This document shows positions 1 through 64,000 of a stretch of 64,000 nucleotides of DNA, one piece after another. The translations under genes were made by a program, and so were the position numbers. How positions within the stretch are numbered: the stretch's first letter is position 1; each line of letters opens with the position of its first letter. Source of the DNA: Phorcus lineatus (taxonomy: Eukaryota > Mollusca > Gastropoda > Trochida > Trochidae); NCBI GenBank assembly GCA_921293015.1, contig OV121092.1:31937764-32001763 (forward strand), in the 5' to 3' direction. The notes under the pieces are model-generated. The model ran no database searches. It was given only the letters and a program-made list of their open reading frames with translations, and was not told where the DNA came from.

Positions 1-591
1 CTTTCTTTTCTCCGTGATACTGTCTGTTATCTTTTAGCCTATTGCTCAGTTATGTATCCAGGAACCAAACCATGATATAATAGGTAATATTCGGACACCA
101 TAACATCTGAGATTGTACAGCTGCTTAGTAAAAGTTTGTTTTAACTATCTAAAAAATTTGTGTAAATGGTGTTCACTTAATATCGACTTATTCAAACAGC
201 ATTCATCCAAGACGATGACAAAAAATATATTCACAGTACTACGGGAACACATCTGGCAAAATGTAAAATCTTAAGTTTATTGATTATCTTATAAATTTTT
301 TATTTCAAAATAAATTTTGGTTAAAAACGCAAGATATTTCAAATTGTTTTGAATAATTTTTATTCAAATATTTTGAAAATATTCATCAATTGTATTGCCA
401 TTGTTTTAACTTATCAACGATAATTTTGAATTAAGAGAAAAATCACATTCAAGTGGTCAACTGACCTTGTCATTCAACAAACAGGCTCTTGCTATTCGTC
501 AATAAAAATTGACTTTATAAAGTTCAGGGTCTTTCAAATCAGTGAGTGCTATTTTGATTATATACTCAGTAGTAATAGAGTCATTTAAAAA
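1..591. other. 3' flank of G1, no gene seen
   Basis: AT-rich sequence downstream of the G1 stop. On the minus strand an AATAAA hexamer falls at about 359-364, some 230 bases past the stop, and could be the G1 polyadenylation signal. No open frame or repeat of note. Confidence 0.5.
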
Positions 592-1460
592 TCAAAACAA
601 ATCGAAAGGGTCTAAGAACATCCAAAGGTTATCGACGTTCAGTCCCTGTTGGCCGTATCCATTAGGGAATTGTCCATTGTAGTTTCCAACGTAGTTGTTA
701 GCGTACTGGGGAGACGATTGGTAGAAGTAGTTTCCTGACCCGCGGTTAAATATGCTTCTCCACAGTGCCTCGGAGGCTTGATTCCACCCGTTATTAGTTG
801 GATAGTAACCTCCTTGTCCTCCATACGGATTGTATGTTCCTGTATTATACGTCGGATATACTCCAGCACCGTTTCCATATCCATACCATCCACTCCCTCC
901 TCCAAGCCACGATCCTCCAGAAGTACCTCCTGAAGATGTGAAAGAACCACCATTTCCATACATTCCACTTCCGGTGCTTCCAACACTGCCAGTATTACTT
1001 ATTCCACCTGCAGACATTGTTCCGCCACCCATTGCACTGGTCGTTATGCCACTGTTTCCGCTATCAACAATCCCAGTACCAACAAATGCCCCAGCTCCAC
1101 CCGCTGTTGCACCTCCCGCCGAAGCTGACCCACCGCTATTTGCCCAACTGCCGCCACCAGTGCCTCCTGTACCACCAACACTTGTTCCTCCAACCCCTGC
1201 TGCCCCACCACCCAATGCAGTCATTCCTCCACCCCCTGATCCACTGGTTTGACCGCTTCCTGTAGGCAAGGTGTTGATTACAGGGTAAGATCCGGTTCCA
1301 GTTGTATCCACATTGACGCCACCCGATGATCCCGTGGAGCCAAGGATTGTGGGTAGAATAGCATCAGATACTTGAGCGAGACCAGCGCCAGCTTCGGCGT
1401 TTATGTTGTCGATTGATGCCTTTGTTCCTGCGATGTTTGCTGCTGCAGGACTCACCGCCT
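592..1460 (-). CDS. G1 main exon: secreted Gly-rich matrix-like protein
   Basis: Final coding exon of G1. It encodes 288 residues plus a Glu codon split across the intron (phase 1), giving a 306-residue precursor with the exon at 1871-1922. The acceptor TTTCAG ends at 1461. Order: a short Ala/Asp-rich start, a motif GSYPVINTLPTG that is also found in G2, then about 150 residues of Gly/Ser/Thr low complexity (GGGG, GGTGG, GGSW blocks), then a Gly-Tyr-Asn-rich region, then the tail LWMFLDPFDLF. There is no Cys and little charge outside the tail. The composition resembles silk-like or Gly/Tyr-rich extracellular matrix proteins of invertebrates. No catalytic domain is visible, so a structural secreted protein is an inference from composition and signal peptide. 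The exon is clearly GC-richer than its surroundings. An in-frame ATG at 1479 lies in the intron and is not the start. Confidence 0.85.
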
Positions 1461-1870
1461 CTGAAACCAAAATGTGCATCGTGTCATTACTGTCTTTAGT
1501 TTGATATCCACTAGTATCAGACTCTTATCTTTTTAGCCAGTCATTACATAGGTTTCTTATGAGAGGACAATGTAAAACATCTTCAAAACAAATATGTTAT
1601 TATATTCATGTGTGTAAGAAATTTGGGTTGAGTTTGGCGGTTCTGTACGAGTTGGTCGGGTTTGAATGCCGTGACTGCCAGATTGGCTGAAACATTGACT
1701 TACATAATTTCATGAAGGGAAACATATTCGTCTCTTCAAGCACAATAAAAAGTGATTTCAGATGACATGGCTAAATCCGGTTCTTCAAAATGCAATTAAT
1801 TTTACGCATAATCATTGTTTGTCTTAAAAATTCAATATTCTGACTACATACTTTCAAATGAATAACTTAC

Positions 1871-1922
1871 CAATAAGAAAGAGCCACACAGCAATTGGCA
1901 GACACGAATTGAAGCAAAACAT
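1871..1922 (-). CDS. G1 signal-peptide exon
   Basis: Coding part of the second exon (exon 1871-1934). It encodes 17 residues starting MFCFNSCLPIAVWLFLI, a short hydrophobic secretion signal, then one base (G) of a split codon. The donor is G|GTAAGT. The acceptor TTTTCAG ends at 1935, leaving 12 bases of UTR before the ATG. The phase-1 end matches the phase-1 start of the 592-1460 exon. It is too short to show as a long ORF and was found from the splice signals. Confidence 0.8.
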
Positions 1923-3055
1923 TGTGACCCTTATCTGAAAAATAACACATGCTTTGTATGTTAGCAATAAGAAATTTATATCCAAACGCATACTTGTTTT
2001 GAGGAAATAACTAATTATGATAAGATATGAAATCAATTGATAATTTAACCAATTAGGAATTTAGTTCAAACCCAACTATTAAATTATGCCATACCTTAAA
2101 GCCCTCGGAGTGTTGTTCTTTAAGGAAAATGATTAACAGTGTCTCAATGAAAACAGAAAAAAACTTACCAAAGAAATGTCAATCTCTATTTACAATGCGT
2201 ACTTGATATATATACAAAATTTCATGTAGTAACGTTAAAAAGTTATTTTGGCCCTGACACGAAAAGCCTTTGGGCAAGCATGCCATACGAAGGGATTGAC
2301 GCAGTAAACATTTATACCCTAACAAAAAGTTAATAAAAGGAGCAAAACTGATGTAGCAAGAGATGAAAGAATAACATAAAGTTTCTGTATATGTTTTACA
2401 AATATATAATGAAACGTATGAAGTTTCTGAGATGTAACACCTACCCCGTATACACTGGACGTATTCTACCGATAACTTAACAAAGCTGCCATTAAACATA
2501 TTTCATTACACGTCTATTCTACTTTAGTGATAACATGTACTTCGTGTATGATATCTGACAAAACTGCATTGGAATAGATATTTACCACTTTATATCTAAA
2601 CTTGACTCATTCTTTTAAACTTACAAACAACACGTCCTTTGCTTGTTTCAACTTGTCACACTAATTTAACAATTTGAAACAAAATAGATAATTGATAAAC
2701 AATTCTATTACCATAAGTTTCTATTTCCCGTTAGTTATCATGTTTAGCTGCTATATATTGGTCTTTGATAAAGTTTATCATTAATATATCCAATCATGAA
2801 ACTTATGAAAAATATCAAACACCATTTTATTTCTATGAGTACGTTCGTTGTTGTTCAAGTTGATGTACGGGATGATAAAATGTGCAAGAAGAAAAATGCA
2901 TTTCAAAAACTCTAGAAATATAAGTTTGACCAATGATATTCTACGTTTACAAACTGTGAAAGTATATCATATCATTGTAATCAATCAAAGAGACCGAGAG
3001 TACATATTTAACACTCTCAATTAAAATATGGTTAACATCAAACAGGCATTCTTAC

Positions 3056-3118
3056 CTAAATATCTTGTATGATGTCAGACAGCGAAAGACGAAGAAAAAA
3101 CTCGATCTCTTGTATATA
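3056..3118 (-). promoter_or_regulatory. G1 TATA box and non-coding first exon
   Basis: On the minus strand TATATA lies at 3118-3113. About 55 bases further on, a donor AG|GTAAG ends an exon at 3056. A start site near 3085-3090 would give a leader exon of about 30 bases, followed by a 1.1 kb intron to the signal exon. TATA plus a short leader plus a strong donor is the arrangement also seen for G6, G8 and G9. Confidence 0.55.
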
Positions 3119-4279
3119 ACATGGCTTATCAGCCAATGACCACTACAGGTCAAAGGTCATGTCGTGTTCCATATCCCATCATATGTGAAACACTGCAATG
3201 TAAGTACAGTTGTAAACATTGTGACAACAATTAAAGACTTAAATATCAAATGAAGACAAAAAGAAAAAGTGTTTTATAAAGGATGTTTTGTTTTGAGTCG
3301 TTCAGGTTCGGTGACATAGATTGATTAAGAGATTTCTTTATATGTTTCCTACACTTGTTCATAAGCTTCATGTTTTCTGGGAGTGCAGTCGTAGTTTTAA
3401 CGAACTGAGACATCGTGATAGATTGTTTTCTTTCCAATTAGGTCATGGTTAAATCAAAAGAGTCAAATATGTCACTGATACATATAGATACATAAGGTAT
3501 TTTCAAGTCTTCAAGAATTAGCGATTCCTATTAATGGTAGATAATCATGATATTTTTTTAAAATTCTTTTTTGTGTGTGGTGATGTAAAAAATATATAGT
3601 TATAACGGTTTTATTTATAAGACCGAAACCCAAAATGTTTTCTATATGGCTTGACTTTAGTCGAGGAATATGTACCATAACATCACTTCACGAGCTATGG
3701 CGCATCATAATTTGGTATTTTAAGAATAATAGTACTTTCGAAGCGAATGCATGAAGTTAAAGTGTAAGTGTGTCAAACTATTTTGAAAAAGGCCAAATGA
3801 CTAAAATCCGCTACAATTTGCTAAGGACTATTATTAGCCTAACTGAATGTAACTATAACACTTGGCTTGAAACTAAATATATTCATTTTCAAATCGACAA
3901 ATATTGAAGAGATTAAGGTGAAGAAACGTCTAATGAAGTTTGTCTGATACATTTGCCAGTGTATATCATTAACTGGAATTAAAATAAATTCTTTTCTACA
4001 GTTTCATATGGATTGTATAAAAAAGCATACCTGTACCATGGAAATAGAATTTTGAAAACATTGATATCGGCAACATTTGTGGTTGTTTCAGGTGAGTTTT
4101 GAAAATTGTCAGGATCAAATTAATATATGAGATAATGTATCAGCTGTTGTAAACAAATTCTAATTGTATTCATCAATTTTTATCATTTAAAAAAATTAAA
4201 ACCGACAAATACAATTGTTTGTCGCAAATAAAATCCGAGATGAATGTCATAAAGGGGCACTACGTGGTTTTCATGACTT
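3119..4279. other. G1-G2 spacer, first part, no gene seen
   Basis: AT-rich spacer. A small minus-strand open frame near 3.3 kb has no splice partner, signal peptide or low-complexity composition like the neighbouring genes. Nothing else supported. Confidence 0.4.
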
Positions 4280-4520
4280 AATTTCCATTTAGTTTCCATA
4301 TCAACAATAACAACAATGTATTTCAAAAAAGTATTTTTTTACACTTTTTTATGTTTCTTTTAAATATATTGTTAACTGTGAAGAACTTCAAAGGTTATCA
4401 TTTCCAATTAGTTTCCATATCAACAATAACAACAATGTATTTCAAAAAAGTATTTTTTTACACTTTCTTATGTTTCTTTTATTGATATTATCAACTGTGA
4501 AGAACTTCAAAGGTTATTAT
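4280..4520. repeat. 119-bp tandem duplication
   Basis: A block beginning near AGTTTCCATATCAACAATAA at 4291 recurs at 4410, a period of 119 bases. Both copies end in GTGAAGAACTTCAAAGGTTAT. They differ at a few sites, so the duplication is fairly young but not brand new. Confidence 0.8.
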
Positions 4521-4769
4521 GAGGTGTAGTATAACGTGACCAATGGATTAGATACTTTACAAAGGATGAATGAGTTTCTATAGTCAAAGCAAATTGTAAG
4601 TTTATTCCACTTTTTTCCAATGTCAGGTGAGAATTATCTCATCGTATATACTTACATGCTGAATTGCAATCCTTTAAAGCTGATCTGAATGTGCTGGAAC
4701 ATTACCAAACTATTCTCAAGGAACAGTAATGTCTTGAGTCACTTACACAAGTTTACAACATCATCCAAA

Positions 4770-4832
4770 ACTGTGTTACATGGCAGATATCGCTTGTGGA
4801 AGATCAAGCGATATCTCCTAGGAGATATCGTT
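4770..4832. repeat. Nested inverted repeats around a 22-bp palindrome
   Basis: A perfect palindrome (CGATATCTCC followed by its complement) lies at about 4809-4830. Just upstream AGATATCGCTT and AAGCGATATCT form a second inverted pair around a 10-base loop. The two can form alternative hairpins. No gene is adjacent. Confidence 0.6.
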
Positions 4833-5565
4833 ATGACAGTAGATTTTTAACAATGCCCTGTTACAGTCAAGTTCATGACATCAAAATTGTTTTAAATCAT
4901 CAAGTAATGACATCACAATGCTCTGACGTCATAAACATGATGATTACTTTTTTTGGTAATAGTCAACGTAGTAAGTGTTTGGTTTCCGTGGTCGTTGACC
5001 TCTTTGTGTTCATGTACATACATAGCTACTAGGTGTTTTCGCACCTGGGTCCATCACATATGAAGTGTACATCTATAAATCAAGATGCTGGCCGTGAAAC
5101 ATGACATCACTGTTCGAAATAAAGTATCACCAATAACACCCAAACTCTGTCAAACGTTACAACATGTGTTGATCTAAGCTATAAAACAGCGTTGAAACTG
5201 TTTCCACAACACATTCATGTTAGCCGATATTCTACAAACTGATAAGTACATGACAAAATAGAATGTACATGGCGGAAACAAGCTGACACCTGAAATATGA
5301 TTTATGAGATGACATCATATGATATCAAAATGAAGCATGATTTCGGGTAATGAATCGCAATGTGACGCCATTTACCTACTCACTAACAAAGAATACTGCC
5401 TGACAGTTTTAATAAATACTTATAATGTGGATTTGGCATATAAAGAGGGTCAGTAGCACGTATTATAACAATTAGATCTTGCAAAAATGAAAATGAATTT
5501 TTAAAATTATCAGACAATATCTTTAATGAAATAAAGCAATTCTTAAACGAATGTAACATGTTCAG

Positions 5566-6110
5566 TTATGATACGGTAATCCATTTCCCTCCCTCTATAG
5601 GCAAGCCCCCAGTTTTTGCTTGAAAAATTATAATGTCTTCTACAACAACGATAATATTTAAACGACCCTCTAAAGATACAACTATACTATATAAGTATAA
5701 TGCCATGAAAGGTAGTATATATTTTACTTTATTATATTTCGAATGGTGAAATATGCCATTTATCGGTGTAAGTAAAACCCGTATTTTCACTGAGTGAAAT
5801 AAAAATGGTATTCTACTCAGTAAAATGATGCATAAATCATATGACGTCGTCTGTGACGTCATGAAACAATTAAATAACGTTATGCAACGGTCGCGCTAGA
5901 GAAGCGTTTTAGCTTCTCCATTCATATAGTTAGGGTCATTGACGGGGTTTTGGAAAACATAATAAATAGAACATTTGACATTTCTCTTCGAATACCATGG
6001 ATATCTCATCGAGTGAAGTAGAAATTTATATTTTCACGAGTGGCGTAGCAGGAGTGTAAATATATGATTTTCTACTTCACGAGATGTCAAATTAATGTCA
6101 AGTAACCTCT
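5566..6110. repeat. Degenerate inverted-repeat DNA, probably an old TIR element
   Basis: Between 6001 and 6090 the arms GAGTGAAGTAGAAA and TTTCTACTTCAC face each other around about 45 bases. A related ACTGAGTGAAAT / ATTCTACTCAGT pair lies near 5790-5820, with TGACGTCA-type sites at about 5840-5862. It looks like fragments of a non-autonomous DNA element. The exact ends cannot be fixed by eye, and the open frame inside is not a gene. Confidence 0.4.
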
Positions 6111-6302
6111 ATTTGTTTTGCACAATCTTGCTGTCATCGCATGCGTCATCAGCATCAACCAGTGATTTGTATTAAGTAAATATTCCAGAAATACAAATAT
6201 GAGGATATATCATAACATTACCATATGAAATAACATTTGAACGTATGCCCCTAAAAAAGTAGTCATCCTTTTAGATATATATAATATATATAAAAATGTA
6301 TT

Positions 6303-8254
6303 TTACAATTCAAACAAATCTTCAAACAAAGACCACCAATTAATGGGACTGGAGTTACGACTTACACCCCGGCTTCCATATGTTTTATGTTGCAAATAGA
6401 GTTGGTAATATGGTACATTCTGACTCGAGTATCTAGAGTCTATGAACAAATGTTCGACGTTTGAACGCACGAATGTTCCTTGCGTATAACCAGAGTTATG
6501 CATTATCCCTAAATAATTAGGTTTTGCATTGTTTTGTAACTGTTGTTGAGGGAGAAAGCCTTTTGACGGGTTCATAAAATTTCTATACGTCGGGCCTTGA
6601 AATCTTCGGTATGGTATTCTGTAAGCGTTGTTATTGCTCTGATATTGGGGCCGAAAATGATGATAACTGATTTTGTTCGGATATGAAAATTGCCGTACAG
6701 GTGTACCCCTATGTCGATTTACTAAACCAAGTGGCCCATAAGATCTTTGAATATAGGTTATTGGATGTGAACGTTTTCGGATTTCGTCTGTGTGGATTCT
6801 TGGTTGACGTTTGTTCTGGAGGTATGGATCAGCCTGGCTTGATGATGACGGGATTCGTCCATACGTACGATATCCTGTTGATGTGGAAAATGGAGTTTTG
6901 TCTTGAAGAACACGGAATAATGGTTTTGAATGAGGAAAAGGAGTCACCATTTGTGTAGCTGGCCGTGGAATATATTGAAAACCGTCGGCAACACTCGCGT
7001 TGCTTATAACCCTTTGTGTTGTTGGAACACCTGTTTTCTTTCGTGTCCTTTTCTGGTTTTCATCGACGACGCTTTCACTCCTGAAATGCCTGGGAGTAAC
7101 TTTTGGATGATTATTTGCTTTAGGTAATGGTGACATTGTTGATGGTTTAAAGTTGTCAAAACTATGTTTTGCTAATTCCGCTGTTTTTGCTGTACCATTA
7201 TCTTGAATACTATTTGCTATGGTCAAAATGTCTGTAACACCGTATCTTTGATCATTGTTTTGTCCCTGATAGGGTTTCTGTATGACGTTTGTGTCGTTTG
7301 TTAAAAGTTCTGCATACACGGTTGCTTTTACACTATACACATTGCTTTTAACTATGGGTTCATTGCTGCCGACAACGGATATGGAAACAGAATTGTAATT
7401 GGCAGGTATTGATGACAAAGTAGATCCTCGGTACACGACGGTCTGAGGCGGTACAACAGGTCTCATTGTACTAGTATAGGTCGCCATCGGATCAGGTGAT
7501 AAAGTTGTTTTCATTGTCATTGGTGTCATAGTGGTCGACACATGCATTATCAAATTAGTATGTTTCAATGTTGTTGTTTGTCCAATAATTTGATCGGCCA
7601 CAGTAATATGATGATTACTTTTTCTGTTATTCGATAGTCGTTTTGTTGATTCATTCAGAGAAGAATGCGAAGTAGGATGTTCAATAAACACATCAGATGT
7701 CAGTGTTTTGGTTAAGTTATTTTCAATATTCAACCGAGTTGAATTTACGGTCGTGCTCTGATATTTGTAATGTTGGAGTGGTCGAATAGTAGTTGTGGAG
7801 GTTCTAACCATCCGTGGCTTCAATGTTGTTGGATATTTTGTCAATCTATTCACTTGTGTTGTCGAATTCGCTGCTGAACTGTCCATCTTGTTTTTCATTT
7901 GCTTGTAATATGTCGTCATATCTTTATTTGATGGTGTTGTATCCTCCGCCATAACTGCAGACGACTCTGCATCCAAGGCGTCATCAGCAAAGTTCATCGG
8001 GGGTCCATTTAAGAGGACGTTGATCACAGCATATGATCCACCAACCAATCTGTCGTTGTTAATCTGAAAGAAAGACCTCGGTGTTTTAGTTCCTTCGACA
8101 TACCCATATGAAGGTACTGCGTCAAGTGATGTTCCTGATGTTGATGACTTGGTTGGAGGCGAAGTATTGGACGAATACAGCTGGTCTGTTATTGGTTCCT
8201 CAGTTTTCATTCCTTTCTCGATTGTTCCATTAAGAATGACTCTACTTTCGTCAA
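6303..8254 (-). CDS. G2 main exon: large secreted Ser/Thr-rich, basic Tyr/Asn-rich protein
   Basis: Final exon of G2, 649 residues plus a split Val codon; the precursor is about 667 residues with exon 8476-8527. The acceptor TTTTACAG ends at 8255, and the frame stays open 14 codons upstream of the first ATG in the exon (8210), so the exon starts at 8254. Order: acidic start with VDESRVILNG; a segment with GGSYAVINVLLNG, matching GSYPVINTLPTG of G1; a long Thr/Ser-rich middle with many TTTL and TTLK runs and NxS/T sites, mucin-like; a C-terminal third rich in Arg, Tyr, Asn, Gln and Pro; and the tail INWWSLFEDLFEL. No Cys pairs or known enzyme motif are visible. A secreted, probably O-glycosylated structural protein is inferred. 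It is the longest member of the cluster. Confidence 0.85.
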
Positions 8255-8475
8255 CTGTAAAATCAACAGTGTATTATGTTTTAATGTTGGAATTGATCGT
8301 TCTACAATCAACATGGCTATCTCTTTGAATCAATATAATCATGAACAAATGAGCACATGTTATCAAAATGTACCAATTAGATCTGGCAATTGTAATTGCA
8401 TTCAAGTATTATAATATGAACGTGTTATTGAATTTTTTAAAATGTATTTATCTTATTGACAGGAATGGTAATTAC

Positions 8476-8527
8476 CATCAATAAGTAAAGTCGATAACAC
8501 AATCACAGTCATCAATCTCAAATCCAT
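8476..8527 (-). CDS. G2 signal-peptide exon
   Basis: Exon 8476-8541, coding part 52 bases: MDLRLMTVIVLSTLLID plus one base (G). The donor is GATG|GTAATT and the acceptor TTGTTACAG ends at 8542. A hydrophobic core directly follows a basic residue. Phase 1 fits the TT start of the next exon, giving Val. The coding exons are separated by a 221-base intron. The non-coding first exon was not located with confidence; a weak candidate is a TATATTA run and a GTAAGT donor near 12.66-12.73 kb. Confidence 0.8.
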
Positions 8528-8625
8528 TTGAGAGAAGTAGTCTGTAACAAACAAAAAATTTAAGTGTAGTACAAAAGAGTGTAATCATTCTAATAAAAGC
8601 ACCAAAAAACGATAGAAGTTTTTGG

Positions 8626-9098
8626 TTAAAGAGCCACTCCGTCAGTTGTTGGAGTCATATATGCCAAACTTTATCAATGATGTCATTTCATCGCGAAGTA
8701 TCGACTGTTACCAAACAGACACATTTTAAAGCTTACCGGGTTTTTTTACAGTGACAAAATGAAGGTCGAACGTAGCAATTATGATCGAAAACCGGACAGT
8801 GGTGCGCGTTAAAATCAAACGTAATTTTTGAGACCTATCTAAAACAGCCAGGAGGGCAGTTACGAGTTGATAGTGTTTGTTACGTTATATAACTATTATC
8901 CATGTATATTGGACGAGATATCTACACCTCTGTGTATTTATAAGTTTTTATATTTTCATGGAAAACCAGTATTTCTCATATATATGTCTTTTGGACATGA
9001 AAAGTTAAGATGTTTTGATTTTATATCACCACATATGACATTTAGATTCGTATCAAAGGTAAATGATATGTTATGAAAATCACGGAGTGGCTCTTTAA
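8626..9098. mobile_element. 473-bp TTAA-type MITE with 17-bp TIRs
   Basis: Both ends read TTAAAGAGCCACTCCGT inward, perfect over 17 bases and including a TTAA that may be the target duplication. There is no transposase frame, so it is a non-autonomous element (piggyBac-like by target site; an inference). A truncated inverted copy lies at 36390-36781 and shorter fragments near 31558 and 37775. The small plus-strand frame at 8867-9076 is inside the element. Confidence 0.8.
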
Positions 9099-11114
9099 GG
9101 ACCTATAGAGCCCCTATTGCGATTAACAATTTCTGAAAAGATTTTGATATAACAGACGAAAAGAGCGCGTCTATTACTCCTAAATAATTGATAGCTGCAT
9201 TATTGAACTTTCATTGTGTTACCTGTTGAAAATTAATTATCTTGTGTTTCTTCCCAAAACAAGATAATCAGAGAAAGTGACGTCATTATGCCGTAATTAT
9301 TTTACAATCAGCTTATTGAATGCACCTAAACCGCTCGTTGCTTCAAATCCTCGTTGCTTCAAATCTTATTTGCGTGCTATCTACAATAAATAAACTTCCA
9401 TCAGAAATACGATATATGTGCATATCTATATATCAAAATTTGCTCAAAAAATTTGAAAATATCTGACTAAGTAGTTTGGATCTCCCCTTTCTTTGACGTG
9501 CTTTTGCAGGCAGTCTCCAAGGAGAAAATGAGTTAATAGACGCCTGTGTTTAGAGTTTCAAGTACAGAATCAGGAGATATGTGCTGAGCATGCGATTGTT
9601 TAAAAGTTACATCGTTTAACATTTTTTTCAATCTTTAATTTGGTAACACACTTGTTCGTTTTGATTGTGTCACCTCATCAAACCGGAACCGTTTTCTGAT
9701 GACTCTTTTTAATTATTCACTAAAACCAACTGCTTCGTGACCAAGGACTTTCGTGAAGATATTTAGGTAGCATAATGTGACTCATTTGATAATATGATTG
9801 TTAAGTTAACTTCATATTCTAATCGTAAAAACTTCTGTTTATCATCAATTGAATTATCATAATCATATAAAGTTTTTGTCATATTTTCCTGGTTTGAATG
9901 AAGAAATGTTTCTTATTCTAAATTCATACGTAAAAATTACTACCGTTATGATACCGGACATGATTTACAATAAGTTACATCCGTGGTGAAAAGCTCATTA
10001 AGATTGGGTGTATGAAAACGCCCCGCCATTGAATCATAATCCTCTTTACGTCAACATGGTCACATGCTATGATGGTACAGTGCTTTTCAATGTCTCGAAT
10101 AAGGAGACTGTTGTCAACATATCGTATGGAAAATATTATTCAAATGTGTTGTATGATGTAAATGTGTAAGGAAGTGTAACGAAACATTGAGAAAAATTTC
10201 GTTGAACTATATTTGATATAATTACTCCTGCCTTATGTTATCTACATAAACAGTGGAGTGGCGTCATTTATATTAATGCCGTCGACTCGTTAAATCGTTT
10301 GATAAACCCAAACTGTGTTTTACAATTTTAGAGATATTGCATACAAACTTGCTATTTTAAAGAAAAGAAACATTATAATGATTAAATAACGTATTCGCCG
10401 AGTCCCTCAACCAGTACATCTATTTCTATTCTGTTATTGTGATGCAAGAGTGTGTTTATGGGTTTTTCGAGTGTTTCAAAGTCATAATTCAATAAAATAA
10501 TATTATTAACATTTAGATTTTTTTCAGGAAAATGAATGCAGAAAAGTAACGCACGGGTGAATTTTTTTTAAAAAGGTTGTGTTGTAAATAAAATCACTTA
10601 TATGACAATGTACAGAGGTATTAACTGACTTCTGATAACTATTACAGACGGTGTTCTGTACTAATCATTTAGTCATTCTAGAAGGCAACTCATCCAAAAT
10701 AAATAAAGATCACAACGTTTGGCTTCTTCTAAATTTGTGGAGTTATTCCTCAATATAAGCAATATTGAAAGGACGATGCGTCGTCGTGTTTTTAACTTCA
10801 AATTACGCTTGAACACAAACAATTACGTTTTGACAGTTTTCTCAACATACAAATATAGCGCCTATGAAAGTTTCAGACCTGAAAGTTACATTCAACCGCT
10901 ACAAATATCTTTCATTTCATCAGTTCTTTCATATGTTTTTTCATCATTTTTATTACAGCATAATTTTTTGTCGATTCATCGGAAATCTAGCAGTATCCGA
11001 TATTCTACAATAAAACTCCGGTTTACAAAGCACAAAAGTTGCAATTTTTTCATTTGGAAATTCGTGTCGTTTCTTATGTTGAAACCTTTTGAGCAAATAC
11101 ATCAGTTTTACGTG
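9099..11114. other. Spacer upstream of G2, no gene seen
   Basis: AT-rich DNA. A plus-strand frame at 10719-11159 runs into the next repeat element and shows no coding signature. No splice-consistent exon recognised. Confidence 0.4.
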
Positions 11115-11748
11115 TACAGCTGCATACCGAAAGTTTGTTCACTTATCAATGAATCGTAGTGCAAATATCATGTAATTTGGGTTTCGTTTCAACGTCAATA
11201 GAAAAACTTCAGACAGACTGACAATTGATCACCCACTGTCCATGTGTGAAATAGCCATTCTTGAACTCATTTTGGCATTGTCTTGTCACTCGTGCAAAAC
11301 TTCAAATTTTGGCATATTGATATAGACAAAAGGGGTCACATTTTCGAAATTTCGATTTCGTTAAATGTCGAATAAAGTTTTCCATATCGACCCTCTGAGA
11401 TTAAAACCAATATAATCACATTGACTTTGTGCAAAGGAACAGACATGACTAATTTTGATAGTTTGAAGTTGATAACTTATAAAGGATTTTATGGAGAAAA
11501 ATAAAAAATAGTGTTTTGGGAATTATGACCCCTGGTCACTTCAATGACCTGCCAAAACTGTTACGGGTAATTGTGGGGTACGATAAACCTTTGCCTTAAA
11601 GAAGAATTGATCTGCATATTTGTATTGAAAATTCAATATTATACGTTTCTTTTTCGCAACGCTACGATACCTCAAAGGCATCTCAAATTACATGATATTT
11701 GCACTAGTATATTCAGGTATGTGAACAAACTTTTGGCACGCAGCTGTA
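11115..11748. mobile_element. About 634-bp TIR element (copy 1)
   Basis: The left end TACAGCTGCATACCGAAAGT and right end ACTTTTGGCACGCAGCTGTA are imperfect inverted repeats. Similarity continues inward through GTGCAAATATCATGTAATTT, for about 60-70 bases per arm. A second copy in the opposite orientation lies at 51894-52524. Terminal TA dinucleotides fit a Tc1/mariner-type target, which is an inference. No transposase. Confidence 0.8.
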
Positions 11749-13880
11749 TATCGATAGTATAGAGACGAAAGAGGTGTTTTATAGAACTTACCAAAAATGG
11801 ATTTTTGCGCGCTGAAACCCATTTCATTTTGGAGATTCCTGATAGTAATATTTGAATCTACGAATATTGTAACATCGAGCTTTGCTAATAACTTGGATGA
11901 TCATATGGACTATATTTAAACATGTCATGAAACAGCGAACCCGTTTAGCTGGAAGTACATAAACCAATAATCAAAATAAAGATAAGAAACACCAACGTCA
12001 CATATCACAGACTTCAATACAGAGTCTATCATAATGGACTTATTCAACACGACATCAAAACCATGCAAATGTTTCTAAATGTGTTGACGTTATAATGAAT
12101 TGTGTCCATATTCTATTCTCTTGGTCAACGGGGTCTGATGGCGTTAGTAATGACATTTCAATAAAGTAACGAACTCTCTAAGAAGATATTGGTAGATGAC
12201 ACGTGTTTAGGTTTTAGTGATCCATACAGTGTTTGCCTGCTGTAAGTCAAACAAACCAACATTCAATCACAACTCTTATGACCTAATTCTTTCCACCGTA
12301 GGAAAGAAACAGTCATCTGCACTGATTTCCGTCATTATGTTCATTTGATCAGTGACTGTTAACATGTGAAACTTGACAGCTGTGCGATTAATGTCATTCT
12401 GCTATCTTCATATTTCATTAAAGGGTACCCAAATCAAAATATCATCGGCGTAAAATTATTTTTCAAGTGAGTATGCATCTTAATTATGGTATTACATTTT
12501 CTTCTCAATGTTCCCTAGATAGAAATATGCAGCAGAGCTTTATTGTATGTAAGTGCAAGATTCTAACATAAAAAATGTTTGAAATCCAGTAGCCCTTTCC
12601 TGTTACTCAACGCATTTTCGATTAAAAATATTAAGAAATAATATAACACCAAGAACATAGTTTACTTACATACAAATGAACGTTCCACCCGCAAATGCTA
12701 TGCTATAGATAAGCCATATCCATAATATACTCTGACCTCCCTGAACAGTTCAGACGTGACACTACCCGTGACAAGTTAACAGTGAAATTAAAATTGATAT
12801 TCGTCACGCGTTGTATACATTCAATACAAATGTCACCACACACAAAATGCCCATTCACATTGCACATTCCTTTGACGTTCACACAGGGCGAGTTTTCATC
12901 AAGTGCAGGGGAAAGTTATTCGTTATTGCAAACGTTGCAAAACGGTACCATACAATTATTTTTAAAAAATCAAGAGAAAATGAATAACTGTCTGTTTTAT
13001 TCTTATAATTAGCGTTTGTGACGTGGTTCATTTTGGATAGGGATCAAGGTATACAACTTCATTGAAATTCAAAATATTGCATACGAAGTTTTACTTTTTG
13101 ATAATGACCATGAATATTTGTATAGAAGTTGCTTAGAAATGATATTACATGCATTTATAGTATATGGGCCTGAGGCCTTGAATGCAATAAACAATCTTTG
13201 ACTTTTGACTATAGATAAAAATAATCTAATATTTATACAATGGTATGGTGACTTAAAGTATCTTTCATAGAAATTGACTTAGTTTGATGAGTGCAAAATA
13301 CAATATCCTCTAAATTGCTATATATTCAAGTTAAATCATTGCACATGTACTTGCTTATATAACTCAAAATACAAAATATGTAATAGTCAGCAATTACAAT
13401 CTATCTGTTACTCTTTAACTTTATCTATATAATTGTTTCTGACTATATATTTCGTTATCATCCTAGTCCTAATTATTATCATTATAATAATGAAATTATG
13501 CCTTCTTCTGAAGAAGCCTGTCTGTCTAGGAAAACATATTAATAACAAATTAGTCTAGCTTATAAAACTTACATTCGATTTATTAACACTATCAAATGAA
13601 TATCATTGTATGCCCATGCATGGAAACACATATTTCTTAACAGCTAAATTCACATTTTATGAAAGTTTACCTCCTTGTGCATTTTAGTGCAATAATGATA
13701 TAATCTGGGATGCACTAGAAGCATTGAAGAAAACAGTTTTCCTTTGCAATGAAGCTGTATAATAACATGATTTGATACATCTATGTAAACTGAAAGAGTT
13801 TCGATACTTGTTGAACTGAATAAGAATAAAAGATTCGACAACTTTATAGTCTACCGAAAGAAATGAACTACGTTAATTAT
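11749..13880. other. Spacer between TIR element and LINE fragment
   Basis: No gene supported. At 12.66-12.73 kb the minus strand has a TATATTA run followed about 65 bases later by TGTAT|GTAAGT, which could be a distant leader exon for G2, but nothing confirms it. Confidence 0.35.
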
Positions 13881-13890
13881 TAGAACAGTT

Positions 13891-14019
13891 GGAGAGAGAT
13901 CTTTTGCTTTCTGTTCTGCTTCGATGTGGAATGAACTCCCCCTTGAAATCAAAACTGCAAAAACACTCTCAATGTTCAAGGGTCTTCTTAAAACTCATCT
14001 TTTTAAACGGGCTTACTAA
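13891..14019 (+). pseudogene. C-terminal end of a 5'-truncated LINE ORF2
   Basis: The 42 codons before a TAA translate to a peptide containing SFAFCSASMWNELPLEIK and FKGLLKTHLFKRAY. This has the pattern F-x3-A/S-x-WN-LP-I, then FK-LK-THLF, seen at the C-terminus of reverse transcriptases of L2/CR1-type LINEs (family knowledge). Everything upstream, including the RT core and endonuclease, is missing, as expected for incomplete reverse transcription. It is on the opposite strand to the host genes. Confidence 0.75.
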
Positions 14020-14074
14020 TTTCCAAGCGCTTCGAGCATGACCTCATGGAGAAAGCGCTCTAAAAATGGACTAT

Positions 14075-14129
<55 letters not shown>

Positions 14130-14152
14130 GTTATTTATTTAGTTATGTATTT
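14020..14152 (+). mobile_element. LINE 3' end with (ATTT)n tail
   Basis: After the ORF2 stop comes a short 3' UTR with AAGCGCTTCGAGCATG and GAAAGCGCTC, an inverted GCGCT pair often found before the tail of L2/CR1-like elements. A run of ATTT units then goes from about 14072 to 14150. Together with 13891-14019 this is a dead-on-arrival insertion. Confidence 0.75.
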
Positions 14153-14588
14153 TTATCTATTATTAAAAATAATTTCAATATGATGTGATTCTAAAAGTAA
14201 TGAAATCTGAAAGTTTTATGAAAAGGACCCTTCTACTCACTCTACCATGGCAACCTTTGAAGACGTGCATCGCTGCTTATCACAAGTTGACGTTAATATT
14301 TGTGCACATAGACATAAGATAATCATTTATCAATGCGAATGAAGTACTGCATGACATTAAAATTTCAATAAGGCGCATGTGGAATAACTTTGGGCAAAAT
14401 GCTTGCATGATATAAAATGTTACATAGAAATGCATGGCATGTAAGAAATGTGTCTGATTCCAAATAAATTAACGCAGTAACAAGTTGACTTTTTATCAAT
14501 CATATATACGCAAACATTTTCAACTGTTATAACGAAAAATTGCCTCCCAAAAAAGCAATACATTCCTACGTAAACTTCTGTCTGAACT

Positions 14589-14729
14589 GCACCACTAAGT
14601 AAGGTCCCGGAAGTATCTAAACAACGTCCGCCAAGAGGGCAAATTTGGAAACTGCGTCAGTGTTTGCACAACATTCTTCGATTGCATCCAATAGGACTTC
14701 TTCATTTTGGACTTTGAGAGTGCTCGAGT
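14589..14729 (-). pseudogene. Possible decayed coding fragment, unidentified
   Basis: One minus-strand frame reads through CFNSSTLKVQNEEVLLDAIE and CANTDAVSKFALLADVV to a TAG near 14630. A second frame continues to DTSGTLLSGAVQTEVYV just beyond, as though a frameshift separated them. The amino-acid usage is protein-like and quite unlike the cluster genes. I do not recognise it. It could be a retropseudogene piece or chance, and a protein database search is needed. Confidence 0.25.
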
Positions 14730-15356
14730 TAAAACAGTGTTCAGCGTAGGAAGATATATGATTTTGAGTTTAATGAGAAGCGGTAATTCTAAACCTTGCA
14801 ATTATAACTTAATCGGCAATTGAAAAAAATGTCCTATGAGCAAAAGGCAAACCTTTACATAAAAGTTAGATAAAGTTCCTATTCATTCAAAATAAATCTG
14901 AAACTGACAGTGCAAACGTTGTATTAACATATTACATTTACCTCAACATTGTTATGAATGGTAATTCTTGATAAATTGTTTATGTGTCTGTCTAGGAAAT
15001 CTAAATTACATAAAATTCTTATATACCCTATATATAAAGAGAAACAATATGAGATAAATGTTTAATCACAATCTATTTTATCATAGATAATAAAACATGT
15101 TCTAATATTTTCAAACTTACGAAACATATCAGAACAACACATATATATATATCAACTTTATATCCTCTTTTTAAGTACACAATGTGGTTTTAGTTGATAA
15201 CGATATAGGATACATTTGACATCTAAACTCTGAGTCTGTTAATCTTAATCGATTACATCGATAAAGTTTTCATACCTTAAAACGAAAAAAGAACATTTAA
15301 CAATTTAAACAGTAAACCCAAAACTCTTAAAGTTGTCACGTTGCATTCAATACACT

Positions 15357-15766
15357 TTAAAACCAATCTGAATCCATCATAAGAGCCCAAGAAGGATTAT
15401 AGCTAGGTGCATAATAGGACGAAGCGTATGGATTGTAGTTGTTCACAGGTGGCCGATACGGGACTGGAAAACCAAAGGTAAGTCCCCAAAGTGCATTCCA
15501 AGTTCCTTGTGAAGACTTATCAGTACGGGTGGAGACTACAGGAACTGAGTTATCTTTACGAGCAGTTGCTGAATCATAAGGATTAGGGTATACCACAGTG
15601 CCAGAAGAAACTGTCTTTGGCGTGAGCGTGAAGCTTGCTGTGGAAGGATTCCACCTCATATCCACAAGTGATGTCATTGTGTTTGGATCAACAGACTGCA
15701 GGAATTGGTAGAGCTGTGTGTCCCCATTCTGTGAAGTCGGTCCATTGACAGCCATAGCTGAGGTTT
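15357..15766 (-). CDS. G3 main exon: small secreted protein with Tyr/Pro-rich end
   Basis: Final exon of G3, 135 residues plus a split Glu codon; the precursor is about 157 residues. The acceptor ACATTCCAG ends at 15767. The first ATG in the exon (15755) is internal, and the frame begins three codons earlier with TSA. Order: polar start with LYQFLQSVDPNT; a middle with alternating Thr/Val (SFTLTPKTVSSGTVVYPNPY); a Trp/Phe/Pro segment (NALWGLTFGFPVPYRPP); a Tyr/Asn/Ser region (NNYNPYASSYYAPSYNP); and the tail SWALMMDSDWF. No Cys. The function is unknown. The layout and acidic-aromatic end place it in the same family as G1 and G2, although this tail lacks the FD pair. Confidence 0.8.
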
Positions 15767-16843
15767 CTGGAATGTATTTTATTTTGGTTTTTATATTATC
15801 ATGTCATATTTCACAAGTGAGAATATCCTTGTTTGTTCATAGATAGAAAATGTGTCGTAAAAGTAGTGATTACCAGTCAATGCACTTTCAGTGCGTCATA
15901 TTTGAAGAACTGAAATCAAAACTGTCGATACAGTAGCGAAATGTCTGTAACGTTACATATCATTTAATCCAATGATCAAAACTTCTGGCATATATTAATC
16001 AAGACATTTCCCTAGAGATTCATTTCAGCATTTAATCGCTTACATGCGATCGATATCAAGCAATACATTATTTTACGACTGAAGTATCTGAATGTAAAAA
16101 ACGCTTTGGTTACTGAACATGTTTTCTATCATGTGTCAAATAGACACTGCATGAACAATACGGTTCATAAAAGCTTTTCCTTTTAACTTTGATGCACCCC
16201 AACAAAGGTTATCTATGCTCCTTTCAAACACAAGGTGATTCATTAAATTCCTGAAAAAGACAGGCTTTATAGTTATCATTCTGTTGGTACAAAAACTGTG
16301 TAAAATTCGGCACTTCCTTTTCTATGCCCTCGTTGCGAACGTTTGTTAAAAGAAAGTCTTGTTTGAAGAATTGTGGATATTCTTTGAGCAATATATGTAA
16401 AAATGCTTTAACTATTTGCAGGATTGAATATTATCAAATTCAAATACCAGCACAGATGCAACTATTTTGTATTTACGTTAAATAGAAAGTAGTAGAAATG
16501 TTTTTTAAAGTTGAAAAAACATTGTTCTTATATATTCATCAAAAGAGGACTTAATTAAACAAAGAATTCTTTGAGTTTGTCCCACTTTATAATTTTATGA
16601 CAATATCATTTATATTTTTTCTACCTTCTTCTCTCTAAACTATAAAACCTGTCAAAAGGTTTCAAAGGGTCGTTAATGACACAACATCCCAATATAAGGA
16701 ACTAAAGACGTTTATTCAAATGAGTCTTTAGCATTATCACTAAGGTGCTTGTTTATCTACAAATGCTTCAATATGGGTACTGATAGTGTTATTCGCTGCA
16801 CTAAGAATTGCAGAGAAAGTAAATGCATTCATTTGGAACTCAC

Positions 16844-16907
16844 CTTGGCTGTGTAGTAATAATGTCCACTGCATTACAAGCAGGAGAAGAGAGAGGAAAG
16901 AATTCAT
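16844..16907 (-). CDS. G3 signal-peptide exon
   Basis: Exon 16844-16910. It starts MNSFLSLLLLVMQWTLLL and runs to HSQ, then one base of a split Glu. The donor is AAG|GTGAGT and the acceptor GTGTTACAG ends at 16911, only 3 bases before the ATG. A typical signal peptide with a Leu-rich core. The intron to the main exon is 1.08 kb, phase 1. Confidence 0.85.
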
Positions 16908-17061
16908 TATCTGTAACACATGATCATACAGACTATATATATTTGATATTCCTTATACAAAGGTACGTAGAGGTATTCATTAAAAGATAAAGTCTCAATA
17001 ACAGTATCTAAAAATATAAATACAGTCATTGAAGACTTAGAAACTATTTGCACAAACTTAC

Positions 17062-17118
17062 CTCTGAAAGCACAATGAGACTTAATCATAGTTATGAAAC
17101 ATAAAACATGTATTTATG
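17062..17118 (-). promoter_or_regulatory. G3 TATA-like box and leader exon
   Basis: A minus-strand donor CAGAG|GTAAGTTT ends a non-coding exon at 17062, only 151 bases before the signal exon. CATAAATAC at 17118-17110 is in place for a TATA box with a start site near 17083. A second AT-rich candidate is at about 17131-17140. Confidence 0.45.
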
Positions 17119-17140
17119 ATGCATGTCGTGTATAAATAAG

Positions 17141-19371
17141 GCAAAATCTTGAACAACCGAATGATTTATTAGGTAATTGCAACGGTCGCAACACAAACAA
17201 CCAGAGGTTGTCAACAAAATTATTTAGTTGCTACAATAAGCACAATAAACGCTCCTATAATCTCCCAGTAATGCATAGAATGACGATTTATAACGCAACA
17301 TGATCATAAGAATGTTTTGCGTCAGTATGGTTGTTTACTCTGCTTTGACAAACTATTCACATTAACGTCATGAATTGTATATTTAACACGTTTATCTAAT
17401 TATAGAATGATCCGCCGAAGATATTTTGGGATGTGCTTTTAAATTTAAAACAATATTCATAATTTGAGATATCAAATTTACCATCATGAACCGTTCACAC
17501 ATCGCCTAGCATTTATAATTTCGATACAAAATGTTTTTGTTCTTGCACATTCAATTAAAATATAACCCAAGATGAAAAATCTTCTAAATACCGATAAATA
17601 TTGTATTCAAGTTTTTGTTAATAAAGGTACATTAAGTGTAAATTTTCAACTACAAACCCCAAAAAAATTCAATAATTTAATCATCCTTATTTCATATGAC
17701 CTACGCGAATATATGATAGCGTACTGCATCCCATGAGTCATTGTCTGTCGATTCATAACTCATTATTAAGATGATAAACTTAAACGATGTCTTAATTTCC
17801 AGCTGATGCATATATTCGATATTTGTCTTCTTTTTTTTTTTGATCCTCAGAGACGAAACCAGTGGCAAAATATTACGAAGAATTGAAACTATTTCGATTT
17901 TGTTTGTTAAACAACCGTGAAATGTGAAAGTATTCTCTTGTTGCAAATTACGACACCCTCAACGTTGTATATCTGAATTCAATAACAACAGTTCTAATCC
18001 AAGCCCTTGGCATAGTCTGTTCTCTCCCAAAATACGATTCTCAAATCTTAATTACAAATAATATTTAGTGTAGTTCACATCATTGATATCATATATAAGG
18101 ACTGGCGAGCATATTATATATTTTATTTAAGTAAATATGGTTCCTTCATATTAAGAGTCTTGACCTAGATTTAGCAGAGTAATTTCATTTACAACACACA
18201 GAAAATGAAAGTCATTGTTATTTGAAAAATGATTATTTAAACAAATTTCACAATAACTCGATAACCTAGGATTTGTTAAAATATGAATGCATGGTAGAGC
18301 TACCCCGCTGGAAATTTTATTTACAAACATCAGCTCGAACAGAAAACATCCTGCAAACTCGCAAAGAAATTATAAATGATGGGTAACCGTTTTAATTTTG
18401 CGACAATATATCGTCTTTAATTTCGACTTAATTTGCATGCGTATGAGATTTGGATACCAAATTCAACTTCTCTTCAACGAGAACACCTTCAATTACATAA
18501 TAAACTACATGTAAGTCGCAGAAAAAAAAACATATTTCACAGATCGTTCGAAAAACCCTATTGGTGACAATTTGAAACATTAATACCGCATTATTTCTAT
18601 CGGAAGTGATAAATTAAGTACCTTTCCAGCCAATCTAGTTATAACTAGATGTATTGGTCCGTGAATAACGGACTTCGGGACGTATTATATTACAGCTAGT
18701 GTTAACTAGATTGCTTTCCTGCTGTCTTATATGTTGACATAATTATTTGTGAATCGCACAAGTAAAGGAACGCCAGTCTTATCAACGGTAAGTGGAGCAG
18801 ACTTATGGTACAGTTGGTAACAACGTCGCTTGTGTGTATCCTACTTTAATTCCAACCAAATGACATGCTCAATTTCTAGCCCACAAATTGACCCAATAGT
18901 AACATTTCTTATGAGGGGAGAGAATAATAATAAACTCAGAAATTCAGATGGCAAGTAGCAAGCATCGCCGAACGTTTATTTATATATAAATCTCACAAGC
19001 AACGTACTGCATTTGAAAAATAACATGAAACATGGACACATTCATAGTACATTTTCTTCGAGACAAATCAAAGTATTCTGTGACCATCCGAATTAGATAA
19101 TGACGATCGGTATCGATTCAGACGTACAAGAAGTCCATGGCGTCTCTTGATCACATTATTTTAAGAGGAACACAAAATTAATCGAATTGTTGAAAAACGT
19201 TAAAGTTTGAATATAAAGCGTGTGAAAACTGTCAAATATGGCAAATAAACAGGTCGTGAGGAATGAAAATTGTTTAATAAATACAAGCATTTATGAAATA
19301 GTAAATATTTCCAGCTTAAACATAAGCCCCCGTCAAACTTATTTCAGAAAATGAGGTCTAAATTAATTCCA
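17141..19371. other. G3-G4 spacer, no gene seen
   Basis: AT-rich DNA with a short poly-T at 17829-17840. No exon with splice signals was recognised. A minus-strand AATAAA near 18.98 kb is a possible but distant G4 poly(A) signal. Confidence 0.4.
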
Positions 19372-19871
19372 TCATGTGTCAAAGAAATCGTTTTCTCCAT
19401 TATATGGCTTTAATAAAAGGAACCGAACGTAATATAAATACATCAGTCTCGCCTGTCTTTCCCATGAACTCATGTAGTAATTTGCTTGAATATTGCGATA
19501 GTTCCTACTTGGTAAGAGGTAAAAATAGGGGTTTTGTGATGCCCATAATCTTCTTTGATCATGATATTGCCCATTAATTAGTGTTTGTCCAATTGGATTT
19601 TGTAATGGTATCTGTTTTGATGTTTGATCTGCAGTTCCAAATGTAGTTGATGGATTCAAGGTGGATGGCGTTGATGTTGTTTGAACAGTGTTGATTTTAT
19701 CCGTGACCAATGGCGATATAATAGTTGTTGATTGGAATGATGGTGTTGGTGATTGGAATGGTGATGTTGATGATTGGAAAGTGTTCTCTGAGACATTCGC
19801 TGTAACCTCCTCCGCTTTATCAAACAGTTGGTTCAATATGTTCTGTATTGATGATGACACTCCAAAACTAA
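19372..19871 (-). CDS. G4 main exon: secreted Ser/Thr/Pro-rich protein with basic aromatic end
   Basis: Final exon of G4, 165 residues plus a split codon (T|TT, Phe); the precursor is about 184 residues. The acceptor CTGTTTCAG ends at 19872, so the exon starts four codons before an internal GTG. Order: SFGVSSSIQNILNQLFDKAE, a short possibly helical start; a Ser/Thr/Pro linker with three FQS repeats and TTSTPSTLNPSTT; QYHDQRRLW, resembling QYQHQPRLL of G5; an Arg/Tyr/Asn-rich stretch (NYRNIQANYY); a Tyr/Leu-rich run (YLYYVRFLLL); and the acidic tail NGENDFFDT. No Cys. Probably a mucin-like secreted protein and a paralogue of neighbouring G5; the function is unknown. Confidence 0.8.
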
Positions 19872-20259
19872 CTGAAACAGAAGTTCAGTGATAGATATTC
19901 ACATGAGCAAGCTGTACTGCTTATGGTACAAAACTATCTTTAACAGATGTTAGAAGTAAACATTCCCGTGTCTACATTGTGCATATTGTCTTGATATTTT
20001 ATAGCTTTATATGTCAAAACATAATAAAAGGTTCACAAGAACATGAGGCATAAAAAATCAACCGATTTAATAGTGCATATCCTCTATCCATTTCAAAATT
20101 ACATAATTATACACATGAAATTATCGGCAGTTAATTTATTACGATTCTAATACGGTATTTATTATTATTCATTATACTGAAATGACATGCGAGGAAATGT
20201 ATTGATTGCTAAACATAAAAAAAACTTTTCAATATTATCAATGTATTTTGATAACTTAC

Positions 20260-20314
20260 ATATCGTCGGCAAAAGTAGATGTACAATAAACATTGACCTC
20301 TTTAATGTAACCAT
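20260..20314 (-). CDS. G4 signal-peptide exon
   Basis: Exon 20260-20316. It encodes MVTLKRSMFIVHLLLPTI plus one base (T). The donor is ATAT|GTAAGT and the acceptor, with a long pyrimidine tract ending TTCTTCAG, stops at 20317, two bases before the ATG. A basic n-region followed by a hydrophobic core, as in G5. Phase 1 joins to TT of the main exon to give Phe-Ser-Phe-Gly, a plausible cleavage region. Confidence 0.8.
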
Positions 20315-20614
20315 TTCTGAAGAACAAGAAGAAAACAAATGCTTCATTATATCACTACTGTCGTTATGTATTGTACAGTGTGATACAGTGTATACATAAT
20401 TGATTATTTACCAATGGAAGCTCATTTAATTAAGAAAATATGACTAGAAATAGTTTTGGAAAAATATTAGTCAAACGCACCCAGAGATTACTTAAATTGT
20501 GTTGTCTAGAGACAAAACCAGTCAGATAATACCTGATTTTAAAAAATAACCTGATCAATTGGAAAATAGCATTTTAAAAATGTTGTTATGATTTATAAGT
20601 AAAATAAATCTTAC

Positions 20615-20731
20615 CTGTTGTTTAACAGCATAACCAAGGGAGGGGCAGTAGTTGTAGTACGCGTAGTATCCGGTATCCGAAGTACATGATGGGGGGTCAA
20701 CAGGGTGACAAACTGTGCCTTTAGCTTTTCC
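20615..20731 (-). CDS. Orphan candidate exon, Tyr/Cys-rich
   Basis: A 117-base block bounded by an acceptor (AATGACAG, ending 20732) and a donor (CAACAG|GTAAGA). In phase 0 it gives exactly 39 codons without a stop: GKAKGTVCHPVDPPSC, then TSDTGYYAYYNYCPSLGY, then AVKQQ, with three Cys. It cannot sit between the G4 signal and main exons, which need phase 1. It may be an exon of an unseen or dying gene, an alternative leader exon of G4, or chance. The GC content is higher than in the surroundings. Confidence 0.35.
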
Positions 20732-21016
20732 CTGTCATTATGATATGAATTAAACACATGTACATATCCCTCAAAATGTCATGAAGAGCTTATATCCAAC
20801 AATTATAAATTTTTACAATCTATCTTAGGTTGTGTTGGTGACAGGTGGATAATATCAGGTTCTTACAGTGTTGTTCAAAATTCTATTTTAATGTACATTA
20901 TCTCATCCCATCCCCTATAAAACTGAATTCATTACATCGATATTTGTGCAACTCTGTTCTTCAGTATTCATTTAAGTATTCTATGGTACATAATCTGCAT
21001 ATGAATATTTACTTAT

Positions 21017-21069
<53 letters not shown>

Positions 21070-22055
21070 GTTGATTATCATTAATTGATTGCACTGAGAG
21101 TGTCGCAAATTCGCCTATTGTTCTCTTAATTTCATAAACAGCTTGAGGACATCAACAGGTGTTGCTTTTACTGTCCGTTTGACTATATTACCAGGCTTGT
21201 GTTCTCTGTACCTGATCAATCAATGTCAATACGTGTTTTGTGTACCGGTGGCTAAAAGATCAGTCACTCGATGTAAGTAAAATTGTAACGAAACTTAGTC
21301 TCCCTCTATTTAGAATTAAAAAAATCGCTAATTTCGCAAACTCTTTGTTTTGTCATACGTAAAGTAACATGCATTAATAACAAGGCTTTAATAGTGTAAT
21401 ACTTCTAACAATGTCAAATCAAAATTTAGATTAAACACCTTAATCTCCGTAGATATGTCTCAATGTTGATAACACAGTTTTAATAATGTAATACCTCTAA
21501 CGATGTGACATTATAATTGACATTAAACACGTTAGTCTAAATCTGTCTCAATGGCAGTAACGCGGCTTTCATAATAAAATCTGTCCAACGTTTGTAATTG
21601 ACATCAGATACATTAATATGTCTCACATTTATTAACCCTCATATCGTTTTCAAACACTATTGTTAAGCAGTTGTTGAATATTAAGTGTAGTTGACAAGCA
21701 TTATTCAAAGATAGCTTTGTAATCAATTTAAACATATACAAATACAACGCTTGTTTTCTCCTACATATCACCTTCTTTGAAAATTGTATAATGATAAAGG
21801 TAAGTCAATTCTGTGAAAAAATAGATTCATTATTTATTCCTTCATTGCATATTCCATAAGATATGAGTTATTATACAAGGCAAAATCGTATCACATGAAA
21901 TTCAAATTGTTTAGAGTTGTTTTACAAGATTTAGTAGACATACTGATAATTATGATAACGTATTGAAGAAACGATATATTTCTTCTAATTTCCTAACCTA
22001 TGAAATCACAATCATTGACTACGATGTCCACTTCGTCAACCAAGTACATTCTTAT
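20732..22055. other. Spacer between G4 and G5
   Basis: Contains a (TA)n microsatellite at about 21019-21063. A segment at 21370-21620 has four loosely similar lines around ACACnTTAATnT and TAATAnTGTAAT, perhaps old tandem copies. On the minus strand AATAAA at 21838-21833 is a possible G5 poly(A) signal, about 220 bases past its stop. Confidence 0.4.
21019..21063. repeat. (TA)n microsatellite
   Basis: About 22 uninterrupted TA units. Confidence 0.95.
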
Positions 22056-22579
22056 TTAGACATCAAACATGTCTTCAATTATATACTGACTGTAGAAAGA
22101 ATATAGCAGATATCTTATTTCATTCAGGCGGTGAATGAAGTTGATGTAGTTGCGGTTATACTGGACATAATATGTATCGATAACTCTAGGGTAGTGATAA
22201 AACAGTCTGTTCAACAATCTCGGTTGATGTTGATATTGTGATGACATTTCGTCCCTGTATGGAAAATATATTCCTGCGTGTCCTTGCGTAGTTGTTCTTC
22301 TTTCTGGGTATGGATGTGAGTTTTCAGGAGTCGGAGTAGTTGGCGGTACATAGGATGATGTTGTTTGTGGATTTAACGTTGTAGCAAGAGTAGACGGTGA
22401 TGATGGCGGTCGTGATGTTGGTGATGTTGGAGTCGGTTGTGTCGATTGGGGTGATGGTGGTTGTGTTGATGGTGGTAATGGTGGTTTAGACGTTTGCTTA
22501 ACATCACCAGGGTCCTTAGCATTATTGAAGTCAATAGCATCCGTATCAGTTAATCTTCCTTCCGCTATCCGCACGGAAA
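22056..22579 (-). CDS. G5 main exon: secreted Pro/Ser/Thr-rich protein with acidic tail
   Basis: Final exon of G5, 173 residues plus a split codon (A|TT, Ile); the precursor is about 195 residues. The acceptor TGATTACAG ends at 22580, so the ATG at 22589 is intronic. Order: SVRIAEGRLTDTDAIDFNNA, an acidic start; a 60-residue Pro/Ser/Thr linker with PPSTQPPSPQSTQPTPTSPT; QYQHQPRLL; an Arg/Tyr/Asn-rich segment (YYVQYNRNYINFIHRL); a Tyr/Leu run (RYLLYSFYSQ); and the tail YIIEDMFDV. No Cys. It shares the order of blocks and the QYxxQxRL motif with G4, which points to an old tandem duplication. The linker is a likely O-glycosylation region (inferred). The function is unknown. Confidence 0.8.
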
Positions 22580-23547
22580 CTGTAATCATACCATTATACT
22601 ACTTTTATGTCTTTGTAGTACAACATAACTTCATGTTTACATTCAAATTAAATGTTTAAAATTACATGTGAGCGTTTTGAATATGAAATGCCCTGAACAT
22701 ACAACTGGATTTCGAAAACTTTACATTAAATGACCACACAAAGGCGTACAATGTGATTACAATTTTCTCGCACAAGGATTAGTTTCGTTCACATGCCCGA
22801 GGAGATATATTTTCAAGATGTAACAAAGATTTTAGAACTTGCCAATTGAAGGACAAGACAAGTTGTGACAAAACGTGCACAATATGATACATAGATATAA
22901 CAAGGTTCATTATTACTGCTGTTCTCTATTACGCTCGAGCCTATTCCTGGAAAATATTTAGACATGTCTTTTCGAACATGTACGACGTAACTATAGTTAT
23001 TTTGAACTATTTGTCAGCGCCAAAGAATTTTCATTACCCACTGATTTTATCTCCTAATTTTATAGGTATTTTTCTCGGGTTGTGAAAATAATGTCTTTAA
23101 AGATAAGCAAGGCGATGATGTCATTGAAGACTGTAGACATCTTTATCAATTTCCTTGAAATGCCCATAATGCAATTTGTTGCTAAGACATTCAGTACAGT
23201 ACTTAAATGATCTTTGAAAAAAACTGTTAGATAACTGGCCACTTGTAGATTGGTTTTGAAGTTATGTATTTCATTGGTCTTTCGGATGTCCTATTAGTTT
23301 TTATCCAAACGTGTGTAATTCCTTCAGATGTAGTCATCACAGCTGGTCCTTTAATACCTACTCCACATCTCGTGTTCATCTTTATTCCGTACCACATTGT
23401 ACATTATCTTATTCTTTGGAAGAAATTCAAAACATTTGTTCTCTAATAATATAGCTATTGCTGGTGAGTTTAAATCTTGATTGGGTAATTCATAATGAAT
23501 TTGTTCGGTGACACTGTGCTAATTACTTTATAACTATCAATTCTTTA

Positions 23548-23880
23548 TTTAAAGGAGCAGTCCAGCATATTTTGAGCTTTTTAACTAGGCGTTTGTTGTC
23601 CAAATGAAAATCATGGGTTTATTCTTTTATGGGTTTTGGGCAATTACACCAAATTAGAAACAAAACTGTTCATTTATTTTCGAGAAAATCACCTAAAAAA
23701 ATTGTCGTCTTACTTATGGAAACGTTTCCATAAATATGGCGGCTGAACCGGAAATGCTTGATTCGCGTGTACACGACTTTCAGTAAATAAACGTGTTACA
23801 CGCGAACGGCAATGGATATATTTCACTAAATATACATCTGAAAGAATGAGAAACAGAAATGGTCGATGATGACAGAAGTA
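23548..23880. repeat. Possible TIR-element remnant in the G5 intron
   Basis: Begins TTTAAAGGAGCAGTCCAGCA, an end resembling those of short DNA elements in this window, and contains a run with AAATATGGCGGCTGAACCGG. No matching right end was found. It may be a half element. Confidence 0.3.
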
Positions 23881-24068
23881 TATTCATCTGTACCACACTA
23901 GAGATGGAGCGCACGGTCTTTGATTAGGATGATGAGGATGATGAGAATTGAAAACTTTTGTAATACACATTGAAATAAATAAAGATAAATAATGACATTG
24001 GCCAAGAAAAAACCCGTTTAAGTAATCATCAGTAAGATATACAAGTGAAAAAAATATAAAGTACTTAC

Positions 24069-24132
24069 TTATGTGCAATACTATCCATGTTATTAAAATC
24101 CGTTTTATAGGTTTTCCGTGAAGTTTGAACAT
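24069..24132 (-). CDS. G5 signal-peptide exon
   Basis: Exon 24069-24149. It starts MFKLHGKPIKRILITWIV and ends LHI plus one base (A). The donor is ATAA|GTAAGT, and the acceptor TTTTTCTAAGCTCAG ends at 24150. Basic n-region and hydrophobic core. The phase-1 intron is 1.49 kb. The main uncertainty is distance; a nearer candidate at about 22842-22892 was rejected because its phase and its GC donor do not fit. Confidence 0.7.
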
Positions 24133-24680
24133 GTTTTTGATCGATCTGCCTGAGCTTAGAAAAACAAAAGACTGTTCAAGAGCTTAAGACATACATCGAT
24201 CGTGTTATGTTTCTTTATTTCAGGTAAGGGATAGTATTCTAAACATCCTGCTTGAAAATTAACATACTAATCAATCATTTAAAGGAGGTTGTTGAAAACG
24301 AATTCACACCTTGAAAACCAGTGTGGCAAAGGTTAATTTATCTGAGAACGTGATAGGACTTAACAAATAGTGGTTCTTGGTTGGGTCAACAAAGACACTA
24401 GTGTTGAAACAACGATGCTTTCCTTATTTTCTTACGTCCCCGAGAAGGTACCATAGTTTTGAATGATGAGAAGATGTAGAAGTTAAAAACATCTAAAGTA
24501 AACATAAACACGCTATGGACATATACCAACAATGCATGTGTTTTCCAAGAACAACCCAAACAACATAACTTAATTGTTTATATGACATCAGTTAGAAAAA
24601 CGAAGTTATAAATCTTGAATATATTTCGTATATAACGAACTCGATGATTTATGCTGTCTTTGAAAAGGACTACAACTTAC

Positions 24681-24756
24681 CCAATACGGTCCAAATATCA
24701 AAACTGTGTTTCTTGTAAACATTATTTGAAATGAATTGTGTATCATTGTATTTAAG
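24681..24756 (-). promoter_or_regulatory. Candidate G5 TATA-like box and leader exon
   Basis: A minus-strand donor TATTGG|GTAAGTTG ends at 24681. CTTAAATAC about 70 bases upstream could serve as a TATA box, with a start near 24720. The spacing matches the other genes, but the box is weak. Confidence 0.35.
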
Positions 24757-25810
24757 CATGTACTTGAATGAAGTTGTGATCATGATGAAAGCTCTAGACA
24801 TATCAGCATCTTGCAGCTCTAGCGTATTTGTATTCGCAAGGCTTCTACAATTCCCTGATGTTATTGATGCTAAATGCAACCCATCGCTGACAGCAGGTCA
24901 AACATGGATATGTTTAGCATGTAATTGTTACAGGAAATATCTCAACTCAACAATCACCCCCAATATCCCCCAACAGAGGTAAAACCGTCATAAAGAAGTT
25001 CACAAACATCTGTCCTACCAGGGTTTCTCTGTTAAGAAATGTACAAACCTGATCGGATAAAATCAAAGTTAGTTGACAATGTGCAATCACGCTGTATCAG
25101 AAGGTATAATTCGAAATATTTTCGTATTCTTTAAGAAAGTTAAACATTAATCTAATGTCACCTTCGCACTTGTAATCTTGTATCAAGAACATACTCGCAT
25201 AACAATGTTTAGTATAAGAATTAATGGAAAAGCTTCATATGTGAGGCGAAAATGCGATCACCCACCTGGTACTTATGGCTCGTGCAACAAGTTATTTCCA
25301 TTGACGGTTATACAACTTGTATCAAGAGGCATTTGGCCTGATGGATATCATTGGGATACAGCAAATCTAAATACACTGGCGAAGTAGAGTGACATATCAC
25401 TTGTTTTCTCCAATGACAGGAAACTGATCGGACCTATTGAACCAGGAATCACATATTTTGATTTTCAATTCACATTGATTGCATTATGTTTACAACTATT
25501 TTATTCCATACAATAACTTACTTTGGATGTTTCACCGCTATTAATTGTACATTCACCTTCTTTGTGATTAATTGTGGATTTAAATATCTAAGACTATCTT
25601 TAGCAACAAATCAGTCCCTATCTCGTTTAAAAGGGACCTCAGGACATTACGTTCAGGTAATCTATATTCAGGAAAGTCATTGTATACATCAAACATAAAC
25701 TTGACAACAAACAGATGAAAAATAACATTTTCTAAATACAAAATCTTTTAATAAAAAGCATTCCAATCACAATTAATCGATTCAATATTATTAAAAAAAG
25801 AACAATATAT
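24757..25810. other. G5-G6 spacer, no gene seen
   Basis: Short frames only. No splice-supported exon and no repeat recognised. Confidence 0.4.
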
Positions 25811-26950
25811 AACTAGGACTGCCAAGGCAGTACTTAGGTCTTCAAGACTTCTTGCTTGAACTTCACACAGTGTTTGACCTTCACATGCTTTTTTGTCTTA
25901 GTGGTAAACGGTTAGTTATAATGGGACCAAATCTCATAAGCAAAGTGTGATTATTGCAAAGAAGTTGATAATGCGCAAAAACTATGCTAGTTATGAATTT
26001 GTGATGATTTACTTTTTTGATTGTACTGTTATGACGCTTAATTCAAAACAAGTTTCAAGTCTCTAGGTGCATTTTGAAAAATTACCCCATGTTAAAGTTT
26101 GGTCAAAAGATTTTTGCCGAATTTGCTGGTTAATTGTGAACAACGAAAATGACTGTTCGCGATCAATGTTTTAACAGTTTCCTCAAGTCCACATATAGGT
26201 CTTACAGTCCTGTAGAAATGGTGCAATTGTGAGTCTGACTTTTTTAGTTATCGTCCCTTGAACATGGTCACACGAGCTAAGTCGCCCGACTTTGAAGGGT
26301 TGCTGAGAAAAAAGTTTTAACGTTAGGACCTTGAAAAGATCAAATTCAAAATTACAATGCTCCAGCTACATTAAGTATGAATTTCAGCTCTTAGATGCAA
26401 GTATTTTCAAAGAAGAAGATTGTCAAAGATGCATGGTGTGCGAAAATGCAAAAAAGTCAAATAAAGCAATATGGCGGCGCAAGTATGCAAGCTACGAATT
26501 CGCCATGATTTACTTTTTTGCTATAAATGTAATTGCGCATCTTTTAAAAAAAAGTTGCAAGTCTCTAAGTGCATTAAAGTCAAATAAAGCAATATGGCGG
26601 CGCAAGTATGCAAGCTACGAATTCGCCATGATCTATTTTTTTGCTGCAAATGTAATTGCGCATCTTTTAAAAAAAGTTGCAAGTTTCTAAGTGCATTTTG
26701 AAAAAAATTTGCAATGTCAATTTTTTAAAATTTGAGTGGTACTGTGCCTTTAACGCATGTTCTGATCAAGCTCGAAAGCTTCGCACGACTATTCCTCAGT
26801 AAGGGCTATCAGCTTGCCAAATTTGGTCGAATTTGCAGCAGAAGTTTTGGCTGAATCCGATTCACAAAAAAGTATAAATAATAATAATAAAGACGAGGAA
26901 CTTGAAGAAATCGGATAATAACAATAGGTCTTCCAGACTTTGTCTTGAAG
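25811..26950. repeat. Compound repeat with 123-bp tandem copies
   Basis: CAAATAAAGCAATATGGCGG at 26458 recurs at 26581 (period 123), near-identical through to the following AGTTGCAAG and TCTAAGTGCATT. A diverged third copy covers about 25966-26098. The block is framed by related AGGTCTTCAAGAC / GTCTTGAAGACCT segments near 25840 and 26929-26953, possibly element ends. The plus-strand frame at 26331-26690 merely reads through the two copies. Confidence 0.7.
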
Positions 26951-27023
26951 ACCTAATAACAAAAAATTGGATAAGAAAAAGAAATTAGGAATTCTATTTT
27001 CCACACGTGCCTTTCTTGTCCTT

Positions 27024-28165
27024 TTAAAACATATCTAAAAATGCATACATGAAGTATGAATCCAAGGGATTCTGATAGGGATTCCAATATTGCTGCTGCT
27101 GTTGATAATAAGGATAGTACTGGGTGTAGTGATTTCGTACTTGAAGCTGGTAAATTTGATCCATTATCGTCTGCATTAAAAGAGCTTGTTGATTCAGTGC
27201 ACCTCGTGTATTCTGATATCCACCTCTATTGGATGTACGTGGGGGCATGTACCGATTGCCTCCAGTTGTTGCATATGCTGGCTCGTTTAGTGGTGGAGTT
27301 GTTGTTGCTACCCGGTTAGCTTCAATTGCAGGCGCCGTTGTTTCCGCTGCGTTGTTAGCTGGGCTTGTTGTGTATCCTGCGTAGGCTACTTGGGTTGTTA
27401 CTGCATCAGTTGTTGGCGTCGTTGTTTCTTCCGCGATAAATGAAGGGGTTGTTAATTCTTCTGCGATAGCTGCTGGTGTTGTTGTTTCTTCTAAGATAGC
27501 TGCTTGGGTTGTTGTTTCTTCTGCTACAACTGCTGGGGATGTTGTTTCTTCTACGATTGCTGCTTGGGTTGTTATTTTTTCTACGATAACATCTGTGGTT
27601 GATGTTTCTTCTGCGATAACATCTGTGGTTGTTGTTTCTTCTGCGATAACCGCTGGGGTTGTTGTTTCTTCTGCGATAACCGCTGGGGTTGTTGTTTCTT
27701 CTGCGATAACCGCTGGGGTTGTTGTTTCTTCTGCGATAACCGCAGGGGTTGTTTCTTCTGCGATAACTGCTGGGGTTGTTTCTTCTGCGATAACTTCCAT
27801 GGTTGTTGTTTCTTCAACGATAACTGCTGGGGTTGTTGTTTCTTCTACGATAACCGCTGGGGTTGTTGTTTCTTCTGCGATAACTGCTGGGGTTGTTTCT
27901 TCTGCGATAACTGCTGGGGTTGTTGTTTCTTCTGCGATAACTGCTGGGGTTGTTTCTTCTGCGATAACTGCTGGGGTTGTTGTTTCTTCTGCGATAACTG
28001 CTGGGGTTGTTTCTTCTGCGATAACTGATGGGGTTGTTTCTTCAACGATAACTGATGGGGTTGTTGTTTCGTTTGCGTTAGCTGCTTGTGTCGTAGTGTC
28101 AGCAGCTGGAGTAAGACCAAGTATATCACTAACCTCGTCTTCCGTCACAGCTTCAGCTACTTGTC
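27024..28165 (-). CDS. G6 main exon: secreted Thr/Glu repeat protein
   Basis: Final exon of G6, 379 residues plus a split Gly codon; the precursor is about 400 residues. The acceptor ATATCTTCAG ends at 28166, so the ATG at 28184 lies in the intron. Order: acidic start QVAEAVTEDEVSDILGLTPA; 22 tandem units of 9 or 10 residues, consensus TTTPAVIAEE; a Thr/Ala-rich stretch; a basic segment (YMPPRTSNRGGYQNTRG); an amphipathic Gln/Met run (LLMQTIMDQIYQLQ), comparable to LLLQRQIMQNSMQ in G9; a Tyr/Gln-rich stretch; and the tail SYFMYAFLDMF. The repeat carries about one acidic pair and two to three Thr per unit, so it could be an extended glycosylated or cation-binding spacer (inference). No Cys. 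It is the only member with a regular acidic repeat. Confidence 0.85.
27405..28080 (-). repeat. Coding minisatellite of G6 (27/30-bp units)
   Basis: Twenty-two head-to-tail units of 27 or 30 bases, differing by one Thr codon. The central units are nearly identical; both ends, especially the 3' coding end (TTQAAIVEE, LTTPSFIAEE), have diverged. This is the normal pattern of an array that expands from its middle. The unit length keeps the frame, and the antisense strand is also open, which explains the long opposite frame there. Confidence 0.9.
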
Positions 28166-28613
28166 CTGAAGATATTTTGACCAATGAAAGATAAGGTTTT
28201 TAATATGGAATCATGATTTAATAACGAGAAATTATGTTTAAAAAGTTGAATATTAGGAAAACGTTTAAAAGAAAAAAAAAATCAAATAAAGCGCTATTTC
28301 CTCTTTAAGCATTTTTCTTCAAGACTATTGTCTTACTTCATTCATTATTTCCTCTTATGAAGGTAACGTAATATTTCGAAAACATGTTTTTTTTAAAATT
28401 TGATGATAGTAGACGACGTTCAGCATAATGAGCATATCAACTGCTTTTCATCATCAAGGAAAACACATCATTAAACAATCTAAAATTTCCTTTCACGGAA
28501 TAAGCCTTATGTTCACCATTTATCACAGGCTTTTTATTGATGCGTGACAAGTAACAAGAATAATGACAATTATGTTAAAGTAAATATTTGAATTAATCTA
28601 ATAGTTAGATTAC

Positions 28614-28674
28614 CATAAAACGAAACCAAAAGCAAAACTGTTCCGAAATAGAGCACTCTCCGTGAGGGAACCAT
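28614..28674 (-). CDS. G6 signal-peptide exon
   Basis: Exon 28614-28682. It encodes MVPSRRVLYFGTVLLLVSFY plus one base (G). The donor is TATG|GTAATC and the acceptor TTCTTTTCAG ends at 28683. A textbook signal peptide with an Arg pair before a hydrophobic core. The intron to the main exon is 448 bases, phase 1. Confidence 0.85.
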
Positions 28675-29527
28675 ATTGATATCTGAAAAGAAAAACGTTT
28701 CGCTGAATATTTGAACATTAATATGTAATACGAAAGGGATATTTTATAGAATAGTATTAAGTTTTTACGCACAAATTCTTATTCTGTTAAATCTTCATTT
28801 TACTGGACATGATAAAATTACTTACAAATATTGAATTTTTCAATTTTAGATTGTACAGATTTTACATAGTAAAATCACTAAAGAGGATAAAAGGAACGTT
28901 GTCCATATAGATACCACATAACTATCATCGTTTAATAGATATTATTATAAAGTCACAAATTAAAATCAGAAAACACACTAACAAATGCAGATCTTAGAAT
29001 GGTTTATAGGTACTCTAGAACGTTGTTTTCCCCAATGAACGTTACATGCAAACTGTAATATCTTCACACTGTCAAACAACCCAAAACGAATAATGACCAT
29101 GTTTCAAGAGGAAACTGTGTGGGGCCATTCCTGTGTACACATCTAAATCATATAAGAAAAAGATGCAAGCTCGTTGCTTAAACCGAAGTTGGTACATTCG
29201 TTCAAGGACTCGCTTTCAGGACTATACAAAACTGTCTTGCAATCCTTTCTGTAAAATCATTTATTCAAACGTGCCATTGTGTCTTCAAGGCTGCTACAAA
29301 ATATTATTTAGAAACTAATTGTTTTCATTTTTTAAAGATGATTTGATAAAATAGATAAATCTTATTGAAAAAGCGTGAATGTTCAACTTAAACTTAATTT
29401 CAACATATAGTGAAATATCTTTATCTTTTTAAATATGATTTCAATAATGGCATTATATTTTTCATACACGAAAATGCATCCCATATGATTATCGTTATCG
29501 TTCATTATGCAGATGAAGTCAACATAC

Positions 29528-29597
29528 CTGAGTCAAGCTTGAGCTCCGTGAAGACCTTTGGAGGACTATAACCTCATGTAACGATAGCATATATATG
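29528..29597 (-). promoter_or_regulatory. G6 TATA box and leader exon
   Basis: On the minus strand CATATATATG at 29597-29588 is followed about 60 bases later by the donor ACTCAG|GTATGT, ending an exon at 29528. The start site is expected near 29560. The intron to the signal exon is about 0.85 kb. Confidence 0.5.
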
Positions 29598-32361
29598 TGT
29601 TTAAGGTCATACATTACACAGGAATTATTTATTTAATCAAGTGAAGGCATTCTTTTAAAGTGCGCATTTCTGAAAGTAGGCAATTCGGTAAAATGATGTA
29701 AAGAACGCAAAAGGCTTAAACGATTTATATGAGCGCTACGCCTCTGTATATCATGCTGTCAACCATACTGCAATAAAGTATATCTTTTTTCATCTACATA
29801 ACATTTCTAAGATGAAGGAACAAAAAGATGAGTAGAAACATAATCGTATTGTCTGTTTGCATTTCTCAAAATCCAAGTACATTTATGAAATTATATCATT
29901 TCGCCTGAAACTGAATATGTCTTGCATATCAATATGTACTTAATTTATTATAATCATCATCAAAGTAATCAAATAAATTCTTCATAACTTTATTCATGAT
30001 TTTTTACAAGACAAATCTACGGAAATTTTTCACTTTTCACTATTTCCTTCAAATATCTTAAGAAAGAAAGGGTTTAAATCTGGAAATGAACAATATTTCG
30101 TTGACATCAATCCTGCTTAAAAGATTTACGAGATATTATGATTTTATGAAGTATATTTTGTCATTAATTGATACATAAAGGCCCTTCAACCTGCGTCTGC
30201 AATGTCAAAAATGCCACGTCAAACATTCATGACCATTATTTTCTTACAAAAATCTAAGATATGTATTTCATACCTGTCTTTATTTCGCATACGCTTTATC
30301 GTAAGTGGCCACAAATTTGATATGAGCACATGTGCAGATATCACGATTGTTTTAGCGCGGGTATCCCATCGTTTGTAAAGTCATAAAACCATTGTTTTTT
30401 ACGACACTTTAACAAAGGAACCAGGCTGTTTTCTGAATTTCTCATGCCTTTTTAATGAAATAGAATCGGTAAATAAGAAATTAGAAACTATGACTCATTT
30501 CCTCCGTTTATAATCTCTAATTATTACTGACTTTGACGTTAATGTTTGGTAAGATCACTTGTTGTGATTAAATAATACAAAAACAACTATCATTTTGATC
30601 TGAATACTTCTACATATCATGTGAATATTTCAATACGCGTTAAATTACCTTTCCCAAAAACTCCTCATCTGAAAAACTCTAAAGGCTTTCAGATTTTTTA
30701 AAGGACATCTCAACTATCTCTGATAGTATTAAGAATGATTTTATTATGATAACATTGAGGATAATTTCATTGCTCTGGACTCCACATCACAAGAACGTTC
30801 ATAAAGCCCCAAAAGTATTATTATCCTGGTGTGATTACGAAAAAACCCCTTTTTTCAAATTCTTAAATCCTTGGGAGTTTTCAGTCGATTAACGGCGTCA
30901 TTGTTATCTGTAATACTTATCATGATTTCCAAACCAGGTACCCAATCGTACTGCTTGATAGCCATAGGTACATTTCCAATAAAGTTTCGTATCTATGATG
31001 ACCGCACAAGTTATTCAATTAGTGTCTCAGAATCATTATTTAAACGTTCAGTTTATGAGGCAATGAATCGGGTCACCCATCGATCCATTGAGCCATCCTG
31101 ATGTTGGTGAAATTAAATGATAGCGGTCAACTTAGTAATACACTAACAACGTGCCATAATTAATTGTATTATCTATAGATACTAGAAATTAAGATATGCA
31201 CAACATTCTATAATCCTCTTTAACAAATACCTGAGATGTTTATTGTTTAAAGTGACACGATTTGTTTCATAAGTTTTTCATGAAGCCTAATTTAGTAAAT
31301 ATTAGCAAAACTATCATATGATCTGGGTTAGGTTCATAGGCCTTTCTAAAGATGCATCTTTATATCTAAATGCCACAATTGTCATAGATTTTGTGTTTTC
31401 AATTGTTAATAAAACAGGAAAAACAACCGGCCATATAAATGTTAAGACGAAGAGTGTATGCGTCCCATTAACATGTATATTAGTTGAATTAACTACTGAT
31501 CACTTCCAACCTTTATTTGTCGCATAATTGCTTTTGCAGAAATGCTTTTGAGTCATTGGCGCGCGCCGTTGTCTGGTTTTCGATCACAAATATCAACTTC
31601 AACCTGTTTTTTTTATCACTTTACTGAACTGATAAGCATTGAGATGTTAATTTTCAGAAAAATCAGTAAGGTATTAATCTAATAACACCGTATATAACAA
31701 ATTGTCTGCCCTGTGCAAAAAAATCCGTCACTACTGTAGTTAAAAAATCAAAGTCATGCTGTGGTTGTTTTCACAAAGCGCCTGCATGTGCGAAAGGAAA
31801 AGAAAAGAGACCGTTTTAATTGTCTTCATGCGTCAAAACGTCAAATTAACAGAATTAAAAGGCCAGGGGGAGTCTAATCTTGTTTTCAACTTTTTTGAAA
31901 AACATACGCTTTTGTACGAAAAACACAATACAAAAGGTTAATATGATGATGTCTTTATGTATTACACATACCAAGGTTATCTTACTTACAAACATGTTCA
32001 GTAGTCGCTTGTAACAAATGTGTATTTGAATTTAAGGTAATATCGAGAAAAGTAGGGAGGTGACTTATTGTGAATATTTTTTTTTACCCAAAGGTGTACA
32101 TGAAGCAAAAAAAATCATTAATCTCTGAAAAAAGCTCTCTTACAATGACAAGTTCTTAACTTTAGAGACATGTTTAGCCACGGCACATTTGTAAGCAAAA
32201 AGGGTTTGAGCGTTGATCAAAGGGAGGTAAATCTATGATTCCAAAAGGCAGGTAAGCGCCCATAAAATCTTATATGAACGCACACGAGTCATTTTAAATT
32301 GTTTAAAAACATATGAAGACAAGGGTTTAATACTTTAGTTATAACGTTTTAAAATATATAT
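29598..32361. other. G6 upstream spacer, no gene seen
   Basis: AT-rich DNA. At about 31558-31625 a segment with GTCTGGTTTTCGATCACAAA matches the interior of the 8626-9098 element in reverse, so it is a fragment of that family. The short open frames have no coding support. Confidence 0.4.
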
Positions 32362-32516
32362 AGAGATTATTACCAGAGTATGTTTTGATATCGTCAATAT
32401 CACTATATAAACAATAAAAATTGTATTAGGCGAGGTTTACCGAGCCTAATACATAGTTTTTATTGTTTATATAGTGATATTGACGATATCAAAACATACG
32501 AAGGTAATAATCTCTT
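32362..32516. repeat. Large palindrome with hairpin spacer
   Basis: Arms of about 59 bases (left starts AGAGATTATTACC, right ends GGTAATAATCTCT) are near-perfect inverted copies around a 36-base spacer. The spacer is itself a hairpin: GTATTAGGC pairs with GCCTAATAC. The right arm overlaps the start of the 647-bp tandem unit. Structure and symmetry suggest a foldback element or MITE. Confidence 0.8.
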
Positions 32517-33104
32517 TATCATATAATGTCATTTTGAAATAAACCTCCTTTTTTGGTTAATTTTTTGTTCCCTCTACAAACGAAAAGGGCGTATGACTAT
32601 ACCCACGTCATCACTAGGCAAACTCACATTCCATTTCGCGTCATAGGAAAATGACGTCACACAAGAGCAAAATAGTACAATTTGTCAAGCCTTTTTAAAA
32701 CAACAGTGTACGCGTTTTGTTTGAATAAAACAGCACACAAAATACAAAACGTCGTAAATGTTTCAGATACATTAAATATCGTTCAAAACATTTGAAATTG
32801 AAAATGTCAAAACATTAAACCCGCATAGCAACAAAACACAGGAACACGCTAACAGGTCACGTTCAAAAGTTCTCGCACCGCGTTATACTGAACACATTGT
32901 TCGTCACTCCTGACTGCTGTCGGATTCCATAGCTGCAATATTACTCTGTATTTTCGAGGAGAGGAGAGAATTTTGGTGACTTGTGGGCATTGACTGTGAT
33001 ACTGTCACCATATACTATATCGGAGCCGCAAAGAAGGTGTGAACACCACCGGAAATGGGCACATGTATTTCACTCGATGATCGAGACCAGGCTAGGTAAC
33101 AAGG
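32458..33104. repeat. 647-bp tandem unit, copy 1
   Basis: Unit from TTTTATTGTTTATATAGTGA to the following GGCTAGGTAACAAGG. By eye it is identical to the next copy over its length. It contains a full TGACGTCA site (near 32653) and no long frame. Confidence 0.85.
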
Positions 33105-33751
33105 TTTTATTGTTTATATAGTGATATTGACGATATCAAAACATACGAAGGTAATAATCTCTTTATCATATAATGTCATTTTGAAATAAACCTCCTTTTT
33201 TGGTTAATTTTTTGTTCCCTCTACAAACGAAAAGGGCGTATGACTATACCCACGTCATCACTAGGCAAACTCACATTCCATTTCGCGTCATAGGAAAATG
33301 ACGTCACACAAGAGCAAAATAGTACAATTTGTCAAGCCTTTTTAAAACAACAGTGTACGCGTTTTGTTTGAATAAAACAGCACACAAAATACAAAACGTC
33401 GTAAATGTTTCAGATACATTAAATATCGTTCAAAACATTTGAAATTGAAAATGTCAAAACATTAAACCCGCATAGCAACAAAACACAGGAACACGCTAAC
33501 AGGTCACGTTCAAAAGTTCTCGCACCGCGTTATACTGAACACATTGTTCGTCACTCCTGACTGCTGTCGGATTCCATAGCTGCAATATTACTCTGTATTT
33601 TCGAGGAGAGGAGAGAATTTTGGTGACTTGTGGGCATTGACTGTGATACTGTCACCATATACTATATCGGAGCCGCAAAGAAGGTGTGAACACCACCGGA
33701 AATGGGCACATGTATTTCACTCGATGATCGAGACCAGGCTAGGTAACAAGG
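33105..33751. repeat. 647-bp tandem unit, copy 2
   Basis: Period exactly 647 (the same motif falls at 32461, 33108 and 33755). No difference from copy 1 was seen, so the event is very recent, an allele-specific duplication, or an assembly duplication. Confidence 0.85.
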
Positions 33752-33865
33752 TTTTATTGTTTATGTAGTGATATTTACGATATAAAAACATACAAAGGTA
33801 ATAATCTCTTTACCATATAATGTTATTTTGAAATAAACCTCTTTATTTTGCTTAATTTGTGTCGA
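33752..33865. repeat. 647-bp unit, partial diverged third copy
   Basis: About 110 bases resembling the start of the unit but with roughly one change in ten, after which similarity ends. It is older than the perfect copies, so it may be the flanking repeat that seeded the duplication. Confidence 0.7.
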
Positions 33866-34708
33866 TGCGAACACAACCGCCGATTGACAAGGCGGCCATG
33901 TTTGTTTACATTGACACCCAAAACACACCAAACTCGACATGTCGTTTGTATTGCTAAGGAAACGTTTTAGGATTCGCTCTTCTCGGTATGGAGCTAGCAA
34001 AAGTAGTGCAACCTAGTTACCGTCATTTGCATAGTTATCAGGGATCTGATAACATGATTACAAGATGGGTTTATTGCACCGATAACACTGCCCATTATAT
34101 GATAAACCTTAATCCCGCATACATGCCTGAGGAATCAAGCTATTTAAAAACAAATGATAAATTTGGAAACGTTTTTTAAATTCCGCGACCTTCCCTGCAC
34201 ACAGACAGCCCGTAAAAGCCTCTAGCCTCTTATTGAAGACAAACCCTAGTCACTATCTGACCAATCACATTCGCGTTCTAAAAATGATTGCGTCGACCAA
34301 ATCGTAAGATAACTTCTCATACCGAATGCCTGGTACAGGCCTTCTAATCGAACTTACTTTAAAAAATGTGACTATACGGGTTGTTCTCAGACCATGGTGC
34401 AGGAGACCCTCCGATTAGCCTCATATTCTTTCTTCGATTAATACATTTTCATTCATTATGGAAACATCCAAAATTTGAAAATCGCATGACTTTGCTAATG
34501 GTACAGTGTCTCTGGACACATAGATGTGGATATTTTCAAACAAGAACTTTGAAACGAATAGGAGTTCTAAGAGTAAAAGTACACATTAAAGCTTAATGTT
34601 GCAGGTTGTTACTGAACGTTGTTAGCTACTTGTCAATGTGTCATTCAAACATTGAATAGGTCGTCAATTACATCACTGTAAGATTACGTTGGTCTATTGT
34701 GAACTAAT
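33866..34708. other. Between tandem unit and satellite
   Basis: No gene supported; plus-strand frames at 33988-34179 and 34381-34596 lack splice or composition support. Probably repeat-derived. Confidence 0.35.
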
Positions 34709-35275
34709 GTTAGTTTCCATGCACGGATATTCATAACATCAGAGATTCCAAAATGGAAACCAACTGGATGCCCAGTCGTTTAGTTTCCACTTGGTTTCCA
34801 AGCACAGATATACATAACATCAGAGATTCCAAAATGGAAACCAACTGGATGCCCAGTCATTTAGTTTCCACTTGGTTTCTATGCACGGCTATTCATAAGA
34901 TAAGAGATTCCAAATTGGAAACCAACTGGATGCCCAGTCGTTTAGTTTCCACTTGGTTTCCAAGCACAGATATACATAACATCAGAGATTCCAAAATGGA
35001 AACCAACTGGATGCCCAGTCATTTAGTTTCCACTTGGTTTCTATGCACGGCTATTCATAAGATAAGAGATTCCAAAATGGAAACCAACTGGATGCCCAGT
35101 CGTTTAGTTTCCACTTGGTTTCCATGCACGGATATACATAACATCAGAGATTCCAAAATGGAAACCAACTGGATAACCAGTCTTTCAGTTTCCACTTGGT
35201 TTGCTGATACGGAACTACATAGATCAGAGATACCGAAATGGAAACCAACTGTATACGAAGTCACTTAGTTTCAGT
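34709..35275. repeat. 81-bp satellite, about seven copies
   Basis: The motif AAATGGAAACCAACTGG recurs every 81 bases from about 34750 to 35236. Neighbouring units alternate between two variants (one with TTTCCAAGCACAGATATAC, one with TTTCTATGCACGGCTATTC), so there is a 162-bp higher-order unit. The right-hand units are diverged. Because 81 is a multiple of three, a 171-codon plus-strand frame runs through it; this is an artefact of the array. Confidence 0.9.
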
Positions 35276-36389
35276 GAATGGATACAAGCTGGATACCCAA
35301 ATTACACACTTTCCTATTGGTTTCCAGAATTCAGGAAACCAAGTCATTTCTGTAGTGAATAGAAGCCCACAAGTGGTATCATTGTTTTTATCTGTTTATT
35401 CGGGTCCAATATTTTCCCATCCTGTTACCAATGGAAATGCAAATCATGGGGCTTTTATTCTAACCTTGGTATCCGTGGACATTCTTCGTCATTATTTTCA
35501 AGTATTTATCAAAGTAGTAATTATCAAATTAAGAAGTTTGAATTTTTACAGCGCATAACCAATAATATGAATTTAGATAGTCAGTGGTTCTGTTTGATAA
35601 GTTGATTTTACATGTGAGTTTATTTCTGATACAACCAATTCCGTATCATAAGTCACTTTGCAATTATCAACTTCGCAACTTTTATGATTATCATTCCAAT
35701 GTATATGTTGTGTGACCAGGAAATATTCTTTATCTTGAAATAATTGTGTTATCGATTTCTTTCTCTGTTTGCAATGGGTGATCCTTCGTCAGTTATTTTG
35801 TTGATGTCAAAACCAAACCAAAATTACCTATTTGAATTAAGATTCTGTATAAGCGATACATGCTCTTCCATACCATATTATAAGTAGGCGAGTAAACTTC
35901 CGCTACGTAGCTGTACACGGGCAAGCAAGCCTTATGCTATATTTGAAAAATTCTTTGATAAACTGAATTCAGCAAAGTATATGGACACTGTCGTTTGCTA
36001 TAATGGCGAGATGATACTGGTGACATTGCTTGTTGGTATAGCCAATCCAGTAGACGACATGGACCTGAATACATGGATCATGTTTATGAAATTTATTATA
36101 CAAGTGATAAGCTCCTGAAGCCTGCAACCCGTCATTTATTTCGAAAAGATCCATATAAATTTGTTTACAATTTGCTACAACTATCCCAAGTTTATAATGT
36201 CTAGATGTTATGTACTTTATGAAGTAACTATATGTGAAACAATTAAACACCTTTTTTGAATAATGTGTATATTGTCTATCGGTTACACAAATATAATTGT
36301 AAATTACATATTCTTCTTATTTCCACTTGAAACATAGATCAGTGATAGCTTTAAGTCTCGTTTTTAAATTTGTTCATTAATTCTATCAT
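35276..36389. other. Spacer after satellite, no gene seen
   Basis: Starts with degenerate satellite-like sequence (GGTTTCCAGAATTCAGGAAA). Then AT-rich DNA with no supported feature. Confidence 0.35.
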
Positions 36390-36781
36390 CTTAACATCTT
36401 AACTATTCATGTCCAAATGACATATATCTCACAAATACTGGTTTTCCATGAAAATCTAAAATCAGCCTTATAAATGCACAGATCTCACGTCCAATAAACA
36501 TAGGTACAAGTTATATAACAAAACAAACACTATCAACCCCTAACTGCCCTCCTGGCTGTTGTAGATAAGTCTCAAAAATTACGTTTGACTATTTGCCGTG
36601 CGCTACTCTCCGGTTTTCGATCATAAGTGCAATGTTCTACCTTTTACTATTGTCACTGTAAAAAAACAACCAGCTTTACAACGTGTATTTTTGGTAACAG
36701 TCGATACTTCGCGATCCAATGACACCATTGTTTACGTTTGGCATATATATGTCTCCAACAACTCACAGAGTGGCTCTTTAA
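36390..36781. mobile_element. Truncated inverted copy of the TTAA-type MITE
   Basis: Matches the 8626-9098 element in reverse orientation, ending in ACTCACAGAGTGGCTCTTTAA at the right. The outer 80 or so bases of the other end are missing. Divergence is moderate. Confidence 0.75.
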
Positions 36782-39700
36782 GGTTTCTAAAAGAGTCATA
36801 ACATGATAGATATATAACATTTGTTCTCTATACCATTCTCTTGATATTGAAATAATATTTATTAAACGGCAGTGTTTCTTTCCCACACAGTGATTTTAAT
36901 TCCATTTGTCCAAATTCAAAGTGTCAATTCCTGCAAGTTCACGTTTCATCGTGATATAACTACGATATGTCGAAAGTCGTGTTTTAGGTGTCAAAACGTC
37001 AACTAGAACATACATTATAAGTTTGACACTTGCACCAATATTTGACCAAAAGGACAATACCACGACTTTATTTTAGGTCTCGTAAAACTGAGCGTGATTT
37101 GTGTATCGATCAAGTTTGACATACCAATTAATCAAACAAGGACATAAAGTCTATTTTTACACAAAGGGCAGAGAAACATTTTTTAAATTTGAAACATCTT
37201 TTAAAATAACAGTGCGAGTAATAAGTTTCATGGGAGGTGAAGTAATGATGATAATCTCCGAATGTCTAGCGAATATGATTAGTTTAAAGCAGTTTCAATT
37301 CTTTGTTAAACACATTTATAGAAAATAGTAGTGTATTTTTAATTACCAAAAATAAAAACACCAGATTTACACATACGACTTTTTTACAATTATTTTGAAT
37401 TTCCATGAAATTACTTGCATAAATTGAAATCTAAAGCAACTGTAAAATGCAATCTAGTCCTCCAAATATGCACAAATGAAACTTTTTCATCGATACGATA
37501 AGTATCTATGAAATGATATAAATCATGAAACTTTTCTGCTATTGTTGCAGACGGACTATGTCCCTTTGAAAACGTATAATATTTAAGATTGCTCGCAGTC
37601 CCTTATAGGCAACTGCAACCGAATCCTTTAAATAATCAATAAACACGCTTTCATAGAATAGCAGAGTCTTGACTCTAAACATAATTTGGCTGTAGAGAGA
37701 ACAAACACTATGATATCCTAATGTTGGAACCTTACCTGACTGTTTATTTACATTTTAATGAAACATTGGCTCAAAGCTACCGGTTTTCGATCATGTCATG
37801 TTTCATTTTGCTGTCGTTTCTGACGTAATGGATGGAAATTTTCTACTAACCTATTTGATCTACAGAATAGTATGTCTTGGTTAGTATTTATGACATTTAT
37901 TTCACCAAATTTTACCCAAAGTTCCAATTGTGTCCACAATATGGCCCCGAGACAAATTCGAATTGTTGGCAAATCTCAACACAATTTTCATTGGCTCGGA
38001 CAGATGCCTCTGATAGCAAAATAATTTTGATGGTTAATAAACACCAGTACGTAAGATTAATGGCTAGTCTCTATCTTAAATCGAATCAAAATCAATATCA
38101 TGAATAAATAAAAAGAAACGTTAAGATTTTAGGGACTTGTTGCACATCTCATGGCCTAGTGTAAGAGGGAACCTGTGAATGCTGAAACCTCAGCATATTT
38201 ATCACATTATTCCTATATAAAAGATCCATTCTAGTGTGAAAGATATCTCTATAAACTTAACAATAGAAAATTGGTCAGATCGATGTGTTAATTTCGTATA
38301 TCTCTCCGTGGTTAATCCGAGTTAATCATCAACGTAAAGAATATTGATGTTATTTCTAATACACATTCTTTCTGTTTATATTCTGACCATAATGCCTTTG
38401 AAAATATATTCCATGATTTCTTTGAATATAATATATATGCTAAGCTAAGCTAAGATATGATTAAACTCCGTAGATCTTTCTAAATATTCAAATTGAGAGC
38501 ATTGTAATACCGGTCATGTAACGATAATTATACCTTTTATATTACAACTGTACAATTGGCAACGTGGCCTGCCGTGCTGCAATAAAGATGTATGTAGAGT
38601 AAACCTGTGACAATAAACTGTTGGTTTGATCGTTTTCTCGACAGATTAGCTAAATATGAAGGTTTCTGCAGCCAAATTTGATCAGATTAGCTTTTCAAAA
38701 GTAAATTTTTTAACCTTCAACCAAATTATTATTAACCAAGGCATGAAAAATTATGAATATTTAATTGCAGTTGCCTGTTAACCAAAATTACTCGATTTCA
38801 TTATGAGTTTCCATCTTGCAAGTAATACACCATGTTACAGAAAATTATTTTAGCTTTCAATATATCTTTGTCTGAACCATTTTCAAGGGCACATATTTCC
38901 ATAACAAAGAGGCCAAACATATTTTTGATAGAAAAACAAGACTGTAAATGGCACAATATTAGTGTTTATTATCCATCTCCACAATCATGGTTAATAATTC
39001 ATTTCAATCCTCACATTTGGGCAAGAACCTGTACGAAGAACATATAGGGTACCAACGATATTGAACAATATATGATATTTTGAAACATTTTAAAATAATT
39101 AAAAAAGTTATCTTCAAAATTTCATATTTCATTTTTATTTTCATTTTTACAATCGCAATGATGACCCACCTTCCGCATGCCACATCATGTTTCTGTGTCA
39201 GTCACATCATTGACATATTAAATAATGAGTTGAATGTTAGATTTGATATACATATTAATTAATAATGTATTTTTTCGCATGAAGATAGATGTATCCGCAG
39301 GCTTGTCCTCGGTTGGTGCGGTCTACAAAGACGAGATCTTAATGTTAGAGAAATTAATCGAAAGATCATGGTAAGTTACTTTTGATTTAAAGTTCACAGT
39401 GCGGTCGGTTACTTGTTGAAAAACATGATAGCAATTGGAGATGTTAGGATCGTATATGAGAGAAACTACCATGTAATTTTTATACGTTTTGTAGCAAAAA
39501 ATTTAGTCTGTGATTGTTTTCAATGGAAATCACAAATATGCTTTATTTTTGTGAATTTAACTTAGTCTGATTTGAAAAGAGTGTTCATATAGAATTGCCT
39601 AAAATCCACGTTCCACTCCATTACATTTTTTCCTCTCAAGATCCCTAAAATGGGAGAAATTACATAATAATTGCTACACAACGTATTATGTCAGCTATTT

Positions 39701-40523
39701 ACCAACTGTTAAGTCTTTGTTATTAATACGTTAGTTTCTCAAATAGTATTTCAAAGCTCATACGTTCTTTATAACCGGTTTTGAATTCAAGTGTGCTTAC
39801 AGCATGAAATTAGGTGGGGGTCAGTTATAACAGAGGTAAAAATTGCCTCAAAGTGGACATTAAATGGACTACTTTCTTGAACGATTTTGTTCTTCTCAGT
39901 AAAGAATCAACTGCATTATCCACACTATTCAAAATGTTTTGAAAGCATAGATTCTTAAGAAATATCTTGCAATAAATAAGAGATTTTAAGTTCAATTGGC
40001 AGTGTATCCACAAAACTGCCCCTACATTGGTCCTTGTGCATGTGCTGAAAAAAAGCAAACCATAATTAAAAAAGTGTCTTATTATTTCCTCAATCGCATA
40101 TGGTACTTGTTTTATTAAGGTCGTTTTACAGTCATATGTTGGACAGCCGAAATTTATTATTTTTATGTAAAACAAAGGTGGAAGATTATTTGATAGGTAT
40201 ATACATTGATGTTATTATTAGCTTGCATGTAAAAATGATTTGTTAATCCAGAAAATCCGCTCTGCGTGCGGGGATACATTTTGTTAAGAAAAGAAAATGA
40301 TTATATGAAATATAAGTGTTTTAGAAATGAATTTAAAATGTAAAGCATGCAAGAAATTAAGATAACGTCGTCATTGCGATTTTTCATGTAATAAATTATT
40401 TTAAACCTATTCATGATTAAATCGTCAACAATAATGTCCGAAATTAGAAAACAGTTTCACCGGCCTCATTACAATTTTGACATAATTATATAACATGTAT
40501 ATCACAAAGGGCTACAGGACATA
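36782..40523. other. 3' flank of G7, no gene seen
   Basis: AT-rich DNA. Near 37775-37815 a short piece (CCGGTTTTCGATCATGTC) belongs to the TTAA-element family. A GCTAA run lies near 38440. No exon recognised on either strand. Confidence 0.4.
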
Positions 40524-41488
40524 TTAAGAAATACGGCGATAGAAGTTTGCTCCTTGCCAGAATGCGTCATACAATTGTCTTGAAGGTTGCTGCATTTGCA
40601 TTGGCTGCGCATATACAGGGGCTTGTCCATTACCTTCGTATTCGGCGTTACCATTGCCCCCTTCCATTGGTTCCTGTTGTTCTACAGGTGGGGGTGTGGC
40701 GTCCCATTTGAATCCCCCAGTAACTTTAATAGTCAGGGGGTCAACTGGGGCAGCGGGTGCTACAGCCCCTTCTGCTGGTGCTGTTGTTGGTTCAGCTGTT
40801 GGAATAGGAGTTGTTGTGGTCGTTGTTGTTGATGTTGTTCCTTGAGGAATAGTTGGTCGGTATAATTGTGATTGATTTGTCTGTGGTCGAGGCTGTTGAT
40901 ATTGATTGTTACGGTATTGGGGTTGTTGTGGTCTTCTGTATTGCTGTTGCCGCTGTTGTGGATAATAATATGTTTGACGTTGTTGTGTTGCTGGGCGTTG
41001 TTGTGAACGTTGCTGTGGCGTTTGAGGTGCTGGATATTGTGGTTGACCATTGAAAGGTTGTCTATAGTATCTTTGATAACCGGTTTGAGAATTGTACTGA
41101 CGTTGTTGGGTCGTCTGATATGAAGGCCTTTGTTGATATTGGTAGTTGTTCTGTCGAGGTTGATAATTGTATGGAGAGGAGGGGTAGCTGGAAGATGCCG
41201 ATTTCTGAGGATAACCTCTTTTGTATTCTACAGGTTTCTGACGGTAGTATGTCGGTTGATTTTGCCCTTGGGGTCTATATTGTTGTTGTTGTTGACGATA
41301 TGGCTGATATCGGGCCTGGTAAGTCTGCTGCTGTTGCTGCTTTGGTGGCTGTTGCTGATAAAGTTGTTGTGATGCTGGGTATCCCTGTCGGGACTGATAC
41401 TGCGTCGGGTACTGCTGCCGTCGGTAGGACGGGTGGATATACTTGCTAGGTATCGACTGTTGATAAGGAACGTATGCTAGAGCGGCAA
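40524..41488 (-). CDS. G7 main exon: secreted Gln/Tyr/Pro-rich protein
   Basis: Final exon of G7, 320 residues plus a split Val codon. The acceptor CATGTTTTCAG ends at 41489, so the long frame upstream to 41615 is intron. Order: AALAYVPYQQSIPSKYIHPS; about 200 residues dominated by Gln, Tyr, Arg, Pro and Ser (runs such as QQQQQTYQARYQPYRQQQQQ); a Thr run (TTSTTTTTTTPIPTAEPTT); an Ala/Pro-rich stretch; a short folded-looking segment ITVKV-like (LTIKVTGGFKWDATPPP); an acidic/Gly patch; and the end LYDAFWQGANFYRRIS. It lacks the DxFD tail of its neighbours. The composition resembles Gln-rich structural proteins of shell, byssus or cuticle; that is a comparison of composition, not homology. CAA/CAG runs make it prone to length change. 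Confidence 0.8.
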
Positions 41489-41930
41489 CTGAAAACATGT
41501 ATGAAATAGACAATACGTTATGCATTGGGCTGAAAGGGTTAATATACTTGTTGAAACATTTATAATATAGTTTGTTGTATAATTTTTTTCTCTTTACATG
41601 AATATGACATAACATGCATGAACCCTGAACATGTCATCTGCCTCTTAAAATTTCTAACTTACGACCTTTCCTGTTTAGTACTAAACTGATTGAACCAATA
41701 CAGTAGACACGTATCAAAAGTTTGTTTTGATTACATAAGAGATAGTATGAAACTTTTTCATGTACATTCATGTATATTATGGGGTCCGACTTGGATCCGC
41801 CACCGACAGCAATGTTAAATTTGTATGACATCACTACAGTCATGATGTCAAATGATTGTGATTTTCTCATGTCACAATATTGATATCGCCGTCACAGTCG
41901 AAAACATGTCGCGGGAATGTTTCTGCTTAC

Positions 41931-42089
41931 CTGATCGGCAGTTATGCGTAATCGATTTGGACGAGTTAGCCGAACATTTTAGAATGGTTTCATCAATCGG
42001 ACACACCTCAACAGGTTTATAGTAAAATAGTTTTTGTAACCATTCTTTATACGCAGACATACCACAAGCAATGAAAGTTGTGAAGGGCA
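41931..42089 (-). CDS. Possible extra G7 exon with four Cys
   Basis: A 159-base block with acceptor GTTTAG (ending 42090) and donor ATCAG|GTAAGC, phase 1 at both ends, so it could be included between the G7 signal and main exons without breaking the frame. It codes PFTTFIACGMSAYKEW, LQKLFYYKPVEVCPID, ETILKCSANSSKSITHNC and RS: Cys spacing C-x20-C-x7-C-x11-C. If included, G7 is 394 rather than 341 residues. The acceptor's pyrimidine tract is weak. It may be an optional or relic exon. Confidence 0.4.
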
Positions 42090-45000
42090 CTAAACTATTC
42101 GATTATAATATTTTCTTTCACCAAATCCAAATTTGTTAGGTGATGATTATTCAGCCACTCTTGAGTGAGTGAATGATAATATTTGATAACTTCGTAGTGT
42201 GTGCTACAAGGATCTTCTTGAATGAATGACATCATTAGATAATCTAGGAATCAGACAAGGTTGCATTATTAATTCATTAGTTTTATTTTCATAAGAGACA
42301 TTAAGTATTCGCTGAGAGTACTGATCATGCATAAACAGATTTAATCATCAATAGAATCGTTTTAAAAGGATTGGAGGTCTGAAAGAATAATCAACTGAAC
42401 AGATAATATACATACATTCCATGCACTACCAATGTCTTTTCTTCACACATAGCCACGTCAACACCCAAAAGAACAGAACTTTCATATTTTCAATTCAATA
42501 CATGGAACGGTTATCAAAATAATAAATCAGGAAACGTTTCTCGTTTTAACTCAATATAAATAAAGTTTCTATAACTGTTGTAATGAGCTTAATAGAAATA
42601 AGTAAAATTTAAATTTACTTATTTCTAAAATTTAAATTCAAAATGGCCATGAAGATTACCTTTCATTCATATTAACTTGTCCTTTTTAACTGTGTGCATA
42701 CTATCATAATACTTACTTTTCTGACAAATGACTTAGCAACTGCAAGAGAGACATTCTCATGGTTGACAGATTGTTATTCTCTATCATAACGAAGTAAGTA
42801 ATGAATTTTAAAAAAAATTAATGCTGACATGTGAAAAAATAATTTCACATAAAACCACCAACATTTGCTGAACAAAAGTTTGTTACACTGCTGTTCATTT
42901 CATTTGTAAAAACCTTATTTTGAAAGTTTTGAGCAATTTACAGACACAACTGGAAAGATATGATAATTATCAAGATCATTGTGATTGTTTTCAATGATTT
43001 GATACTAATCAATTAATATTCATTTTCTTGCAGGGGTTTGTAATCTCAATTCGTCCATGATGTTCTTATTCTTATGATATAAATCTTTACCAAATGTGTA
43101 TATGATATTTTTTCAAAGGTGGTTTATCACATCCAATCTAGTTCAAGATTTTATCCTCTTCTTACAGGCAATTGCTAGCCAAAAAATCATTGTTTTATGC
43201 ATGTATTAAATCTTTAAGCCACATATCATAATATCCTTAGTATCATTATTAATTTAATTAAGTCAAAAACCTCAAATTATCAAACCAATTATGAAAACAA
43301 ATAGTATAGACCTAGATTTTTCGTTAAAACACTTATACTATCAACATACATTCTTTAAAACATGTTTGAGCGTCGCTTAAGATAAACAATGAGACGTTGT
43401 TCTTTAAAACCACACTTGACTTCATTCGTAAAATTTTTTTTGAATTCCAACAGTTATCAAAAAGCGCACTATCCATCATTTCCTACAGTATTATTTGGAG
43501 AAGGATTAGATGAAGTACAAGGGAAGTTCACGCCAGCCTACTTAATAATGTTTATTGCAGGAAATATGTGTCTCTTATACAGCCTAGTGACAAATATATT
43601 TTGCGGAGGAATGTTTTTATACCCTGAACTTTATAACGGCATAGGAAATATATTTTGCGGAGGAATGCTTTCATGAGCTAAGACTTATAATACCACAGTG
43701 TGCATTTATAACAGAAAAAGTGTTTTTATTTTCCAATTATACCTAACCTTTGGTTTGCTAGGTTGTATTTTTTGTTTAACTTCAACATTTCCATTATCTC
43801 TGTACACAAATGTCAAATGCCATGTCTTTGAATTTATTCATGCAGACATTATCTTTTTTATGTCCATTTTAAACAAAGCAAGGAAGTGCTTTCAATCATT
43901 CGTATAACAATTATGATTGTAAATTTCTTTTTCTTTTCAATATACCTATCCATGGCATATATGCGATTTTTTCTTTACGTTGAATTCCTTTTAAAGTTTT
44001 AATACGAAATTGAGGTTTTCAAATCATCTGTTTTCTTTTGTTATGGCTTTTTGTAAAGGTAACGTACGTATATTTTTATCATGTGATAACGAATTTAAGA
44101 TAAGGTATCTATATATTTACAAAAGCTACTCCCATTTAAAAAACACTTTAAACATTATGTATTATATATATAAACGTTGATTTACATAAGATAAAAAAAT
44201 AAAGGTACGAAGGAAGTCTGAGAATGTATAACCTATAGATACTAATGTAATTGGAATATGGATATGTGGACATGTAAGAGTGGCTGAAATACTCTACAAT
44301 AAAAGTTAAGGGCCATCCTAATTTCCAATATTAGGATATTTTATAATTGATAATATCATTCAAATGATGCTTCAATATTGACTTTAGGGTGGAAAGGACT
44401 GACAGAACTTTTAATTTTTGTCGATATGAGATGTTCAAATTATTTAAGATTTACATGTAAATGTATTAGGTTTCTTCACCTAAAAGAAGGAGAAAGTTAC
44501 ATTATAACAAATGTTACTAAGGGTCAAATGAAACATCCCATTGTTTATTTTCAGGGAAGTAAAAAATGGAGAGATTCTCAGTAAAAATGAAATATTAGTA
44601 GATTGTTTTGACTTCGTTCAGTGTACAATGCATTTCGAATGTCAACTATGACTGGTATCGAATAATTTGAATATAATGAAAAAAACTACAATGGCTTAGT
44701 CAAAAGATAATCATCAATTTGGACTCGAAACGTGTTTTCATTATTCAAAGAATAAGCTGAAAGACCATAAATAGTTTAATGACAATGTAAAACAATCGTT
44801 AATGTGACAAAAGTTAAGAATTATATTTACTGTGAGAGCTTTGTAAACTTTTTACAAACTAATTTAAACTTTTCTTATATTGCTTCCTTCTAACTAACGT
44901 AAGGGACTTTGATTTCGATTCGGAGGATGGCAGATTTGACACCATGTTGATTTGTTAACAAATGTAATCTGAAAACTCTATAATGAAGATTATGTTCATG

Positions 45001-45064
45001 GAATTAACATCTCAACACATTATTAATTTCTTGAATTAACATCTCAACACATTATTAATTTCTT
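45001..45064. repeat. 32-bp direct tandem duplication
   Basis: GAATTAACATCTCAACACAT and the following TATTAATTTCTT occur twice without a spacer, and the copies are identical. Confidence 0.9.
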
Positions 45065-45364
45065 TTTATTTCGGTCAAAAACACATAAATGTACTTCAAT
45101 TAATGATATCAATATATCGATTGCTTCTGTTCTTTGCTGTAAAGTATCTTCGATGCGAAGAATGCGATACTTATATAACGGACAAAAACCAGCATCAACA
45201 AGTCACACTAGTACTTAATAATAAGTTCGTAACCAACCGCTATACCATTAGCAACCCAATGTATAAGTTATCCTGCTGATCACTATGTTGTGAAACCGGT
45301 TGGTAATGAACTTACATGAAAACCAATCTTCAGTTTGTTATTTTTAAAGTATATATTTTTAAAG

Positions 45365-45388
45365 TATATATATATATATATATATATA
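45365..45388. repeat. (TA)n microsatellite
   Basis: About 12 TA units. Confidence 0.95.
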
Positions 45389-47735
45389 AGTATTATTTAT
45401 GTAAATGGTGTTGTCATGTATGGTTTGGTGACATGACTTGGATAACTTTAAGTTTACAATGACGGGAAGGACTCTTGGAAATGGCGCATGAAGATTTGTC
45501 CAAATTGTCCAAACTGTTTTGGCTTTGGGAAGGATTTGATTTGAGGACTCAATTCGGTACCAATCATTGAAATTCAAAATGGCGTAAGTCGTATAGGTGA
45601 AGTTCGAACGTCCTGATAGAAGATTGACATTGCCATAATGACACTGTTCATTCTGACCGAGGAAATTTGTTTTTGTGGCTTATGTCATGGTCGTAATTGA
45701 TCGTGTTGCCTTTCCTGACGAATAATGTTCCATATGGTTACTGTCTATGTTATCGATTACGCAATTATCTGAGTGTATTACTGAACGAATGACACCTAAC
45801 TTATTGCCATTGTAGCAAATATGGGGATTGTATTTTTACGATTTGAATATGTCAATCGTTAAATCTTAAATGAACATGTGGCGATTGTCTTATGCCTGTT
45901 TGTTCATGTTGCTTATAACAGCGTTGAAATTTGCAAATTGGCAGACATGTTAGTGATTTTTTGTGCGGCATTTGTATACAATTGAAACTGTGGAAATATG
46001 TTAGTGGTACTATATCTTATTTGTGTATAACATGTCCATGTGACACAAGGCTGGTTGCTCCCTTGGTAAACTTTACCTTTTTGATTGTCTTAGTTGTATT
46101 AGTTACTACGACAATGGGTGAAATATTGTCGGTGTCGTTATTTTTTTCTTTTTCTGTCTGAATGATACATGCGCCAGACTGAGTGGCAACGGTCAAGGTT
46201 GACACAGTTTCTAGACAAAACGATGTTCATTGCACGTGCACATTGACGAGATTTACATTTTTACATTTGTAATTTTGCATTAATATATCTAAAGATTAAA
46301 ATTATACCATAAATATCAAGAAATTCCATATACTGTAATTTAATTTTTTGTGTGAGACGTCCTGTTCTGAAAATTTCTCCAATCATGTTAAAGGGATTTT
46401 TTTAATGAAAGAGGACACAAGTTAAAAGGGCCTAACTTAAGTGCTTTAAGGTCTAAAGAGTAAAAGCAGACTGATGTACGACATACAAATGTAACGTAAT
46501 TAATTTTAAGGAACAACTCTAACACAAATATAACATGCAAACGTTGAAATAACGGAAAGAAAAGTCGTTTTCTTGACATATACGAAGAAAGTATGTTTCG
46601 CACGTTCTGATATGTGACTGTAATTTTTATTCTGAATCTTTACAAAAAACATCACAACACTAATTTAGCACTTGATGTTTCAAAGTTTTCATACATCAAC
46701 AGTCATATTAACATTCACATTTGATAAAAAAGTTATAAACGACGACAAAATCGTATATAATTTTAAGCTCATTTTTACGTAGACACAATGCTGCCTTCCT
46801 GAACTGTACAATATGAATTATCAAAAGGGAATAGTTAAAATCTTAGAATGTGAGGGATGTTTGATATGGTTGAGAAAGTTAGATCATTGGAAGTAATGTG
46901 TTTGTTAAAAGGTCATTAATTAGTGTCTTGTCCTATAGCGAAACTTATTATTAGTGAACTGTGTCAGATACCTTATACATCGAATTACTTAATAATCTCT
47001 ACGTAACCAGCCTGTCAAATAAGAATTTGTCAACAAATGAGAAAGTGAGACAGGAATGCTAATATTAGCCTGAACACAAAAACCGTTCCTTACTTGAAAA
47101 GCTAACCCAAACTTGAGTAATCATACAGGTACATATATGCGTGGCACATTCAATTAACAACTATAACAATTTTCACATGTTGTGAGAACGAACTGAACTT
47201 TCCATTGAGGCTTCACCGTGAAGAAAAGTATATTAAGTGTATCACTTTGAAAGGCAAATGCTCATGAATTCAAGAACACTGCGAGGAATTTGTATTTTAA
47301 ACCTAACGGAATTCTTCTTTGGTAATGCTAATTCGCTATATTTACCTTGTTCAATAATTTTTTACTGATACATTATGATTTACACAGAATAAGAATCTGA
47401 TTGTTGATTCAGAAATGCAGTACTGTAACTGATATTTGAGCCAGTATTGTTGTACAAATAAATGACCTTAGTATTGCAGTACAACTAATTCAATTCGGAA
47501 TAATTAAAGATGTACAATTGATTTACTTAGGACTCAGTAATGCTGCCTACAATATTGTCCTAGGAATCTGCAACGCAGTCAAATTTATTGATTTAAAAAT
47601 TAATAATGCAATTAAAAAAACAATGACTGAGGAATAAGTAATTCACTTCAAAGGACACTTGGAATACTTTTAACACCGTATAGAGTATAAGATAATTTTC
47701 AGAATATTTTATGCTTGCAAGATTGTTTAGTTTAC

Positions 47736-47796
47736 CTGAGTTATACGTAAATCCATAAATAATGAGGATCGTGACCGGATGACATCTTTTCGTCAT
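47736..47796 (-). CDS. G7 signal-peptide exon
   Basis: Exon 47736-47815. It starts MTKRCHPVTILIIYGFTY and ends NS plus one base (G). The donor is CTCAG|GTAAAC; the acceptor GTGTCTTGCAG ends at 47816, leaving 19 bases of leader before the ATG. Basic n-region and hydrophobic core. It is assigned to G7 because it is the nearest upstream signal exon with a phase-1 end. The implied intron, 5.6 to 6.2 kb, is longer than in the other genes, so the exon could instead belong to an unrecognised gene. Confidence 0.65.
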
Positions 47797-47815
47797 GGTG
47801 TGAGGAGTTTACTGT

Positions 47816-50495
47816 CTGCAAGACACAAACACATCAATTAAAAAACACCTGAGTCCGGGCAAGAACTACAAGGATAATATTTATAAGACACAGAATTCTA
47901 AAACACTCTAGATACGTAATGTTTCTAATAAAAACAGTCATTGTACATCCAAATCCATAATCACGTTACAAACTTCAGATATAGATCTCACAAACATAAT
48001 CGTTGGATAAATCTTGAACTATACACTTAAATTTTGTTTTTCAAATCAAAAGTGAAAGTTGTCTAAAATTTGAAAACTATTTAATAATAAACAATGTATT
48101 GAGTATTTGGAAGACTTTGTCATGGAAAGATATTTTTGTATCAAACTATCAAAAGAGAATCTGCCATTAAATAATGATTAAATGTGCCCTTTATCCGAAA
48201 TACCTATCGTTCAGTATGCATGCATACCTACATGTGTGTGTATTGTGTAAAGGTACCATCAATCATAAATGTACAGGATGTACAATGGACATGCTTAACC
48301 CTATGTATTAATAAATACACGTCCAGATTTAGGCATAGCAGACAGAGAACGCATTGCATCAATCACACGACTCAAGTTTAGTTCCTTCCTCCGAAAATGT
48401 TTCCGGGTCAATAGGTCATATGTTTACATTCAATGCAAAATTGTTATGATTTTGTCAACTGAATGAAGGAACGAGATAAGTAAATATTGTCAATGTTATT
48501 TATATAAAAATAATCAAATGGTTACTTGAACTAAGCAGGTACACAGGTAAAAATGTAGATGATTTTATAGTTGACAATAATACACGCGAAAAGTCTAATT
48601 TCATTTAAAGGAGAGGAAATACATAATACTTGTTAATGATACGTCAGTTTTAAACAGTAGGCTAACACAAAGGTCCGTAGCAAACGCTTTCTACCTTCAT
48701 AAAGGGTTGGACTTTTCATTTACTTTCTATTTATCTTTACTTAAGTGTTCCGAACACACAATTTTCTTAAGTAACATAATCCTTATATAAGAGCAATTCA
48801 CAAAAGATGTTGTCCACTTGCTAGTAGCTAATTCAGATACGGAATATTCAAATGATAGAATATATTAACTATTAAATATTCCATTACGACAGTGGTTACA
48901 AAGAAAACGACAAATCTAAAATGATACCTAGAAAATACCTTTTTACTCAGTTTTACATTATCGTTTTACATTATTTTCATACTCCCATTCTCGATTCTTT
49001 TTTGTATTTACGTCCTCTTGCTAGTAATATTTAGTAAACTATAAAAACCTGATATTCATATCATTGTAAATAAACTGACAATGACAGATTGTAACATAAT
49101 AACAAGAAAATACCTTGACTGTTAATTTCCATGTATAATTTCGCAATGCAAACGTCGTAACATTTCCACCACGACGCCATGAATACGGCCAAATTTTGGT
49201 TACGTACACTTCACACGTAATACAAAACAAAAATATATATAAGCAGATGATACTTTAAAAAATACCTTGAGTTGCCTCTGTCTCGTTTAATGTGCCATTC
49301 ATAGGAAACACTCACATTCTCGGGAATAAAGTCACAATGTTAGACAAGGAAAAACTGTGCTTGCGTCTGTACGATACACTGTCCAAGAGAATACACGCCC
49401 AGGGCATCTATCTGACTTGACAGTTCCTCACTTACATGAGGGACAGGTGGCAGTTACAAACAATACCTGTCCTCCAGTCGAACTTTGGTATTTATTATAT
49501 TAAAAATAACTTCATTAATTAAAGGGGCAGTATCGGTTTTACAAAGAAAGGAAAATGATCTCGCGGAAACTAAATTATTGTTAACAATCGCAACACTAGC
49601 TTTTTGATGAAGCTGTCCTTAATCAAACGTTAATGTCAAAGAACTATTGAAGTCATTTCCCTACCTTAAATGATTAAAAGGTGTTCACACTAAAATGGCT
49701 GGCAATGTCTTTTGCTTTATTCTTGATATATTTCTACGACTACAGACGAAAATAAAAGGTTAAAAGCAATAAAGAGGCTTTGATGCCGACGAATTTATTC
49801 TAATGATTTATCAATCTAACGAGAAACTCTACGTTATCTAAACTTTGACTTCATCTCAAAGTTAGAGTCTTTATTCAATAGCCAAAGCAATGGTCCAAAG
49901 GGTTGCAGACCTTCCATTCTGAGCATGTCATTTTCCAATCTTATGTAGAACTTTAAATAGAGTTGATTTTCTATGATCAGTATAATTTTAATATCAAGCT
50001 ATGGTTTATATACCCTTTTATAATTGTGTTGTTACTCGATCAAACCACCCTGAAAGAAAGTTTCTATTCATCCGATATGAAAGTTGACTATCAAACCCTT
50101 AAAGTTTCTCTTAGATGATATGTACATGTATTATGACAACTCTGACAACGTGCCCAGACAGGGGTTTTTCACTTCCGGTAAATCCTAAATCATGTCATGC
50201 TACTGGAAATTGCTGGAGGATATCTAAATGATAATTATCATATCAAACCTTCTGTTTTATGTCTGTAAAAAGAGTACGTTTTCTTACCATGTCTGTTAGT
50301 AGTCTTCATAATGGACGTTCGTGATTGACCGATTGTCTTTTCAAAGAAGTGAAACTGTTAGGCGTCAGAGACATTTGCTTTAAGTATATTTGGAAGAAAG
50401 TCCTTTTCCTTGCTGTCTTTTGATGAGCAGTAGATACCAGTTCCTTATATGTCTTATCTTTATTCAGCAAATTGTTAATTCTAAAGCTAAAACCT
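47816..50495. other. Upstream of G7, no certain gene
   Basis: A minus-strand TATATATA near 49236-49244 is followed about 125 bases later by TCAAG|GTATTTTC, a possible G7 leader exon, but the box-to-donor distance is longer than in the other genes. Nothing else supported. Confidence 0.3.
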
Positions 50496-50870
50496 CTTAA
50501 AAAAGGGAGGATTATAACTGATGAAATTTAAGTTAATAAAGCAAATTATGATGAAATCTAAATGTTTAACCCGAAGGAAATATTCTAAAATAAAGAATAC
50601 CTACTCCTATGTTTTACCAGGCTAATTAAAAGTTAGGAGAGTTGAACCTGACATTATTTACTTCGATTAAGCAAATTATTTTCCACCTCAGAATATGGAA
50701 AGGATACTTACTTTTATACATGTGTCAGGTTCATCAAAAATAAAGGAAGGATTATAACTGGCGACTTTTACCTTTATCAAACAAATGACTATACAAATAT
50801 TAATTTTCACCTGAGGGAATATATTCCAAACAAATACTTACTACTACGTTTCTGTCGTATATGTACATCA
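50496..50870. repeat. Three decayed tandem copies of about 125 bp
   Basis: GGAGGATTATAACTG (50506), a weaker middle copy, and GGAAGGATTATAACTGG (50745) start similar units. Each continues with AAGCAAAT, CCnnAGGGAATAT or CCTCAGAATATGG, and ends with an ATACTTACT or ATACCTACT stretch that on the minus strand reads as a GTAAGT-type donor. Confidence 0.5.
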
Positions 50871-51893
50871 AAGGTTTACAACATCCATATGAATATGGAA
50901 CGTATATGTAGGTGGATCCAGAGGTTAATACGATAGGTCATCGTTGATGCATTGTAGATGACACAGCTTTATGGTAGTCGGACATATTACAATGTGACCT
51001 TTAGGTCATATGTTAACATCAAGGTTTGATTATTTACACGACATGTGTTAGCATATTTTACATAACCGCTTTACAGCATGTTTAACACCTTTTGTAGGTA
51101 GATTTTTGGCTAAGCTGATATGGTTTATGGTAATCAATCACTCAAAAGGATAACAATTATAACATACATTAACATTCCTATGAAGTTTATTCTTAGTTTG
51201 ATGCTTTGACGTGAATTTTGATAATGAGATAATGGTATTAATACAAATTTGATAGATCATTTATCCAACGTTTTATTTAGGATAAATCATGTTTAACTCT
51301 TATCTTATCGAATAAACATTTGACTTGTAACTTTAATTTCAAATGTGGACATTGATTTATTAGTCAGACTGATTAAGAAATTAGAACCACCTTTATAATT
51401 GCTTTATATTTCAATGTTTTATTTCCTGTCTCGTTTATCACAACAATAGGTTATTTCCTTAAAGCCCTGCCGTCATGCCATTGAAGGAATCTTGCTTTCA
51501 CTATTGTTGCTGGCAATTGATGTGGGTTTTTGTGCTCACTAGCCGAAGTACAGAATGAACTGTTATCCAGATTATACTCTCTTATAGAGCAAATGATAAA
51601 GGAGAAGCGATGGCAGAATTAATATCTTAATCTCCACTTCAGATATTATAACCAAATAATGTTATTAACAATTGTATCACCGGATTAGTTGACTTATAGC
51701 ATATAGGAAATCAAATGTGACTACATCAGTTTTGGCCTATAAGGTCAGTGTGTCATTATGGCGACATCCATCATCGGATACATATTCTTGTAGTTGAAGA
51801 CATCTCGTGTTAATCTTATTTAACATTCTGTATTGTTGTCTGGCTATCCTAAGAGACGTATGTAAGATTCCAACAACTCAGTTCATCAATTCA

Positions 51894-52524
51894 TACAGTT
51901 GCACGCCAAAAGTTTGTTCACAAACCTGAATATACTAGTGCAAATATCATGTAATTTGAGATGCCTTTGAAGTATCGTAGCGTTGCGAAAAAGAAACTTA
52001 TAATATCGAATTTCCAATACACATATGCAGATTCATTCTTCTTTAAGCCAAATGTTTATCGTACACCCACAATTACCCGTAACAGTTTCTACAGGCCATT
52101 GAAGTGACCAGGGGTCAAAATTCCGAAAACACTAATTTTTATTTGTCTACATAAAATCCTTTAAAAGTTATCAACTTTTTTAAAAATTAGTCACGTATGT
52201 TCTTTAGCACAACGTCAATAAGGTTAGGTTGGTTTTAATCTCAGAGAGTCGATATGAAACATTTCATTTGACATTTAACGAAATCGAAATTTCGAAAATA
52301 TGACCCCTTCTGTGTATATCAAAATGCCAAAATTCGAATTTTTGCACGATAGACTAGAAGATACAAAAATGAGTTCAAGAATGGCTATTTCACACAAGGA
52401 CAGTGGCTGATCCTTTGTCAGTTTTGCTGAAGTTATTCTATTAACGTTGAAACGAAACCCAAATTATATGATATTTGCACTACAATTCAGTGGTAAGTGA
52501 ACAAACTTTCGGTATGCAGCTGTA
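51894..52524. mobile_element. About 631-bp TIR element (copy 2, inverted)
   Basis: Reverse-orientation copy of the element at 11115-11748. Its right end, read on the minus strand, is TACAGCTGCATACCGAAAGT, the same as the left end of copy 1. Similarity runs end to end with scattered changes. The terminal inverted repeats are intact. Confidence 0.8.
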
Positions 52525-53445
52525 TATCTAATGTCAAAATTGGATTTGTTAAACTTAGTAATTATATTGACTATTTTAAAAACTTCCAAAGCTTTCTCAA
52601 AGTTTCAATAATTACCAAAAAACTTCAGTAATCGATATCTTCTTACGTACAAACCAATATCAACAGATGTAAGAAAAACTGAGTGCGAAGAAGGCACCAA
52701 GAATAACATGTATGTTAAACTGACAGTTAATTATACGACTTTTCACATATGAGGTATATGTATGCATGTTTGAATGACATCTAAAGCAGTTTCGGCATAC
52801 TATAGGAGGTTATTGAACTAACGTAATAAAAACCGTGTATCTGTATTTTGAAAATGTGACATCTGGATATCATGTTTATAGAAACCTGAGTGACGGATGA
52901 TAACTTCCGTCTTTTATTGTCATCAACTTAATCAATCTATAAAAGAAAACGAGACAGAAATTACGTTTGTGGTAGCAAATTGATTTTCGTATTAACATTT
53001 ACAGAACTTTTGACTATAGATATGAGTATATATCATGTCATGTAACCATAACTACGTTATAGCTTTTATAGTTCAGTTAAATACCAAATCACTAGAGCAC
53101 TATGTCAATTAATGTACACTAAAGCGGGGTAAATATAATTTAATAACAAATGTCATATTGTTTTGCATATATGACATCGAAATGGTGATGGTCATAAAAT
53201 GTTCGCGACTGATGTTAACTTGTCTTCAGATTAGGAGAGAAAGTGTTCTACACTGCCTAAAAGAGTCTGTACCTCAGAAGACGTAAAGTGCCTACACAAA
53301 TATTAGCTCGTAATTATGAAACGATAAGAGATTTCGTATACAAACCAAGACGCTTCAAAAAAGACATTCACTATAAGATCTTAGGTGGCAAGGCATTCAG
53401 TGTTTAAGGAAATGAAATAGTTGCATAATTATTTCTGTTTGCATC
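52525..53445. other. Between two TIR elements, no gene seen
   Basis: AT-rich spacer; nothing supported. Confidence 0.4.
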
Positions 53446-54021
53446 TTAAAGTCATAGGCTCATTTTTGCCAGACAACCAAACTGAACTAATCATCCTTCA
53501 CGGGAAAAAATCTGATCACTTACAACAATATTTCCTGTCGCGTCTGCAAAGATTTTAATTTTTATGCCTGTTTTACAGTTTAGGATGACACTGCTTATTT
53601 GCGTATGCCGTTTTAGACCGATGTGGTACCGAATCAAGTGCAATCCCATCGCAAGTACGAAATACCGGAAATCTAGTAATTGCAGCTCCGATACTTATGA
53701 CAAACGCATTCTTCATTGAGTTTACCACCTTTTTGTTAATTCTGTATTTGAAAACAAGTAAGTTAATAGCTATTTTCATTGGTTATTCGGCTGAGAAATT
53801 TCATGTGTTCTACGTCATGGCCTTAGCGAAATGACGTGGTAAGGACTAACGCTCGCCAAATACATAGGGTAGGGTGTTTTGAACTTCATTATTGAGGGCT
53901 AGAATGCACGCAGATTTCTGAAAATTGTTGCAAACGTCAGGGGAAAGGTTTCTGTGAGTGATGAACTATGTGTCCGGCGTGCATTAAAATTTGCCTTGCA
54001 AAAATGAGCCTATGACTTTAA
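53446..54021. mobile_element. 576-bp TTAA-type MITE with perfect TIRs
   Basis: Both ends read TTAAAGTCATAGGCTCATTT inward, extending to 24 identical bases, including TTAA. It is a different family from 8626-9098 but has the same target-site style. There is no transposase; the minus-strand frame 53573-53779 lies inside. The perfect TIRs suggest it is fairly young. Confidence 0.85.
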
Positions 54022-54285
54022 AACAAAAAGAAGATAATGATATATGAAATGACAAAAAATTCTTTATATAGACACTTATGAAATACAATGGTAATTCCAT
54101 GAGTTAATGAATAAACTTATTATTATTTGCAGTAGACCTATTAATGAGTCGAATGCATTTACAAATTCTTATTTTAAGTCGTAATCGGTTAGGGATATTG
54201 TTAATGTCTAAAAGAAATTAAGTGTATTGACAGGAAATAATTTTGAAATAGCATTGATAAGAAACATAGTTATTATACATCTTAC

Positions 54286-54461
54286 CTTCTAGTGGATGTT
54301 GCTATCAAGTTCTATCGGCCACCTTCTGCATTTATACAGGGGTAGCTTAATATTTATGCCTTTAGAAAAATAATTTATAGATGGATAACATTCCTTGATA
54401 AACGAATGCAATTCTTCAGTGCGGAGCATTGGTAGTAAACACTGGCGTAAGCGTGGAGAAT
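54286..54461 (-). CDS. Isolated candidate terminal exon with three Cys
   Basis: An acceptor TATGTTATGCAG ends at 54462. The phase-1 frame then gives 56 residues (SPRLRQCLLPMLRTEELHSF, IKECYPSINYFSKGINIKLP, LYKCRRWPIELDSNIH) and a TAG. A donor AAG|GTAAGA sits 3 bases after the stop, and TATATATA lies about 60 bases upstream, so the block could equally be a non-coding first exon (perhaps of G7). No signal exon was found for it. Unresolved. Confidence 0.3.
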
Positions 54462-54529
54462 CTGCATAACATAAGAAATGGATGACATGCTTTCTGTGAC
54501 CCAATATATAAACCGTATACATATATATA

Positions 54530-56872
54530 ACGCTGTTTGTGTTGCATTGTGTTGTTACACAGATACACTGAATACTATTTGAGACTGCTGCTGTTCTTCA
54601 AGCATGCATTCCCTGAAGAAGCTTCGAATCAAGAAGCAGAAATATGCATATCGGAAAAAAGATAAAGTCATGATTTTGAAAGTTGATTTACATCTTCTCT
54701 GTATTTTGTAATACCTTCATATTAAGCTTCTCCACGATTGAGTATTGATGCCGGTCCACTTGACATCGCTTAAAGTTATTGAATTCTTAGTTCTATTTAG
54801 TCAACGTAAGAATCACAGTATCTTCATTTCTTTACAAACTTCATAACAATTAAAGTTAATGCATTTGAAGTTCAATTTGATAAAAAAAAATTATCAGCGT
54901 CAGTAATGAGTAGACATCAACATTATTTCTGCATTGATTGAAGCGTTGATGTCATTAATGAATTGATAACGAGGTAAGTTATTTTACTGAACACTTCTAG
55001 ATCCATATGAAGTCTATTTGTCTTGATAAGTGACAATCAATACACAATCTGTTTTCTTGTGAAGCGGCCGACCAATACGGGTGTCAAATTTTTCAGTTTG
55101 ATGTTATGATTTGAATGATAATCGTACTTCTTAAAAAATGCGAAACAGTTAGAGAAGTTCATAGTATGACAGAAATACCCCCACGTCCTTAACGCTATGA
55201 ACTATACATACATTATTTTATCAGGGGGCATTGTTTTTGGACCTTGAACATTGCAATCGCAAATGGGCCAATGAAACTATTAATAGAGATTTGAATTCAA
55301 AACATTCACATGTTCCCGAAAACATCCTATTAATAGATATTACAGAATTCAAATACTGTGAAGATCTATATGGCTTTATACGCAACATCCAGTGAAATTA
55401 TTTGACAACATTGACACATACTTTCATACTTAAACAAACATTTACTCGTAAGTATATCTTTTTTATTTTGAAAACCATTTGGTATTACTTGGACCATTTG
55501 ATCAGATAAGAATAAAATATGAACTTATTCAACTAAAGTGAGAGCATTATTTCTAAAATATGTTCTTGTCTCCAAACAAACTGATCTTTAAGTACAGGAA
55601 CGAAGGTAATTGTTTGCCATCATCCGATAACCATATGAATTATTGTGATGTCATTCATTAGGTAAAATCAATTTACTAACAGCAACGTAGAGGCACTACC
55701 TTTTTACGTGGATATGTTCATGTTTCCTTATGCTTATGTACTTCGCTCAATTATAATGCAGCAGAATATTTGTCAGAATATATATCATGAAAATACATGT
55801 TCTATTCTTGTGTACGTTGTTAGTGTTCATAATTGCCAGCATATTGAATTAAATGTTAGACATAAACTGCATTGTAATCATTCAAGTGAACATATTTCTC
55901 CCAACTGGTGTTTACTAACATTAAAATACCTCTTTTTATGCTGTTTTAAAGATATCACATCCTAATATGGCTACAAAATTAACCAACAACATGTGTTTGC
56001 CCCATTGCACAGTACATACAAATTCATGCATCTACATCTGTTGGTTTAATTCCCCAACATAAAGACCTCATACGGGCATGATTAATGTTGAGCATGTCAG
56101 GGCGCCATGTTGGTTATGCAATGTACATCGTTAAGAGAGACACGTTGGAGGTATTCACAAGTTAAGCTATCACACCCCTACATCTACATTACCGAGAGGT
56201 CAAGTTGAATTCAAACGTGAATAACCTTTGCATATGTTATAAATACTCAGTAAAGTCAATTAGTTTACAGAAATTAATGGCTTAGTCAGTGAAATATACT
56301 CTTGACAATCACTTGGTATTCGGTGTGTGACTTATTTGAGATTTTACATCTATAAGAAACATCTGATTTTTGTACTCATTGTAGATATGGCCATTGTATT
56401 TTTAATTTCAATCTAATCATATCGATTTCCCTGTTAAATGTTCGCAAACTTTGCAAATTTTGTTCAGTCTCCACCCTGGAAAGTCTAGATGTCCAGATAT
56501 CTTGATTTCCCTTTTAAATATGTGTATTTCAGGACTGATTTCTGTTTCGCATGAATTTATGTGCATCCCATTGTAAAACCTCTTTAAATATATCAAGCCA
56601 TGAAAGTGCTGTAATTGTACAGAGTGGACTTCGAAATATATGATACATTATCTTCTTTGACGTATAACTGATTTTTGAACTTATAAGATTCACAGACGTT
56701 ACTTTGAGTCGAATACTAACGGTATAATCTTTATCACTATAGAATTTCATGTCAGCATGAATAGCAACATGGATTCCAACTTGGAACAAATCACAACATT
56801 AAGCTTGATCAAATTTTATTTTTCTTACACTTCAAAACAGTCAGGCAAATACCATATTTTCGTGTTCTGTAA
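54530..56872. other. 3' flank of G8, no gene seen
   Basis: AT-rich. On the minus strand AATAAA at 56820-56815 lies 53 bases past the G8 stop and is a good poly(A) signal. No signal-peptide exon for the 54.3 kb block was found. Confidence 0.4.
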
Positions 56873-57060
56873 TTAGTAGGTTGAAGCGAAATCATATGAT
56901 TTTTGCAGCATGTAAAGGATAGCCTCTAATCCAAATGCTTTAGCTTTAGCATATTCATGGACTTTCGTCAGAAATTCTCGAGTTTGACGATGCTTGGTCC
57001 CATCTTTATCCAGAGTTTCCTCGAGTTCACGCAGCATGGACCGAAGTGTATCATCTGTAA
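56873..57060 (-). CDS. G8 main exon: small secreted charged helical peptide
   Basis: Final exon of G8, 61 residues plus a split Val codon; the precursor is 88 residues. The acceptor ACATATTTTCAG ends at 57061. The sequence is TDDTLRSMLRELEETLDKDG, TKHRQTREFLTKVHEYAKAK, AFGLEAILYMLQKSYDFAST, Y. It is rich in Lys, Arg, Glu and Asp with Leu spaced as in amphipathic helices, with no Cys, Pro or low-complexity tract in the exon. It differs from its neighbours in composition and lacks the acidic-Phe tail (ends SYDFASTY), yet has the same three-exon layout and phase-1 intron. It could be a peptide hormone-like, antimicrobial-like or matrix accessory peptide; nothing in the sequence decides this. AATAAA lies 53 bases after the stop. 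Confidence 0.8.
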
Positions 57061-57861
57061 CTGAAAATATGTATGATTAATGTTATATTTTATTCGGAAT
57101 GACAATGAGTATGTTTTTAAAAATTCCATTAGGGCTTGATTCGTGTAAAAATACCACTGATTTAAGTTTAAATCATCGACTTGTTAATTCCGAAACATCA
57201 TTTTTATCTAATTTACTTGATATATCACGTATCATACATACACAGAATGGACGTTTTCTCGTTCAGGAGACGAAATTCGACGTCAAATACAGATGCATAT
57301 TATCTGCTTAACTATTTACACACTATCAACCTATAATTATCCGTCTATCTTTATAAATTTATTTCTTTACTGACGTTTAACTCACTGGCAGGCACCAGCA
57401 AAAGGACATTATTCGTCTTTTAAACATAGATCACCTATATGACATTTACATTGTCACTGAACCTTTGAGCATAATTATGCTGATATCCAGCAACCATCAG
57501 TATTGGTCGATAAGATAACCATTTTATAACGTTTGGCGTTTCTAAATCCAACACATTCGCTGTGATACTAGAATTTGATGAGTTGTGTAATGATAAACCT
57601 ATTTCACGTTTGTCGTATGCACAAAAATGGTTTAACAAGATTTGTCACTGAAAGTAACCAACGGTCAAGTGAAAATTATATATGATAGTTCCGTCATATC
57701 ATCAAGACTTTTAACCGCAACCACTTTCCACTACATGAACTGAGAAGACTAAACTTGAGAATTTGTGATACTCTTACTGTGTCAAATTCACAAAAGAAGA
57801 AAAAACGCTGTTGACTTTTGAAAAGGTAAGTGATGGAAAATGAAGGAGAAAAGAATCATAC

Positions 57862-57940
57862 CTGCTGGCATCGGACGAACCACGTTTATCATTACGCACA
57901 GCATAGCAACGGTGAGGATAACTTTGGTAAGTCCGGACAT
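57862..57940 (-). CDS. G8 signal-peptide exon
   Basis: Exon 57862-57960. It starts MSGLTKVILTVAMLCVMI and ends NVVRPMPA plus one base (G). The donor is GCAG|GTATGA and the acceptor CATGTCTAG ends at 57961. Cleavage is likely after VVRPMPA or within it. Phase 1, 801-base intron to the main exon. Confidence 0.85.
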
Positions 57941-58275
57941 GTTTAAAGATGATGTTGTACCTAGACATGAGAATAAAGTTTTAAATCTGAAATAAGATGA
58001 CGTGGAAAACATCGGAAATACCCTTCTTTGAAACAAATCTAAAATAAGCCGAAAAAGACAACTTAAAATACAAATGTAAATATTAATGTTCAAGAAATGA
58101 TTAATTAGATTTATAGCGATGTGCAAACGGAATATAATTCATCTTAGTTGTATAGTGTGCATTGATTTTTCTAGAATATAAGGTTAACATAAAGTAAACT
58201 CTTTTCGATGAAATAAATATAGACATGTAAAACCTGTAAAAGCAACAAGGTGAGTATGAGCTGTTAATGACTTAC

Positions 58276-58334
58276 TATGAGATTCAATCCACGCTTTCAA
58301 GATATCTAGTTGATCTTTACAGCGCTTATATATA
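58276..58334 (-). promoter_or_regulatory. G8 TATA box and leader exon
   Basis: On the minus strand TATATATAA at 58334-58326 is followed about 50 bases later by the donor TCATA|GTAAGT, ending an exon at 58276. The start site is expected near 58302. The leader intron is 315 bases. Confidence 0.6.
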
Positions 58335-61087
58335 CAGCGGAGGATTCATCAAGATAAACGTGTTACATCTAATTGGTATTTGTAATTACCAGATGTGTCT
58401 GTTTCATTTAATATGTGATTCGAGCTTAATAAGAGCCAATATTAAATGAATTTGCTTGAACTTTTACAAGTTTGACGTGCCCTGTGAACTAGATTATTTC
58501 TTTATTGTATTTTCTTGAGGTTTTTTGTCTGGGTTCTTCTACCTTTTTAATTCAACTAATGTGGACTCTTATATGTACTTTTAAAACTATTTTAGTATCA
58601 AGCCAGCTTTCCACATCAAGGCGGGTCCTTGTTGTTGAACAGCCGTTGTATTTGTAAAACACTCTTTCCTATCGCCAGTCTAGTAATTTGCTCCCAATAC
58701 TTACTTGTATGAGAGATGAATATCTCATTCAGATGTAACTACTATTCTCCCAAACTAATTTCCGAGACACTGACCCTCATTTTCAATACTTTTAAGATTT
58801 ATTTTATGGAGTACTAAGAAGCTATTTGACTTTACCATTGAGACGCCGCAACTTGATCGATACTCAAAATTTCAAAATACAAAATGGAGATATAGATTAT
58901 TACTGCATCTCAAATTTTGGGGGAATAATGTATCTAAGATTGTTTAACGTTTCCGCGCACATGTTTAAATGTGAGTTTTGTCAAAATGAAAATCTGAAGC
59001 TGACGGATAACAAACACTTGAGGTACATGTGAAGTAGTGCATTTGTTTATATGAAAATAATTGTACGTCATGTCTTTTTAACGGCATATTACCTACAAGA
59101 ATTTATTGATGAACCTGAATCCTAAAAGCTGAATCCTAAAAATGCTTCCAAACATGGTTTGTATAATTTTATTCCACATTGATCGCACACCTCGAACCAT
59201 TTACCATGTAAGATTTCAACTTATGTAATTCCAAGTTGAAGAATGTTTACGCATAGAAGCAGGACAAATGTTTCTCCTCGAAAACGAAACGACATATTTG
59301 AAGGGCATTTAGAAATGATATACACAATGAAGACAAGATTTTCTGGATAAAAAACTCATTGTGAACTTCATAATTGAGAAGTTGTTACCCAGAACATATT
59401 GAATGCCTGACATTTTTTTACGTTTCACAATCATCAATACAATGTATTTGAGTGATAAACTTTTTTCTCTTTTAATTATAGATAACGGGAGTCAATATCA
59501 GACTTTGACTTATATATTGCTTTGAAATCTAACAGGTTGAACTTAACAAACGCGTGCAAATACTGTTTGTATATTGTTTGTGTTAAAAACAAGACTAATT
59601 GTACGTGGAATGAATGAATTTGGAGAATTGAATAGTTTAACTATATGGAAGCTCTTGGTTGTCCATGCAGAAACTGAATGAAACGCTGCATGTAATATAA
59701 CTCTGATTTCAGTAACTGCATCCCTGTCTCAGAAGTTTCACCCTTACTTTTATGTCATGTTGTGTTAATTTAAGAGCTAACAGTACAAATATATTTTAAA
59801 TCTCTTGCTTGACTCGATGTCACTTGCGATTATTGCGATTGCGACAGTCTATCAACTTCACATTATATTATATTATACATTACATTATTATAACTTCATT
59901 CTTTATTCCCAATCATGTCTTAAACGTTTAATTGATCATGCAACACCAACTCTTGAACAATCCAGACAACATGATCTATACGACACGGTTTACTTCATAA
60001 ACCTGTGTAGAGGTTACGACAATTCTTACTTTTTCTTACACTTTATCATCACGACCCCTTGATAAAATGATCAAACCTCGTAAAGATATTTATTGTTAGA
60101 TAACACACGGATCAATGAAAGTAACAAGTGAATTCTACGTTTAGAAAGCGCTATATCGATTACGAAAATATTTTCGATATTTTATCCTGAACAAAAATCG
60201 GATTTTCCATGCTAAAACGATGACATACTCTATCTTCGTTACTGTTTAAGTTACGGGGATGTGGCATAACAGGTATCCTTTGATTGATAGGCGAGACATC
60301 ACAGCGTAGACAGCTGATTTAGCAAAAGAAGAGGAATATTACACAAATATCCCGTCGAGGCAATGGATACAGAATAATAATGTATTATTTAAACGTTACC
60401 TCGAATCTCAAAGGCGCATCTATCTGTATTTGAAACAATTAAAGAAATCTCTTTTGCTTGAGTATCAACTTTGCTCGGTAGTTCAAAATCAATTCATTTC
60501 ATTAACAATATTCACTGATATTGATTTTTTAAAAATAATTTGCTATTGTCACAGATAAAATATTGGTGTTGATCAAGATAGTGTTCCTACATCATTCAAG
60601 ATAAGGTTCAAAGATAACAAAATTGGATAAAAGGTTCGACAATACTTTATTCAGAAGATCATGCAGCCCACAACAAAACAGACTGTTGAGAGGCATATAT
60701 CTTTCCATTGGATATCTTAGCAGCAAGGAAATTGAATTTCTTCAAAGGCATTTAGAAGTTGGTGTAGTGATACCTTCTTTATTTTCACGACATTTTCTGG
60801 GCTACTTTTTACCCCTCCACATGATGAATAAAGAAGGTGTCATCCAAAACATTGTCTTGCATCAGCTAGGACATTAATGTTTCATCATCTTTACATCAGA
60901 TTTCTTCGATGAGCATTAGATATGCAAAATGTCATGTAAAGATAAAACAACGTTACATTCCAAGATCGAATAAGGATCACAATATCTGTAAGATTCGCAG
61001 AGCAGGTTACAATTATTATGTACGGTTTACATCTTACACTAAATTTGTATAAAATTAAATTGAATGAGCAAAGAAGGTAAGAGCATG
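58335..61087. other. G8-G9 spacer, no gene seen
   Basis: AT-rich. Plus-strand frames at 58826, 59805 and 60623 have neither splice context nor protein-like composition. No repeat recognised by eye. Confidence 0.4.
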
Positions 61088-61272
61088 TCACATGCCCATG
61101 TCGAATCCATCCATGAGAAAGAACCAGGGAGAAAGTCTGAAAGAGTTCTGCTGGACAGGCTGTGGTCTGTTGTACATGTTCTGCATGCTGTTCTGCATTA
61201 TCTGTCTCTGTAGCAAGAGACTGTATGGGGACAGTGGGGCTCCAGTGTGGGACATAGGGTTCGTAGCTTGAC
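61088..61272 (-). CDS. G9 main exon: minimal member of the acidic-tail family
   Basis: Final exon of G9, 60 residues plus a split Gly codon; the precursor is 86 residues. The acceptor CGTTTTAAG ends at 61273; it has an AAG terminus, a little weaker than the others. The sequence runs QATNPMSHTGAPLSPYSLLL, QRQIMQNSMQNMYNRPQPVQ, QNSFRLSPWFFLMDGFDMGM. It is Met/Gln/Asn-rich, with LLLQRQIMQ comparable to LLMQTIMDQ of G6, and ends in the clearest tail, WFFLMDGFDMGM, next to WMFLDPFDLF of G1. There is no Thr- or Gly-rich spacer, so it shows the conserved end region almost alone. The function is unknown. Confidence 0.8.
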
Positions 61273-62144
61273 CTTAAAACGAAAATAATGACTGATTTAC
61301 ATAATATGTATTGGACAGAACAAGTTAGGAAAATTGTATCTTATGTTATCTTATCAGATTATCGAAATATGCATCATTGTGCATTATTTATATTTTTGAC
61401 TTTTTATTTGCTTATACATAATCGTTCTCTATAAAAGCTAACTTGTCGCAGTCTTAGTCCCTGGCATGAATCAAATGAATGAAATATTGGATCTGGTTGT
61501 TATTTTACTAGCGCTTCTATTCCGATTCATTGTTTGTTTAAATTTGAATATTATACAAAAAACTTGGAAAATCAAATACCGTACAGGAGACTTGCGACTA
61601 CAATAACATTCCTAGTTCTCACTTTTAAGAGTTTATTGTGTACATATTCAAGGTGGTATAGGTTTTCGATTTGGGTTCCTTCCTAAAGAAACAGATAATT
61701 TACGAAAATACCATCAAATCAGTTTAAAATTAATGAAATTGCAATTTTCTTAACTTTTCAGCTAAAACAAGAGATGTAATCATCGTTTAACGCCACTGAT
61801 AAACAGATCAAACTTATTTTCAGTATATAAACATAACGCATACTGTCAGTAATTGAATTAATTATTGGACCTCGCGTTTCTCCTTTTAATTAGTATGTAT
61901 TCGTACAAACAGTGTCGCACTGTTACGATTACATTTAATATGAAGGACAAGGATCATATAAATGTTATCGTATGTATTAAAGCTTCTTTAGTGTGTTGTA
62001 AGGGAAATTCATGGACTCATTTACATGGAGTGAATTAGTCACATGGTGGAATCATGAAAAACATGATGACGCAAAAGCTTATAAGGTTCGAGAAACTATT
62101 CCCTCAAGTATTGTAGGTCTTGCAGATTGAATTGAAAAGCTTAC

Positions 62145-62220
62145 CTGTGTACATAGATTGAACTGTGCACGTGATGGCCAGGAAAGCCAGAAGCACAATG
62201 CTTGAAGTTTGGAAAGACAT
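62145..62220 (-). CDS. G9 signal-peptide exon
   Basis: Exon 62145-62241. It starts MSFQTSSIVLLAFLAITC and ends TVQSMYT plus one base (G). The donor is ACAG|GTAAGC and the acceptor TTGCTACAG ends at 62242, with 21 bases of leader before the ATG. The cleavage site is probably near TVQS. Phase 1, 872-base intron to the main exon. Confidence 0.85.
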
Positions 62221-62539
62221 GTCTGCCACTTGAAGTTGAATCTGTAGCAAATCAGTATACAAAGCTGAGAGCATGTTCAAATTCAAATTCTTGTTTAAGA
62301 ATCGCAATATTCAATTACTTCAAATCAATATAATAAATCCTGTAGGTGGTATTGTTTTCGAGAGAAATTAGTTCAAAAAATGACTCAGATACAATATATC
62401 AACTATTCATCACAGAAGAGGAACTGTTACAAAATATCCACCGTCACCATGGAAACTTTCATAATTGTAATAGAAAGTTGATGCTACAAGCGGCTCAACG
62501 AAATAGAGAATCGGGCAAAAGGAAGTTAAGTTTACTTAC

Positions 62540-62608
62540 TATATTGTAACGTTGATTCTATGTTCAAATCCTCAGTGAAATGGTAAACCCTTTCCCCTCT
62601 ATTTAAAG
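62540..62608 (-). promoter_or_regulatory. G9 TATA-like box and leader exon
   Basis: On the minus strand CTTTAAATAG at 62608-62599 is followed about 60 bases later by the donor AATATA|GTAAGT, ending an exon at 62540. The start site is expected near 62575. The leader intron is about 0.3 kb. Confidence 0.6.
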
Positions 62609-64000
62609 GGGATATGCCCTTTCAACTACAAGTCCATGTATCATCATTAAGGAATGTTTGTTAACATGTTGCTAATTGGGTTCATTTGTTAAACTACGAG
62701 TGTGTGCGATATACAACTTACTGCAAGCAACTTAGAGTTATTTACTTAATGTAGTGGTTAATGAAATTAGATTGCCATGACATATAGTCGTTGCCTTTGT
62801 GCACATACGCTCATTATGATGACCGTTTGTGACCTGTAATCGTCAGTGGCCTTTAACTTTACTTTGTTATATTGTCAATTTTAACAATTTACCTTAAGGT
62901 GGTGTATGATTTCTCTCACTGAAGTAATTATTAGAATGAATTCTTATGTGTAAATTCTTGAGAACCATAAAGGAATAAAAAAACAATGTTATCCCAAGTT
63001 TCACTTGCACAATAAAAAGTCTTCATGATCCTGATATTACATATTGTAAACAGTATATTTATATTTCCTTTTTAAGGATTTTCTTCTTTGAAAATTCTAT
63101 TTACATTTCTAATTTTCGCTTCGCAGTTCTAGAGAGAAAGCCAAGCTCCTAAATGCAACAGTGCGCGGAAAATCAGAAATTCGAACAGTCCTCTGTCATA
63201 TTAGGATTTCGCATTGATTTACAATGTGTTTCGCTGAGGGATATATTAATATAAACAGTTCCAATATGTGTATTATAATACAGGAATTATTAACGTTAAA
63301 GGAACCGAATAATGTTTTCGTAGGGAAATTGTTTCATCCTAAAAAAAATAACACAAACGTTACTAATTGCAAGTTTATCTATTTAAAATACTGAAAAGGA
63401 CGAGGCACGAGCATATAATGTTTGACTAAGCAATGCGAAAAATTCCCCTACCGAATTTCCCCATAAGGGCCGATATGAAATGTTTGACCCTCTGAAGAAA
63501 AAATAATTTGCCAAAACTTTTGGGAAAAATGAGAATTAAGTTTTTTCAAACCGTGCCACAGCCACTTTTACGGTTGGTAATATAGAAAAAAATCAATCAC
63601 AGATATGGTGGGGATCTTTGGATAATTGGTTTTTCTGGATCTTAATTTCCATAAGCGTTTATACTCTAATAGTACAAAGTTATCAAGGTTGTCTTCATGC
63701 ATACTACCAATTTCTAGAATGCCCTTTAAACAAGATGTTTCACGAAGTTATTGAAGCAGTCATAAAATATTAAAAAGTCATGTTTAAAACAGCTTTTACA
63801 TCTACTTGGAAGTAAGTTTCATTCAATTAAAAATGTTTAAATGTGATGATGTAGTCATCTACTGATACTCCCACACATTAATCGATACCTTTGAAATTAT
63901 TTTATCATGGAATTATTGAAACAGATTAGCATTACCTATATTCCTTTTTACTGTACCCTTCTACATTTACTTCTTCATATTATCAAATGTGAGTGCATTT
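62609..64000. other. Upstream of G9, no gene seen
   Basis: AT-rich DNA to the window edge. No frame, splice-supported exon or clear repeat recognised. Confidence 0.4.

Follow-up and report, generated by a model that had tools for sequence, protein, structure and literature searches.

Nine genes (g1 to g9), all encoded on the minus strand in a 62-kb part of the analyzed window (the entire 64,000-nucleotide stretch of Phorcus lineatus DNA), appear to code for secreted proteins that are free of cysteine in their mature bodies, and most of which end in a short acidic-aromatic tail. To judge from the sequence, there is an even chance that this cluster represents an old tandem family of Cys-free structural (matrix) proteins, each built from a spacer that varies between members, a Tyr-rich part, and a tail under constraint. 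We infer that g1 to g6 and g9 are old paralogs, and g7 and g8 may be either tail-less paralogs or unrelated neighbors.

Gene organization of the cluster

Signal-peptide exons of 52 to 79 nt were modeled for g1 to g6, g8, and g9, and all eight end in phase 1. In each of these genes, GT donors and AG acceptors join the signal exon to a single body exon that is open to the stop codon (Table 1). The first-pass annotation had assigned a phase-1 signal exon and a one-exon mature protein to all nine genes; this holds for eight of them, the exception being g7, in which a separate phase-1 signal exon is only marginal (by eye) and not convincing, and the signal peptide apparently lies within the body exon (MHNVLSISYMFSVAALA, with the ATG at position 41525). 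In six genes (g1, g3, g6, g7, g8, and g9), a TATA-like box with a donor site after it is predicted (the first-pass annotation counted at least five genes with such a box and a short exon 1), and weaker candidates were seen for g5 and, by eye, for g4; the non-coding exon 1 itself is a prediction from these TATA and donor pairs.

Table 1. Predicted features of the nine-gene cluster and other long open reading frames (ORFs) of the window
Feature	Position	Strand	Length	Description	Predicted promoter and donor sites
g1 body exon	592..1460	-		Gly-rich, then Tyr/Asn-rich; tail WMFLDPFDLF
g1 signal-peptide exon	1871..1922	-		Phase 1 end	TATA 2316, exon-1 donor 2168
g2 body exon	6303..8254	-	649 aa	Thr/Ser-rich; tail WSLFEDLFEL
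g2 signal-peptide exon	8476..8527	-		Phase 1 end
g3 body exon	15357..15766	-		Tail WALMMDSDWF
g3 signal-peptide exon	16844..16907	-		Phase 1 end	TATA 17138, donor 17061
g4 body exon	19372..19871	-		Tail YNGENDFFDT
g4 signal-peptide exon	20260..20314	-		Phase 1 end
g5 body exon	22056..22579	-		Pro/Ser/Thr-rich, then Tyr-rich; tail QYIIEDMFDV
g5 signal-peptide exon	24069..24132	-		Phase 1 end
g6 body exon	27024..28165	-		30-nt repeats (TTPAVIAEE-like units), then Gln/Tyr-rich; tail YFMYAFLDMF
g6 signal-peptide exon	28614..28674	-		Phase 1 end	TATA 29008, donor 28825
g7 ORF	40524..41525	-		Gln/Tyr-rich; ends GANFYRRIS, no acidic tail	TATA 42051, donor 41930
g8 body exon	56873..57060	-	61 aa	Helical look by eye; tail weak or absent
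g8 signal-peptide exon	57862..57940	-		Phase 1 end	TATA 58334, donor 58275
g9 body exon	61088..61272	-	60 aa	Met/Gln-rich; tail WFFLMDGFDMGM
g9 signal-peptide exon	62145..62220	-		Phase 1 end	TATA-like 62607, donor 62539
Non-cluster ORF			155 aa	In g7
Non-cluster ORF			269 aa	Antisense to g6
Non-cluster ORF			149 aa	Over g9, another frame
Non-cluster ORF			184 aa	Repeat array
Non-cluster ORF	10707-11159		150 aa

The stop-to-stop ORFs that contain the bodies of g1 to g7 comprise 148 to 656 aa. The window holds 12 ORFs of at least 148 aa, namely, these seven and five others, compared to a mean of 0.225 (at most 2 in 40) in second-order Markov shuffles. The coding status of g8 and g9 is less certain because their bodies are so short; each of the two complete proteins has fewer than 90 aa. 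A filter for phase-1 hydrophobic ATG exons preceded by a 3' splice site retained 8 exons on the minus strand and 2 on the plus strand, against 1.05 in the null (maximum 3, 20 shuffles). Six of the eight minus-strand exons belong to cluster genes and two (25009 and 8588) lie outside the cluster; the signal exons of g3 and g9 do not pass this filter. Without the 3' splice-site requirement, the strand difference disappears (13 exons on the minus strand and 12 on the plus strand).

A general excess of phase-1 introns at the signal-peptide cleavage sites of animal genes has been described (PMC1626468), and since such introns are common there, their presence is weak evidence of kinship. This general rule favors an alternative view, in which the genes share only their setting: secreted low-complexity genes that arose or were recruited independently would lie at one locus, such as a glandular enhancer domain, and their tails would be convergent hydrophobic-acidic ends. 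Such an origin appears rather unlikely; the location of all nine genes on one strand argues against it, as do the protein features described below.

Composition of the encoded proteins

No cysteine is found among the 2,231 residues of the nine bodies, whereas it makes up 3.7% of the residues in the 137 other ORFs of at least 60 aa in the window; when this DNA is read in its two other forward frames, there are 50 cysteines in 2,142 residues and 78 in 2,114. For the short g8 and g9, the absence of cysteine says little because 57 of the 368 other ORFs of at least 45 aa are also Cys-free. Among those 57 ORFs, no further member of the cluster could be recognized by eye; the ones at 28570-28743 and 16740-16952 hold the signal exons of g6 and g3, respectively. 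Another, at 20611-20778, partly coincides with an exon-like region that lies upstream of g4. Phase-1 acceptors from which the reading frame continues without cysteine to a stop codon were found at three extra places, at 5789 (minus strand), 23589 (plus strand), and 53617 (plus strand), all without the tail.

In g1 to g6, the region before the tail contains 56 Tyr residues versus 25.4 +/- 3.9 expected; none of 5,000 draws gave more than 40. The computed charges of this Tyr-rich segment are neutral or basic. In g7, the layout is reversed, the Tyr-rich part lying at the front rather than the end. The fronts of the proteins differ in composition, with 32% Gly in g1, 31% Asn plus Gln in g7, and 22 to 33% Thr plus Ser in g2, g4, g5, and g6; g8 is an exception, being not of low complexity (by eye).

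The Thr- and Ser-rich fronts and the 30-nt repeats of g6 would be compatible with a mucin-like or glandular secretion for defense or lubrication, in which O-glycosylated Thr/Ser/Pro-rich spacers form a gel and not a solid material. Classical gel mucins, however, are disulfide-linked polymers, for which these proteins have no cysteine, and the fronts of g1 and g7 are not mucin-like, so that such a function seems distinctly unlikely. As a side observation, one repeat is present at two places in the window; for a 22-base piece of it, viral and prokaryotic contigs contain no exact match.

The acidic-aromatic tail

A short acidic-aromatic C-terminal tail, with a net charge of -1 to -3 and without Lys or Arg, is visible by eye in seven genes (g1 to g6 and g9). 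In a leave-one-out test, which ranked each gene among 811 other ORF ends, five of the nine genes had p<0.02: g1 (0.0037), g2 (0.0099), g3 (0.017), g5 (0.0049), and g9 (0.0062). The test was not significant for g4 (p=0.24), g6 (p=0.14), and g8 (p=0.16), and g7 had p=0.052, with a match that was not terminal. A motif search that left out g7 returned scores of 250, 250, and 248 in three settings, and in each setting this was reached by none of 120 composition-keeping shuffles and none of 120 sets of internal windows; the best sites in g4 and g8 were not terminal. The tail pattern matches 8 of the 394 minus-strand ORF ends, 6 of these 8 being cluster genes, with the qualification that the motif was noticed before testing and the ORF-end pattern was derived from the cluster genes themselves.

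Pairwise alignments of the C termini gave near-chance scores, the best of the 36 pairs (g1-g8) having z=3.0, and g4 and g5, considered as recent duplicates, were rejected as such (alignment E=0.40). The first-pass annotation spoke of almost no shared sequence, which is accurate as far as pairwise alignment goes but overlooks the lack of cysteine in all nine bodies, the tail in most genes, and the Tyr-rich segments of g1 to g6. For five to seven genes, its proposal of tandem duplication followed by fast divergence is supported by the tail, the Tyr-rich segment, and the lack of cysteine; the intron pattern alone would be insufficient. The same data bear on the independent origin of the genes: the bodies do not align, four of the nine genes fail the tail test, and short acidic-aromatic ends could be due to convergence, but five genes pass that test and cysteine is missing from all nine bodies.

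Given their small size and the helical look of g8, some members (g8 and g9) might instead be precursors of peptide hormones or antimicrobial peptides, unrelated to the rest. This seems improbable, as neither body contains a dibasic cleavage site and g9 carries the tail.

Database searches

Protein searches found no match at E<=0.01 for g3 (63 candidates) or the g2 body (8000 candidates scored) and none at E<=0.1 for g8 (5 candidates); a PDB search with g8 gave nothing better than E=0.44. No Pfam family scored above the cut-off for any of the nine proteins, of which only g6 and g8 had sub-threshold matches, and ten other ORFs of the window likewise had only sub-threshold matches. Rfam (at gathering scores) and ARAGORN (with the bacterial code) produced no match in the window. 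No 8-base word is common to at least five of the eight upstream regions compared (all but that of g2). None of the literature matches listed shows, in its title or the opening of its abstract, a tail-bearing cluster like that of g1 to g9.

Possible function and significance

The composition of the bodies fits a role in an extracellular material. In the family reading, the front, which varies (Gly-, Thr/Ser/Pro-, or Glu-rich), would serve as a spacer that evolves freely and determines hydration and stiffness, and the Tyr-rich segment could supply cohesive, cross-linkable residues. The tail would be the constrained part, probably guiding packaging or co-assembly; it most likely binds to a partner shared by all or else to basic Tyr-rich segments in the sister proteins, which might allow different proteins to be packaged and deposited together without disulfide bonds. 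This mechanism of the tail is the least certain step of the proposal.

A stronger version, offered tentatively and somewhat unlikely as it stands, is that the whole locus descends from one ancestral gene and that its products keep only the signal exon at the front, an acidic-aromatic address tag of 7 to 10 residues at the rear, and a ban on cysteine along their entire length. If so, the tag would sort and co-assemble unrelated-looking disordered proteins into one material, leaving their middle parts nearly free to evolve. Matrix proteins that evolve fast tend to appear as orphans; should the tail, the cysteine ban, and the Tyr-rich segment before the tail indeed mark a family, orphan matrix genes of other animals could be joined into families by the same features. 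Which parts of a structural protein have to be retained could then be tested directly, by deleting or swapping the tail.

Comparison with known systems

The vertebrate SCPP (secretory calcium-binding phosphoprotein) genes descend from SPARC-L1 and have introns in phase 0, whereas all eight signal exons modeled here end in phase 1. The Ser-X-Glu motif, found twice in the nine bodies (once each in g2 and g4), is no more common than in shuffled sequences. By these two features the cluster falls outside the SCPP group, and the earlier view that the two are distinct stands. In a study of SCPP genes (PMC4373244), all of these genes are stated to carry the signal peptide in exon 2 and most to contain Ser-X-Glu; the likeness to that system consists of the tandem cluster, the large variable exon, and the putative exon-2 position of the signal peptide (signal exons are modeled here for eight of the nine genes, and exon 1 is predicted).

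The Shematrin, N19, and other shell-matrix families of pearl oysters resemble the present set of nine genes on one strand in forming tandem clusters, but those families are recognizable by sequence, whereas the bodies of g1 to g9 cannot be aligned. The C-terminal motif of Shematrins is basic, as opposed to the acidic-aromatic end seen here. The Shematrin-type combination of a Gly-rich body with a conserved basic C terminus does not occur in the cluster, in which only g1 is Gly-rich and its end is acidic-aromatic.

The proteins combine a signal peptide with biased, repetitive sequence (g8, which by eye is not of low complexity, excepted), and none has a Pfam family above the cut-off; this is the profile of repetitive low-complexity secreted proteins. 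Fast-evolving secreted proteins with repetitive low-complexity domains and simple composition are described in PMC4897951 from the mollusc mantle secretome. They share with g1 to g9 simple composition, fast evolution, and (here predicted) secretion, but constitute a compositional class, whereas g1 to g9 form one locus. As to the tail, a precedent is the ER-ESCAPE motif recognized by Surf4, a short terminal motif that, as outlined in PMC6097701, aids the exit of aggregation-prone matrix cargo (amelogenin and DSPP) from the ER; that motif lies at the mature N terminus, whereas the tail of the present proteins is found at the C terminus.

Gene models and coding potential

Nine minus-strand genes, g1 to g9 by rising coordinate, run from 592 to about 62607 of the 64-kb window (G+C 31 to 37% in 4-kb steps). 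Explicit models for eight of them (g1 to g6, g8, and g9) consist of a signal exon of 52 to 79 nt that ends in phase 1 in all eight cases, with a GT donor, an intron of 221 to 1489 nt with an AG acceptor, and a single body exon coding for the mature protein and open down to the stop. The first-pass annotation had ascribed one architecture to all nine genes, which fits these eight but apparently not g7, where a plausible signal peptide, MHNVLSISYMFSVAALA, lies within the same exon as the body. Because the g7 open reading frame (ORF) contains a phase-1-acceptor-like sequence (AG at 41490-41489), it may have lost an intron, or its signal exon may have escaped detection.

Predicted proteins and their C-terminal ends (p, leave-one-out test)
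Gene	Length (aa)	Last ten residues	p
g1	306	WMFLDPFDLF	0.0037
g2	667	WSLFEDLFEL	0.0099
g3	157	WALMMDSDWF	0.017
g4	184	YNGENDFFDT	0.24
g5	195	QYIIEDMFDV	0.0049
g6	400	YFMYAFLDMF	0.14
g7	333	QGANFYRRIS (unlike others)	0.052
g8	88	QKSYDFASTY (unlike others)	0.16
g9	86	FLMDGFDMGM (WF just before)	0.0062

The window contains 12 ORFs of at least 148 aa, against a mean of 0.225 and a maximum of 2 in 40 shuffles. Seven hold the g1 to g7 bodies. Among the remaining five are two that overlap g6 and g7 in different reading frames, one located over g9, a repeat array, and an unexplained ORF. Signal-like exons that end in phase 1 and are preceded by a 3' splice site number eight on the minus strand and two on the plus strand (shuffle mean 1.05, maximum 3; 20 shuffles). 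Six of these eight belong to cluster genes and two do not; g3 and g9 fail the splice-site filter despite their hydrophobic starts. Once the splice-site requirement is dropped, the strands are alike (13 minus versus 12 plus), so signal exons alone would not stand out.

A TATA-like box was proposed for at least five genes. Candidate TATA-like boxes 57 to 183 nt ahead of a predicted donor are present in g1, g3, and g6 to g9; those in g5 and, by eye, g4 are weaker. The only pairs listed for g2, which fall inside a dispersed repeat, are doubtful. No 8-mer common to at least five of eight upstream regions was found. AATAAA or ATTAAA occurs within 600 nt past the stop in every gene but g6 (8 of 9).

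Coordinates of g7 and of other features in the window
Position	Strand	Feature
41525-40524	minus	g7, Gln/Tyr-rich ORF
8657-9019; 36388-36748		Dispersed repeat, 87-89% alike, opposite orientation; first copy directly upstream of g2 signal exon, at expected promoter place
11115-11749; 51893-52531		MITE-like transposon of ~640 nt, imperfect terminal inverted repeats; two copies, opposite orientation, 87-92% complementarity
20615-20740	minus	Exon-like stretch with acceptor and donor, upstream of g4, open in a Cys-containing (KGTVCHPVDPPSCTSDTGYYAYYNYCPSLGYAVKQQ) and a Thr-rich frame; may be a piece of g4 first exon or of another gene
26453-26697		Downstream of g6: 123-nt unit, two tandem copies, 95% alike; more distant copy near 25943
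27414-28086		Within g6 body: ~23 copies of 30-nt unit; opposite strand open over 269 codons, probably a by-product
32455-33862		Recent tandem duplication: direct repeats, 647-nt spacing; two identical 300-nt copies, third shorter, 88% alike
34713-35272	plus	~Seven 81-nt units, one frame open over 184 codons; Pfam matches only under cut-offs

Cysteine-free bodies

The nine bodies contain no cysteine in 2,231 residues, although it does occur in three signal peptides (g1, g8, and g9). Other window ORFs of at least 60 aa have 3.7% cysteine (5 of 137 lack it), and the other two forward frames of the body DNA have 50/2,142 and 78/2,114. Most of the ORFs used for comparison are non-coding, and the expected count is lowered by the biased composition of the bodies, so a Poisson figure is not to be taken literally. 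The evidence is carried by the long bodies; for g8 and g9 alone the absence means little, as 57 of 368 other ORFs of at least 45 aa also lack cysteine.

C-terminal tail and tyrosine-rich segment

By eye, g1 to g6 and g9 end in a short acidic-aromatic tail. An ungapped motif search (one site per protein, all proteins but g7, three settings) scored 250, 250, and 248, which none of the 120 shuffles or 120 internal-window sets per setting reached; a previous, smaller run (16 shuffles, 12 internal sets) agreed. For g4 and g8 the best site was not at the terminus. When each end was ranked among 811 other ORF ends by a profile from the other tail-bearing genes (g1 to g6 and g9), g4, g6, g7, and g8 scored more weakly than the rest; the nine tests are not independent, as they have training genes in common. 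A regular expression derived from the cluster genes matches 8 ORF ends among 394 on the minus strand and 8 among 426 on the plus strand; six of the eight minus-strand matches are cluster genes, with g4, g7, and g8 missed. A looser composition rule (one or more acids, two or more aromatics, and no K, R, or H in the last nine residues) is satisfied by six of nine genes (not g7, g8, or g9) and by 43 of 820 ORF ends, genes counted in.

In g1 to g6, the genes covered by the tyrosine test, the 70 residues ahead of the tail hold 56 tyrosines versus 25.4 +/- 3.9 expected by position (maximum 40 in 5,000 draws); g7 is Tyr-rich at the front instead. Net charge over the 60 residues ahead of the last ten ranges from 0 to +6 in g1 to g6 (neutral to basic); over the final ten it is acidic, -1 to -3, in g1 to g6 and g9.

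Kinship of the genes

Pairwise C-terminal alignment is near chance (best of 36 pairs, g1/g8, z=3.0; g4 versus g5, E=0.40). The earlier description, almost no shared sequence, thus suits the bodies in pairwise alignment but overlooks the common tail, tyrosine-rich segment, and lack of cysteine. No DNA repeats of at least 60 nt linking cluster genes were found, so any duplications must be old. Protein searches with three of the proteins found no relatives, and Pfam gave no family for the cluster proteins. The common architecture argues only weakly for kinship. According to a survey of eukaryotic genes, phase-1 introns are over-represented close to the cleavage site in animal genes with signal peptides; as explanations the survey cites proto-splice sites at glycine codons and, after other authors, exon shuffling (PMC1626468). 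Genes g1 to g6 and g9 are probable paralogues; for g7 and g8 this is uncertain.

Predicted function and comparison with known systems

The proteins can be pictured as a signal exon product, a variable spacer, a Tyr-rich neutral-to-basic segment, and an acidic-aromatic tail, with a body free of cysteine; g9, a short protein, has hardly any spacer ahead of its tail. Cohesion without disulphides would rely on aromatic and charge interactions, perhaps with tyrosine cross-links. The tail varies least among the parts compared, so it probably meets a common partner, which could be a receptor for sorting or the basic, Tyr-rich segments of the sister proteins. There is precedent for short motifs at a protein terminus that keep matrix proteins prone to aggregation on the move: in its cargoes amelogenin and DSPP, Surf4 recognises the first three residues of the mature protein (PMC6097701). 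By analogy, the tail might be a C-terminal counterpart.

Filing the genes as a vertebrate secretory calcium-binding phosphoprotein (SCPP) cluster is rejected: their phase-1 introns depart from the SCPP rule of phase 0, and S-x-E sites are no commoner than in shuffles. The clustering is alike, and SCPP genes have the signal peptide in exon 2 (PMC4373244), as these genes would if the predicted first exon is real, in keeping with the first-pass view of a similar yet different system. Pearl oyster has well-described tandem families of shell-matrix genes (PMC4759782), a Pif/LamG3 cluster is known from oysters (PMC10543319), and mollusc mantles are known to secrete low-complexity proteins (PMC4897951). 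No such tail-bearing, cysteine-free cluster appeared among the literature matches listed, a coverage mostly outside subscription journals. Given the SCPP, oyster, and mantle precedents, clusters of rapidly evolving secreted genes are already known as a kind; what may be new is the hidden tail that members have in common, together with the cysteine ban.
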